From NCBI RefSeq assembly GCF_008831045.1, contig NZ_WAJS01000011.1:24407-88406 (forward strand): a stretch of DNA of 64,000 nt, given 5' to 3'. This DNA comes from Adlercreutzia muris (GTDB lineage: Bacteria > Actinomycetota > Coriobacteriia > Coriobacteriales > Eggerthellaceae). Position 1 is the stretch's first letter, and the number at the start of each line of letters is the position of its first letter. Position numbers and translations under genes: made by a program. Below are positions 1-64,000 of this stretch, one piece after another. The notes beneath the pieces are model-generated. The model saw only the letters and a program-made list of their open reading frames with translations, was not told where the DNA came from and did not search any database.

Positions 1-3000
1 GGTCGGCGCCCAGGCCCAAATCGTAGGTGAAGCGGGCGCCGTCGTCGGTGGACACGGCGTAGCCGGAGCCGTCCACCACACCGGCCAGGGCCCCGCCGTT
101 GCGGTCGGTGACCGCCTCGGGCAGGGTGAGCGTGGCGGCGTCGCCGGCGGCCACGGCCTTCTCGTAGAGGGCCGCGGCGTTGCGGTCGGCGCTGTTCTGG
201 TTGGCGTTGCCGGAGGCGGGCACGATGGCGTGGTTCGCCCGCGGCGACTCGGCGGTCACCACGTTCAGGAGCACGTCGTACTCGCCCGGGGCGTTCAGGT
301 AGCCGTCGGTGTAGATAAGGTCGGAGTCCACGGTGCAGTCGTCGCCCATACGGTACTTCGCGGCGCCGATGGTGCGCTCCCAGAAGTCGGTGTCGATGAG
401 GCGCACCCGGTAGCCGTAGATGGTCACCGAGGCGGGAATGACCGTGACCTGCACGCTCTCCTCGCCGGTATCGGGATCGGTGAAGGGAGTCTCCACCTTC
501 TGGGCCGGGTTGTAGCGGTGGCTCGGCAGGTCGGAGAACTCGTAGCGGCCGTCGGCGTCAGTGGTGGTGCCGCGGGTGCCGAGGCCCGTGGTCGGGTCGG
601 CGTCGTAGGCATCCCACGCGGCCTGGTCGGCCCAGGTGAGGTCGCGCTCCCACGCGGCGCCGTCGGCCACGGCGAAGGAGCCGTCGGCCTGTTGCACGGC
701 GGTAATGGCCCAGCGCTCCAGAGCCAGGGCGCGATCGGCCTCGCCGGGCTCGCCGGCAGCGCTGCCGTCGGCGGCCGGGCCGTCGTAGATGCCGTCGTTG
801 TCGGTGTCGTTCCAGATAAGGCCGCTGATGGTCTGGCGCGGGGCCTGGGTCTCGCCCACATCGCCGGCCTCCACGGGAACCACGGTCTCGGTGGTCACGT
901 TCGTGTCGGGGTCGGTCACCGTGGCGGTCTCGGGATCCATGATCCAGTCGTACACCTCGGCGCCCGTGCCCATGCCGGCCCCGGCGGGCAGCGCCACGAA
1001 GGCGTTGGCATTGGCGTGGGTGTACTCGCCCGCCTCGTTGGTGGTCGTATCCTGGGCGGCCCAGGCCAGGATGGTCTGGCCCTTGAAGCCGCGGGTGGTG
1101 CGGGTGGCGGCCGTGCCGTCCACGGCGGTGCCCTCGGAGGCCAGGCCGCAGGTGGCGGCGTCCAGGCGGCCGGCGATGACCATGCCGCCGGCGATGCCGG
1201 TGCGCTCGGTCACCGACAGGTCGGCAGCCACGTCGGAGTCGTCGGTCACGGAAGCCGTGCCGTTCACGCGGGACAGCTCGGCCCCGTCGCCGTTGTGGTG
1301 GTAGCGGGTGAGCACCCACTGGTTGTCGGTGCCGTCGGCGGCGTTGCCGGCCGGCTCGCGGTACAGATCGGCCAGCTCGGTGCGGTAGGCGGCCAGGTAG
1401 TACTGGTCGTCGTCGCTCACGAACACCGTGGGCAGGTTCTCGGCCAGCCACTGGCCGTCCTCGTTGGTGGTGGCCGCCAGGGCGCCCTCCACCCCGTTCA
1501 CCCTCGCCAGAGGCGTCTGGGCGGCGGCGTTGCCGTCGTAGATGATGGGCTCCACAGGCTCGCCGTCGGCGCGGGCGCCGTACTTGTTGGAGGTGTAGGT
1601 GTCGGCGCCGAAGAGGCTGTTGCGCACCCAGGCGCCCACGCAGTCGTCGCCGGGGACGAAGTCGGCGGCATCGGCGGCGGCCACGGAGGTGACGGTGCCG
1701 TCGGCGGCCACGAAGTCGGCCTCGGTGTCGGCGATGGCCTCGAAGGCGGTGCTTCCGGCCGGCGCCCAGTACCACTGGGTGAGGTAGACGGTCTGGTCGG
1801 CCAGGCCGCGCTCGCCGTCGTCCTGCACGCCGTTGTAGCCGCAGGACACGTCGTAGGTGCCGTCGGCGTTGTAGATGCCGGTGTCGTCCCACACGCGGCC
1901 CGTGAGGCTCGTGCGCGGGATCTTCACGAGGCCCGCGTGGCCGCCGCGCTGGGCGAACAGCGGGCGCGGCACGTCGTAGCGCACCCCGTTGTAGATCTGC
2001 TCGTACTGGTAGCTGGCCGCATCGCGCTCGGTGCCGGCGTCGTTGTAGCGGTTGCCGTCGGCGCCGCGGGCGGCCACGATCACATAGCCGTCGGTGCGCC
2101 AGAAGCTGGCGTTGTTCTTGTTCTCGTCGGCCTCGTCGCGGTCGTCCTTGTTGTAATTGTCCTCGGTGTTCTTGTCGTACTCGTCGAAGGTGCCCTCGCC
2201 CATCCAGGAGTTGTCGAAGTACTCGTCGACGATCTGGATGACGCGGTCGCCCGCCGGATCGGGGCGCAGGGCGTCGGAGTCGGAGCCCTCCAGGCCGGGC
2301 ACGGTGATGGCGGACATATCGCCCAGGGTCTTGTCGCCCACGTTCACGCCCACGTGCGGCGTGGTCAGGCTGAAGTCGGGGGCCACCTCGGCCAGGGTGA
2401 TGCGGTAGGAGGCCAGGTACAGCTTGTCCAGGGCCACCTCGTTGGCCTCCAGGGCGCCGGTCAGGTCGGTGTCGTTGGGCTGGAGCACGTACAGGTCGTT
2501 GGCGGCCGGCGTGCCCGGGGTGTTCTCGTCGCCCTCGGTGGCGGCGGTGAAGCTGCCGCCCAGGTACACGAAGCTCGGGAGCTGCTCGAAGGCATAGGCC
2601 CCGGCCGCGGCGTCGGTCACGGAGTCGGGACGGGAGAAGCTCGTGCGCACATCGGCCACGTCGATGGTCGAGGCGCCGGCCTCGGCAACCTCGGCGTCGT
2701 AGGCGGCCTGCTTCTCGGCGGCGGTCTTCACGTGGACCCACGCGGCCTTCACGGTCTCGTTCGGGGTCTTGTCGGGGTTGCGGGTGATGACGTTGTCGAT
2801 GCGGTCCACGGTGAAGTTCTCGGGGTCGGCGGCCAGGGCCTCGATGAGGGCCGCATCGTCCACGTAGAACCACTGGGTGATGGACAGCTTCTGGCCGGGC
2901 ACCGGCTCCTCGCCGACGTTCAGGATGCCGTCGAAGTTGTGGTCGCGCCACACCTTGCCGGTGATGGCGGTGTAGCCGTACTCGCCGAAGCCGGCGTGCA

Positions 3001-6000
3001 TGCGGGTCTCGTCGCGGCCACAGGACCAGTCGTAGATGACGGTCTGGTCGGCCGGCTGGCCGTTCTCGTCGCGGGCGGCCACCTCGGCGCCGGCGGCAGA
3101 GCCGGCGGCCTCAGCCCCGCGGGTCTCGTTCACGTAGTACTGGGGCTGGGTGCCGCGGGACGTGGCGGCGGCCGCATCGGCGCGGGCGCCGGAGGCGGCG
3201 TCGCGGGTGGGCTCGCCGTCGCCGGCGGTCGGCTGGGCCTCGGCCTGGCGGGCCAGGACGATCTTGCCGTCGAGCGCGGCCTTCACCGTGGCTCCGGCGT
3301 CGTCGGTCACCTGAACGGTCAGCTCGTTCATGCGCACGGGATAGTTGCCGTCGGTGTAGTCGGCGAAGTTCTGCTCATGGGAGCCCTTGGCCGCCAGCGC
3401 GCTCACGGCCTTGGAGTTCATGGCGTCGTCGGCATCGTCGGTCTGCAGCAGCGTAGCGGGCAGGCCCGGGATGGCCTCGGCGTTAGTGGTATCCACCGCG
3501 CCTCCCAGCACCTCCACGGTGTAGCCGGCCAGGTACTCGCCGGCGGGCACGGCCAGGTTGCTCGGGTCCACGACCACGGGCTGTTCGTCCTCGTCCTCCG
3601 GCTCGCTCATGATGTCGCCGTGGCGGGCGGCCACGAAGCGGGTGGGCAGGCGATCGAACAGGTAGTCGCCGGCCACGGTGAGGGTGCTGCCGTCGTCGGC
3701 GGTGCTGTCGCCGTCGGTGAGCACGGTGACGCCCACGCCCTCCAGGTAGGTGGCGTTCGGGATGATGGTGGTGAGCCCCTCGGCGTAGGCCTCGTCGGTC
3801 GTGGTATCCACCACGGACACGTCCTCGGTGGAGCCGTCGGGACGGGTAACCGTCTCGGTGCGGTAGGTCACCGATCCCTCGGCCACGGTGTAGCCGTCGT
3901 TGCCGAAGTTCCCGTTCAGGATCCACTCGTTGGCGGTCACGGCCTCGGCGGTCACGCCGTCGGCCAGGGTGGTCTGGTCTTCGTCGACGAAGGCATCGGC
4001 CTCGTCGATGACCTCGCCGGCGGCGTTCTTGTACACCGTGCGGGTCACGGGGGCCCAGTACCACTGCTTCAGGATGACGCGCTTGCCGGCCAGGCCCAAA
4101 TCGCCGGTCGGAGCGGTGCCGCCCTCGCCGTCGCCCTCGCCGTCGGCCTCGGCGTCCGCAAGGGGCGCCTCGGCAGCGGGCAGGGCGTTCATCTGGCGGG
4201 TGCGGGCCAGGGTGCCGTCGTAGTCGGCGTCGTGGAACACCCGGCCGCCGATCTTCTGCTGCACGGGCACGCGCAGGCCGGCGTCGTTGCCGGCGCGGTC
4301 GGCGCCGCGGGCCAGGTCGAAGGCGAGCACGGGACGGAACTTGCCCGCGCCATCGTCGGCCGCAGCGGCCTCAGCGGCCGTCGCGGCGCCGCCGGCTGCG
4401 GCCGCGGCGGCGTTGGTGGTGTACACCCACTCCACCGGGTCGCCGTCGTAGCGGTCGTTATCGCCGTAGCGGTCATGGCTGTTCTGGTTCGGGTTGTCGG
4501 GGTTCAGGGCGCGGCGCAGGTTCACCGACGGCGAATCGCCGGCCTTCACGTCCAGCAGCACGGTGTACTCGGACGAATCGCCCTCGGCGGCGGTGCCGCT
4601 CATGAGGTAGCCGTCGGCGTGGACCAGGTCGGAGTCGGCCTTCCAGTCCTCGGCATCGGCGGCGTAGGAGGAACCCTGGAGGTACTTGGCCGTGCCCCAG
4701 TAGCGGTTCCACCAGTCGGCCTCGGTCAGGCGCACCCGGTAGCCGAACACCACGAGCTTGGGCTCGGCGCCCTCGGTGCCGTCGGCCACGGCCACGCCGT
4801 CCTTGAACGGCAACCAGCCCTGGGTCTTCAAGTTGGTGAACTCGTAGGAGCCGTCGGCCAGGGTGATGGCGTTGTGGGTGCCGTCCACCTCGGACTTCAC
4901 GGGCACGGGAATGCCGTACTCGTTCAGCACCAGGGTCACCGGCGCGTACTCGGCGGGCTTGGTCTCGTCGCCGTTCTCGTCCACCTCGGCATCGGCCACG
5001 CAGGCGAAGGCCTCAACCTCGGTCACCTTATCGGTGAACAGGGCGGCCAGCTCGGCCTCGTCGTAGGCCTCGTAGGTGCCGGCGGTCTCCTTGTAGTAGG
5101 TCTCCACCTCCATCTTCGGGCAGATGACGCCGTTGGCGTACTGCATGAGCAGCACCTTCTCGTAGACGCCCTTCACGCCCACGGCCGGGGCCACCACCTG
5201 GCGGTACACCTCGGCGGTGGTCATGGGGGCCGGGAAGAGGGCCGCCAGGTCGGCCTCGCTGTAGGCAGCGTAGCTCACGGTGCCGTCGGTGGGATCGGTC
5301 ACCTCGCGGTACCAGGTCTCGTCCTCCCCTTCCTCGGGAGCCTCCCAGGCGCCGTAGTGGTTGTCGCCGGCCAGGCCCTGGGTGCGGTCGGCCTCGTAGG
5401 CGGCCTGCTCCGCAGCGGTGGACCAGGTGGGATCGGCGTGCCAGCCGTTACCGGCCACCGAGGCCTCGTCGGTGCCGAGGTCCTCGGCCAAGGTGTAGAA
5501 GCGCTCCAGGGTCAGCTGGGCGCCCTTCACCGGGGCGTCGGCGGCCTCATCGCCCTCGCCGGCGTTCACGGTGCCGTTGATACCGTCGTTGTCGGCGTCG
5601 TTGAATACCACGCCGGTGATCTTCTGCGTGGGCGGCTTGATCTCGCCGGCGTCGCCGCCGCGTACCATCTTCTTGGGCAGGCCCGTGGCCGGGTCGATGA
5701 CATCGGTGCCGTCGTCGTTCTTCAGGGTGCGGTAGGTCAGCCAGTCGTAGGTGAGGTAGCGGTCGGTGGGAACGAGCACCTTCGTGCCGTCGGCCATGAC
5801 GTAGGCGTCGTCACCCGGGGTGTCGTCGACGGTCTTGTTGACGACGTCGGCCAGGGGCACGGTCACCTTGGAGGCCTGCAGGTCGCGAGCGGCCGTATCC
5901 GGGTCGATGTTGGAGTGCTTCACGCTCTCGGCCTCGCCGGCCAGGATGATGTGGCCGGAATGGGACCGCACGCCGGCGTGGGCGCCGCCGTCCAGGGTCA

Positions 6001-9000
6001 GCACCTCGTCCTGGGCCGTGATGGCGATGCCGCCGTTCTTGCCCAGGGTGCCCTCGGCGTCGGAATCCACATCGTAGGCCGCGGTCGGGTCGGAGCCGTC
6101 GGCACCGGGCAGGGTCTTGTGGTAGCGGGTGAACAGCCACTGCTCGTCGTCGGCCGTGACGGTCTGGTCGCCGGTGGTGAACAGGCGCTTGCCCACCTCC
6201 ACGCGGTAGCTGGCCAGGTAGTGGCCGCCGTCGGGGGCGGTGTAGGCCGCGGGCAGGTTGTCGAAGGTGTACACGCCGCGGGTGCTCTCGTCCACGCGGT
6301 CCACCTCCACGTCCACGGCATCGTCGCCGGTGCCCTCGGTGACGGCCTCGGTGTAGTGGCGCGCGTCGGCCGTCTTCACGGCGATGACGCCGCGGGCGCC
6401 CTCCACGTTCCACGCATCGGTGGAGCGGGGGTTCACCTGGTCCTCCTCGGCCGGCAGGCCGGTGACCGGATCGGTGGCCTGCTCGCCGGTGACCGGATCG
6501 ATGACCGGCACCTTCACGGTGTGGCTCGTCATCTTGTCGGTGCCGAAGGCGAGGTTGCGCACCCAGAAGCCAGATCCGTCGGAGGCGGGCTCGAAGTCGC
6601 CAGCCTCGAGGGCCTCGGCGGGCACGCCGGCCTCCTCGGCCAGCTCCGCCACGCGGGCGGCGTCCTCCTCGGAGAGCGTATCCTTGGCGGCCAGCTCAGC
6701 CAGCTCGGCGTTCACCGTGAAGCGGAAGGCATCGGCGGCGCCGTCGGCGGCCTGGTTGCCGTTCAGATCGGCGTAGGGCAGGTAGTACCACTGGGTCAGG
6801 TACACGGCCTGGTCGGCCAGGCCCGGCTCCCCGTCGTCCTGGATGCCGTTGTAGGCACGTTCGCGGGCCGCGGCGTCGTGGGCGTTCTCGTCGGTCTCGT
6901 AGAACGAGTCGTCCCACACCTTGCCGGAGATGCTGGAGCGCGGCACCATGACCAGGCCGGCGTCCCAGTTGTACAGACGGGCCGCGTCGCCCAGGTCGTA
7001 GACGGTGTTCACGTCGCCGAAGAGCATCTTGCCGTTGCCGTAGTCCTCCTCGGACTCGTACTCCAGCTTCTCGGCCAGGTAGGTCTTGTACTTGCCCTTG
7101 TAGGTGGCGTACTCGTCGTTCAGGGTGTTGTAGATGGCCAGGGCCTCCTCGTAGCGGGCGGTCTTGGCGTCAAAGTCGGCCTTGAGGTGGTCGTAGATGG
7201 CCTTGTAGCCGGGGAACTCCTCCTTGGAAAGCGTGTCGGTGGTCACCGTGGTGCCCTTGTCGCACAGGCCGTAGAGGTAGGTGTCGTCGCCCTCGTAGGC
7301 GGCGCAGTACACGAGCCACTCGTCCTGCTCGGTCTCGCCCTGGATGACGATGCCGTGCTTGTTATAGGGCTGGGTGAACACGTTGGTGGCCTCGGTGTTC
7401 ACCTTGTAGGTGATGAGCTCGCCGTTGGCGTCGGCATAGACGAAGCCGAGGGTCTTGCTCCACGTGGTGAGGAAGTTGTTCCAATCGGTGGACCAGGCCT
7501 TGTCGGCGGCCTCCCGGGCGCGCTTGCGCTCGTCGTCGGTCGGGTTGTTCGGGTCCACCACCTTGATGGCGTCGTAGAAGTTCTCCTCGTTGTACTTCTC
7601 GTTGGCGCGGGAGAGCTCCTCGGGCGTGGGCGGCGTCTTCGGGGCGACCGGGATCTCCTTCTTCAGATCCTGGGCGGCCTTCCACAGGTTGTTCAGGGCC
7701 TCCTCCACGGCCTCGGTGGACTCGTAGCGGTTCACGGCCTTGCCGCCCAGGGTGAGCAGGGGCAGGTACAGGCCCGTGGCGATGCCGTCCTCGTCGATCT
7801 TCTCCTGGCCGTAGACCTTGTTGTCGGAGCTCTCCAGGCCGTTGTCGGCCCAGGTGACGCCGAGCACGTTTATGGCCGCGTCGCGCGGGCCGGCCACGAT
7901 GAGGTTCACCGGGGAGCCCTCGTGCTTCAGCAGGCCGGCGACGGGCACCTGGCCGATCACCGTGCCCGGCGGCGCGCTGCCCGTGAGCTCGGTCTTGAAG
8001 ATGACGCGGCCCACGGAAAGACCGTCGGCCTCGATGGCCGCCGTGGCCTGGGCGAAGCTCTTGCCCGTCACGTAGTCGCCAGTGGCGATGGTGGGGGCCA
8101 CGCGCTCGGTCTCCTGGCCGTTCTCGTCGTAGGTCACCTTGTCGCCGTCGCGCAGCATGGAGCTCTGGTACAGCGGCAGCACCGGACGCAGGGCCTCCAG
8201 ATCGCGCTTGACCTTGTGGGCCACGGTGTTGGTCTCCACCTCGCCATCCTCGGTACCGCCGATGACGGCATGGTGCACCACGGTCTTCACAGTGCGGAAG
8301 CGGTAGGTGGCCGTCACGGTCACGGACTCGCCCGGGGCCAGCTTGATGCGGCCGGTGTAGGCGCCGGAGCCGTCCACGTCGTCAGTGCCGAAGCGCACCA
8401 CGGGGTTGCCCTCGGCATCGGTGGCGTTCATGTTCACGGGCACGCCGGCCTTGTCGCAGGCAGCGTCCACGCAGACCACGTCGGTCGCGGCCGTGAGGCC
8501 CTTGCCCGTCGGGTAGGGATCGGTGATGGTAATCTGCTGGGTGGCGTCGGTCTCGTTGCGGTACACCGTGGTGTAGGTGACCTCCACCGGGGTGTTCTCG
8601 TTCAGCTCAGCAAACGGCGCCAGCTCCGGCGAGTCGGCCAGGGGCGCGCCGGTCACGCGGTCGATGAGCGTGCCGGTGGCGGAGTGCTGGCCGATGGAGG
8701 CGAGCACGATGTAGCCGTCGGCGAAGGAGCCGGGCTCCGGCGTCCAGCCCTCGTCCCGCTGCTCGTTCAGGTAGTAGGTCAGGGTCGTGGCGTCCTCGGA
8801 GTTGGTGCCATCGGCGCTCTGGGTGCCGTTGAAGCCCTCGCCGGGCTCCTCCGCCTCGCCGTCGCCCTCATCCACGGAGCCGGGGGCGAAGGGCGCGTCG
8901 GCCACGGCCACGTAGATGTCGTCGCCGGCGGCGTTGCCGTTGGCCACCTTCACGTAGCGGGTCACGGCCGGGTCGGTGCCGGCGGGCATGGGCTCGAAGA

Positions 9001-12000
9001 CCGAGCCGTTCTTGATGTAGTAGGCGGTGCCGTCGGTGTAGCCGGAGGCCACGTCGTTGGCCTGACGCAGCACGCCAGTGGCCACGGGCTTGGTCATGAG
9101 GTCGGAGTCGGAGTCCACCGACTGGCCGAGGTTGCCCGTGTTGTCGGTCATGAAGGCGTTGCGCACGGTGATGGCGTAGTCCTCATCGAGCGCGTTCAGA
9201 TCCTCCTGATCGATGCGCAGGCGGTAGCCGGCCAGACGCTTGGTCTTGTAGTCGTTGTCCAGGTTGCGGGTGTCGCGCGGGTCAACCACGTAGGAGGACA
9301 CGTCGCGGAACAGGTAGGTGCCCGCCGCGGCCGCGTCGCCCGTGTAGGCCTCGCGCAGCTCATCGCCGGGGTACAGCTGCCAGCGGAACTCGCCCTCATC
9401 GGTCATGGTCCACTCCATGACCGGGGTCTTCTCGCCGGTGTCGGGGTCGATCACCGGCACGCCGGCGGCGTTGGTCTTCCACAGCGGGTTGCCGTTGGAA
9501 TCCTTCTTCTGGACGTACTCCATGCGGGTCTCGGTCGGGCCGTAGTACCAGGTTTCCAGCTTCACCTTCACGCCGCCGTTATCGCGGCCCTGGCCCACGC
9601 CCTCCTCGTCGGCCTGCTGCACGCCGTCGTAGTTGGCATCGCTCCACACGTTGTTGCCCAAATAGCCCTTGGTGCCGTCCACGTAGCCCAAAGCCAGCTT
9701 GTCCTGGCGCTCGTAGCCGAGCCACTTGTTGGCGGGATCCTGGTAGATCACCTTGCCGTCCGCGTCCAGCGGCAGGGCGGCCGTGAGCGGGTAGGTGCGG
9801 GCGGAGCCGGACACGTAGCGCAGGTCGTTGTCGGCCACGAGCACGTCGGAGTCGTGGTAGTAGAAGCCGTCGCGCTGGTAGGCCGTCGCATCGTTGCTCC
9901 AGGTGTTCAGCGTGGGCTTGATGAGGCGGTTGGCCACGGTCTCGGAGGTCTTGATGATGTAGGTCTTGCCGGCCTTCAGGCGGAAGCGGAAGAAGCCGGT
10001 GTCGTCGGTCACGATGGTGGCGGCGTTGCCGTCGGCATCGGTGGCCAGAGTGGACGAGATGGACCCCTTCGCCTTGTCGTACTCGTAGACGTTCACGCGG
10101 ATGCCCTCGAGGCGGCGCTCGGGCTTGGCATCGGCTCCGGCCATCTGCTCTTCAGTGGTGCCGGTGCCCACGCCCACGGAATCCAGCAGGGAGTTGATCT
10201 GGATGTCCTCCTCCGGCGTGCCGTCGGCCAGGATATCGTCGCGGTAGGTGACGCCCTCGAAGGTGATGCCCTGGGCGATGCCGAGCTTCATGGAGGTGGC
10301 CTTCTTGTCGTAGGCCTCGTGCACGGCCTTGTCGTAAGCGTCGGTGCCGGCGTTGGCCTGATCGTAGGCCACGGGCTCCACCTCGATGGTGGAGGTGGTC
10401 ACCACAAGCGCCGCGTCCACGCCGTTGGCATGGTCGGCCTCGATGCGCTCCACGGTGAGGTCCTTGTCCTCGGCGTTGGCGTAGATGTCCGTCTCGCCGA
10501 TGGACTTCTGGGTGGGTGAGAAGTTGTAGTACTCCTCGGGGAAGGTGTAGCGCAGGCGGTACTTGCCCGGCTCCAGGTTACTGAACACGTAGTAGCCCGG
10601 GTTGCCGTAGTAGTCGGTCTCGGTGTAGTAGACGCAGGGCGCGCCCGAGTCGGCGGAGATGTAGTTGCCCCAGGCGTCGAACTCCGGCTTGCCGGTGCGC
10701 TCGTCGCAGCGGACCCAGCGGTCCTGGCGGCCGGTCTTGTCGTTGTTCACGAGCACCGACACCTCGCCGTCGCGGTTGACAGGGTTGCCGTACTCGTTCA
10801 GGAGCTCCACCTTGACGTCGTTGATGCCCGGGTCTTCCTTCTCCAGGTCGTAGTCCAGATCCTTCAGGCGGCTCTGGTCGCGGTCGTTGGCATCCTTGTA
10901 GGTGGTGTTGTCGAAGCGCTTGAGCATCTGCTTCTCGTAGTACACCGGGTTGCCGTCCTTGTCGACCACCTGGTTGCCGTCGCGGTCGATGGCCGGCTCG
11001 CGCACGGTCTCGTACTCGGGCTTGCCGGTAACCGGGTCCACCACCACGCCGCGCAGCAGCTTGCGGCCGTTGAGCGAGGTCTGGTAGGCGGAATTCAGCA
11101 CGTTGCCGTCGGCATCCTTCTCCGCCTCCTTGCCGTTCATATCCAGCACGTCGTCCTCGGGGGTGCCGGACCAGTCGGAGTCGAGCCACACGTAGTCGCC
11201 GATGTAGCCGCGGTTGTCCGGGGCGTCCACGAAGGTACCGGCGCGCACGTCCTCCACGTGGTAGGCGCCGGAGATGTCGCCGGAGTCGTTGATGTTCACG
11301 CGGCAGTAGAAGGTGTTCCACTGCACGGCGGAGCGCAGCTCGGCGGCGCGGGCACGACGCTTGTTGTAGAGGGCCTTCTCGGCCTCGGTGTACTTGTCGT
11401 ACTCCTCCTGCTTCACCTCGGCCTGCATGTCAACGGCCGGGTCGCCCGTCTTGGTGCCCAGGAACTTGGGCAGGTTCAGCGGGGCCTTCAGGTCGTAGAC
11501 GAGGCGCAGGTAGCCCTTGCGCGGGATGAAGGTGTCGATCTTCGGCTGGGCCCAGATGGCTACCAGGCCCCGGGTCAGCTCCTCCTTCTCCTCGGGGTAC
11601 TCCTCCACGTACTCCTTCAGGTCGGCCAGCTTCACGAGCTTGTAGCGGCGCTTCATGGTGTCGGCGTCGGTGATGAGGTTGCCGGTCACTTCGTCGTACT
11701 CGCCGAGGCGCACCTTCTCGAACTCGTAGTAGGAGCTGTCAGTCCACTGCTCCAGGTCGTCGGGGTCCTTGCCGTCCTCGAAGGAGCCGTAGTTCGGCCC
11801 GTAGACGACCTTGTCGCCGTACATGTACATCCAGAACAGGTCGGAGGGATCGGCTAGGCTGATGCGGCCCGTGGCCGGATCCTCCTCGTAGGGGCCGACC
11901 CAGATGTCCATGTCCACGCCGTCGGTGAGGGTGATGCCGTCGGCGGGCATGGTGGAGTCGGCGGCGGAGAACCGCTTCACCTTGATGGAGTCCAGGTCCT

Positions 12001-15000
12001 TCAGCCAGCCGGACCACTGGGAGCCGCGGCTGATGGGCTCGGCGTTGTTGTTCGTCCAGATCTGGTAGTCGCCCTCGAACGGCAGGATGTCGTAGAGTGC
12101 GATGTTGTTGAAGTTGCGGGCCTTCGACTCGTCGGCCTCGGGGTTCACCGCACTGGTGTAGTAGCTGTAGGTGGTGCCCTCGGGCACAGCGGCCGCGCCG
12201 TTGGAGGCGTAGGTGGCCAAGTCCTCCATCTGGGTGGAGGCCGTCTTGGTGTTGGACAGGTTCTGCTCGCCGGTGAACTCCAGGGCCTTCAGCTGCATCA
12301 TGACCATGGACTGCGAGGTCTGGCCGTCCAGGTTCACGTCGCGGGTATCGGACACCAGGCCGCGAGTGGAGCCGTCGTTATCGGAGGTGGCCGGCGTGTA
12401 GGGCATGAACGAGCCGGGCTTGTAGCCGTAGCCGGAGGTGGTCAGCAAGTCTTCCGACAGCAAGTCGGAGGACTCCTTCTGCACCGGCATGATGAGCTCG
12501 ATGACGATGCCCTGGCCCGGGGACAGGATGCCGCGGTCGTACTCGGTGACCTGGGTCACGTTGCCGTTCTCGTCCTCCACGTCCTTGATGGACTTCTGGC
12601 CGCTGAAGCGCCAGTTGAACATCTTGCGGTTGAAGTTGGAGCCCGCGTCCACGCCGGCGGCCTTGTCGGCCACGAGGAAGGCCGAGCCCTTGCTGTTGAT
12701 GGGGCCGGGGTCGTTCATGCGCGGCGCCGAGGAGGAGTTGGAGCGCACCACGTCGCCCACTTCGAGGTAGTCGGTCATGTCGGCCACGTAGTAGGTCCAG
12801 ATGGGCTGCTTCGCGTCCAGGTTGGGATGGGGCTTGTTGCCCACCTTGGTGGACACGTAGTCCCAGTCGAAGTAGCTGTAGACCGGGTTGGGCACGGTCT
12901 CGGTGGTGGTAGTGTTGTCGGGGTTGGTCACCGTCTTGGTGGTGTACAGGTCGTCGTAGGCCACGTACTGCAGCTTGTCGTCGGTCATGTCCTGGGAGGC
13001 GCCGAAGCCCTCCACATAGGGCAGGATCTGGGAGATCTGCGGGTTGGCGCAGTAGTCCTGCTCGTAGCCCTTGTAGTTCAGGGCGGCCATCTGCTCGTCG
13101 GAGAGGTTGGACAGGATGATCTTGTAGCGCATCATGCGCGAGGAGCCCTTGTCGATGGTGGAGGCGCCGGTGACCCACTTGTAGCCGGTGGTGCCGGAGC
13201 CGGAGAAGTAGCCCTGGATGATCTCGAGGGCCAGCACCGGCGACTCGGGCGTGCGGATGAAGCCGGCGCGGCTGCGCTCGGTCTCCACGCTCTTGGTGTC
13301 GTCGTAGCGCGGCACCGCCGAGACGAAGTGGTTCACGTGCACCGACGGGTCGGCCTCGGCCGAGGGGGCCTCGTTGTCGGGCGGGTTCTGGGAGGCCTGG
13401 CCCACGGTGGGCGTGTTCAGAAGCGACGTGGCGAAGTCCACCATGGGGGCGTTGTCGGTGATGCCGGAGTGCAGGGCCACGGTGGTGTCCGGGTAGTAGT
13501 TGCCCGCCGCGTCCAGGATCTGCACCTGGCCGTGGTTGTTCTTCTTGTAGCCCCAGCCGGCGTTCAGGCGCAGCGGGTCGAACTCGTCGGCCTCCTGCTT
13601 GCCGGCGGTGACGACCTCCTTGCCGTTCTGGTCGTAGAGCTTCTCGTCGGAATCGGGCACGGCGTCCACGTCGAGGCGGAAGCCGTGGGGCACGGCCACC
13701 TCGTGGGACAGGCGGTCGTCGTCGACGCGCGGGGTGATGGCGCGGCCCCTCTCGTCGGTGGTGGGCACGGCCTTCACCACCCAGCGGATCTGACGCACCT
13801 GGCAGCCCTCGTACTTGTCGAGGAAGCTGTCGTCGATGGTGACGTTCTCCTTGTCGGAGATGGCGTAGCCGCCCGGCTCGCCGATCTGGATCCAGCGCTG
13901 CTCGTCGGCGGTGTTGTAGTCGGTGGAGTCGCCGAACACCTCGTCGATCTCGTCCTCGCCGTACCAGTAGTCGCGGTCGGCATCGCTGCCGGGCAGGGCG
14001 AAGTTCTCATGGTCGGTGTAGGTGGGGCCGTTCTGCTCGTTGTAGGCGTTCACGCACTCGGCACGGTCGGTGGACACGATGCGGGCGAACATGAACAGGC
14101 GCAGCTGGCTCTCGGTCTCAGCGGCCTCGTTGGCGGGCAGGGCGCCCGCCTCGTTGGCGGCCAAAGGCGTGCCCTTATTATCGCCGGTGTCGGTGTAGAG
14201 GGCCCCGGGGACCTCCCACACGCCCGTGGACACGCGCTCGAACACCGAGCTCAGGCGACCCACGGCGTAGGCAGTGGACTCGAAGGGCGCGTTGTTCACG
14301 GTCATGGCGTTGTCGTTGGCCGTGGCGCCGGCAGTGGCCCAGAAGGGCACCTGCCAATCCACCACGAAGCTGTTCACGGCGCCGCCGGTGTTCACGGCCT
14401 GGGTCAGGTAGAACCCGTTGGAGCCGCGCAGCTGCACGTCCTGGCCGGTGTAGACGTTCATGTCGGAGTTGTAGATGAGGCTGCGCAGCTTCTCGGTGTC
14501 GGAGCGCACCGACACGCTGGGCTTGCGCACGTGGAACCAACCGGAGGTGGCGGTCACGTACAGGTCGTCGAAGTCCTTGTCGCGGTCGTAGTTGATATTC
14601 TCGTACTGGTTGTCCTCGGCCTTCTTGCCGGCGCGGAAGAAGCGGTTCACCGACTGGCCGTGGAACGACGTGCCGATGAGGGTCTTGATCTGGTCGTCCT
14701 CAAGCTTGGGCTTGGTGGCCGCCGAGCCGCCGGCGCTGCCGGGATCGATGGGGTTGCCGTTCTCGTCCTTGCCCAGACCGGTGTTCTCGCTGCCACCGGT
14801 ACCATCGAACTTGTCATCATAGATATGATCCCAGGCGCCGTCCTCCGGGTCGTCGGACAGCCAGTTCAGCTTGGTCTCGTGGGCCGTGGCGTAGAACTGG
14901 GAGTCGTCGCCGTCCCAGGAGGCCACGGTCTCCATCTGCTTCTTGAAGCTGACCAGGTTGCCGTCCTCGTAGAGGCTGTCGTCCATGGCCGACTCCACGT

Positions 15001-18000
15001 CGCCCAGGTTGTCCAGGCGGGTCTTCACCTTCACGGTGATGGCGTCGCCGTAGCCCAGGTAGCCGTCGGCGTGGGCGCCGGCGTAGAAGGCGTTCAGCAA
15101 GCTGTCGAACTCGGCGAACTCGCTGTCGGTGGCGTCGTCGGGGGCGGCCAGCTCGAACACGACCACCTCGCGATCGTGGGCGTGGGCCTTCGGCGTGGTC
15201 AGCGCGCCCACGCCCTGGTTCTCCTCGGACTCGCCGGCCAGGCGGTCGTGGACGAGGTTGCGGCTCGCCAGGGTGTCGGTCGGGTCGTCCAGGTCGGCCT
15301 TGCCGTAGTGGGCGTTGTCGGCGCCGCCGCGGCCGGCCGTGGGACCGGTCGTGGCGAAGGTGTCGTCACCGTAGTTGGGCTGGTAGGTCACCTTCACGGT
15401 CCAGCCCTCGGCCAAAAGCTGCTTGGGAGTCAGCCGCTCGATGCGCATGACGCCCTCGCCCAGGGCCTTGTCGGCCCAGGTCTTGGCCACGAGCTTCTCG
15501 CCCGCGGCGTTGGCCACGTACTCGCCGGCCTTGGTGTCGGCCTCGGTCTTGGGCACCAGGGTGCCGGTGCCGTCGTCGACCATGGCCGGAGTGCCGTCGG
15601 CGGCCCGCACGGTCTCGCCGGCCGCGGTGTCGGGCTTGGTCTTGGGGGCGTTGTCCTTGTCGTTGTTCTCGGCCACGGTCACCCAGCGCTCGATCTTGTG
15701 GGCGGCGGCGTCCACCACGTAGTCGCCGGCGGCCGGGTCGGCCACCTCGGCGTGGCGGTCGCGGTAGGTGCGCTCCACGTAGAAGGCGTACTCGTCGTCC
15801 TCGTAGTCGCCGATCCACTGGTAGTTGCTGTCGGTGGAGGTGGTGCCGTCCCAGCCGGCCAGCTCCTTGTCGTCGGTGAGCATGCGGTCGTCGTAGAAGG
15901 TCACCTGGCTCGGCAGGTGCAGGGCGTACACGAGCTTGGCGTGCTTCAGGTTGCCTTGGGCCTCCACGATGTCGGTGTAGTCCTCAGGCTCCAGCTTGTC
16001 CGCGGAGTTGGTGATGGTGGCTGCGAACCAGGGGTGCTCGTTGTACTGCCAGGCGTCGTTCTCGCCCGAGGGCAAGAACAGGGTGTCGTGCTCGATCCAG
16101 TTGTTGTCCATGCCGAAGGACTCCAGGAAGGCCGGATCGTACTGGATCTCGTTGTGGTGGAAGTACGGGTCGTTGTCGCCCGTGGCCACCCAGGCCAGGG
16201 TACGGCCGTCCACGCGGTAGTTGTTGAAGGTGTAGGGGATGATCTCCCACACCTCCGGGTCGTAGGTGCCCAGGTTCGGGGTGCCGTCGGCGTTGTAGTC
16301 CACGGGCGTGGACACATCGCTCGTCAGGATGTCGGTGCCCTTCTCGCGCAGCATCCACTCGCCCGCCTCGTTGGTCTTGTAGGGAATGCCCGGATCCTTC
16401 AGCGGGATGTGGAAGATCACGTTGCGCGTCTGGGTGGTGCGGATGTCGTCCACGGTCTCGTTGCGGCTGTACTCGAACTCGTCGTAGGCGTCGGGGGCCT
16501 TCGGCGGCTCCTCGTCCTTCACGCGGATGATCTCCACGGGCAGATAGATCGAGGGGCCCTCGTTGGAATCGGACGCCGGGGACTTCACCTCGATGTAGAG
16601 CTGGTTGGCCTCGGCCTCCATGTAGTCGCCGAGCTTGTCGGTGCCGGGCACCAGGTCGCGGCGGAACGACTTCTCGGTGACCACCACGCCGTCGCGCACG
16701 ACGTTCCACGTGCCCTCGGTGCCCTCGGTGCCGTCGGTGCTGCTCGGATCGGGGTCGCTGAAGGTGTAGAAGGTCTCCCCCACGGCCGTGAAACGGCCCT
16801 CGTCGGCGGTGATGGTCGCCCCGTCGGGGGCCTTCACCTGGGCCACGTAGTGGGCGTAGCGCTCCTTCACGGGGTTCTTGTCCGCATCCACGAGCGGCTT
16901 GCCGGTGCTGTCCAGCTTGTTCTTCTCCACCTCGGTGTAGAGGTAGTAGTTCTCGCCGATCTTGACCAGGCGGCCGAGGCCGGCGGTGGTGTAGACGTAC
17001 TTGGTACGCGGATCCACGTTCTTCTTGAAGATGGTGGCCTTTGTGTAGTCGGTCTCGGCGGTGCCGGAGCCCGTGTGCTTGTACAGCTGCGGGGCGCTCG
17101 GGCCGGTGTACTGGTCGAGGTTGGTGGAGTTCAAGGTCACGGCATCGTAGCTGACCCGGGTGATGAACTCGGGCACCTCGGGCTTCTCCGGGTCGGTCGG
17201 CTTGCCGTCGCCCGTGCCGCCGTCGCCAGAGCCGTCGCCAGAGCCGTCGCCAGAGCCGTCGCCCGTGCCGTCGCCCTTGTCGCCGTCGCCCTTGTCGCCG
17301 TCCTCGCCCTCGGTGGGCGGTGTGTAGTCGGGGTTGGGCACCTGGGTCTCGGTGCGCACGTAGAAGGTGAGGTCGTCCAGCGGGTGCTCCACGAGGGCGC
17401 CCGGGGAGTCCTTATCGCCTTCCAGGGTGTACACGTAGTCGTCGAAGAAGCCCACTTCCAGGGCACGCAGCTTGGCGTTCACGTAGGTGACCTGGCCGCG
17501 CACGATCTGCTTCACGAAGATGTCGGGAGCCGCGTCGCTCGCGTAGAAGGCCAGCTGGGTGGCCGAGGACAGGTCCTTCTTCTCGTAGGTGCCCTTGGCG
17601 TCGTTGTAGGTGTAGAAGGTGGCGCCCAGAGCACTCTGCTCCGGCACCGCTCCCAGGCTGTAGTCGAAGTAGCTGTAGGGGTCCACCACCTCGCCGGTCG
17701 CCGGGGCCTTGTGGGCCACGCGCACGGAGACGAAGGCGTCGCCCTCGCCCACGAACAGCGGGGTGCCCGCGTCGGCCAGGCTGCCCAGGACGTACTTGTC
17801 CCGCGGCACGGCGGTGTACACTTCCTCGCGCTTGTAGACCGTGTCGGCGGACGGGTCGTAGTCGGTGGCATCGGCCACGGCCACGTAGATGAACTGGCCC
17901 GGGTTGGCTGTATCGGGGCGCTTGATGTACTTCGTGCCGTCGTAGCCGGCCTCGGCCTCGCTGTAGACGTACTCGCGGGTGTAGAAGGTCGTGCCCGCGG

Positions 18001-21000
18001 CGTCGTCCCATTTGCGGTCGGCGTCGGGAATGGGGTTGGTGGTCACCTTCTTGGTGCGCTTGTAGTTCTCGGTCAGCACGAGCTTGCCGCCGCCGTCGCA
18101 GTCGCCGGCGTACAGGTCGGCCACGGTCTGGTCCAGCTCGCCGGTCAGAAGCGACAGGGTGAAGGTCTTCTTGAGGGACCACACCACGTTGCCGTTCTCG
18201 TCGTAGGACTTCAGCGTCAAGGTGACGACGTTTCCGTTCTTCACGCGCTTGGCGTAGTTCTTCATGGTGCCGTCTTCGTAGCGCTCGCTCATCTCGGTGG
18301 TGATGACGCCGTTGTTGTCGGTCTCGATCACCTTGATGCGCTCGTGGCCCTCGGTGTCGCGCAGCACGCGGTCGGTGAACTTGATGCCATTCTCCCACCA
18401 GGTGCGCGGCGCGGTGATGATGGAGCCGTCCACGGAGATGATGGAATCCTCGTCGGCGCCCATGCCCGTGGCCGAGGTGCCCGGGATGCCGTCGTTGGCA
18501 TAGTCCGCGCCGGTATCGCTCGGACGGTCGCTCGGGTTGGCCTCCACCTCGTAGTCGGCGTTCAAGGTGGGCACCTTGGTGCGCAGCTTCATGGTGGAGT
18601 ACACGCCGGAATCCCCGTGCTCGCGGGCCTCGCCGGCCAGACGGTTCACGAACTTCTCGCGATGGGTGGCCGCGGTGTCGGGCACCAGGGCGCCGTCGCC
18701 GTTCACGTCGCGATGGCCGTTCAGGGCCAGGGTGGTGGCCGCCGACAGGCCGTAGGCGTTGGCGGCGAACTCGTAGTCGCCCACCGTGAGGCCCTTGCCC
18801 TGGTTCAGCGGCGTGGCCAGCGGCTCGCCGGCGGGGTCCTTGGTCACGGTGTCGGTGCCCACGAGCGGCAGGCCCGCGGCGGGCAGGCCGCCCAGGGCGT
18901 TGGCGGAGCGGATGGTGCCGTAGCGCTCGGTGTAGGTGCCGTTGTAGCCGGCCAGGTAGTTGTAGGGCACCTTCTCGCCCAGGGAGGCGCCGGTCTTCGG
19001 ATCGCCCGTCTTGATGTACTTGGCGGGGATGAAGCCCTCAGTGCGCGGCACAGCCGCATACTCGCTGCCCGAGGCGTTCTGGGCCTCGTACTCGTAGTAG
19101 GTGCTCTCGGTGGCATCGAGGCGCTTGTCGGCCAGATAGTAGCCGGTGGCCTTGGCGATGTTGTTGTAGGTGGTGGAGTTCACCGTGGTCCAGTTGGAAT
19201 GCTCGGCGCGGTACTTCAGCCACGTGAGCTTCTTCTGGTGGCCCTTCAGGGGATGGCCGTCGCCGAACAGGCCGAGCTGGGCCTCGGCACCCGGGGTGAA
19301 GGGGTTGGCGTCGCTGGCGGCCACCAGGGTGACGTTGCCCGTGGTCATGCCCGTGGACTGGGTGACGCGGTCGGCCGCGGCGGCGTTGGCCACCTTGATG
19401 TCCTCGTCGACGAGGTGCTTGGCGCCGTCCACCTTGGAGGTGACGAAGGCGCGGATGTTCTCGTAGCTCTTGGTCATGGAGGCCGGGTCCAGGCCCATCT
19501 TCGGCTCGTCGTAGGTGAGCACGTTGAACTTGAAGGTGTCCAGGCCACCCGAGACGATCTGGGTCACCAGGTCGCGGGCGTCGTTGTAGCCCGTGGCCTT
19601 GGGCTCGAAGCGCAGGACGTAGCGCCATTCCACCGAGCCCGTGTCGGTGGTCACCGGCTCGAAGGCGTAGGTGGCATCCCAGTTGGCTTCCTTCCAGGCC
19701 GCCGCCATGTTGTCGTTCACGCTGGCCAGGGTCTGATACCCCGTGGCGTCGCCGGCCGGGGCGGGGGTAGCCGTCAGGTTGTCGTAGTTATCGGCATCGG
19801 CGCCCACCACGGCGGACACGTCCCAGTCCTCAGTGGCCAGGGTCCAGTTCGCCATGCCCTTGTTCTCGCCCTTGATGGAATAGGGCTGGCCGGTGGTCTT
19901 GGAGTACGGAGCCACGCCGTAGGGCAGCACCACAGTCAGCACGGGCAGCGTGAGCGAGCCCTTGGAGCCGCCGTCCACGGCGTAGTTGTTGTGGTACTTG
20001 GAGTTGTAGGTGGTGCCGTTGTGCACGTTGGCCGTGTTGTTGTACTGCCACTGGTAGGGCTGGTCGTTCAGCCAGTAGCGGTTCTCGATGTGCACGTTGA
20101 TCTGGCGGCGGTCCGCCTCGGTGTCCACATAGTAGGTCTCGTTCACCGCTTCCACGGCGTTGGAGGTCTTGCCGGCCTCAGGGCTATACTCGCTCACGGT
20201 GCTCCACACGCGCACGAGCGGCTTGCGCATGACCGCATGGGTGCCAGTCTGGGCGTAGAGGGTCTGCGGCTCGCCGGCAGCGTTCTTCTTCAGGGCGTCG
20301 TTGTAGTTCACCTGGGCGGCGTTGGTCACCACGAGGCCCATGGCGGCCAGGGCCCGCTGGCCGTCGTTGGCGGCCAGGGCCTCGTCAGCCAGCACCGAGT
20401 TGGTCATGGTGGTGAACCCGTTCACGGCCGGGAAGTTCGGAGAGCCGTAGAACTCGCCGTAGAGCGGCGCGTGCACGCCGAGGCGGCCCTTGGCGATGAG
20501 GGTCCAGGAGTAGTCCATGCCGTAGGGCTGCACGTTCTGGCGGCGGCTGCGCAGGGCGGCGTTGCCCTCGTACACATCTACGTCGTAGATCTGGTAGTAG
20601 GCGCTCGCGTTGAAGGGACGGGTGCCCTCGGTGCCGGCGGTGGCCTCGGCGGTCTTCTTGTAGAAGGTCACGGTGCCGTCGGTGGGATCGGCGGCCGTGG
20701 CGGTGCGGTAGGTGCCGTCGGCCTCGCGCACGTACAGGGTGCCGGTCTCGGCGGTCGGGTCGGCCACGGCCTCGTAGACGGCCGCGGTGCCGGGGGTGCC
20801 GGGGGTGGCGGCGTCGGTCGGGTCGCTCGTCTGGGGCTCGTCGGTGTGCTCCGCATCGTCCCACGGGGCGGTGAGCAGGCGGTCGTACCAGGCCTCGTCC
20901 TCGTTGTTGCCGAAGACGTGGCTGGCCAGGTTCACGCGCAGCTTGTAGCCGCCCTCGGTGTAGCAGTCGGCCATGGACGCCGGGTCGGGGTCGGTGGCGT

Positions 21001-24000
21001 TGGCCACGCCGGCCACCGCCGCGCCGCCGTCGATGGCGCGGCCGAACCACTTGCCGAGGTCCTGCTTCACGGTGATCTTCAGCACCCAGGGCTGGGAGCT
21101 CTGGGTGTAGGCGGAGCCGGTCATCTTGGCGGTGTCCACCACGGGCGCCTCGCCGGCGCCGGGCACCGAGTCGGCGCCGGTGGCGGCGCTCACGCTGGAG
21201 TAGGTGGCCTGCTCCACAGCCCGGGACAGGTCGGTGGCGGCCGTGGTCACGTTGCCCTCGCGGTAGAAGGCCGGATCCTGGATGGCCGCCGGAGCGTCGT
21301 AGCCCGCATAGGCGCTATAGGGCGTCTGGAGCACCTCCACCTCGATGCGGTCCTCATCGATGGCCTCGTAGGTCTCGTCCACATAGGGGGCGCCGTCGTT
21401 GGCGGCCGCGCCGGTGGCACCGCGGCCGTTGGAGACGCTGCCGACCTTCTTCAGCAACTCGGCGCCCACCTCGATGGCTCCGTCCTCGCCGATCACCGGC
21501 TCCACGCCGCGGGGCATGATGTAGGTGAACTCCACGCCGTCCAGGTTGCGGTCGCCGTAGTTGTAGGCCGTGAGCTGGCTCGTGAAGGTCTGGCCGAATT
21601 CCAGAGCGTCCTCGTACTGGCCGAACTCCACCTCCGGGTCCTCGGTCAGCTGCCAGTGGGTCAGATTGTTCTGGCCGTTGTCGTAGATGTCCTTGTTCGG
21701 GTCGGTGTAGTTCACGTCGGCGGCCGTGGGGAAATCGGTGTTGATGGCGGCCGAGCCCGAGGCACCGGTGGTCACGCGGGTCACGCCGTTGTAGCGGCGG
21801 CCCGTCGGCAAATCTTGGGCCACGTTGCCGCTGTAGCGGCGAGCGGCCTGGTAGTCGTCGGCCGCATTGGCATCGCCCACGCGGCTGTCGAAGTCGCTCA
21901 CCATCTCGGAGGTGGTGGTCAGCCACGCCTTCTGCATGTGCAGGCGGGTCTGGGACCACACCAGCGGGGTGGCCGACACCTGGCTGGCCAGGGCGCGGTC
22001 CACGTCCACCGTGCTCTGCTTCTTGGCGGTCAGTTTCTTCTCGCCGAAGGTGTTCAGGGCGTCGGCGATGCGGCTGGCGGTGACGAAGGCGAAGTAGTCG
22101 CGGGCCACAAGACCGGTGGTGGTGTCGCCCTTAATGTCCCAGGCGTCGCGGGTCACGAAGGAGAACTGGTTCGGCAGGCTGTCCTTGGCATCGGCCACGG
22201 TGTTGTCGCCGGTGGTGGGGGTGCCCGTCAGCAGGTAGCTCACCTTCTGGTTGTTGGCCTTGCCGCCGCGCAGGGTCATCACGTCGGCATCCATGAACTG
22301 GCCGTTGGACCCGGAGGAGCCGTAGTCGTTGGCGTTCACGTTGGGGGCCGTGACCACGTTCTCGCCGATGTAGCCGCCGCTCGGGCGCTTCACGTTGGAA
22401 TCGGTGCCGGGAATGAAGGTGTAGGCGTGATTGAACATCTCGTAGGTGTCCACGTGCTTGGGCTTGTCGGCCGTGAAGGCGGCCTCGTGGAGCAGGGAGT
22501 CCATGTCCATGAGCACGTTCTGGGTCTCCACGCGGTTCACGCCGGTGACGGCATTGGACAGGCCGAAGGTGGCAGAGCCCACGCCGGGGTTGGTGAAGAA
22601 GCTGCCGGCGGCGCAGCCCACGTGCCCGCAGTGCAGGTGGTAGCCGGAGAAGTAGTACTCGCCCAAGCGGGGCAGGAAGGCCGGCTTCTTGCCCGTGGTG
22701 TTGCTCGTGCCGTCGGCGTTGGTGGCGGTGGTGGTGGAGGCGTCCAGGTCCTTGTACACCTGGGGCAGATTCTCCTCGGCGGCGCGCACCGGGAAGGCGA
22801 TGGCCACGGTGTCGCCCACCTCCACCACGGCGGAGGTGTAGTCGGGGCGGTCCACCGGGCGCAGGGCCACCATGTCATCGGAGGCCACGGTGCCGTTCTC
22901 GGGCACGGAGCCGTCGGTCAGTTGAGAGCCCGTATTCAGTTCGTTCTCGTCCAGGAAACGGCTGTCGGCCGGGTCGGTGATGTAGGTGCGGCCCGTGGCA
23001 TCCTTATACTCGGGGTCTACCACCCATTCGATCTTGAACAGGCCGAACGTAGTCGGGTTTGACACGTTCTTGTCCCGGGGGTCCAGATCGTTGTAGGTCT
23101 TGCCCCAGGTGTACTTGTTGGAACCGCCGTCCAGACAGGGGTTGTTCAGGCCGCCGTTGGTGCACAGGCCCAGCTCCTGGGAAGCGTAGTTCATGGAGCC
23201 GCCGTAGTCGGCAGCCTCGGTCTCGGTGCCCACCAGGGTGGCCTTCAGCTTCAGACCGCGGGTGCGCTCGGCGGTCACGTCGTTGCCGAAGCGATCGTAC
23301 CAGGCGATGCCCAAAGCCGAGCCGTCGTCGGCCTTGGCGTTCAGCACGGACTCGAGGTACTCCTCGGTGATGCGGGCGCCCAGGTTGCCCGACACGGAGG
23401 CCGCGTCGTCGTAGGCGTACTGGGAGGCCTGGCGCAGGTAGTCCAGGGGAATGCGCTCGTAGAACACCGGGTTGTAGATCTCGCCCTCGCCGGCGCCCTC
23501 CTCGTGGGTCTTCAACACCTGGAGCTTGGTCTTCTCCTCGGCAGACCCCTCCCCCACGGACTGGTCGATGGCGTCGGCCACGTTGATGTTGCGGATGTAG
23601 GCGCGGTCGTCGCCGCTGTGGACGGAGCCGTCCTTGCGGTAGTAGAAGTACACCTCGTAGTTGCCCGCCGACACGTTGTAGCTCGGCCAGGTCTGCCAGC
23701 CGGTGTTGCCGCCGTAGTTGCCGCCGTTCATGGAGCTGACCAGGGCGCCGTTGCGGTACACACGCCAGTACAGGTAGTCGTAGCTCGCGCTCTCGGAGCT
23801 CACGCGGTACTGCCACGACACCTTGGTGTCGGAATAGGCAGTGAAGGAGAACGACATGGAGGACGTCGAGCTATTCACGTGGTAGTTGGAGTTGCTGTAG
23901 TACTCCGTGCCGTTGAAGGCCCAGCCGCCCATGCTCATCACCGGCTTGGTGGCCACGGCCGCCAGCTTGGCGTTCACGAGGGTATCGCGGTACCAGAAGG

Positions 24001-27000
24001 TCTCGCCGGCCACGTAGCCGCTCTTCTGATCGGCGTTCTCATCGTAGGCCGCAATGGCCTCCTCCTGGGTCTGGAAGACCTGGTTCTGGAACTGCACGTT
24101 GGGGCTCTTGCGGTACACGCGGATGGGCTCGTCGATGGCGTCCCACTGGTTCTGGTGGGTGCGCCACTCGCCGTGCTCCACGTTAGTGGAGGCCGCATCA
24201 CCGAAGGTGGCGCCCTGGATGACGTCGTCGGTGTACAGCGGGTTCTGGAAGTCCAGGGTGGTGGTCTCGTTGTGGAGGTGGCTGTAGGCCACGTCCACAG
24301 CCACGGTGCCCTCGTAGTAGTTGGCGATGTCGGTCCACAGGTTCAGCGGGCTGCGGGTGTCGTTGAAGCGGGCCACGCCCTCAAGCTCCACGTCGTTCAG
24401 GGCGAAGGGCGCCAGACCGTCGGCCGTGAAAGTGCCGTCGGCGTTCTTCACCGACGCCGTGGCCGGCACGTCGAAGTAGGTCCAGCGCATGGCCTGGGCC
24501 TCGCGGAACAGGTTGATGTTGTACACGCCGCGCCTGTCGTAGGTGGTGCCCGTGGTGTCGGTCAGGCCCGAGAAGCGGTTCACGGTGCCGTCCACGTAGT
24601 GGGTCTGGCCGGCGAAGGTGCGGCCGGCAAACTCGCCGGTGGTGGCGGTAAATCCGCCCATGTAGTTGCGCAGGGCCTCGCGGTCCTGGTCCTCGGCCAG
24701 CCACGCGCCCACGATGGCCTCGGTGGCCGGGGCGGTCTCGTTGCCGTTCCCGTCAACCTGGGCCGGGGTCTTCTTCGTGACGATCTCCACGGCCTCCTCG
24801 CCGCCCAGGGCCGGGTCGGCCTTGATGGCCAGGGCCTTGTCGATCTCCTCCTGGGTGGTCAGGGCCACGTAGTACTCCACCATGATGTTCTTGCGGCCGT
24901 CGGGGCGCACGGCGGAGCCCGCGGCCACGGTGCGGTTGGCCTCGGTGGTGGCGAAGGACTGGGTGGGGTTGATGGCCTCGCCCATGACGTTGCCCGCCGC
25001 ATCCATCATGGCCTCGTTGTCGGGCATGGTCTCCGGGTAGGCCAGGTTGTGACCCGTGAACTCGAAGATCTGGCGGCCCGTGGGCTGCTGGTTCTCGGCG
25101 TTGAAGCCCTCGGTGAAGCGCACCGTGGTGCGGATGTCGCTCGTATGGAAGGTGGGGTTCTTCAGGTTGGACACGGTCAGCTTCAGCGGGTTGCCGTCCT
25201 GGTTCGCCTCGGTGCGGCGCGTCGTGGACTTCTCCGTGTAGGCGGCCGTGATCTGCACGTCGTTCTGATGGTTGTCCGCAATGCGGGCCATGCGCTTGCT
25301 GGATGTGGCACCGGTGGCGCCGGCGGCGCTGTAGGCGGTGTTGGCCGTGGTGGTCACCTGGCCGTACTTATCGCGGTTCGCGCCCGTGGCGGTCAGCAGG
25401 TCGGCGGCCAGGGCGTTGCCCTGGGTGTCGGTGCCGCCCAGGGAGAGGCTGGCCACCTGGGCATGGGTGCCGGAACCGGCCCCGTCGGTGTTGCCGTTCT
25501 TGTAGAAGCGCACCTGCGACTCCACGGCCGAGCCGTACTGGTCGCGGCCCGTGAGGTTGGCGGCCACGTCGGTGGGATGGCGGTGGTCGATGGGGTCGAG
25601 GGCCTCGTCGTCCACGGACTTGTACACGTCCTCGCCCACGGCATCGGACTGCTCCACGCGGTACTGGCTGAAGCCGTGGCGCGGGGCGGCGGTCACGGTG
25701 TAGGCGGCGGTCACGGCACTGGCGGCGTAGGCCGGGCGCTCGGCGTCGTAGGGCTCCCGCCCGTCGCCGTTGCTGCTGTTGAAAGCTTTGTTCTCCGAGA
25801 CGTTGTAGGCGTCGCGAGCCGCGGCGTCGCCCTGAAGCTCGTCGGTCATCTGGGTGATGACGCGGATGTAGACGCCCTCGCCGGGCATCATCTGCTGAGT
25901 GGGCGAGCCCACGGAGAACACGAGGGCGCGGTTCATGTCGTAGTGCTCCCCCACCGTGTCGGGCTGGGTGGCCCGGGCCACAGCGTCGGCAGCCACGGCC
26001 GGAGCCGCGGGAGCAACGGAAGTCGGGGCCGGGGCCTCGCCGCCGTCGGGGCTCTCGGTATCGGTGCCATCGGGGTTCTCCCCCTCGCCGCCGTCGGGGC
26101 TCTCCGGGTCCACGGGCTCGGGCTCCGGGTCGGGCAGCACGATATCGTCGTGGGCCAGCAGGGTCAGGTCCGTGGAGGCCGGGGCGAAGGCCATGGTCAC
26201 CACGTCGGCGCCGGCGGCGTTGGGCTCGCCCAGCAGCTTCGCGGTCACGCGGGCGGCGTTCGCGTCGGCATCGTAGTAGGCCGCATCGGTGGTCAGCGGC
26301 GGGTTGGCGGTGTTGATGGCGGGGGCATCCGGGCCGAACTCGCCCGTGACGCCAAGCTTGTCGTTGGCGCCCACGAAGTTGAGCTGGGTTTTCCCGGAGG
26401 CGGCGCCGGTGGCGCCGGGCACTTCATCGGTCACCACCTCCCAACCGACGATGCGCTGTCCGCGGTTCACTTCAAAGCGGGCATCCACGTGCTGCAGGGG
26501 CAGCATCGACTTCAGGTTCGCGCCCACAAACAGGGTGTACTCCACGTAGTCGCCGGCGTACAGGGCGCCGTCGGGGATGTCGTTGGCCGTGGTGGTGGGC
26601 TCGTAGCTGAAGATGCTCGTGGAGGAGCGCTCGTCAGCATCGTAGGCGAACACGGTGTCCTTCTGGCGCAAGGTGGTGGCGTCGTCGCGACCGTAGCCCA
26701 CGGTGGGCTCAATCTTGCGCCCGCGCACATAGGAGGTGTCCATGGTGCCCAGCTTGTGGGCCACGCGGTAGGAGGCGGTGTCGTCCACGAAGGCGGTGAG
26801 GCCCTCGGTGTTGGGATCCTTCGCCTTCAGCTCCACGGTCAGCTTGTGGCGCGAGTCGGTGCCCGTGAATGCGCTCGACTGCTTGCCGAACGACGGCGTG
26901 GAGTTGTAGTCCCACTGCCCCGCGTTCAGCTTGTCGCCGTCGCGATCGGCTGCCAGGACGTTGTCCTTGGTGAGGGCCTGGTTCGTAGCGGCCTTGGCCG

Positions 27001-30000
27001 TGCGGAACAGCTCCACCGGGCGATCGGCGTAGACGCCCTCGTACTTGAAGGCGTAGTTCACCATGAGGTTGCTGGCCTTGTAGGTGGCCTGGGTGGTGCC
27101 CACGTTGTACTGGCTCTTGCGGGTGAGCCACTGGCCGGCGTCCAGCATGGTGCTATCGAAACGGCGGTTGGCGTTGGCGGCCTCGAAGGTGATCTGGAGG
27201 GAGGTGAACAGCGGCTTGGCGTAGGTCTGGTCCACCTCGGCGCTGTCGTAGGGACCCACCGCGGCCCCGGTGTTGGCGAAGCCCTTGATGGTATCCGTCG
27301 CCTCTGTAGCCTTATAAACATTATATGTTATAACGTCATCGCGGAAGAAGCTCTCGAAGTCGATGACGTAGTCGCCGTCGGCGTCGAAGGTCGGCAGGCC
27401 ATCGGCGTCGTAGACTACCTGCGCCGTGGCGTCGTCGATCTTCCAGGGACCGCTCACGCGACCGGCTTCCTTCAGCTCGCCCCACGTGACGGACTTCGTC
27501 TGCTCCACGCCGTCGCCGTCCACGTAGGTGAAGGTGAAGTCGGTGGCGTTGAACCAGCCGCCGTCGCACTCCAGGCAGGCGCAGGCAGCGCCGTCCTGGC
27601 CGCCGCAGGCCACGGCCTCGATGAAGGCCGCGTCGTCCTTGGTGTAGGTGTCGCCGACGATGGTCAGGTAGATCTGCTTGCCGTCGTGGGCGCCGCCGTC
27701 GGCCACCTGCTTGCCGCCCTCGAGTCTGCGGGGTCCGTCATAGGACACATAGTCGTCGCCCACCTTCACATAGGGAGCGTACTGGTAGCTGATGCAGGTG
27801 CCCTGGGCGTGGTCGTTGCACTTGTGATCGCCGTCGTTCACCAGGTAGGCGGGCACGTACACGTTCTGGAGGCGGAACACCTTGTCGCCGGCCGCGGCGA
27901 TGTTCTCGTCGAAGGTGCTCTTCAGCTTCACGCGGGACATATGGGCCGCACGGGTATGGTCCTCGGTGGGCTTGCCGGCCGCCGGATCGTCGAACTGGTT
28001 CTGGAAGCGCACCTCGTAGGTGGCCTTCGTGGGCGTCAGGTTGTCGGCATCGGCGTTGGCCACCTCCTGGCCGCCCACCAGATCGTACACCCGCTCATCG
28101 CCGTAGTCGTAGACGCGCTTGGTGTCGGTCTTCCAGGTGATGGTGTTGGTGGTGTAGCCGCTGGACGTGGAGGACGTGTAATCGTTGGCGCCGTTTCTCA
28201 GCCACGCGCCCTGGGGCACCACCGAGGCGTTGGCGGCGTTGTAGCCGTAGCTGTCGGTGCGGGTGATCACCTGGGTGCGGTAGTTCTCGTTGAGCACGCC
28301 ATGGCTGGTGGTATCTCCGCTATGATCGCCGTGGTTGTAGTTCTCGGTGTTGTCCGTCAGGGCGCCGTTGTTCTCGGTCTGGATGCCGGTGTTGTAGCCG
28401 TAGCGCACCTTGTAGCCCACCATCCAGGCAGTGTCGTAGGCCGAGTTGCGCGGCACCCAGGTGTAGGCCCAGCCGGTGTAGTTGTACTGGCGCTCGAAGG
28501 CGTTCACGATGCGCCACTGGTTGTTGGAGTACAGGGCCTTCTCCACGCTCGTCAGATAGGTGGCAGGGGCGGAGAAGCGGCTGTAGTCCACATGGGCCGT
28601 AGAGATGGCGTTGTCGATGTAGCTCTGGAAACGGGTCTCCTGGGCCGTGGTGCCATCGGCGTACAGCTTGTTCGCCTGCCCCTTGAAGATGTAGGGGCGC
28701 CCGAGCACCTGGTAGTCGGACACGGCCTGGCCCGAACCCCGATCGCCGTCGTAGGCGCGGGCGGTCTCGGCCGTGGCGTCGGCATCGCCGCCGTAGGGGC
28801 CCAGATCGATGGTGTAGCTCGTCACGAACTCGCCGTCGGGCAGGTTGATGGTCAAAGGCTGGTGGTCGCTCTCGTCGGCCACCTTGGTCAGGCGGTTGAC
28901 CACCGGCTTGCCGTCGGTGCCCACCACCGGGTTGCCGTCGGCGTCCTTGCCCTTCTTCACGTACTCGTACTTGGGCGCGCTCGTCCAGTTCGCGGCGTCC
29001 ATGAACTCGGGGGTGTAGTCGTAGGGGCGCTTGAAATAGATGATGGCGTCGCCGTCCTTGTTCAGGCCCTTGGAGAACAGGTAGGTCAGGCCCGGGGAGC
29101 CGGTGTCGTCGGCCGGGTCGGTCTTCTCGTGGTTCGACGGGCGCAACGACTCGTCCACCATGGTCTCCTTGCCGGAGGCGTCCACGAGGAACATGCCATG
29201 CTCGCGGATGCGGATGGTGCGGTTCACCGTGTGGGTGACCTCCTTGCCGTCGGAGGTGGTGAACTCGTAGGTGGAGGAGCCGGCCTTCTTCTTCCAGCCG
29301 TTGTCGGTGGCGGCGTCGGCCTCGGTCCAGGTGCTGTCCTTCTCCCAGGCAGTGGTGCGCAGGGTGATGAACACCTTGTCCATGTTGGCCGCGCGCTCCC
29401 AGCGGGCGTAGTTGGTCAGTGGGTTCAGGTGGGCCCACACGTTCGCGCCGTCCATGGCGCTGATGGAGCTCTCGGGGTTGCCCGTGTTCGCCCCGCTCGT
29501 GCGGAAGAACTTCAGGCCCGTGCCCAAATAGCCGTAGTACTCGGTGTCCTGATCGGGATAGATGGTGGGCAGCGAGTCGTTGATGCGGATGTTGTCGGCC
29601 GCCGAGATGTTGGTGCCCCAGGGCTTGTAGTCGTGGTCGCTGTAGCTGTTGTTGTTGCTGCCGGGCTCCCAGCGGTACAGGGACATGAAATAGCCCTCGT
29701 CGTCGGCGAAGATGCGCTGGTCGTCGTGGTTGTCCGACACATTGGTGTTGCCGGCCCAGCCGATGGAGCCCCGATCGCGCACCACGGACTTCTGCACGTA
29801 GTTGCGGCTCTCGTAGGTGATGACCGAGGAGGAGGTGCGCAGGTGGCGCATCTTGCCCTCGTCGAACTGGTAGTAGTGGTAGTGGTGGTGATAGGTGTTG
29901 TGGTAGGAGCACCAGCCCGACTTGCAGCAGGCGCCCACCCGGTGGAAGTTCTTGTAGCCCCAGGTGCCGCGGTTGTACTCGTCGTAGAAGATGTTCAGGC

Positions 30001-33000
30001 ACTCAGCGGCCCCGCCGGTATCGTAGTCGCCGTAGATGGTGCGCGCCTGCTTGTTGGCCTTGTCCTGGGCGTTGGCACCGTCGGCGCGCTGGTCGGGCGA
30101 GTCGTAGCGGGTGGCGGCGGCATGGACGTACTTGTCGCCGGAGTACTGGCCGCCGATGGTCATGTTAACCGTGGTAGTGGAGGCCACGGTGTTGTTGGCC
30201 GTGGGCTCGGTGGCCTGGTCAGTTTTGATGAAGCGGCCGGTCACCTCGAAGGACATGGCCTTGGTCCACTCGGCGGAGGAGGCCGAGAGGCTCTCGGAGA
30301 ACCACTGGCCCCAGTCGGGCATCTTCGGGTAGCCGTTGGCATCCAGGGTGCCCTGGTTGATGGTCACGTCGTAGGTGATCTTCTTCACCTTGAAGCGCGG
30401 CACCTGCTGGGTGTAGTCGTTGAAGGTGTCGCGGTAGGCGTAGGTGGGATCGGTGCCGAAGTCGGCCTCGTGGCGGTCGTAGGCCGCACTCGGGTTGGCC
30501 GCCAGATCCACGGGCTTGCCGCCCTTGTCCACCACCTTCATGAGGTTCAGGCGGAAGAAGTAGTTGCCCTGGTTGTCCAGCTGCACCGAGGTGGGGGTGG
30601 CCGCGCCCCCGGCCGTGGCCAGGGAGCTATAGTACTGCTGGCGGATGGTGTTGCCGTCCACCACCAGCTTCTTGCCGTCGCTGTACTCCACGGTCACCTT
30701 ATCCAGGTAGGACAGGGCCTGCTGCTTGATCTTGATGTAGTAGGCATCGAAGCCGTCGCCGGTGATCTCCTGGACCATCTCCAGGTGGGCACCGGTGTTG
30801 TAGGTGTAGGAGCCCACGGAGTTGTAGCGGGGGCTGCCGTTGGCCCAGTTGTAGCAGTAGTCGTAGTTGTGGTAGTAGGTGGAGTGGTTGTGCACCTGGT
30901 CCACGATGGAGCCGGCCTTGTCGCGCAGGGAGCCGTCAACGAAGCCGGAGCCGTAGATCCAGCGGGTGTTCTTGTCGTAGTAGGCCCAGTTGGAATAGCA
31001 GCCCGGGCAGCGGGTGTTGTAGAAGTTGGAGTTGCCCTGCTCCATGAAGAAGGTGCCCTCGGGGGCCACGGCGGAGATGCCGCCACGGGCGTTGTTGTCA
31101 TAGGGCGAGCCGTTGGTGGAGGTGCGGTTCGCCGGCTTGTAGGTGATGTTGCCGAGGTTCTCGTTGGGCGTGGTGTCCACCTGGCGGAAGTCCACGAGGA
31201 AGGAGCCCTGGGACTTGTAGCCAATGGCCAAGTTGCCCGAGGTCTCGTCGAGGGAGCTGCCCCAGCAGGCAGAATGGCCCGCCTGGCCGTGGGCGTCATT
31301 GGAGCCGGCGGAGTAATTCGTGAAGCGGGTGGCCTGGGCATCGCCGGTCAGGTAGTCGGCCCCCAGTTTCTGGGGCATGAGGTACCAGGACGGGTAGGTG
31401 CCGTCGGCCAGCTTCTCGTCATAGCCGCTGCTGGCGGGGTCCTTCGCGCTCCAACTGGGGGTGACGGTCAGCTTGCCCGGCTGCGCGCCGCTCGCGCTGC
31501 CGGAGGTATCGGGACCGGAGGACACCACGAGGCGGGCGCGGCGGATGTCAGTGGGCGTGTCGTCGCCGGTGAGCACGTCCTCGCTGCCGTCCTCGTTCAC
31601 GCGCACCAGACCGACGCAGATGACGGCCCCCTCGTCGATGGAGGCGCTCGCCTGCTTGTCAGTCACCTCGTCCACGGTGTAGCCGCCGGCCACGAGCAGG
31701 GCCGTGGCCTCTTCCACGGTCTTGCCCACGCACTCGGCGAACAGCTGGGCGCGCAGGTACTCCTCGGTGGGGCCGTCGGAGACGTACACCTTCACGGCGC
31801 CGCGGTTCTCGCGGTCCTCGGAGTAGTCGCCGATGCGCTCCACCTTGAACACGAGGCCGGCGGCCACGACGTTGTTCTTCTCATGGACGACGTCATTGGC
31901 CTCGTCCACGGTGTAGTGGTTGTCGGTGAGCAGCTGGATGGCCTCGGCCAGGGTCTTGCCGGTGTAGGCGCTCGCCAGCTCCTCCTTCTCCAGGTCGCCG
32001 GGGTGCTTGCCCTCGGAGATGGTCAGCTGCACGGTGCCGAGGTAGTCCTTGGCCGGCTGCGGCTTCACGGCCCACAGCAGGTCCTCGTCCGTGGGCACCT
32101 CCACGCGCTCCTCGCCGTCGGCGTACACGTAATTCGGGTCGAAGCGCGGGTCGGCGTACACGCCGGCCACGGCCGGCTGGGTCCAGGGGCCGCGGGTCAG
32201 GGCCAGGTCGATGAGCTGGCCGGCGGGCACCGCGTTGCTGTACTCCTTCACCGTGTCGGTCTCGACGAAGTAGCCCAAATCCAGCAGCTTCGCCCGGGCC
32301 TCGCTCTCGGTGAGGTAGGTGGTGGTGACGTTGCCGTCCTCATCGGTGGAGGTGGTGGGACGCAGGTCCTTGAAGGCATCGGGGCCCTTGGAGATGACCA
32401 CGGCCACCTGGCCGAGGGTGTCCACCTTGGTGGGATCGTCGGCGTTGTACACCGGCTCGGAGAGCTTCCGGGCCGAGATGATGAGCCCGGCGGCCACGGT
32501 ATCGCTGTACTCGTAGGTCACCTGGGCATCGGGAATCTCGAAGTTCAGGGGCGCCAGGGCCGCCTTCGCATCGGCCAGGGTCTTGCCCACCTGGTCGGCG
32601 GCCTCGTCCACCTCCTCGGCCGGGCCGGCGGACACGTACACGGTCACGACGGCCTTGGCGGTGTTGGTGGCCTCGCTCTTCAGCTCGGCGCGGATGACGT
32701 TGCCCTCAGCGATGCCGGGGCTCAGCCAATAGAGCTGCTCGCCGGCGGCGATGGCGCCGGGCTTGTCGGTCACGCGCTCGTAGGAGGTGGTGCCGTCCTC
32801 GGCGGTCACGAGACGGTACAGGTCGATGGCGTTGATATCCTCGGACCCATCGAGGGGGTGATAGGTGTCGTTACTGTTCTCGAAGCGCAGCTCGATGGTG
32901 TAGTCCGAATCGCGCAGCAGCCACTTGGCGGTCTTCTTCTCCGCCTCGGGAGCCTTGTCGAAGTCGCCGCCGGAATGCCAGTAGGTGAGCACCTTCTTGG

Positions 33001-36000
33001 AGGCGTCGTCGCGGTCGGCGTTCTCCTCCACGACCACTTTGCCGTAGGTGCCGTCGTCGTTGCGCACGAACAGCTGCTCGCCGGGGGTGTCCCCCGCCCC
33101 GTTCTGGGTGGCCAGCTCGGAGCCGCCGGGCACGACGAAGTACCCATCGTGCACGAGGGCCCCGTCGTAGGTGAAGAAGGCCACGCCCTCGGCGGGAATG
33201 GGGGTCGCGTCGGCGGCCATGGCATCGGTGCGGTAGCCGAGGGTGTCCGCGGCACCGTCGGCGCCGGGCACCGTCACCACGGTCACCTTCTGATAGGCGC
33301 CCTTCTCGTCGCGCACATAGGCCTGGGTGGCGCCGCCCACGAGGGCGGCCGGGTCGTCTACGGCCACATAGCCGTCGTGGACTGCCTTGGCATCGTAGCG
33401 GTAGAAGGCCACGCCGTCGGCGCTCGGGTCGGGATCGATCTCGAAGAGCGTGTCCACGATCTTCTCGAAGAGGCTCTTGTTCTCGTTCTCGTCGTTCTTG
33501 TCCTCCACAGCCTCGCCGGAATCCACGTCAGCATAGGCCGAGCGGCTCACGGCATCGAAGTACATCTTGGACACGAAGATGAGGGAGCGGTCGATGCGGG
33601 TGAGGGTGTAGTTGTCCGCCGTGCCGTTGAGCACCTTATCGCCGTTGAAGCCGTAGTTGGCCTTGTTGCCGTCGGCGGTGAGGGCGCCGCTCGCGGCGCC
33701 GAAGGCCGGCAGGTCCAGGGGCGCCTCGCGGAAAGAGTCTAAATGATTATATGTTGCAATGTTTATAGTGCGCTGGGTCTCGAAGTTGCTGTCGGTGTAG
33801 CCCTGGATGAAGACGTTCTGGTCGTCGACAGTCTTGCCGGCCATATCCTCGGCCATATCCTTCCAGGAGTACAGCTGGAACATGGTGGGCACCTCGATGC
33901 CCATGTCGTAGACCTGCTGCTCGGTGAGCAGGAAGCTGCCGTTGGCCTGGAGCGGGATGCGCACGCGGCCGTCCACCACGTCGAAGCCGTGGTCCCGCAG
34001 GGTGGCCTCGCTCACGGCCGCGGAACTGTAGGACAGAGCGCCGCGGGCCTGGAGCGAGCGGTTGGCGGTGCTGGTGCCCGTGGCGTACTCCAGCTCGAAG
34101 CCGGCCAGGCGCTTCTTGCCGGCCACCTCGGTGTAATAGGGCCACAGCACCACCTTGGTGGTGCTCGTCTGGGCCACCTTGCGACTGATCTGGTAGGGCG
34201 AGTAGCCGAAGATGCGGATCTTGCCCACCTTGTCATCGGGGAAGCACTTCAGGTAGCCGCGGGAGATGGTGTAGCCGATGGGATGGAAGCCCGTGTAGGC
34301 GCTCGTCTTACCGTTGTTGCCCACCACGGAGGCCTTGCCGGTCTGGAAGGTCTCCCACTCCACGGGGAACGTGATGTTCACGTCGGTATCGTCCAGCTTG
34401 GAGATGCCGGACTCGTTCTTCAGCGTGGCCCAGTAGTTGAAGGTCTTGGCGTAGGGCACGCTCACCTCGGTGCGGGTGCCGTCGGAGGCGTAGGCCGTGG
34501 ACTCGCTCACGGTCTTGCCCGTGTAGTTGTTCACGTTGCCGTAGCGCACGTAGGAGTGCACTTCCATATAGGGGCGGGCCACCGACAGGGCGGCGCACTT
34601 GCGCACCGTGTCGTAGCGGTAGTCCCGGGACAGGGCCTGGGCCTTGTCCTTCTCGGCGGTGTTCACGGCGGAGTTGTCCTGCCAGTCGGCCGTGCGCGCG
34701 CCGCGGGTGTCAAAGGCACCCTTCTGCTTCAGGAACAGGCGGGCGTGCAGAGTCTGGTTGTGCGGGTAGTACCAGTTGTAGTTCCGCGTGCCGTTGCTGC
34801 TCGTGGAGTAGTAGGTGCGGTAGTTGTTCACGCAGGGGGTGAGGGTCTTGTCGGTGCCGTTGACGAACAGGCCCGCCGCCGACCAGCTGTTGCTGTAGGT
34901 GGCAGTGTTGCCCACGGAGTTGTACCAGTCGGCCTTGCCCGTGGCGGTCACCGTGAGCTCGCCGGCGGCATCGGCGGGGTCGGCGTAGCCGTTGTTGGCC
35001 GAGCTGGCCGGCACCTTGGCATCGGCGTTCCACGAGGCGGCCGAGGCAGCCGGGCTGCTGTTGGCCGTCGTGTTGCCGTTGGCATCCTGCACCACCCAGT
35101 CCTCGGCCCCAGCGGAATTCTGCAGGCCGGGGCGCCAGGAGGGCTCCAGCGAATCGTAGTGGAAGTCCACCTGGTACAGATAGCAGTCGTCGATGGTGTA
35201 GGCCGTGGTGTTCTGGTGGATGGGGCCGGTGTAGTTCGCCGCGGTGTAGGCCTCACTCTTGCCGGCCACCGTGGGCACCGTGGTCGTGGCGTCGTAGCCC
35301 GCGTCGCCCGAGGGGGTGCGCACAAGGCCCACGGCCTCAAATCCGTCGATGGCATTCACCACGGTATCGCCCGCGGCGTCGCTGTTCCAGGCGTCGTGGA
35401 AGTTCAGAGTGGTGGCCGCGCCGTCGGCGCCGAGGAGCGCCGAGTCGGCCGGCACCGTGATAATGAACTTCTCGCCGTTGGGTTGGTAGAAGGTCAGGTC
35501 GATGGAATCAAGCTGGCCCATGGTCTTCAGCGCCGTGCCGATTTCCAGCTCGGCGGTCTTGAAGCCGCGCACCACGCCCCGGTAGCCGTAGTAGTTGTTG
35601 GTGTCCAGATCGGCGGCGTTGCCGGCGTTGGCCTCGGCATAGCCCGGGGCCAGCATGGCCTTCGCCTTCATGGACACGCTCTCGATGCGCATAGACAGCG
35701 TAGCCGCGTCGGAACGGGCGCGGGTGGCGTTGCGCAGGGTGAAGGTGTAACCGGCGCCGTCAGCCTTATTGGCCACCGACACCGTGGCGGAGTTGCCCGA
35801 GCCGAGCGTGCCGTTGCCCGTGCCGTTGGTGGTGCCGTTATCGACCCATTCGGGCGTGGAAACGCTGGTCGCACCGTTGGTCGGGCGGCTAGCGGCGTCC
35901 TTGAAGGCCGCAGCCTCCGAGGCGCCCAGGTACTTGTCCACCACGAGCTTCTTCTCCGAGGCGCGGTCGATGTTGCCGTAGAAGCTCGACAGCGGGAAGT

Positions 36001-39000
36001 AGTACATGGTGGAGGCCATGCGGTTGTCGTAGCTGGTGTTCACGGTGCCGCCGGCCACGGCCGTAGGCGTGCCGTGGGTGCGCACGTCGCCGTAGATGCG
36101 GGCCGTGAGCGTGGTGTTGCTGCCCGCCTTGGCCGGGGTCAGGCCGTCGGCCGGGTACTCCTCGTACAGCTCGGCGGCCATGGAGTTGTACAGCAGGCGC
36201 ACGTTGGCGATGACCTCGTAGTCGAAGGCGCCATCCGCATCCTCGCGCAGCTTGATGGAGGCGCCGGCGTCCTTCAGGGCCGCAAGGCCGGCCTCGGTCA
36301 GGGGCAGGTGCGCGATGGCCTCGTCCACCGAGGCGCCGTCGGTGCCGGCGGCCGTGGTGAAGTCGATGGCGGTACCGCCGTTCTTGACCAGCAGTTCGAT
36401 GGTGGCGTCGTCCAGGGTGACCGTGGCCACGGGCGCCGTTACGGTCTTGGAGCCGTCGGAGAGGCGGGTGACCTCCACCTCGCCGGTGGCGGCGTTCACC
36501 GAGCGGCGGTACTTCTGGCCGTCGGTCCCGGTGAAGTCCTCGGAGGAGGCGTGGGGCACCACCGTGGAACAGCCGTAGAGCCACAGCTTGCTCACCGTGC
36601 CGGCGCGGTTGGTCCACTTGGTGCTTGTCACCGTGGTGTCGGCCGGCAGCTTGGTGCGGGTGGCGTCGCCGTCGCGGTAGCGGTAGTAGCCGTCGATCTG
36701 CAACTCGTCGGCGATGAAGCCGCGGGCCTGCTCCACGATCTCGTTCGTGGCCCGCTGGTAGGTGCCGTTGGCGTCCTTGGTCACCTTCATCATGGACACG
36801 CCGTCGATGGCCAGGTCCAGGTATCCGTTCTCGGCCGTGGACTTCGACTTGTTGGTGAGGATGTACTCGTACCAGGCGTCCTCGCGCGGATTATCGCTCG
36901 TCTTATCGGGGGCGGCCAGGGTGTCGGTGAAGCGCGGGGTGGCGTGGTCCTGGCCCACCTTCCAGCCCTCTCCTTCCCCGTTGCCGAAGTCGAGGTAGCT
37001 GAAGTCGCCCTCGCCCCAGCGGTAGGGCACATTGGTGATGGGGCGGTACAGGGTGCCGCCGATGACCTGGCTGTCCACCTTGTTGCCGGCGGCGTCCAGC
37101 GTGTAGGTGAGCGGGCGGTGGGTGGTCTGGTCCACCTCGATGTTGCCCTCGCCGGTCTTGCCGCCGGTCCAGTTGAAGTAGGTCTGGATCTCCGGCTCGG
37201 CCGTCAGGGGGTTCATCTTGGCATAGTCGCCGTCGATGGTGCGGGTGTCCTTGTTGGCGTTCCAGCTCTCGGTCTTGTACTCGGTGGAGAACTGGCCGTC
37301 CAGGCTCATGACCGTGGCGCGGGTGGGCACGCCGTGCATCTCGATGACGGCGGCGTCGGCGGCCGTGGGATCGGCCTGAGTCACCTTGGCGGCGAAGCCG
37401 GGCAGGTGGAAGGTGACGCGGGTCACGTACAGCTCGTCTTTGCACGCGGTATGGTTCGGGTTGGCGGCATCGTCGTTGTGGCCGATGCCGTTTTTGGCCG
37501 TGCAGTCGTCGGCGTGGGCAAGCCAGGCCTCGCTCGGAATGGAGACGACCCAGTTGCCCGCGGCGTCGCGGGTCACGTAGTCGGCCAGGGCCAGGGGCTG
37601 GTACTTCGCCGTGCCGTCGGCGCGGGTGAACACCTTCTCGCCGGTGGGGTTGCCGTCGCCATCGGTGTAGGAGGCCGTGGTGTCGGCCGCGCCGCCCATC
37701 TGGTGGATGGGAAGGCTGGGCACGGTGGGCACCGTGATGGTCTCGGTGGCGAAGGAGCCGTCGCCCTGCATACGGTTCACGCTCGTGGCGCGCGAGAAGG
37801 TGGTGTCGGCACGGCCCACGGCGTAGATGTCCACCGTGTAGCCGGCGAGCATCGCCTTCACATCGCTCTCGCCCATCGCCTTCAGGCCCGCCAGGTCGGC
37901 CTCGGGGGCGATGAAGTCGCTCTGATGCTCGAAGTCGCCCTCGCCGGCGCGGGCCGCCGCGGCCTTCGCATCGGCCATGGGGCCGGCCAGGATGGCGGCC
38001 AGGGCCGGGCCGTTCACGTACAGCGTCTTGGCATCGAAGCCGCGCCACTGGCCGTCCACCAGCTCGCCGTAGATGGCATGGTTGCCGGACGGATCACCGC
38101 CGTCGTAGTTGGCCACGCCGCCCACCACGTTGCCCGTGGAGCCCGTGGTGCCGAAGCTGGCGCCCTTGTCGTCGCCAGCGGCCACATAGCCGGTGCCCAA
38201 GGTCACGCGGGCGGAGTCCAGGGCGTAGTTGGAGTTGTTAGTCAGCGGGAAGCGCCAGCCGGAGTTCATGGAGCCCATGAGGGTGTCGATGGGCGTGTTC
38301 GGCGTCGCGGTGTCCGACCACTCCATGTTGGCGGTGACATCGCCGGCCTTGTCGGCGTACAGGAAGGTGTAGGAGTCAATGCGCGGCTTGATGGGGTCCA
38401 CCTCGGCCACCAGGGTGGCGGCGTCGATGCGGTCCATGCCGTTGGAGCGGTCGTAGGCCGCGATGTACCCGTCGTAGCGGTTGCTGCCCAGGGCCTTGCG
38501 AGCGATGGCCGCCTCGCCGAATTTATCGGCCGTCTTCTCCTGGAGGATGCTGCCGCCGGCGATCTCGTCGCTCCACTGGCCGTACATGTCAGCTGTGTGA
38601 TCCCAGGTGCCGGCGCTCTGGAAGGCACCGGCCAGGGTGCCGGTGGCCGCGCCGTCCAGCAGCGTGTTGTCGAGCACCGTGGCGCTGTTGGCGTCGTAGT
38701 CGGTGTTGAACACCGACTCCAGCTTCACGTTCTTGTCCACCACGTCGGTGCGGCCGAGCACATCGATGGCCGCGTTGGCGTCCTCGCGCACACCCGCATT
38801 GAAGTGGGCCACGTCCACGCGCAGGTTGTGGAAATAGCCGTCGTTCCACAGGGAGGCGGGCATGACCAGGTTGCCGTCGGTATCGTAGGAGGCGCCGCGG
38901 GCAACAGCCGTATCCAGGGTAAAGGTATAGGTGATGCTCACCGCCCCTGCGGTGGTCTCGTCCTTGACCCATGTGGTGCCGTCGGTACGGGTGGTCGTCG

Positions 39001-42000
39001 TGCGCGTGGTACCGTCGGCCAGCGTCTCGGTGGCGGTGACGTCACCTGCTTCCGCTGCCGGCTCGTCCCAGACGGTCGCTCCCGCTGGGTCGGCCTCCCC
39101 GTCGTCGGCGCTGCCATCGGCGCCGCTGTCGCCCTCCCCCGCCGGGGCCGCCACCTTGCGCGGCACGGCGGTGATGGCGATGGTCTTCACGGCGTTGCCG
39201 GGGCGCCCATCGGCCCGGGCCTCCATGCGGTTCCACGTGGCCGCCTCCAAGAGCCCCTTCGACAGGCTCAGGTACTTCGCATCGAAGGTGCGCTTCACGT
39301 TGGCGTAGTCGTCCGTCTCGGCGGCGGGCACGTCCTCGGAGGGCATGACGCCCACGTTCAGGTAGCTGTCGAACATCTCGTAGTCGCGGTCGTAGATGTT
39401 ATGGTCGGGGGCCCACACCGAGTTCGCATAGGTGTTGGAGGTGACGGTGGTGGGATTGGCGTAGTTGGTATAGGTGAAGCGCCAGCCCGCGCCGTAGTAG
39501 CGCAGGTAGGCCGTCGTGGTGTCGTGCAGCTTGCCGTCGGGCGGGATCGTGCCCACCGACACCCCGTCGTCGGTCAGAGCGCCCATGGGCTTGGCGTTGT
39601 CGGCGAAGTAGGCCTTGGCCACCACCTTCTGGCTGGAAGCCGGCGTATGGGCGAACAGGTCGCCGTAGTCGGTGGAGCGGGTCATCTCGCTGAACGCGTT
39701 CACATCGTACTCGTTATGGTGGCTGCTGTTCTCGGTGCCCTGGTTGTTGCCCTCGTAGAGGTTGTTCCAGTTGGCGTTGCCGTAGGTGGTGCGGAAATCG
39801 GTTTCCATGCGCACGATATCGTAGTAGAAGTCGCGGTACTGGTCCACCGTGGAACCGTCGGCGCCCTCCCAGCCGTGGTTCACGCACCAGGTGTCCTTCA
39901 CGGTGCGCACCTTGTTGGCGTCGGGCGAGTCGATGGTGTAGCCGAAGAAGTCCACGTAAGGCTCGTCGCCCGTGATGCGCTTGTAGTCCTTCAGCGCCGG
40001 GTCCTTCGACTGCTCGCGGGTGAGGTCGTTTTTGTAGTAGCCGTAGTCGATCACCAGGCCCGCCAGGTCGCCGGACACCCACATGGTGCAGTCCAAGAGC
40101 ACATCGCCGTCGGCGGAAATCGCAAGCCCCGGAGCCTCGCCGGCGGCAATGTCCTGCTCTTCCCTCACAATCGGGTTGCCGTCGCCGTCAGTTGCCACAT
40201 TGCCGTTCTCGTCGCGCTCGTAGACAAGGTGCTTTCCCTGGAACCAGGCGCTCACCTGCTCGCCGGTGTAGGTGGTGGTGAACACGGGCGAGGCGGCGGC
40301 CAGGCCGGTGCGGCTGATGGGCGACTGGGGGATGGCGCTGGTGTTGCCGATCCACGAGGCGGCCTTGCCGTCGCGCGCGTACCAGCTCAGGGTGATGGAC
40401 TTGATGGAGCCCTCGCCGCTGACGGGATCCACGCCCGCCTCGAACATGCCCCTGGACAGGGCTAGGCGCGTGGTGCGGAAGCCAACGTTGCCCAGCAGTG
40501 CCGGCGCGTTGGTGTCGGAAAGGGGCAGGATATCGCCCAGGGTCACCTTCGCACCGTGCTCCATGGCGTAACGCGACTTGTTGGACAGCAGGGCGCGGTA
40601 GCCCACGGCCTCATCGCGCCAGTAGGCCCGCGGCTGGCTGTTCCAGTTGTAGCCTGTGATGACGTTGTGGTTGCTCGCGTCCTGGGCGTTGCGCTGGGAG
40701 GTAACCTCCGGCGCGTTGCCCACCAGGGTGCCCACGGTCTGGGTGGGCGAGTTCTTCTTCTCGTACTTGTCCAGGTCGCCGAAGGCCTTGTTGGCCACAT
40801 CGGCGTCCTTGTAGCTGTACAGGGCCACCACCGGGCGCACCGGCGGCAGGGCCACGTTCAGGCGGGCGCTGGCCGTATAGGTGTAGGGGGCGTTGCCGCC
40901 CATGGACGCCGTCTTGGAAAGTGTCGTGGAATTGTAGGCGCCGGCCGAGGCGTTCCAGTAGTAGTTGCGGCCCAAGGTGGTGCCGAAGGTGTTGTAGGCC
41001 GGGGCCGTCCAGTTGCCGGTGCCCGGGGTGGCAGCCTCGCTCACGCTGTAGGTGTAGTTCTGGAACAGCTGGTTGCGCAGGTTCGCATAGGTGGTGAAGT
41101 CGCCGTTAAGGCCGCGGACCTTGAAGGCCGGGTCGCCGTTGATGACCGGCGTGCCGTAGCTCGCGCTCGTGGAGTCGGTGTCGTGCTTGTTGTTGGAGTT
41201 CCACCAGCTGGTGATCCAGTCGGTGCGGAAGGTGGCCCGCAGGTCCCAATTGGTCCAGCGGTAGGTGCCCTCGCCCCAGTACTCCACACAAGCGCCCATG
41301 TCGTTGGTGGTCTGGGCGGCGAAGTCGCGCAGATGCATCTCCAGGTTGCGGTAGTACTCGTGGTTCCACAGGGCGGCCGTGAAGACGACGTCGCCGTCGG
41401 CCTGGCGGTACATGACCACCTCGCCGTCGCTGTCCTTCGCCTCCAGCACATCTCCGTTGAAGGCCACGTTATCGAACAGGTTGCCCTTGCCGCCGGGCAG
41501 GGCCACGGCGTTGTCGAAAGTGACCGCGTCAAGAGCCGCCTGGTTCGCCACCGCGGCGAATGTCCGCAGGTCGGCGCCGTCGATGGTCAGGCTGGCGTCG
41601 GAGGCGGCCGGCTCTTGGGTGGCCGTATCGTAGGGACGCCAGTACAGGGTGAGGTCCTTCACCGTGGAGTGCTCGAACAGGGCCGCTGACAGGGCAACCT
41701 TCTCGGTGTAGTAGTTCACCAGGCCCGCGGGCTTCTTGCCGGCCTTCACCTCCTCGTCGTCCTTGTTGTTCACGAAGGGAATCTTGGACGTGGCGAAGTA
41801 GGCCTTGCGCATGCGGAAGTGGCCGTCGGCGCCCGTGAGGTTCGTGCCCTCCTTCTGGGCGAAGTCGGTCATGGCCTTGTCGGTGGCGCTGTTGTTGGAC
41901 AGGGTGAAGCGGAAGCCGCTTCCCTCCTCCTCGTAGTAGCCGTTGGTATAACCGCTCGTGGTGCCGTTCACGAAGTTGCTCGTGGTCTCGGTGAGCTTGA

Positions 42001-45000
42001 GCGAGCCGCCGAGGGCCGTCTCCTGGGCCGTGCCGTCGGTGTGGTCGTCGTAGCCCGCCGAGGCGGTGGCGTCCTCGGAGCGCATGAAGGTCTCAGCCTT
42101 GATGCGCTCGTCCACCTCGTAGGGGCGTCCCATGAGCCAGGCCGTGGCCGCGCCGTTGTGGTAGGCGTTGGCACCCTTCCAGTAGGGGTTCCAGCTGGCC
42201 ACGCAGCGCTTGAACTGCGGCATGTAGGAGTTGTAGCGGCTCGTGATGGCGCTGTAGTTGCCGGCGTTGGCCACGCACCAGTTGTGGGCCGCGGAGCCGG
42301 GCCAGGTCATGCACTGCACGTAGTCGCCCACGCGGGTGTAGCCGTTGCCGTAGGCCGAGGGGTTGCGGGAGTTCCAGGCCCACACGTTGGGCCAGCTGCC
42401 CCAGGCGTAGCCGCCCTTGTTGGTGCCGTAGGGGCGGGTGGGCTCGTCGCGGTCGTAGTGCCAGCCCTGGTAGTCGTAGGTGCAGCCGAACCAGGAGGAC
42501 AGGGGCATGTCGCGCACGTTGTTGGCCTCGCCCCACAGATCGACGAAGGCGTCGTAGGTCTTGGTGGTGCTGTCGGCGGCCAGGCCCGTGTTCGGGTCCA
42601 CGGAGTTGAAGCGCACCACCACGTTCAGCACGTAGCCCTGCTTCCACTCGTCCCAGGGAATGATGAGGGAGCCGTCGGAATCGTAGGCCTTCGTGGCCTT
42701 GGTCGCGTCGTAGGCGGGGTTGCCCACGGCGTTGCCGGCGGAATCCACCTCGCCGCGCAGGTAGGCGTAGGGCAGAATCACGCGAGTCTTGGCCGGGGCC
42801 GCCGCCAGGGGCAGCTTGGTGGCCGTCGGCTCGTAGAAGGTAACTTCCACCTCCTTGATGTCGGAGCTTGCGCGCAGAGCCTTCGAGATCATGATGTTCT
42901 TGGTCTGGAAGCCGCGCACGGCGTTCTCGTAGTCCTCCACATCATCGGTGCCGGGCACCAGCTCCCAGGACACTTCTGTGCCCTGGGGCTTGATGCGGCC
43001 GTAGGTGACGCTGGAGTCCGTGGAGTTCACCCAGTACTTGGTGCCCTCGGTGCCGATCTGCAGCTCGCTCTCGAACATGGTGCGGGCGCCGTTGGACACG
43101 TTGAAGCGGTAGGCCGCGCCGTCCTCGCCCCACCAGGCCTTGGTCTGGCTGCTCATGCCCGTGATGTTGGTGGTGGCGGCCATGGCGGCCACGGACCGCT
43201 TGGCTGCCGCGTCGTAGGCCTCCCCCGCTGCGGGTTCAACGGCCTTGAAGTAGGTGTGGGCCTCCAGGCCGATGTTGGGCTGGCCGCCGATGGCGTACAG
43301 GTTCGCCCTGTCCCGGGCGAAGGTGCGCACGCCGTCGGAGTTCACGCCGTCGTTGGCACCGGTGGCGCCGTTGCTGGAACCGGAGATGTGGGACCAGTCG
43401 GCATCCGGGTACAGGGCCTTGAACTCGGAGTCGGCGTCCACGACCACGTAGTAGTTGCCCACGTAGGCGTAGCGGCCGAGGAACTGCTTATCGATGCGCG
43501 ACGAGCTCGTGCCCGGGTTACCGCCGCCCCAGCAGCCCCAGCCGTGGGTCTGGCCCACGTGCACCACGTTGTAGGAATCGCCGTAGGCGTAGACATCGTC
43601 GGACTCGGCATAGTAGGGGTCGGTGGCGTTGTTCACGTTCGGCGAGTCGATGCCGTAGCCGAACAAGTCCACGTAGGCGTTATCGGTCACGGTCAGGTGC
43701 GCGTCCACCTTCTTGAACGTCACCTCGAAGTAGAAGGCGTCGTTGCCGAACCAGCCCTCGGTGGCCGGGATGTTGATGTTCTCGCCGTCCCATGCGCCGT
43801 CGGCCTTGACCCCCATCCACTTCTGCTGGATCTGCTCCCAGGTCCACGTGCTCTTCACGGCACCCGCCGTGCCCACCACATGCGAGCCGCCCGAGGTGTA
43901 CTTGGTAAAGGCCGGCACCGAGTGAATGGTGACCGACTCGATCTCGGAGGAGGCGATAAGCCCGGCCGAAAGGGTCAGGTAGGTGGTGTGGTAACCGAGG
44001 TTCTTGTCCAGGGCCTCGCCGGGCTTGTCGCCCTTCTTGTGGCCGTCGCCGTCAGAGCCCCATTCTGCCTGGTCCCAGCGGGGAGTCAGGTTGCCGATGG
44101 TCAGCTTTGCGCCGGTGTACATGGCGTGGTCGGCGTCGTTGGTGACCACGGCGCGGTAACCGGCGTTCTCCTCGTTGCGATAGGCCGTGGGCTTCTCGTC
44201 GCGCACCTCGGAGGAGGTAATGGGGTACTGCTTGTAGTAGTTACCGCCGCCCTCGGCCGTGAAGCCCTGCTGCTCGCGATAGGTGCCCGAGTTCCACAGG
44301 GTGGTCTTGTTCATGTGAATGGTGCTGATGCCGCCGTAGGTGTTCGGCTGCCCCGGCACGATGGTCACGTTGTCGTCGTCGCCGGCGGCCTCTACGCCCT
44401 GCTTGGCGCCATAGGCACCCATGTTCATAGTCGGGCGGATGGGCGGCAGCACGCTCGTGAGGGCTACGGCACTCGTCCAAGAGCGGGTCCACTCATCGAT
44501 GGCCTGCTTGGTCTTGAACGTGGAGTTCATCTGGAAGGTGCCCAGGTTGCTCGTGCGGCCCCGCAGCTCTACGTAGGCGTTGGTGGCCTCGTTCACCCAC
44601 TTGTTGAAGGAGCCGTAGTCCAGCTCCACCGACACGAGGTAGCCGCGGTCCCACAGATCCCAGTCGATGACCCAGTTGCCGTCCTCATAGCGCACCACCG
44701 ACTTGGACACAGTGGCGCCGCTCTCGTCGGTCACGTCCTTGGTGAACCAATCGGGCACGGCCACGGTACCCGAGGCGAAGGTGCCCTCGGTGTAGCCCTT
44801 CCAGTTGGCATCGCCCGGCTTGGTCACCGTGATGCGGGCCTGGTAGATGTACTCCACCAGCTCGTGGAGGCTGATCTCCTTGAGGGTGCCCTTGCCGCCG
44901 TCGGTGATGTCGTAGTAGGTGATCTTCGCATCGATCATCTGACCAGCGTGGGAGGCCTGCTTCTCCCCCTCTTCCACGTTGCCCTTCTTGAACAGCTCCG

Positions 45001-48000
45001 GGGACAGGGTGATGCTGTGGGTCTCGAAGTCCACGAGCTTGTTCGCGTCGGCGGGGTTGCTCGGGTTCTTCAGCACATCGGCCGGCAGGGGCTCCACGGT
45101 GAAGCGGGCGCCCTGGGCGATGGCGTACTTGGTGTCGTTGGCCACGTTGATGCGGTAGCCGGAATCCTCGTAGTCGTAGTAGGCCTTGCGCTTGGGCACG
45201 TCCACCCGGTCGCTGGTACCGGGCTTGGTGGCCCAAATCTCGTCCTTACCGGTGGTGGACTTGATGCGCAGGCCGGCGCGGTGGCCCAGAAGCGGGTTGG
45301 AGTATCCCTCCGAGGCGTTGTTGGGGCCTAGGTAATCGGTATTGTCGTCCTTTGCGTCCTCGCCGCGCATATCGGAGAAGGCCTTCACGATGGGAGTGCC
45401 GTCCGCGGGGTACGGGGCGCCGTTGAGCACGCCCTCGGAATCCACGGCCGTGTCCCACTTGGGGTTCTCGTAGTTGGTGGAGAAGATGCCGCCGATCTCC
45501 ATCTCGGCCTTGTTCACCACGGTGCCGTAGATGTCCAGGTAGCCGCCATCGTTCAAGGTCAGGCCGCTGCCGAAGTGCACGAACTCCTGCTCCAGGCCGC
45601 GCAGGTAGTAGTTGCCGGCCTTCCAGGGAGCGCAGTCGGCCAGGGTCACCACAATGGTGCCGTCGTCGGCCAGAGACAGGCCGTAGGTAGACACCTTGGC
45701 GTCGTGGGCCTTGTGCAGCTCGGCATCCACGGTGGCGTCATCGGCACCGGCGAAGGAGGGGTTGGCAATGCGGAAGGCATCGCGGTCCTCCTCGGTGAAC
45801 AGGCCGAGCAGGGCCCGGAAGGCGATGCCGGGCACCGTCAGGGTCGTCGGTGTCTGGAGGTTCGAGGTGTTGGTGGCGTCGAAGACCTCCAGGGTCAGCG
45901 TGTCGGGAATGCCGCCGCGGCGCACGTTCTTCTCCACGGCCACGGCATCGGGGCAGTCGGCCGTGTGCACGTGGGCCATGCTGCAGGTGTTCGACTCGTA
46001 CACGGTCATGAGCTTGGTCTGCCACAGGGCCGGGGAAATGGCGATGTGGGAGGCCTCGAAGTCGGTGTGCCCCTCGGTGATGTAGGGGATCTTCTTGTCC
46101 ACGGTCTCGGTGGAGTCCGTGGGCGCGCCGGCGCCCATGCTGTCCTTCAGCACCACGCCTGCCTTGATGACGGCGTTGCCGATATCGTAGGCCGAATCGT
46201 TGGCCACGGTGATGCGCCAGCCGCTGCCCGGGTCGCCGATGTAGCCCTCGAAGAGCTTGTCGTGGCCGGCGTCGTCTTTCTCCACCACAGGCGTCAGCAG
46301 GCTCATGTCGGTAACCGGGTAGCTGTCGCCCACGAACTCGGTGACGTTGTAGGCGAACAAGTCGCCGCGCCTCACGCCGGTCACGGTGTTGCCGTCGGCA
46401 TCGGTGCCGCGGTGGTAGATGTTCTTGTTGCCGTCGCGGTGGTAGGACAGCACGCCCACGGCCGGGTCGATGTCCACGGTGCGCTCCACCTGCTCGGTAA
46501 CGGTATAGGTGAACCAGCCGTCGGCCACGTATCCGCGGTGGCCGTCCGGGTTCTCGTACTCGTCCACCTCCACTTTCACGATGGTGACATCACCGGTCAC
46601 CGGATCGCGCTGCTCCTGGTCCACCATGACCTTGTTGCCCGTGGGCGTAAAGGCGGTGGTGTAGGGCTTGCTGTGCTCCTTGCCCTCGGTATCCTTATAC
46701 TTGAACAGGTCGCCCACCACGATGCCCTCGTTGCCGGAGCGGTCGGTGTACAGGTCGTTGCCTTCTGCGTCCTTCTTGACCCTCACCTCTACTTCCAGCT
46801 TGTCGTTCTCGCCCGCGCCGAAGATGAACCAGCCGTCGGCGATGTAGCCGGTCTTGCCGGCGTTATCGGTGTAGAGCGGGTTGCCGTCATCGTCGATCGT
46901 GCCCGTGGAGACCAGCTTCTTGCCGCCGGCCCACTGCTCGGTCACCAGGTCGAAGAGGTAGTCCTCTGTCACCTCGCGGCTCTGGGGCTCCTCGTAGACG
47001 AACTTGTCGTCCCGCAGGATGCCGGTGTGGGTGCCGTCGGAATAGCGCTTCGATCCCGTGAGGGACTCCACCTCGAAGATGGGCACCACGCGGGTCTGCA
47101 CCTCGCCGTTGGCATCCTCGTAGGTGAACACGCCGCCATCGAGCACGCCGCGCACGCCGTCCTTGTCGGTGTAGAAGGGCAGCATGGTGGCCGCGTCGAA
47201 GGGCTTGGTCTGCTCGGTGGTCACCGTGGAGCCGTAGCTGAACACCTTGTCCTTCACAATGCCCTTGTTGCCCGAGGCGTCGGTATAGTAGATGTTGCCG
47301 TCGTTGTCGCGCTCGTACTCCAGGTTGCCCACGAAGGCGTTCGGATCACCGGGCACCTTGCTCTCGCGCATGCCCGTGGTGGTCACGGCCAAGTGGTAGG
47401 GGGCCTTGCGGGACGTGAAGGAGGCCGTGGCCTTGGCCAGCACGTTGCGGCCCTCCATGGCGGCGGCCAGCTGCTCGTAGTTGGTGGTCAAGGTGCCGGT
47501 CATCTCCATGGTGGCCAAGTCCTCGGCCGAGCCCTGCACCTCCACGTACATCTTGCTCGTGCCGATCTCGCTCTTGCCCTTCAGCTCCTCGAAGGACAGG
47601 GTCATGGACACGAAGTAGCCGGCACCGAACAGCGCATCGCTCCAGTCCTCGGGAATGAGCACAACGCCGTTCTTGGTCCAGGTGGCGATGTCGTCGGGCT
47701 CCTGATCGGCGATGACGTTGCCCTTGATGTCGACGAACTTGCCGTCGGCGTTCTTCTTCCACACCTCCTGGCCGCCCACGGTGTAGGCAGCACGGGCCCG
47801 CAAGAGCTCGCGCAGGTCGCGCTCTCCCTGGGCCGTGTCGGGGTTCAGGGTGTACACGGCGTGCTTGTTCGTGTACAGGGCCCCGTCCTTCACGCGATAG
47901 GTGATGTCGATCTTGTTCAGGATGCCGTTATCGAGCAGGCCCTGGTTGATGCCAACGCGCTCCGTGGTGAAGCCGGCGGCCTCGGCCGCGCCGTAGGTGT

Positions 48001-51000
48001 TGCCCACGGTGAAGGAGGCGGGCTCCATCTTCGACATGGAGTTGTTGCTCACCTGGAAGCGCCAGCCCGACCCGGTGCGGGACAGGATGGGCTGCTTGTT
48101 CACATCGTTGGGGCCGATGGCCGACTTCTCGTCGTAGAGCTTCGCGGCCATGGACACGGCCGTAGCGCTCACCTGGGGCGTCGGCGAGAGGGCCGAGGTG
48201 AAGGTGGCCTGGGAGCGATCGGAGACCTCCACCGAGGAGGCGTACTTCTGGGCCGCCTGGTTCCAGGTGCGCTTGCCGTACTGCACCTCCACCGCGTTGC
48301 GGTAGTCGGCCAAGGGCAGCGTCATGGTGCCGGTGACGCGCACGGTCACGGGCAGCACGATGTTGGCCGCCACGGGAGATTCCATGACCATGCGGATGCC
48401 GCCGGTGAAGTTCTTCAGGTCGGTCTTGTCCGTGACGGACAGATCGGTGAGCCCGGGGATGGGGCTGATCTGGCGAGCGGCCAGCATAGACGCGATGGAG
48501 GTGGCCTTGTCCTCGCCGCCGAGGCGGTAGATGTGGCGGTAGCGGGTAACCGGCTCGCCCTCCTCGTCGGTGCCGGCGTCGTAGGACTCGGTACGCACGT
48601 ATTCGGGGGTGCCGATGTTCACCCAGTAGTAGTCGTCCTCCTCGTTGGCGCTCTCGTCGCCGGGGTCCTTCTCGGCGGGCACGGCCACCTCGAACTGCAC
48701 GACAGCGCTGTTGCCCCAGTTCGTGTTGTCGAAGCCGTCCAGGAAGTGGCTCTCGTCGGTATCGAAGTAGCGGGAGAGCGGCTCCATGTCGCTATGGTAG
48801 TCGTTGTCGCCGGTGCCCATGGTGCGGGCCGAGTCGATCTCGAACTCCAGGTTGTAGAGGCGGAAGTAGTCTGGCAAGGTGTCCATGACGGCCGGGCCGT
48901 GGGGCTTGCCGGCATCCTCAGGACGCTCAGCGCCGCCGATGCTGCCCACGTTCTCGCCGTAGAGGGGCATGTTGCCCTGGGAGGTGAAGTTGCCGATCTC
49001 GTAGGTGACCGGGTAGCCCAGGTAGCTGTACTTGGTGGAGAGCACCTTCTCGGCCTGCGGGCGCACGGAGGGATTGGCGGTAGAGCCGGTGTACTTGTTC
49101 ACCGCCAGCTTCTCGCCGGTCAGGCTCGCCTCGGGAATGCCGAAGGGGTAGGCGAACTTCGACACGGCGTCGGACCAGGAGTAGTCGCGGCTCGGCGCAT
49201 CCACGCCGCTTCCCAAGTGGCCGAAGTAGATGGTGGTCTTGGGGCCGAAGTCCACATAGTGGCCGCGGCCCATGCCGCCATCGGTCTCGGGGATGTTGGT
49301 GGTGTAGGGCACGGCCACGATGAAGGAGTACTGGCCGCGGGCCCCCTCCTTCTCCGGAACGCGGCTGTTCGGGTACAGCAGGCCCCCGTCGGCATCGATG
49401 ACTGTGAAGTTCACGTAGCCCGGCTGGTCGTTCTGGCGATAGGGAATGGAGTGCGTGGTCACCACGGGGTTGTCGTCGTCATCGAAGGTGCCGTCGATGT
49501 TGTACTCGTCGTCGCGGCTGTCGTCGATCTCGTAGCGCGAGGTCGTGACGCCCTCGCTGTTCACCTCGGACTTCCACGTCTTCAGACGCTCGGCGGCACG
49601 GGTCATGATCTGGTCCAAGTTGCTGAACAGCGTCTTATCCAGATCCTCGTAGTCCTGCTCCAGCCAGTCGGTGGTGTTGTAGATGAGCACGCCGCCCTTG
49701 TTCGGCACGCCGACGTACTGGAGGTTCTGGGTATCCCGCGGGCTCGTGAGCGGCTGCGCTGCCCGGGCCAGGGAGGGATCCTTGTCCTTCTCCGAGATGA
49801 GCTCGTTGGGATACAGCGTGTTGAACACCGCGCCGTCGGGGCGCTTGCTCGTGGCGGGGTCGTAGAGCCACTGCATGTGGTCCCGCTTCGTCAGGCCGGT
49901 GTTGTTGTTGTGCTCGGTGTTGTGCACGCGGATGAAGTACTCCAAGGCGTCGATCTCGGCGGTGCCCGTGGAGGTGTTGGTGGTGGTCACCTTGTACACC
50001 ATGTAGTTGTAGCGGTCGTAGAGCACGTTGTTGGAGATGGGCTCGTAGGTGGTCTCCCACGTGAGGTTCGTCTTCAACAGGTTGATCTTGCGCACGGTAC
50101 CGCCGTAGCCCACGCCCATCTGGGCGGTGAAGGTGCCGAACTTGCCGTTCTTCGGGTCGGTTCCCGGCGGGTAGAAGTACTTCTCGCCGGAGGGCTGCAC
50201 GTCGGTGAACACGTGGGCGCGACCGCCGTACTCGATGGTGCCGCCGGCGTTCTCGGGAATGTCGCCGATCATGTTCACGTTCACGTTGGGGGCGCGGGAG
50301 AGGTGGCCGCCCACGGGGAGCTTCTGGTCGTAGCCGGTGGGGTTGTACACGTTGTTCTCGCCGTGCCACACGAAGATGAGCTCTCCGGTGAAGCCGTAGC
50401 TGAAGTTCAGGCCTTCCAGCTGCGGGTAGTCCTTGATGATGTCGTTCAGGTCATCCTGGGCCAGGGTGGCGATGTACTTGTCGAGGCAGACGCGCACGTC
50501 CTTGCCGCCGTCGGTGGTGGCGCCGGGCACGCGCAGATACACCGACCAGTTGTTCAGCATGGAGGTGCGGTTCGTGCCGAAGTCCACGGAGATGAAGGGG
50601 TAGTTGGTCTTGTCGGCGGGGTTGCCGTCCTTGTCGTAGCCGCCGCGGGACCAGGTGCCGTCGTCGTTCTTGTCGCCGCGCCAGTCGGTGTAGTTGTAGG
50701 TGGACATAAGGCCGCCGGCCTCGTTCTTGATGAGGTAGGGCACGCGCAGCTCGAACTCGGTGCCCATCTCCTGGTAGCCCTCGGCATCCTTCTGGTAGTT
50801 GTAGTCCTTGAGCTTCCAGTAGTTCTGCTCGTCGGCCGACAGCGTGGAGATGTCCTCGGGGAAGGTGGCGTCCGAGCGCAGGTAGGTGCGCTTGTCCACG
50901 GTCTCGGCACTCGCCACGGCCTCGGCCGCCGACGCGAACTTGGTGGCAGCCGTGGTGCTCGGCGTGTAGACGAGGTTGTTGTTGTCGTCGTATTCGTAGG

Positions 51001-54000
51001 TGCCGTAGTAGCTCGGGCCGTAGGCGCTCCAGCCTCCCATGTAGCCGGTCTGGCCGGAGAACTGGCAGGACAAGGTCAGCTTCGGATGGTTCTTGTCGTT
51101 GATGAGATAGGTGTCGGCGCCGGTCTTCTCGTCCTTGCCGAGCGGGGTGCCCATGTCCTGGCACACGAGATTCGGGTTGAAGTTCGAGTTGCCGAGCTGG
51201 CCGGCGGTGTTCGGGTTGGGCGCGATAGCCAGCGGGGTCACGCCGAAATCCACGAGGGACATGCCCAGAAGCGCCATGTAGATCTCCAGAAGATCGTAGT
51301 CGCCCAGAGCCCCGTCGGCCACGGTCAGCTCGCCGCGGGCCGCCCGATCCAGGGCATCCATGAGCTCGTCCAGGGAGTGGATGCCGGCGGCATCAAGCAG
51401 CTTGGTCATCTCGTCGATGACATCCTGGTCGAACTCGCTGTACTCGGGGCCGACCGCCATGGCGTCGTCCTCAACGGGTTCCTCGGCGACCGGCTCCTCA
51501 TCGGCTTTGGTGCCCTCGTCGCCCTCGGCTGGCTCGCCCTCGCCCTCGGCCTCGGCTGGCTCTTCGGCATCGGTATCGCCATCGGGCTCGGTGGGCTCGG
51601 GCTCGGCCGGCTCGGGCTCGGCCGGCTTCGGGAACACTGCGTCTGCGGTGCCCAGCGACAGGATGGCGCAGGACTCCTCGTCGGCCTCCATGGCCTCCGC
51701 GTCGCCATCGGCCTCAGCCACGGCCTCCTCCTGAATCGCCTTACTATATAGGTAGGACCACAAGGTGAGTTTCGGGGTCTCCGCCTCGTAGGCGCTGCCG
51801 TCCTCGGTGAGGGTCAGGGCGCTGGCGGCATAGGGCACGGCCACGTAGAGCACGCGAGTGCCCGAGGCCTCGCCGGTCTCCTCGTCGCGGGAGAGCGTGG
51901 CATCGCCGGGCAGCTCGGCATCCTCGGGGGCCGGCACGGTCCCGGGTTCCACTTCGTCGGCCGGATCGTCGTCGATGGCCATGAGGTTCTCGAAGCTGAT
52001 GTCGGCCACGCCTTCGGCCACCTTCTGCACCGGAGCGGCCTCCACCTCGGCTGCGGCCAGGGTCGCGGGGTCGGCCGGATCGATGGAAGCCAACGCCTCG
52101 GCGGTGAGGTTGGTGGCGTCGAAGGCCACGATGGCGTCGGCGGAAAGGGCGCCGGTGCCCTTGGCGTCCACGGGCATGTCGGACACGCGCAGGGCGTGGC
52201 CGCGCTCGAGCAGCGCGCCCTCGGCGGCGGTGATGTTCACGAGGAAGGCGGCCCAGCCGGTCTCACCGGCGAGCACCGGATCGCCCTGGGTGGCCACGGC
52301 CGCGCCCACGGTGGCCAGAGGGGCCACGTTGGAGAGCACCACCGAGGCAGCCTCGGCGTTCTCAGCGCGATAGAGAATGGAGTCGGCCGGCTCGACGGGC
52401 TCGTCATCGGCAGCGGCCTCAGCGGAGTCGTCGCCCTCGGCGGCGCCGGCGGCCGCAGCATCGGCAGCCTCCTGCTCGGTCGCAGGGTCGGCGGCGGTGT
52501 AGGAGCACACCACGTAGCCGGCGTGGACGGTCACGGCCTCGGCGGCCGGCACGTTCTGGGTGAGCGATGCCGTCAACGAAGGCAGCGGAGTGCCGGCCGG
52601 CAGTTGACCACGGGTCTCGCGCTCGGTGATGCCGTGCTCGTCCTGCACGCCGTCGTAGCGCAGCACGATGGTGCCGGACAGGCCCGCGGCCAGATCCTCG
52701 GCAGTGCGCTTCTGGTACTGGCCCATGTGTTCGGTGTACACCGACCAGCCCACGGGCAGCTCGCCGGCCAGCACGGCGCGCATATCGTCGGCCGCGCCGC
52801 CGCGGGCCTTCCACTCCTCCTCGGAGTTGGTGCGCCCGTAGGTGCCGTCGGCGTTCTTATAGAGATAGGGAGCGGCGAAGGTGAGCACCACAGCATCGTC
52901 GCTCTCGGAGCCGCCGAGGTAGCCGCCCGCCAGGCTCACGGCCAAGTTGCCGAGAGTGGGGGCCAGCGTCAAGCCGGAGCCGGACACATGGAAGGCATTG
53001 TCGGAAGCGCGCAGGCCGCCGGTCACATCAAGGCCGTAGGTGAAGCGCTCGGCCAGAGCGGCCTTAAGCTCCTCCTCGGTGGAAGTGGCGGCGTTCAGCA
53101 GCTTGTCCGCCTTCGTCTGCTCGGCTTCCTCGGTCAGGGAGGGCATCACCTTGTCGGCATCGAGCAGATCATTAGGCAGATATGCCTGCATATCTGCCTC
53201 GCTGACAGTACTGTCAGCGACCGCGTCGTCCTCGGTGCCTTCGCCGTCCTCGCCGTCCTCGCCCTCCGCGTCAGCCTCGTCGGCACTCTCGTCGGAGGCC
53301 TCGTCAGTCCCCTCATCGGCCTGGTCGTCGACCCCATCGTCGGCCCCATCGTCGGCCGCCTCGTCCTCCGCAGCTGGCGCCGTGGGCACCGGCTCGTCGC
53401 CGACGAAGATGGTGCGGGCCTCGGCAATGGACACGGAATTCCAGCTGGTCAGCACCAGCAGCACGGCCAAGGTGCAGGCCAGGACCTTGCCCGAGGGGGT
53501 CAGCTGGCGCGGCGCGTTGCGGCTCACGATGCCGTCGCCATTGAAGTCCACCGGAGCCGGCAGGGTCCCGTCGAACCCGCCCTTGGCCTCGGCATCTGCG
53601 GCAACGCCACCTGCAACGGCATTTCCCTCCTGGGAGCCGGCGCCCTTGGCGGCGATGGCGCGGGAGAAGGCGCCCTTGCCGGTAAAACGGCCCGTATCCG
53701 CCGCGACCGAGGCCTCGGCCTCGACGGCCTCGACGGCCTCGACGGCCTCGACGGCCTCGACGACCTCGGCGGCTGCGGCAACGGCCTCGGCCTCCGTCGC
53801 GTCCTGGACGTCTGTCGCGTCCAGGACGTCCTCGACAGTGGGGGACTCGGCCGCGATAACCCCAGCAGTCTCCGCGGTCTCGGCAGCCCCGTCAGCCTCA
53901 GTGACCTCCGCAGTCTCCGCAACCTCGACAGCCCCGGCGGTCTCCGCAGCCTCGTCAGCTTTTCGCTGGGAGCGCAGGGTCCTCAGGACGGCGAATACGC

Positions 54001-54058: not shown

Positions 54059-54127
54059 ATTTCGCTCGTTCTCTCTCCGCTTCGCCCGATGAGCCTTTCC
54101 CTTGCTCGCCTGGCGGTTATCTCGATG

Positions 54128-54150
54128 CCAAATTCCCTGATGAATTGGCA
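54128..54150 (-). other. Leader hairpin 2 upstream of the giant gene
   Basis: On the coding strand TGCCAATTC and GAATTTGGCA pair around a short loop, with one bulged T. It lies about 70 nt upstream of ATG 54058 and overlaps the alternative ATG at 54151. Confidence 0.5.
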
Positions 54151-54164
54151 TATTTTCTCTCTCT

Positions 54165-54216
54165 TGCAAACACTCGCTCCGCGTTTTGGGCGCAGGAGTG
54201 CCAAAGAGTGTTTGCA
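54165..54216 (-). other. Leader hairpin 1 upstream of the giant gene
   Basis: On the coding strand TGCAAACACTC pairs perfectly with GAGTGTTTGCA (11 bp). After an internal bulge of 7 nt, CTCC(T)GCG pairs with CGCGGAG around the loop CCCAAAA. It would sit at the very 5' end of a transcript from the promoter proposed at 54227. It has no long U-tract, so it is more likely a stability or regulatory structure than a simple terminator. Confidence 0.65.
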
Positions 54217-54226
54217 TCTATGGATT

Positions 54227-54254
54227 ATTATCTACAAATCGGCAACAAAGTAAA
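54227..54254 (-). promoter_or_regulatory. Candidate promoter of the giant gene
   Basis: On the minus strand TTTACT (54249-54254) and GATAAT (54227-54232) are 16 nt apart in AT-rich DNA. The predicted start near 54,220 gives a leader of about 160 nt that includes both hairpins. The hexamers are imperfect and other AT-rich choices exist nearby. Confidence 0.35.
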
Positions 54255-54407
54255 GCCAAAATATCTTCGATTTCCACCGTTATACTGGGCTTTTACTATT
54301 GACCGGCCGTTATTTTCGATGCACAAAATGAGCGCCCCTCCCCCATTTTGCCCCTTCGAAATCCACAAAATCTCGTCAATTCTCCTCAAAGTTTCTTATG
54401 CATCATA

Positions 54408-54612
54408 GTCATATAATGTCTATATTACTTTATAGTTACATTATATATTAATGATTTGTTGTATCAAATATTTGCAACGCACCAGGTAAACTGCTCTTTT
54501 TTCAAATTGTAATTAAATCACTATATGCTTATGTGATTATAATATTTGACTGCTCCAAAATTCTTTTATCCCATCATGACATAGTTTAATAATCATTATA
54601 TGACATAATGTC
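54408..54612. promoter_or_regulatory. Cluster of CATATAATG-type motifs, possible operator or centromere-like sites
   Basis: GTCATATAATGTC occurs at 54408-54420 on the plus strand. Its 11-bp core GTCATATAATG recurs in reverse at 54594-54604, directly joined to the palindrome GACAT-A-ATGTC (54602-54612). ACATTATAT lies at 54438-54446. The same core is found upstream of parA at 56420-56428. Ribbon-helix-helix partners of ParA commonly bind such repeats to autoregulate and to nucleate partition complexes, so the adjacent RHH protein is the natural candidate ligand (inference). Confidence 0.5.
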
Positions 54613-54637
54613 TTTAGGGACTGAGGCTTGCATCCCC

Positions 54638-54656
54638 CGAGAAAAAATTTTTCTCG
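54638..54656. other. Perfect A/T palindrome
   Basis: CGAGAAAAAATTTTTCTCG is a perfect inverted repeat with a one-base centre. It could be a weak bidirectional terminator or a binding site; nothing else supports either. Confidence 0.4.
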
Positions 54657-54794
54657 AATTCGCCTAAAAAGGAATCGGCTCCACGTTCCCTCCAAAACAC
54701 CATTGCCATCCCTTCCGTTGAATCCCATCTGTCGCCTTCCCCCATCCCCTCCTCATACGATCCCCGTCATCCCTTGCCCCAGTATCAGAGCATA

Positions 54795-54818
54795 AGAAAA
54801 GCGCCCCAAGGGGCGCTT
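54795..54818 (-). terminator. Rho-independent terminator of the par operon
   Basis: On the minus strand AAGCGCCCC-TT-GGGGCGCTT forms a perfect 9-bp stem and is followed by TTCTT. It lies about 100 nt downstream of the RHH gene stop and separates the par operon from the giant gene. Confidence 0.85.
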
Positions 54819-54914
54819 GGTTGTTGCTCGGCTCCAGAGGGGCCATCGCGGCTCCTGAAGCCACGAGCAGCGGCGCTGGCTGGGGGGCGCCGCCCTCACT
54901 TCGCGGGCCTGGGA

Positions 54915-55586
54915 TCACTTCATGAGCTTGCGGATAAGCTGCTCATAGGCCATCACGGCAGCCTGGAGCTCGGCCTTGTGGTTGTCCCAATACTTGTCGA
55001 GGGCCTGGCGCATCACCTCAGCGCGGGTGATCTTCATCACCTGGGCAAGCAAGTCAGCGTGCTCCCGCTGTTCGGCGGTCATGGGGACGAGCACCTGGGC
55101 GGTCATGCGCGCCGACGAGTCCGCAGGCTCTTCCACGGGCTCGGGGGCCTTCTTGCGCGGCTTGCGGGTTCGGGGGGTCTTGGGCTTCTCGGCGCTCTTC
55201 GACGACCCTCGGCGTCCCGCTCCCGCCGCTGGGGCGACATCTGCCAGGGCGGCGACGCCCCCGAATTGATCGGAGGCATCCAGGGCCACGATCGCGACCC
55301 CGCCATCGGCCCGGGACGACGAGGACGAAGCCTGCCCCGAAAGCGTCCTCTCCGAAACAGCCGGGGGCGCCTCCCCCGGCGAGCCGGCCGCACGGGGGGC
55401 CTCTTCTGCCAGCGAGACCACCTCGTAGGCCACCGAGGGGCTCGCCTCCACGGACACTGCGGCGGACGAGGCCGGCGCGGGGGCCTCTTGGGCTCCCCGA
55501 GCCTGATCGGCCTCCTGGGCGGCGCCGATGAAGGCGGCCGCGGCCCGGGCGGCGTCCATCTGGGCACGCAAGTCCTTCTTAGCCAT
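54915..55586 (-). CDS. Ribbon-helix-helix DNA-binding partner of ParA, 223 aa
   Basis: The C-terminal part (residues about 160-205) reads TAQVLVPMTAEQREHADLLA then KITRAEVMRQALDKYW, the strand-helix-helix pattern of RHH DNA-binding domains. The N-terminus MAKKDLRAQMDAARAAAAFI is basic and helical, like the ParA-stimulating N-termini of small partition proteins. Residues about 30-155 are Ala/Ser/Pro-rich and probably disordered, with a Lys/Arg/Pro patch near 130-148. The start overlaps the parA stop by 8 nt and has GGAG 9 nt upstream, so the pair is translationally coupled. Expected role: bind centromere/operator repeats, repress the operon and activate ParA. It is longer than typical ParG-like proteins because of the linker. 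Confidence 0.85.
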   Translation of the reverse strand: MAKKDLRAQMDAARAAAAFIGAAQEADQARGAQEAPAPASSAAVSVEASPSVAYEVVSLAEEAPRAAGSPGEAPPAVSERTLSGQASSSSSRADGGVAIVALDASDQFGGVAALADVAPAAGAGRRGSSKSAEKPKTPRTRKPRKKAPEPVEEPADSSARMTAQVLVPMTAEQREHADLLAQVMKITRAEVMRQALDKYWDNHKAELQAAVMAYEQLIRKLMK

Positions 55587-56340
55587 TGACTTCTCCCATG
55601 AGCTCGTCGATGAAGAATCGGTAATCGTAGGCCACCTTGGCCGATGGCGCGTAGTCGAACAGCGACTGCTTGACCGCCTGGGCCTCCTTGATGACCGTGG
55701 CCTCGCGAATCCAGGCCCTGAACACCTTGGTGTCCAGCTCGGCGGCCATGGCCTCCGCGTCCTCGTGGATGACCCGCGAGATGGAGGTGCGCGGATTGTA
55801 GCGCGTGAGCAGGATGCCGGCGATCTTCAGATCGGGGTTGGTGTACTCGCGGATGGCCTCGATGGTGGCCGCCAGATCGGTCACGCCGTCGAGGGAGTAG
55901 GCATCGGCCTGGGCCGGAATGACGACCCAGCTTGCCGCTGTGAGGGCGTTCACCGTGAGGGTGCCCAGAGCCGGGGGCGTATCCAGGATGGCGTAGTCGT
56001 AGTCGCCGGCCACGGCGGCCAGGGCCTTGCGGAGCCGGTAGTCCTTCCCGACGCTCGGCATGAGGTCGTCGGCCTTGCCGTTCAGGCGGCTGGCAGGCAC
56101 CACGGCGTAGCCGTCGATGACCTGGGCCGCTTCGGCGATAGTGGCCTGGCCCGTGAGCACCTCGAGGGAGGAGGGCACGCCGGCGCAGGCGGCCTTGAGC
56201 GTCGTCGAGAGGTTCATCTGCGGATCCAGGTCGACGTAGAGCACCCGGGCGCCGTCCTGAGTCAGCTTCGCCCCGATGGCCAAGTTGGTCGTGGTCTTCG
56301 CCACGCCGCCCTTCTGCGAGGCCGCAGCCAATGTAATCAT
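55579..56340 (-). CDS. parA: ParA/Soj-family partition ATPase, 253 aa
   Basis: A deviant Walker-type ATPase. It has the P-loop QKGGVAKTT at residues 9-17 (signature Lys10, catalytic Lys15), DLDPQ at 37-41 and the Walker B-like AILDTPP at 117-123. There is no N-terminal HTH, so this is the short (type Ib or Soj-like) class that relies on its partner for DNA specificity. The ATG at 56340 has AAGGAT upstream. It is the first gene of a two-gene operon with the RHH protein and ends at the terminator near 54.8 kb. Such pairs segregate plasmids or integrated elements, or position cargo on the nucleoid; no replication gene is in view, so plasmid origin cannot be claimed. The gene lies directly upstream of the giant gene on the same strand. 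Confidence 0.92.
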   Translation of the reverse strand: MITLAAASQKGGVAKTTTNLAIGAKLTQDGARVLYVDLDPQMNLSTTLKAACAGVPSSLEVLTGQATIAEAAQVIDGYAVVPASRLNGKADDLMPSVGKDYRLRKALAAVAGDYDYAILDTPPALGTLTVNALTAASWVVIPAQADAYSLDGVTDLAATIEAIREYTNPDLKIAGILLTRYNPRTSISRVIHEDAEAMAAELDTKVFRAWIREATVIKEAQAVKQSLFDYAPSAKVAYDYRFFIDELMGEVNG

Positions 56341-56407
56341 CCCGCTATCCTTCCCTGCTTCCCTTCCCGGGCACCGCGAGAGGGCCCAGTGCTCCTATGA
56401 TTGATAA

Positions 56408-56440
56408 AGCGTACTATAACATATAATGTTGTTAGGAATA
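56408..56440 (-). promoter_or_regulatory. parA promoter/operator region with the AACATATAATGTT dyad
   Basis: The 128-bp gap between mtnA and parA holds the dyad AACAT-ATA-ATGTT (56418-56430) inside TATAACATATAATGTT (56415-56430). On the parA strand TATAGT follows and could serve as -10. The location suits autorepression by the RHH protein. The 16-bp sequence recurs exactly at 27317-27332 in the giant gene. Confidence 0.55.
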
Positions 56441-56468
56441 TAGGGTGTAATGACCTAGGGATTTCGAT

Positions 56469-57665
56469 TTACATAACAAGCGCCGATGCCAGCGCGCTCG
56501 GCGCGAAGGCCCCCTCCTCCGTCACGATGGCGGCGATGAGCGAGGCCGGGGTCACATCAAAGGCCGGGTTGTAGAGGGCCACGCCCTCGGGCGGATGCGG
56601 ACACACCTCGGATCCGTCGCGCTCCTCAATGGGAATAGCGGCACCGTCGGCCGTGGCAACATCCACGGTGCTGACCGGCGCGGCCACGAAGAAGGGCACC
56701 CCGAAGTGATGGGCCAGAACCGCCACACCAAGGGTGCCGATCTTGTTCGCCACATCCCCGTTGGCCGCGATGCGGTCGGCCCCCACCACCACGGCGTCGA
56801 TGCGGCCGGCGGCCATGAGGCTCGCGGCCATGTTGTCGCAAAGAAGCGTCGCGGGAACCCCGGCCCGAGCCAGCTCCCACACCGTCAGGCGGGCCCCCTG
56901 GCCCACGGGCCGCGTCTCGTCGGCCCAGACGCGCTCCACGAGCCCCTCGGCAGCTGCGGCGTACACCACGCCGAGGGCCGTGCCGTAGAAGGCCGTGGCG
57001 AGGCTGCCAGCGTTGCAGTGGGTAAGGATGCGCAGCGGCCGTCCCAGAGCCCGGGCCCGCTCGCGCAACAGGGCCGCGCCCGCGGCTCCGATGCGCCGGT
57101 TGGCGGCCTCATCCTCAACGATGAGGCCTTCTACGAGCCCGTACAGAGCCTCGGACACCTCTTGGGCCGCCTGTCCCCCATCCAGGGCCCCAAAAGCCGT
57201 CTGAAGGGCCCTGCGCACGGCCCAGGACAGGTTCACCGCCGTGGGACGGGCCTCGGCTACCTCAGAGGCCACAGCCTCCAGAGCCCCCCGGAAACCCCAG
57301 CCATCCGCTGCGGCCCAGACGGAGGTTCCCCCAAAGGAGCGGAAATCCTCCGCGGGGCGGCCCGGGCCGACGCGCGGGGAAGAGGCCGCTGCGCCGCCCC
57401 CTCCCGCGATCGCCGCCGCGCCGACGCGCGAACCAGCGAGCTCGAAGGCCGCGAGCATGACCGCGGCCGCTCCCGCCACGCCTATGGCCGGGGCGCCGCG
57501 CACAGCGAGGGTCTTCACCGCATCCACCACGACCCGCCAGTCCGCCGTGCGAATCCACGTAAGCTCGCCGGGCAGGGCCCGCTGGTCGATCATCACGACC
57601 CGCGGCTTTCCCTCCTCCCGCTCGACGTAGATGGTCCGGGGCAGGTTATCGAGATGCAACGTCAT
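56469..57665 (-). CDS. mtnA: Methylthioribose-1-phosphate isomerase, 398 aa
   Basis: This enzyme converts 5-methylthioribose-1-phosphate to methylthioribulose-1-phosphate in the cytosolic methionine salvage pathway. Visible family motifs from ATG 57665 are RGAPAIGVAGA (56-66), RPTAVNLSWAV (140-150), THCNAGSLAT (215-224, catalytic Cys217), ADETRP (248-253), LLCDNMAASLM (274-284) and GADRIAANGDVANKIGT (295-311, catalytic Asp297). A Gly/Ala/Pro-rich insertion at about residues 80-130 makes it longer than the usual 340-370 residues. A TTG at 57701 would add 12 Lys-rich residues, but it would leave a leader of under 10 nt from the best promoter, so ATG 57665 is preferred. No other salvage gene is in the window. 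Confidence 0.93.
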   Translation of the reverse strand: MTLHLDNLPRTIYVEREEGKPRVVMIDQRALPGELTWIRTADWRVVVDAVKTLAVRGAPAIGVAGAAAVMLAAFELAGSRVGAAAIAGGGGAAASSPRVGPGRPAEDFRSFGGTSVWAAADGWGFRGALEAVASEVAEARPTAVNLSWAVRRALQTAFGALDGGQAAQEVSEALYGLVEGLIVEDEAANRRIGAAGAALLRERARALGRPLRILTHCNAGSLATAFYGTALGVVYAAAAEGLVERVWADETRPVGQGARLTVWELARAGVPATLLCDNMAASLMAAGRIDAVVVGADRIAANGDVANKIGTLGVAVLAHHFGVPFFVAAPVSTVDVATADGAAIPIEERDGSEVCPHPPEGVALYNPAFDVTPASLIAAIVTEEGAFAPSALASALVM

Positions 57666-57715
57666 CGCCGGCTCTTTCTTTTTCAACTTTTTGGCTGTCA
57701 AGCCTTTAATGGTAA

Positions 57716-57744
57716 TTTGTAATACGCTAGTTTGTATCTGTCAA
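57716..57744 (-). promoter_or_regulatory. mtnA promoter
   Basis: On the minus strand TTGACA (57739-57744) is followed after 17 nt by TACAAA (57716-57721). Predicted transcription start is near 57,709, giving a leader of about 44 nt to ATG 57665. I see no S-box (SAM riboswitch) pattern in this short leader. Confidence 0.65.
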
Positions 57745-57821
57745 CGGTGTAAGTCCCGAAACGTGCTGGCAGTGCCTTCTGATTCTATTGGCTCGTCCAA
57801 CAAGGCAGGAGGTGATGGCCT

Positions 57822-57992
57822 ATGGAGCTTACCTTGTTTATCCTGCAGTTGCCGACCGCTCTCACGGGATTGGCGACGGCAGCGGTGAAACTCTATACCC
57901 AGAGCACCGAGCAGAAACGGCAGGGGTTTGACAAAGAAGCCTCGGGTGAAGCAGCACCCGAGGCTCACAAACCCAACGGCACTGCCCGCTAA
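57822..57992 (+). CDS. Small protein with hydrophobic N-terminus, 56 aa, function unknown
   Basis: A perfect AGGAGG (57807-57812) lies 9 nt upstream of ATG 57822. The peptide begins MELTLFILQLPTALTGLA, continues TAAVKLYTQSTEQKR, and has a polar Glu/Ala/Pro-rich tail ending at TAA 57992. One short membrane-like helix plus a basic, polar tail resembles membrane-active peptides of type I toxins (Fst/Ldr-like) only in layout; I see no sequence proof. A strong hairpin lies inside its 3' end. It sits alone between the divergent mtnA promoter and the ppdK terminator. Because of its size it would be missed by most gene callers. Confidence 0.5.
   Translation: MELTLFILQLPTALTGLATAAVKLYTQSTEQKRQGFDKEASGEAAPEAHKPNGTAR
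57938..57965. other. 11-bp perfect inverted repeat in the 3' end of the small ORF
   Basis: AGCCTCGGGTG and CACCCGAGGCT flank a 6-nt loop. On the minus strand it is followed by TCTTTGTC, so it could be a second, weaker terminator behind ppdK. On the plus strand there is no T-tract. Confidence 0.6.
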
Positions 57993-58092
57993 CGGCCGGG
58001 CCTCCGTTGGCGGCCATTCTAGCAAGTTCCCCCGCCCTGCGCAAGAGCGGAAGGGCCGCATCGCCAACCGATGCCGTCAAGACCCCTCCCTG

Positions 58093-58132
58093 AAAAGAAA
58101 GGCGCGAGAGGGCCGAAGCCTTCCCGCGCCTT
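58093..58132 (-). terminator. ppdK terminator with UUCG tetraloop
   Basis: On the minus strand AAGGCGCGGGAAGGC pairs with GCCCTCTCGCGCCTT around TTCG (13 Watson-Crick pairs, one G-U pair, one mismatch) and is followed by TCTTTTC. It lies about 75 nt downstream of the ppdK stop. Confidence 0.9.
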
Positions 58133-58207
58133 GGGCGATGCGTAGTTGCACGCTACCGTTGCGAATACGGGCGCGAACGCCGCCGCGCCGCAACCGGCGA
58201 AAGCGCC

Positions 58208-60925
58208 CTAGCGCTGCTGGATGGCAGCCTGAGCGGCGGCCAGGCGGGCCACCGGCACGCGGTAGGGAGAGCAGCTCACGTAGTCCAGGCCGATACGGTT
58301 GAACGTGTGGATGGACTCCGGATCGCCGCCGTGCTCGCCGCAGACGCCGCACACGATGTCCGGGTTGCCCTCGTGGCCCAGCTCGACGCCCATCTCCACG
58401 AGCTTCGCCACACCGGGATCGATGGTGGCGAACGGGTTGTAGGGCAGCAGGTGCTCGGCCAGGTACTGCGGCACGAACTCGCCCTCCACGTCGTCGCGGC
58501 TGAAGCCGAAGGTGGTCTGGGTGAGGTCGTTGGTGCCGAAGGAGAAGAAGTCGGCCTCAGTGGCAATCTCGTTGGCGGTGACGGCTGCGCGCGGCAGCTC
58601 GATCATGGTGCCCACGGGGATGGACAGCTCCACGCCCTCGGCCTCGGCGACCTCGGCGATAGTGGCCTCGGCCACACCGCGCAGCTTCGCCAGCTCGGGC
58701 AGCACCGACACGAGCGGGATCATGATCTCCGGCTTCGGCGCGAAGCCTTCCTTCTGCAGACGGGCGCAGGCGGTGGCGATGGCGCGCACCTGCATCACGG
58801 GCAGGATGGGGTACACGATGCCCAGACGGCAGCCGCGCATGCCCAGCATGGGGTTCTGCTCGGCGAAGCCGTCGATCTTCTCCAAAAGCGCGCGCTTCTC
58901 GGCGATGACGTCGGCCGAGGCGCCGGACACCTCCAGCTTGGCGATCCCCACGTCCAGCTCGCGCGGGCTCTCCAGGAACTCGTGCAGCGGCGGGTCCAGC
59001 AGGCGTACGATGACCGGCAGGCCGTCCATGGCCTTGAACATGCCGTAGAAGTCGCCCACCTGGGCCTCGTAGAGATCAGCCACGGCCTTCTCGCGGATGA
59101 GCTCGTCGTCGTTCAGGATGAAGGTCTGGATGATCTGCTTGCGGTCGCCCAGGAACATGTGCTCGGTACGGCACAAACCGATGCCCTCGGCACCGAAGCC
59201 GCGGGACAGCTCGGCGTCCTCGGGATTGTCGGCGTTGGCGCGCACGCCCAGGGTGCGGAACTCGTCGGCCCACTCCAGAATGGTGTCCAAATCGCCGGTC
59301 AGCTCGGGCAGCACCAGATCCACCGCGCCCAGCACCACGATACCGGTGGTGCCGTCGATGGAGATCATGTCGCCCTCGCGGATGACGATGTCGGTGCCGG
59401 CGATGGCCGCTTCCTTCTTGGCCGCGTCGATCTTCAGGGCCTCCACGCCGCAGACGCATGGCGCGCCCATGCCGCGGGCGATAACGGCCGCGTGGGAGGT
59501 CTTCCCGCCATGGGAGGTGAGGATGCCCTCGGCGGCGATCATGCCGGCCAAATCGTCGGGGTTGGTCTCCCAGCGCACGAGCACGCACTTGCGGCCGGCC
59601 TCGGTGGCGGCCACGGCGTCGGCGGCGGAGAAGACGGCCTCGCCCACCGCGGCGCCCGGGGACGCGTTCAGGCCGCGGGCCACCACGTCGTAGGTGGCGT
59701 CCTTGTCGAACTGCGGGTGCAGCAGCTGGTCGAGCTGGTCGGGGGCCACGCGCATGACGGCCTCCTCCTTGGAGATGAGGCCCTCGCGCTCCATGGCGAT
59801 GGCGATGCCGAGGGCCGCCGCGGCGGTGCGCTTGCCGGCGCGGGTCTGGAGCATCCAGAGCTTGCCCTGCTCGATGGTGAACTCGATGTCGCACATATCG
59901 CGGAAGTGGTTCTCCAGCACGCCGAAGATCTCCTCCAGCTGCGCGCCGGCCTCTTCCAGGCCCTCCACTTCCTTCAGCTCGGCAATGGGGCTCGTGTTGC
60001 GGATGCCGGCCACCACGTCCTCGCCCTGGGCGTTCACCAGGTAGTCGCCGTAGAACTCCTTGGCGCCGTTGGCGGGATTGCGGGTGAAGGCCACGCCGGT
60101 GGCGCTGGTGTTGCCCTTGTTGCCGAACACCATGGACTGCACGTTCACGGCCGTGCCCAAATCGTCGGCGATCTTGTTGGTGGCGCGATAGAGCACCGCG
60201 CGGGGGTTGTTCCAGGAGCCGAACACGGCCTCGATGGCCAGCTGCAGCTGCACCATGGGATCCTGCGGGAACTGCACGGCGCCGTCGACCACCAGCGCCG
60301 GGTAGGCCTCGCCATCGACGTTGTCGGCGAAGATGGTCTTGAACTCGCCCACGAGTTCCTGCAGGTCATCGGCGGTCAGGTCGGTGTCGGAGGCGGCGCC
60401 GCGGTCGTTCTTCATGGCCACGATGGCGTTCTCGAACAGGTCGCCGTCCAGGCCCATGACCACGTTGGAGAACATCTGGATGAAGCGGCGGTAGGAGTCC
60501 CAGGCGAAGCGCGGGTTCTCGGTCTGCTTGATGAGGCCCTGGATGGAGGCGTCGTTCAGACCCAGGTTCAGCACGGTGTCCATCATGCCCGGCATGGAGA
60601 AGGGGGCGCCGGAGCGGACGGAGACGAGCAGCGGGTCCTCGGCGTCGCCGAGACGCTTGCCCATGCGCTCCTCGAGGTCGGCGCGGTACTCGGCGATGGT
60701 GTCGAGGGCGCCTTCGGGCCACACGTTGCCGGCGTTGGCGTACTCCATGCAGGTCTGGCAGGTGATGGTGAATCCCGGAGGCACCGGCAGGCCGATGTTG
60801 GCCATTTCGGCGAGGTTGGCGCCCTTGCCGCCGAGCACCCACTTCATGTCGGTGTTGCCCTCGGTCACGTTGTTCCCGTTGGCGTCCTTGCCGAAGGCGT
60901 AGACGCGCTTCACTGCTTCTGTCAC
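58208..60925 (-). CDS. ppdK: Pyruvate, phosphate dikinase, 905 aa
   Basis: Catalyses reversible pyruvate + ATP + Pi to PEP + AMP + PPi, usually acting in glycolysis or gluconeogenesis in anaerobes. The N-terminal ATP-grasp part has MKWVLGGKGANLAEM (27-41) and SVRSGAPFSMPGMMDT (102-117). The swivelling phosphohistidine domain has GGKTSHAAVIARG with catalytic His478. The C-terminal PEP/pyruvate domain shows GIGLCRTEHMF, MLGMRGCRLG, FFSFGTNDLTQTTFG and VCGVCGEHGGDPES (about 852-866, active-site Cys). The length fits the family. The start is GTG 60925 with AAGGAG 7 nt upstream; the frame continues upstream to 61228, but that extension is unlike PPDK. The terminator follows at 58.1 kb. No PPDK regulatory protein is adjacent. 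Confidence 0.97.
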   Translation of the reverse strand: MTEAVKRVYAFGKDANGNNVTEGNTDMKWVLGGKGANLAEMANIGLPVPPGFTITCQTCMEYANAGNVWPEGALDTIAEYRADLEERMGKRLGDAEDPLLVSVRSGAPFSMPGMMDTVLNLGLNDASIQGLIKQTENPRFAWDSYRRFIQMFSNVVMGLDGDLFENAIVAMKNDRGAASDTDLTADDLQELVGEFKTIFADNVDGEAYPALVVDGAVQFPQDPMVQLQLAIEAVFGSWNNPRAVLYRATNKIADDLGTAVNVQSMVFGNKGNTSATGVAFTRNPANGAKEFYGDYLVNAQGEDVVAGIRNTSPIAELKEVEGLEEAGAQLEEIFGVLENHFRDMCDIEFTIEQGKLWMLQTRAGKRTAAAALGIAIAMEREGLISKEEAVMRVAPDQLDQLLHPQFDKDATYDVVARGLNASPGAAVGEAVFSAADAVAATEAGRKCVLVRWETNPDDLAGMIAAEGILTSHGGKTSHAAVIARGMGAPCVCGVEALKIDAAKKEAAIAGTDIVIREGDMISIDGTTGIVVLGAVDLVLPELTGDLDTILEWADEFRTLGVRANADNPEDAELSRGFGAEGIGLCRTEHMFLGDRKQIIQTFILNDDELIREKAVADLYEAQVGDFYGMFKAMDGLPVIVRLLDPPLHEFLESPRELDVGIAKLEVSGASADVIAEKRALLEKIDGFAEQNPMLGMRGCRLGIVYPILPVMQVRAIATACARLQKEGFAPKPEIMIPLVSVLPELAKLRGVAEATIAEVAEAEGVELSIPVGTMIELPRAAVTANEIATEADFFSFGTNDLTQTTFGFSRDDVEGEFVPQYLAEHLLPYNPFATIDPGVAKLVEMGVELGHEGNPDIVCGVCGEHGGDPESIHTFNRIGLDYVSCSPYRVPVARLAAAQAAIQQR

Positions 60926-61111
60926 CTTACTTCTCCTTAAGCTGTGCACGCGTGCGTGCGGCTTACCTTTCCGCCCGAACCGGTGACAGGCCTCGCAGCA
61001 CCCGCGAAACGGCGCAACGCCACAGGCTGCCGCCCCATGGCGCCGCGAGCCGCCCGGGTGCCGGGGCGCTTGCCGCACCGACCCTGACGCGCTCATAAAT
61101 GAACTGCCCTG

Positions 61112-61117
61112 ATTATA
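61112..61117 (-). promoter_or_regulatory. Candidate -10 element of the ppdK promoter
   Basis: A perfect TATAAT on the minus strand lies in otherwise GC-rich DNA about 190 nt upstream of GTG 60925. No good -35 is seen at 16-18 nt, so an activator or a longer leader function is possible. Confidence 0.45.
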
Positions 61118-61296
61118 GGCCATTTCACGGCTCCGGGTATCGCCAAGCCCCATCCAGCTGCCGCAGTACCGCAAAATCTCCCCAGCGGCGATCCCCCGCT
61201 CCCGCAGCAACCATGGCGGGCGCGGCATCCGGGGGCGGCGAGGCCGTGGCTCCGACGAGCGTTGCGGTCAGCGAAACGGACGATCCGCGGCGTCGG

Positions 61297-61391
61297 ACGC
61301 GGCAGCAGCTGCGATCCCGGCGAGCGGAGCGGCGGTCGGGCGCGGCAGCAGCTGCGATCCCGGCGAGCGGGGCGGCGGTCGGGCGCGGCAG
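61297..61391. repeat. 43-bp tandem repeat, two copies plus a partial copy
   Basis: Copies at 61297-61339 and 61340-61382 start [AG]CGCGGCAGCAGCTGCGATC and differ at two positions; a 9-bp partial third copy follows. The unit contains the short palindrome GCAGCTGC. Confidence 0.8.
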
Positions 61392-61440
61392 GAGAGCATG
61401 GCGGCCCGCCGCGACACCCGACCGCGGCACGCCCCCGCTC

Positions 61441-61511
61441 CCGAAGGCTGCGGTGCCAGCGCCCCCTAAGGCTGAGGCGCACCACCTCCGAAGGCTGCGG
61501 TGCCAGCGCCC
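61441..61511. repeat. 24-bp direct repeat, two copies
   Basis: CCGAAGGCTGCGGTGCCAGC followed by GCCC occurs at 61441-61464 and 61488-61511, 47 bp apart, with a degenerate intermediate copy between them. Confidence 0.8.
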
Positions 61512-62038
61512 ACCCCCATGGCGGGAGACATTCCCCGAGCAGCCAGTCCCCCCCCCAGCCGATGGAGCCCGTCGCCGGGACATCAAGCGGATACTCGCCG
61601 TTTTTCCACGATGTGAACGGTTCGTTCGCCAATTTGCGGCAGACAACGACCCACAGACGCCCTTCTCCCCAACTTTTTCGCCCGAAATCACCGATGCGCC
61701 CGTGCAGGCCGGCAATTACCGGCAGCAAGGGATATTCGGATCCCGCTTCAGACGCAAAGTACGGCGCTTTTTCACGATGCTCCCGTGCAAATCGTCACTT
61801 TGTGCCGCGTCGGCAGCCCTCCGCCGTGAGGTCATAGCCCGCCGCCCCAGCCCATGACGCTCTGGCGGCCTTCCCTTCTGATTTTACCGACGAATGTCTT
61901 TTCTTACTGGCGGATGTCCGGCCCGACAGCGCAGAGGAACCCCCTGAAACCGAAGAAAAGCCTGTTCAGATGTTCGTGAAGACAGCATGGCGACACCGAC
62001 GCGACGCGCCGGCGGTTTGGGGACGGTTCCGCAGGGTC

Positions 62039-62068
62039 TTGAAATGCGGCAGCCTTTCCCCCTATAGT
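62039..62068 (+). promoter_or_regulatory. Promoter of the DUF559-like gene
   Basis: TTGAAA (62039-62044) and TATAGT (62063-62068) are 18 nt apart. The predicted leader is about 55 nt to ATG 62131. Confidence 0.65.
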
Positions 62069-62130
62069 CCCTGCACCACCATTGGACCGGCTCGGCATGA
62101 CCCTCGGCTGGATCGCGGAGAGGATTCCCT

Positions 62131-63165
62131 ATGCGTTTAGCACTCTACGGCAAAACCGCTCTCTCGGTTTTAATGACCCTGCCCTCCATCGATCGCGACC
62201 GCGCGGTGGCGCAGGAGGCCCTCGACGGCTGCCAGCCCACCGCGCAGGCCCTCCGCTACGTTCGCCGTCGCTATCCGCAGCTTCCCGACCCGCTGCACCT
62301 TCTCGCCCCTCGATGGGAGCGCGCGCTCGGCGCGGCGGCGACATTACACAGCGCGCGGGCCCCGCTGCCCGCGGGCTCCCTGCTCAAAATCCACAGCGGC
62401 ATTTACGCGCCATCGCCCGAGCTCTGCCTCGCCCAGCTCGCACGAGAGTCCACCGATCAGGAACTCATCTTGTACGGCGGTCTACTCTGCGGGTCATTCG
62501 CCATCGATCCCATCTGTGCCACGGGCCTGCGCGAGCGCGCACCTCTGACGGACGTTGCGACCATAGCCCGATTCGCCCGCCTTCATCCCGGAATCAAGGG
62601 GCTGAAGGCCCTGCGCCGCTGCCTCCCCCACATGACCGAGCTGGCCGCCTCGCCTCCCGAGGTATTTCTGCGCATGGCCCTCTGCCTCCCCCACCGCCTC
62701 GGCGGATTCGGCTGCGAGGGGGCTCTCGTAAACCATGCGATTCCCTTGGGCAAGCGCGGGCAAAACCTGGCAGGGCGCTCCTCGCTCGTTCCCGATCTCT
62801 ACTGGCCCGGCTGCCGGCTCGATGTCGAATACGATGCCGATTCCATACACCTCACCAGCCACCAAGCCATGCTCGACGCCACAAAACGGCTCGCGCTGGA
62901 GGCCGAGGGCTACCGGGTAATCACGGTCACCTCTCTGCAGCTCGGCAGCAGCCGGCACATGGCCAATGTAGCCCGCGAGGTGAGCCGCTGCGCCAAGCGG
63001 CCCATGCGCATCCGAAGCAAGCGCTTCCCTAAAAGCCATCGATCCCTTTTCGCCCTGGACTGGTCGCTGCGAACGCTCTTCGAGACCCCCGATCAACATG
63101 AGAGCGGCCGGGATGCCGGAAAGCCCGGCAAGAGCACCGCGCCGAGACCCGATCGCGAGTATTAA
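62131..63165 (+). CDS. DUF559/PD-(D/E)XK-like protein with AbiEi-like N-terminal part, 344 aa
   Basis: ATG 62131 has GGAGAGG 7 nt upstream. The C-terminal part (about 177-270) shows an initial Glu (PPEVFL, E177), then DLYWPGCRLDVEYD (D222, E233, D235), H240, and DATKRLALEAEGYRVITVT. This is the arrangement of DUF559/Vsr-like nuclease-fold domains. The N-terminal 130 residues (YGKTAL, LPDPLHLLAP, LKIHSGIYAPSPELCLAQLA) resemble the AbiEi-type region that often precedes this domain in Coriobacteriia. Nuclease activity is unproven, and in many such proteins the domain may be inactive or used for binding. It is monocistronic, with its own promoter and a strong terminator 0.4 kb downstream. No toxin partner is visible. 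Confidence 0.8.
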   Translation: MRLALYGKTALSVLMTLPSIDRDRAVAQEALDGCQPTAQALRYVRRRYPQLPDPLHLLAPRWERALGAAATLHSARAPLPAGSLLKIHSGIYAPSPELCLAQLARESTDQELILYGGLLCGSFAIDPICATGLRERAPLTDVATIARFARLHPGIKGLKALRRCLPHMTELAASPPEVFLRMALCLPHRLGGFGCEGALVNHAIPLGKRGQNLAGRSSLVPDLYWPGCRLDVEYDADSIHLTSHQAMLDATKRLALEAEGYRVITVTSLQLGSSRHMANVAREVSRCAKRPMRIRSKRFPKSHRSLFALDWSLRTLFETPDQHESGRDAGKPGKSTAPRPDREY

Positions 63166-63206
63166 GGGGCAGCATGGCGGCGAGGAAGTGTCGTGGCGAT
63201 AGCGGG

Positions 63207-63312
63207 GCGATGGCGGGCGAACGAGGGACGGCGGGGCGATGGCGGGGCGAACGAGAGATGGCGAGGCGATGGCGGGGCGAACGAGGGACGGCAGGGCGAT
63301 GGCGGGCACGAG
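63207..63312. repeat. 30-bp tandem repeat, about 3.5 copies
   Basis: Units starting GCGATGGCGGGGCGAACGAG begin at 63207, 63236, 63266 and 63296; the first is 29 bp, the next two are 30 bp and the last is partial. It lies downstream of the DUF559-like stop. No coding role is supported. Confidence 0.85.
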
Positions 63313-63483
63313 GGGGCACGCCGGGGTGCGGCCGCGGACGATGGGGCCGCACCAGAGCACGGCCATAAACGACGGAGAGGCCGCACCGAGGTGTGGTCGA
63401 AAGCGATGAGGGGGCCGCGAAGCGCGACATCAAACGACGAGGAGGGGAAGCAGGGCAATGATCAGGGCGACGACTCGGCAGCG

Positions 63484-63576
63484 GAGCGGCAGCCGAGGCG
63501 GCGACCCGGCGGCGGAGCGGTGGCCGAGGCGGCGACCCGGCGGCGGAGCGGTGGCCGAGGCGGCGACCCGGCGGCG
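63484..63576. repeat. 31-bp tandem repeat, three copies running into the terminator
   Basis: Units starting GAGCGGTGGCCGAGGCGGCG occupy 63484-63514 (with CA for TG), 63515-63545 and 63546-63576. A fourth start becomes the left arm of the terminator stem. 31 bp is not a multiple of three, consistent with non-coding DNA. Confidence 0.88.
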
Positions 63577-63615
63577 GAGCGATACCCGGGCGGCACCCGG
63601 GTATCGCTCCTTTTT
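63576..63615 (+). terminator. Strong rho-independent terminator
   Basis: GGAGCGATACCCGGG pairs perfectly with CCCGGGTATCGCTCC (15 bp) around the loop CGGCA and is followed by TTTTT. It is the only strong plus-strand terminator after the DUF559-like gene. Confidence 0.92.
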
Positions 63616-63632
63616 CGCGACAGCTCCAGGGA

Positions 63633-63684
63633 AGATGTCCGAAAATACCGATATGATCGGGCGATTCGGCATTTTCGGACATCT
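63633..63684. repeat. Long imperfect hairpin, about 19-bp stem
   Basis: AGATGTCCGAAAATACCGA pairs with the reverse complement at 63665-63684 with one mismatch, around a 13-nt loop, and TTTT follows. It could be a second terminator, or a REP- or MITE-like unit. Confidence 0.75.
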
Positions 63685-63809
63685 TTTCGCACCAACTGCA
63701 GAAGATGAGGGGAGAATCTGCCTGTTTTTTGCGGTATGCACGGGCCAACCGTAGTTTTCAGCCGCAAATAACTGCCAGGGGAGATCGCAGGGCTGCTCGC
63801 ACGTCGCAA

Positions 63810-63917
63810 AAGCACGATGTGCTCGAGCACATCGTGCTTCTCGGCCGAATTGCCCGAATAAAAAACTTCCGAGCCTCTATAATGCGATGCACCCGGGCAC
63901 ATCGTGCTTCTCGGCCG
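63810..63917. repeat. Perfect 30-bp palindrome plus 21-bp direct repeat
   Basis: Positions 63810-63839 form a perfect palindrome, each arm AAGCACGATGTGCTC or its complement. The right arm plus flank, GCACATCGTGCTTCTCGGCC and one more G, recurs at 63897-63917, exactly 70 bp after its first occurrence (63827). Between the copies lies a perfect TATAAT (63878-63883) without a clear -35. This looks like operator sites around a plus-strand promoter for a gene beyond the right edge, or a mobile repeat. Confidence 0.7.
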
Positions 63918-64000
63918 CTCCCCCAACCCCGGCCGCGAGCCGCACCCCTCCCCGCAGCCGCGCCCCGGGCGGCAGGACCGCCGCAGGCCGGCCCCTCGAC
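63918..64000. other. Right edge, GC-rich, nothing recognised
   Basis: No ORF start with a ribosome site and no repeat or structure that I can support. Confidence 0.5.

Follow-up and report, generated by a model that had tools for sequence, protein, structure and literature searches.

A giant gene of Adlercreutzia muris predicted to encode a sortase-anchored surface protein with a long and nearly repeat-free core

Introduction

The closest described counterparts of the gene reported here are AEQU_0093 and AEQU_1251 of Adlercreutzia equolifaciens DSM 19450 (74,766 and 74,247 nt), both presented as LPXTG 'giant genes' coding for putative surface proteins (Toh et al. 2013, PMC3778203). In DSM 18785 their homologues measure 37,689 and 61,890 bp according to a 2021 report (PMC8142583), and the related strain 68-1-3 is described in a 2015 note as having no giant genes. 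The 2013 note offers no architecture, and the literature that we searched, with subscription papers and preprints lying outside it, yielded no architectural or comparative study of the giant genes of Adlercreutzia or the Eggerthellaceae.

Giant ORFs of tens of thousands of codons with a proposed surface role are also found in Chlorobium. For the Omnitrophota, one paper describes a giant ORF of 39,678 aa with 42 predicted TM helices in Velamenicoccus archaeovorus, and most giant ORFs of the Velamenicoccia as poorly conserved (PMC10066038). The TIE adhesin of Mobiluncus mulieris is described as a protein of 7,651 residues whose 51 Ig-like domains have ester or isopeptide bonds and whose tip bears a thioester (PMC10619420).

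The window analysed here is a stretch of 64,000 nucleotides (contig C11, positions 24407-88406 of 88,406 bases) from a 94-contig draft genome of 2.77 Mb (G000) belonging to Adlercreutzia, in the Eggerthellaceae; a first-pass annotation of the window had already recognised a Coriobacteriia-like genome. It contains most of a giant gene, counted from the 5' end, hereafter g1, which has a paralogue, g2, in the same genome. Compared with AEQU_0093 and AEQU_1251 through their published description, g1 is from another species but shares the genus, the size, the C-terminal LPXTG and the acidic, Cys-poor composition. Like these giant LPXTG genes, it is an ORF of tens of kb in Adlercreutzia with an LPXTG signal and a composition rich in D, E, T, S and N, and direct homologues of g1 are present in A. 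equolifaciens DFI.6.87. The first-pass annotation regarded a giant protein in such a genome as a remarkable surface structure; it is not without precedent there, given the two LPXTG genes of ~74 kb known from A. equolifaciens since 2013.

Staphylococcal SdrD and other MSCRAMMs resemble g1 in their SdrD_B-type stalk units, in the sortase anchor and, as far as a structure model suggests, in an N-terminal beta-sandwich. However, g1 is some twenty times longer than SdrD, and the long SD repeat region of the Sdr-Clf proteins is absent from it, its longest SD run being 4 residues. The TIE adhesin is a giant many-domain surface adhesin of an actinomycete that grows by domain duplication, as is predicted for g1; it has about one third of the length of g1, which instead combines a large, nearly non-repetitive core with a SdrD_B-like stalk. 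The giant ORFs of Omnitrophota are similar in that each is one frame of tens of thousands of codons with a proposed surface role, whereas the g1 family is conserved in its order and has one signal-like and one anchor segment. What is new here is the family-wide architecture, the conserved core, the likely old duplication into A- and B-type genes and the relatives of 30,000-35,000 codons.

Extent and coding evidence of the giant gene

In the window, ATG 54217 opens a minus-strand frame that continues without a stop as far as base 2 (18,072 codons). Reading the contig to the left of the window, where the end of the frame had been left unknown in the first-pass annotation, showed that the last codon ends at C11:4548 and that a stop comes next. 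The full frame (C11:78623-4548) comprises 24,692 codons, or 74,079 nt including the stop, with 0 N and no internal stop. The single ORF of at least 18,019 codons claimed earlier is therefore real and longer than was stated, reaching 24,639 codons when counted from ATG 54058, the start given at that time. This ATG is codon 54 of the frame opening at ATG 54217, from which all codon numbers are counted here, and we prefer it as the start of g1 because four orthologues (G002, G005, G007b and G008) begin at the equivalent site, all with MSNER. Upstream of that start the four carry GGAGAGAGAACGAG or a similar stretch, and G012 and G007a are unlike them in this region. The predicted protein is then most likely of 24,639 residues and 2.66 MDa, with a computed pI of 4.37. 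Its composition (D 9.6, E 6.1, T 9.2, S 5.1, N 5.2, K 3.9, R 4.0 and C 0.4%) appears by eye, and relative to itself only, rich in D, E, T, S and N and poor in K, R and C. At 15-20 residues per second, its synthesis would take 20-27 minutes.

The chance of finding no stop across 24,692 codons at the base composition of g1 is ~10^-228 when bases are treated as independent. GC at codon positions 1, 2 and 3 is 0.623, 0.458 and 0.938, and along the gene all 123 windows of 200 codons have a GC3 that lies more than 0.2 above GC2. Antisense frames of up to 5,096 codons accompany the whole of g1 on the plus strand; the one translation inspected was rich in Gly, Ala, Val and His. These frames are probably a by-product of the biased GC3, and gene-calling programs could be misled by them.

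Export signal, wall anchor and sortases

The export signal was judged from hydropathy and a motif. With 12- and 15-residue windows it ranks among the two most hydrophobic segments of g1, and no internal segment matches the two terminal ones; with 19-residue windows it peaks at 1.79 (cut-off 1.8) and internal peaks reach 1.72, the value found at codon 981. The PRQ motif precedes the signal in eight of the 11 A-type proteins searched (A-type being the longer frames of the family, see below). Ahead of the signal segment, a 9-base tandem repeat of 6.4 copies (window 53716-53773) encodes a Glu-Ala-Val run, in which copy changes would preserve the reading frame.

The C-terminus of g1, LPQTGDELMPWLFGLTLLGAAALLLVLISRRKEEDEEEEGEEE, consists of LPQTG, a hydrophobic stretch and RRK, and matches the PF00746 anchor at C11:4572-4679 with 28.4 bits (cut-off 20), which answers the earlier question of whether an LPXTG tail lies left of the window. 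LPxTG occurs once in g1. An LPxT[GS] end is present in 10 of the 11 A-type proteins searched, the eleventh ending in LPKLGD. The genome has two sortase genes above the cut-off and a third below it, all away from the g1 locus. An apparent export signal, an LPXTG-hydrophobic-basic tail and a genomic sortase are thus found together, as in sortase-anchored proteins of Gram-positive bacteria, and we strongly infer from the sequence that the product is joined to the wall by sortase. The secreted, multi-domain character proposed in the first-pass annotation is supported.

Domain architecture

The layout of g1 was drawn from profiles of 200-residue windows, first of ten and then of thirteen proteins. 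From the N-terminus, a single-copy region is followed by a first repeat array (array 1), a core, a stalk and the anchor (Table 1).

Table 1. Features of the giant gene and of its upstream neighbours, in window coordinates
Feature	Position	Strand	Remarks
Giant ORF, in-window part	2..54058	-	favoured start ATG 54058; continues left of window to C11:4548
Signal-peptide-like segment, codons 226-270	53408..53542	-	hydropathy and preceding SRNAPRQL motif; N-region ~180 residues
Single-copy N-terminal region, codons 271-1900, predicted to lie distally	48518..53407	-	1-2 profile matches per window within g1
Predicted Ig/cohesin/MSCRAMM-like beta-sandwich, codons 634-865	51623..52318	-	structure model
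Array 1, codons 1901-5750, ~nine units of 335-640 residues	36968..48517	-	without Pfam or NCBIfam match
Core, codons ~5751-14700, nearly non-repetitive	10118..36967	-	order kept in A- and B-type proteins
PASTA-like cluster in core, codons ~7167-7540	31598..32719	-	PF03793, 29.7 bits (cut-off 23.2); profile self-matches
Stalk, codons 14701-18072, first third of ~27 SdrD_B-like units	2..10117	-	PF17210; remainder left of window, to codon ~24,530
Second PASTA domain, codons 15383-15442	7892..8071	-	PF03793, 32.6 bits
223-codon open frame directly upstream of giant gene	54918..55586	-	C-terminal half conserved, same place, four relatives
ParA/MinD-like ATPase gene	55582..56340	-	syntenic neighbour
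Open frame between ParA-like and dikinase-like genes	56469..57701	-	47-70% identity in four relatives
Pyruvate phosphate dikinase-like gene	58211..61228	-	syntenic neighbour

The beta-sandwich model has a pLDDT of 66; its match to known folds is of middling quality, and folds that are unrelated to each other tie in Z. In array 1 the unit borders were set by eye; the new repeat family announced in the first-pass annotation corresponds to this array, and the PASTA-like and SdrD_B-like domains named there both score above the Pfam cut-offs.

The core of ~8,900 residues had been overlooked. An all-against-all profile comparison within it placed six of 990 pairs above 50%, four of them in or beside the PASTA cluster (~6,930-7,540), one between 12,000 and 12,400, and one between 10,600 and 10,800 that is an edge match joining neighbouring windows; control pairs inside the arrays passed in five of five cases (67-99.9%). 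More than a third of g1 is thus nearly free of repeats detectable with shallow profiles of 200-residue windows in 200-residue steps, a search that may miss short, straddling or very old repeats. To our knowledge, other giant proteins of bacteria are largely made of repeats, and a nearly repeat-free third is unusual. When array 1 and the stalk were compared with the core, the best of 135 profile pairs reached a probability of 18%, so that this comparison neither shows nor excludes a shared origin of core and arrays. A search of solved structures with alignments of the core, the N-terminal region and array 1 gave a best E of 0.24, and an AF2 model of a core piece (8 rows) was set aside at a pLDDT of 35.7.

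PF17210 (SdrD_B, cut-off 29.7) matches the stalk with 35 bits in the window and with 65.7 and 89.1 bits further on. The border between core and stalk is approximate, since one SdrD_B match already lies at codons ~14,532-14,588. Motifs resembling calcium-binding loops number 13 in the whole stalk, where shuffling predicts 0.15, and none were found in the other three regions. Over the whole of g1, Pfam recognised PASTA, SdrD_B, the anchor and, below its cut-off, CarboxypepD_reg, leaving more than half of the length without a match; new folds may therefore lie in this part of the protein. In NCBIfam, searched with codons 1-14,800 and 19,542-24,541 (about four-fifths of g1), the only match was that of a PASTA kinase model to codons 7167-7338, below its cut-off.

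Two other protein classes were considered and rejected. An NRPS/PKS type of enzyme megasynthase would require Pfam matches that are absent over the whole of g1, and a type I secreted RTX adhesin is contradicted by a single GGxGxD in 24,692 residues and by the absence of such a Pfam match. Separately, two clusters at codons ~23,255-23,408 and 24,017-24,124 contain 35 of the 108 cysteines of the giant protein, in CxxC and DxDGxCDxC patterns that are possibly metal-binding.

Relatives and evolution

Codons 1001-1900, used as a query against 138 Eggerthellaceae genomes, matched 19 of them, from six of 48 genera; completeness is at least 90% and contamination no higher than 5% in 16 of these. The giant gene is dispensable, given that the other 119 family genomes have no match to this query, including three of the same genus (G001, a single contig at 99% completeness, G004 at 85% and G006 at 79%). 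With core codons 10,915-11,614 as the query against 396 genomes of the class, matches were again obtained in 19, all Eggerthellaceae, two of which (G130 and G136) are marginal. Protein-database matches were pieces of 624-1,607 residues, the length limits of the search having excluded anything longer.

Sorted by frame length alone, and with some frames possibly cut by contig ends, the relatives comprise 17 A-type frames of 18,070-34,927 codons in 13 genomes and 21 B-type frames of 8,056-13,433 codons, plus four shorter pieces. Both types occur together in 11 of the 13 A-type genomes; no B-type frame was found in G159 and G160. The latter consists of one 2.26-Mb contig, ~7% of which is made up of two frames, of 30,639 and 22,301 codons; the longer one (G160:C1:102353-194269) has a signal-like segment and an LPQTS anchor. 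The longest frame observed in the family, G159a (C39:9969-114749), has 34,927 codons; its signal-peptide part is out of frame, and the gene may be decayed or mis-sequenced at its start. The paralogue g2, of 12,636 codons, has its own signal-like segment and LPQTG tail and aligns with g1 in colinear pieces, mostly at ~25-45% identity.

The order of the core is well conserved. For fourteen landmarks, hand-picked from windows of good conservation, the order is identical in all 13 proteins examined (11 A-type and two B-type), ten of which had entered the profiles. At a finer scale, with the best matches of single windows outside the arrays, the steps in order were 71 of 79 in g2, 76 of 88 in G002b, 91 of 99 in G024, 93 of 98 in G007a, 102 of 104 in both G005 and G012, 103 of 104 in G002 and 104 of 104 in both G008 and G007b. 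The arrays, on the other hand, differ in length between species, and g1 has about nine array 1 units and ~27 stalk units versus about one and about ten in the B-type. The published sizes of the DSM 18785 homologues fit the variation in length across the family.

Over 23,788 codons aligned with the gene of A. caecimuris B7 (G002), identity is 70.9%. When g1 is divided into windows of 600 codons, all 41 that hold sufficient data have a dN/dS ratio between 0.33 and 0.83 (the short last window was omitted); these are rough values, since dS is probably underestimated by a simple method at such a biased GC3. Purifying selection thus acts along g1, with dN/dS moderately below 1. A tree built from a single block of the core (21 rows; midpoint root, several inner forks unresolved and a long G030B branch) separates the A- and B-types with 100/100 support; each of the two clades holds several genera, so that the duplication that produced them is likely older than these genera.

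Proposed function

We consider it reasonably probable, from the sequence features described, that g1 is a single gene whose product is exported by Sec, joined to the wall by sortase through LPQTG and projects from the cell as a single adhesin of great length. Export by Sec and covalent anchoring would follow the established biology of sortase substrates. The stalk would be oriented towards the wall and the N-terminus outwards, the ~27 acidic SdrD_B-like units being probably stiffened by calcium, as their motifs and family suggest; beyond it would come the ~8,900-residue core and then the ~nine repeats of the uncharacterised array 1 family. The N-terminal region with its modelled Ig-like beta-sandwich would probably bind a partner, whether mucus, the host or another microbe, although the adhesive tip is a weaker inference than the anchor. 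The reach of the protein would likely be altered by the gain or loss of whole in-frame units in both arrays while the core is retained.

In favour of the adhesin are the complete ORF with signals at both ends, the recurrence of these signals among A-type relatives, the sortases, the colinear paralogue, the conserved order, the dN/dS values, the SdrD_B, PASTA and anchor domains, the stalk motifs, the acidic and Cys-poor composition and the modelled beta-sandwich. Against it, no ligand-binding signature was recognised in g1, the fold match at the tip is middling, dN/dS stays no more than moderately below 1, G159a lacks its signal part in frame, and the giant gene is patchy across the family; functions other than adhesion are possible, since more than half of its length has no Pfam match. 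Taking ~200 domains of ~120 residues, each 4-4.5 nm long, we estimate an extended reach of ~0.8-1 micrometre, so that the first-pass annotation, which suggested a possible length of micrometres, overstates what a folded chain would reach.

A protein as large as this probes how far translation, export and folding can be pushed in a bacterium. Here the order is conserved over most of the length, in a family of gut bacteria with cultured members and with A- and B-types side by side in 11 genomes, and the purpose of a 2.7-MDa bacterial protein is directly testable because short and long versions co-occur in this conserved, partly cultured family. We raise only tentatively the idea of single-molecule surface organelles, in which the domain order itself would be the function, with binding, sensing or force-bearing modules held at set distances from the wall: an ordered, nearly repeat-free chain of ~8,900 residues that underwent duplication ahead of the split of several Eggerthellaceae genera and is carried on stalks whose length is tuned by evolution. 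In relatives, such organelles would attain 30,000-35,000 codons and 7% of a chromosome.

Other explanations could account for part of these data. The anchored protein could form a surface coat, thick and acidic, that protects the cell from phages, predators, antibodies or bile and has a tip that binds nothing specific; a strongly acidic product of pI 4.37 and 2.66 MDa and the variable array length among species would suit such a role, but we hold it to be unlikely, as mere shielding would not call for a nearly non-repetitive core whose order is preserved between genera and also in the paralogue. It is more improbable still that the chain is cut into several pieces, or that extra products start inside the gene, so that the mature structure would be an assembly and not one fibre. 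Very long chains are exposed to proteases, and some linkers look cleavable, for example the Asp/Gly-rich stretch near codon 12,310. However, the internal segments are less hydrophobic than the termini with 12- and 15-residue windows (codon 981 comes near the signal with 19), g1 has its single LPxTG, and one open frame with a terminal anchor is seen in 10 of 11 cases, A-type relatives and g1 taken together. Finally, an assembly or annotation artefact, a chance frame or a decayed gene, for which one could invoke the 94-contig draft and the G159a frame lacking an in-frame signal peptide, was rejected as exceedingly improbable in view of the stop statistics, the coding GC3 throughout, purifying selection in every window tested and the same architecture and conserved order in genomes assembled independently, among them contigs of 1.28 Mb (G007) and 2.9 Mb (G002) and the single-contig G160.

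Neighbourhood of the locus

The upstream neighbours of g1 (Table 1) have the same arrangement beside an A-type gene in four of the five loci with enough flank (G002, G005, G007b and G008), a count that leaves out G012 and G024, whose flanks are too short, as well as G159 and G160. At the fifth, the second A copy of G007, the 13 kb of upstream flank gave no match to these neighbours. Also in the window, a plus-strand open frame of 344 codons (62131-63162) matches nothing in Pfam; three other genomes have relatives of it close to the giant gene (43-46% identity), and another, 36% identical, lies ~4 kb from g2 on contig C2. Downstream of g1, C11:1-4317 on the minus strand encodes a further protein that looks secreted; it is at least 1,439 residues long and is cut by the contig end.
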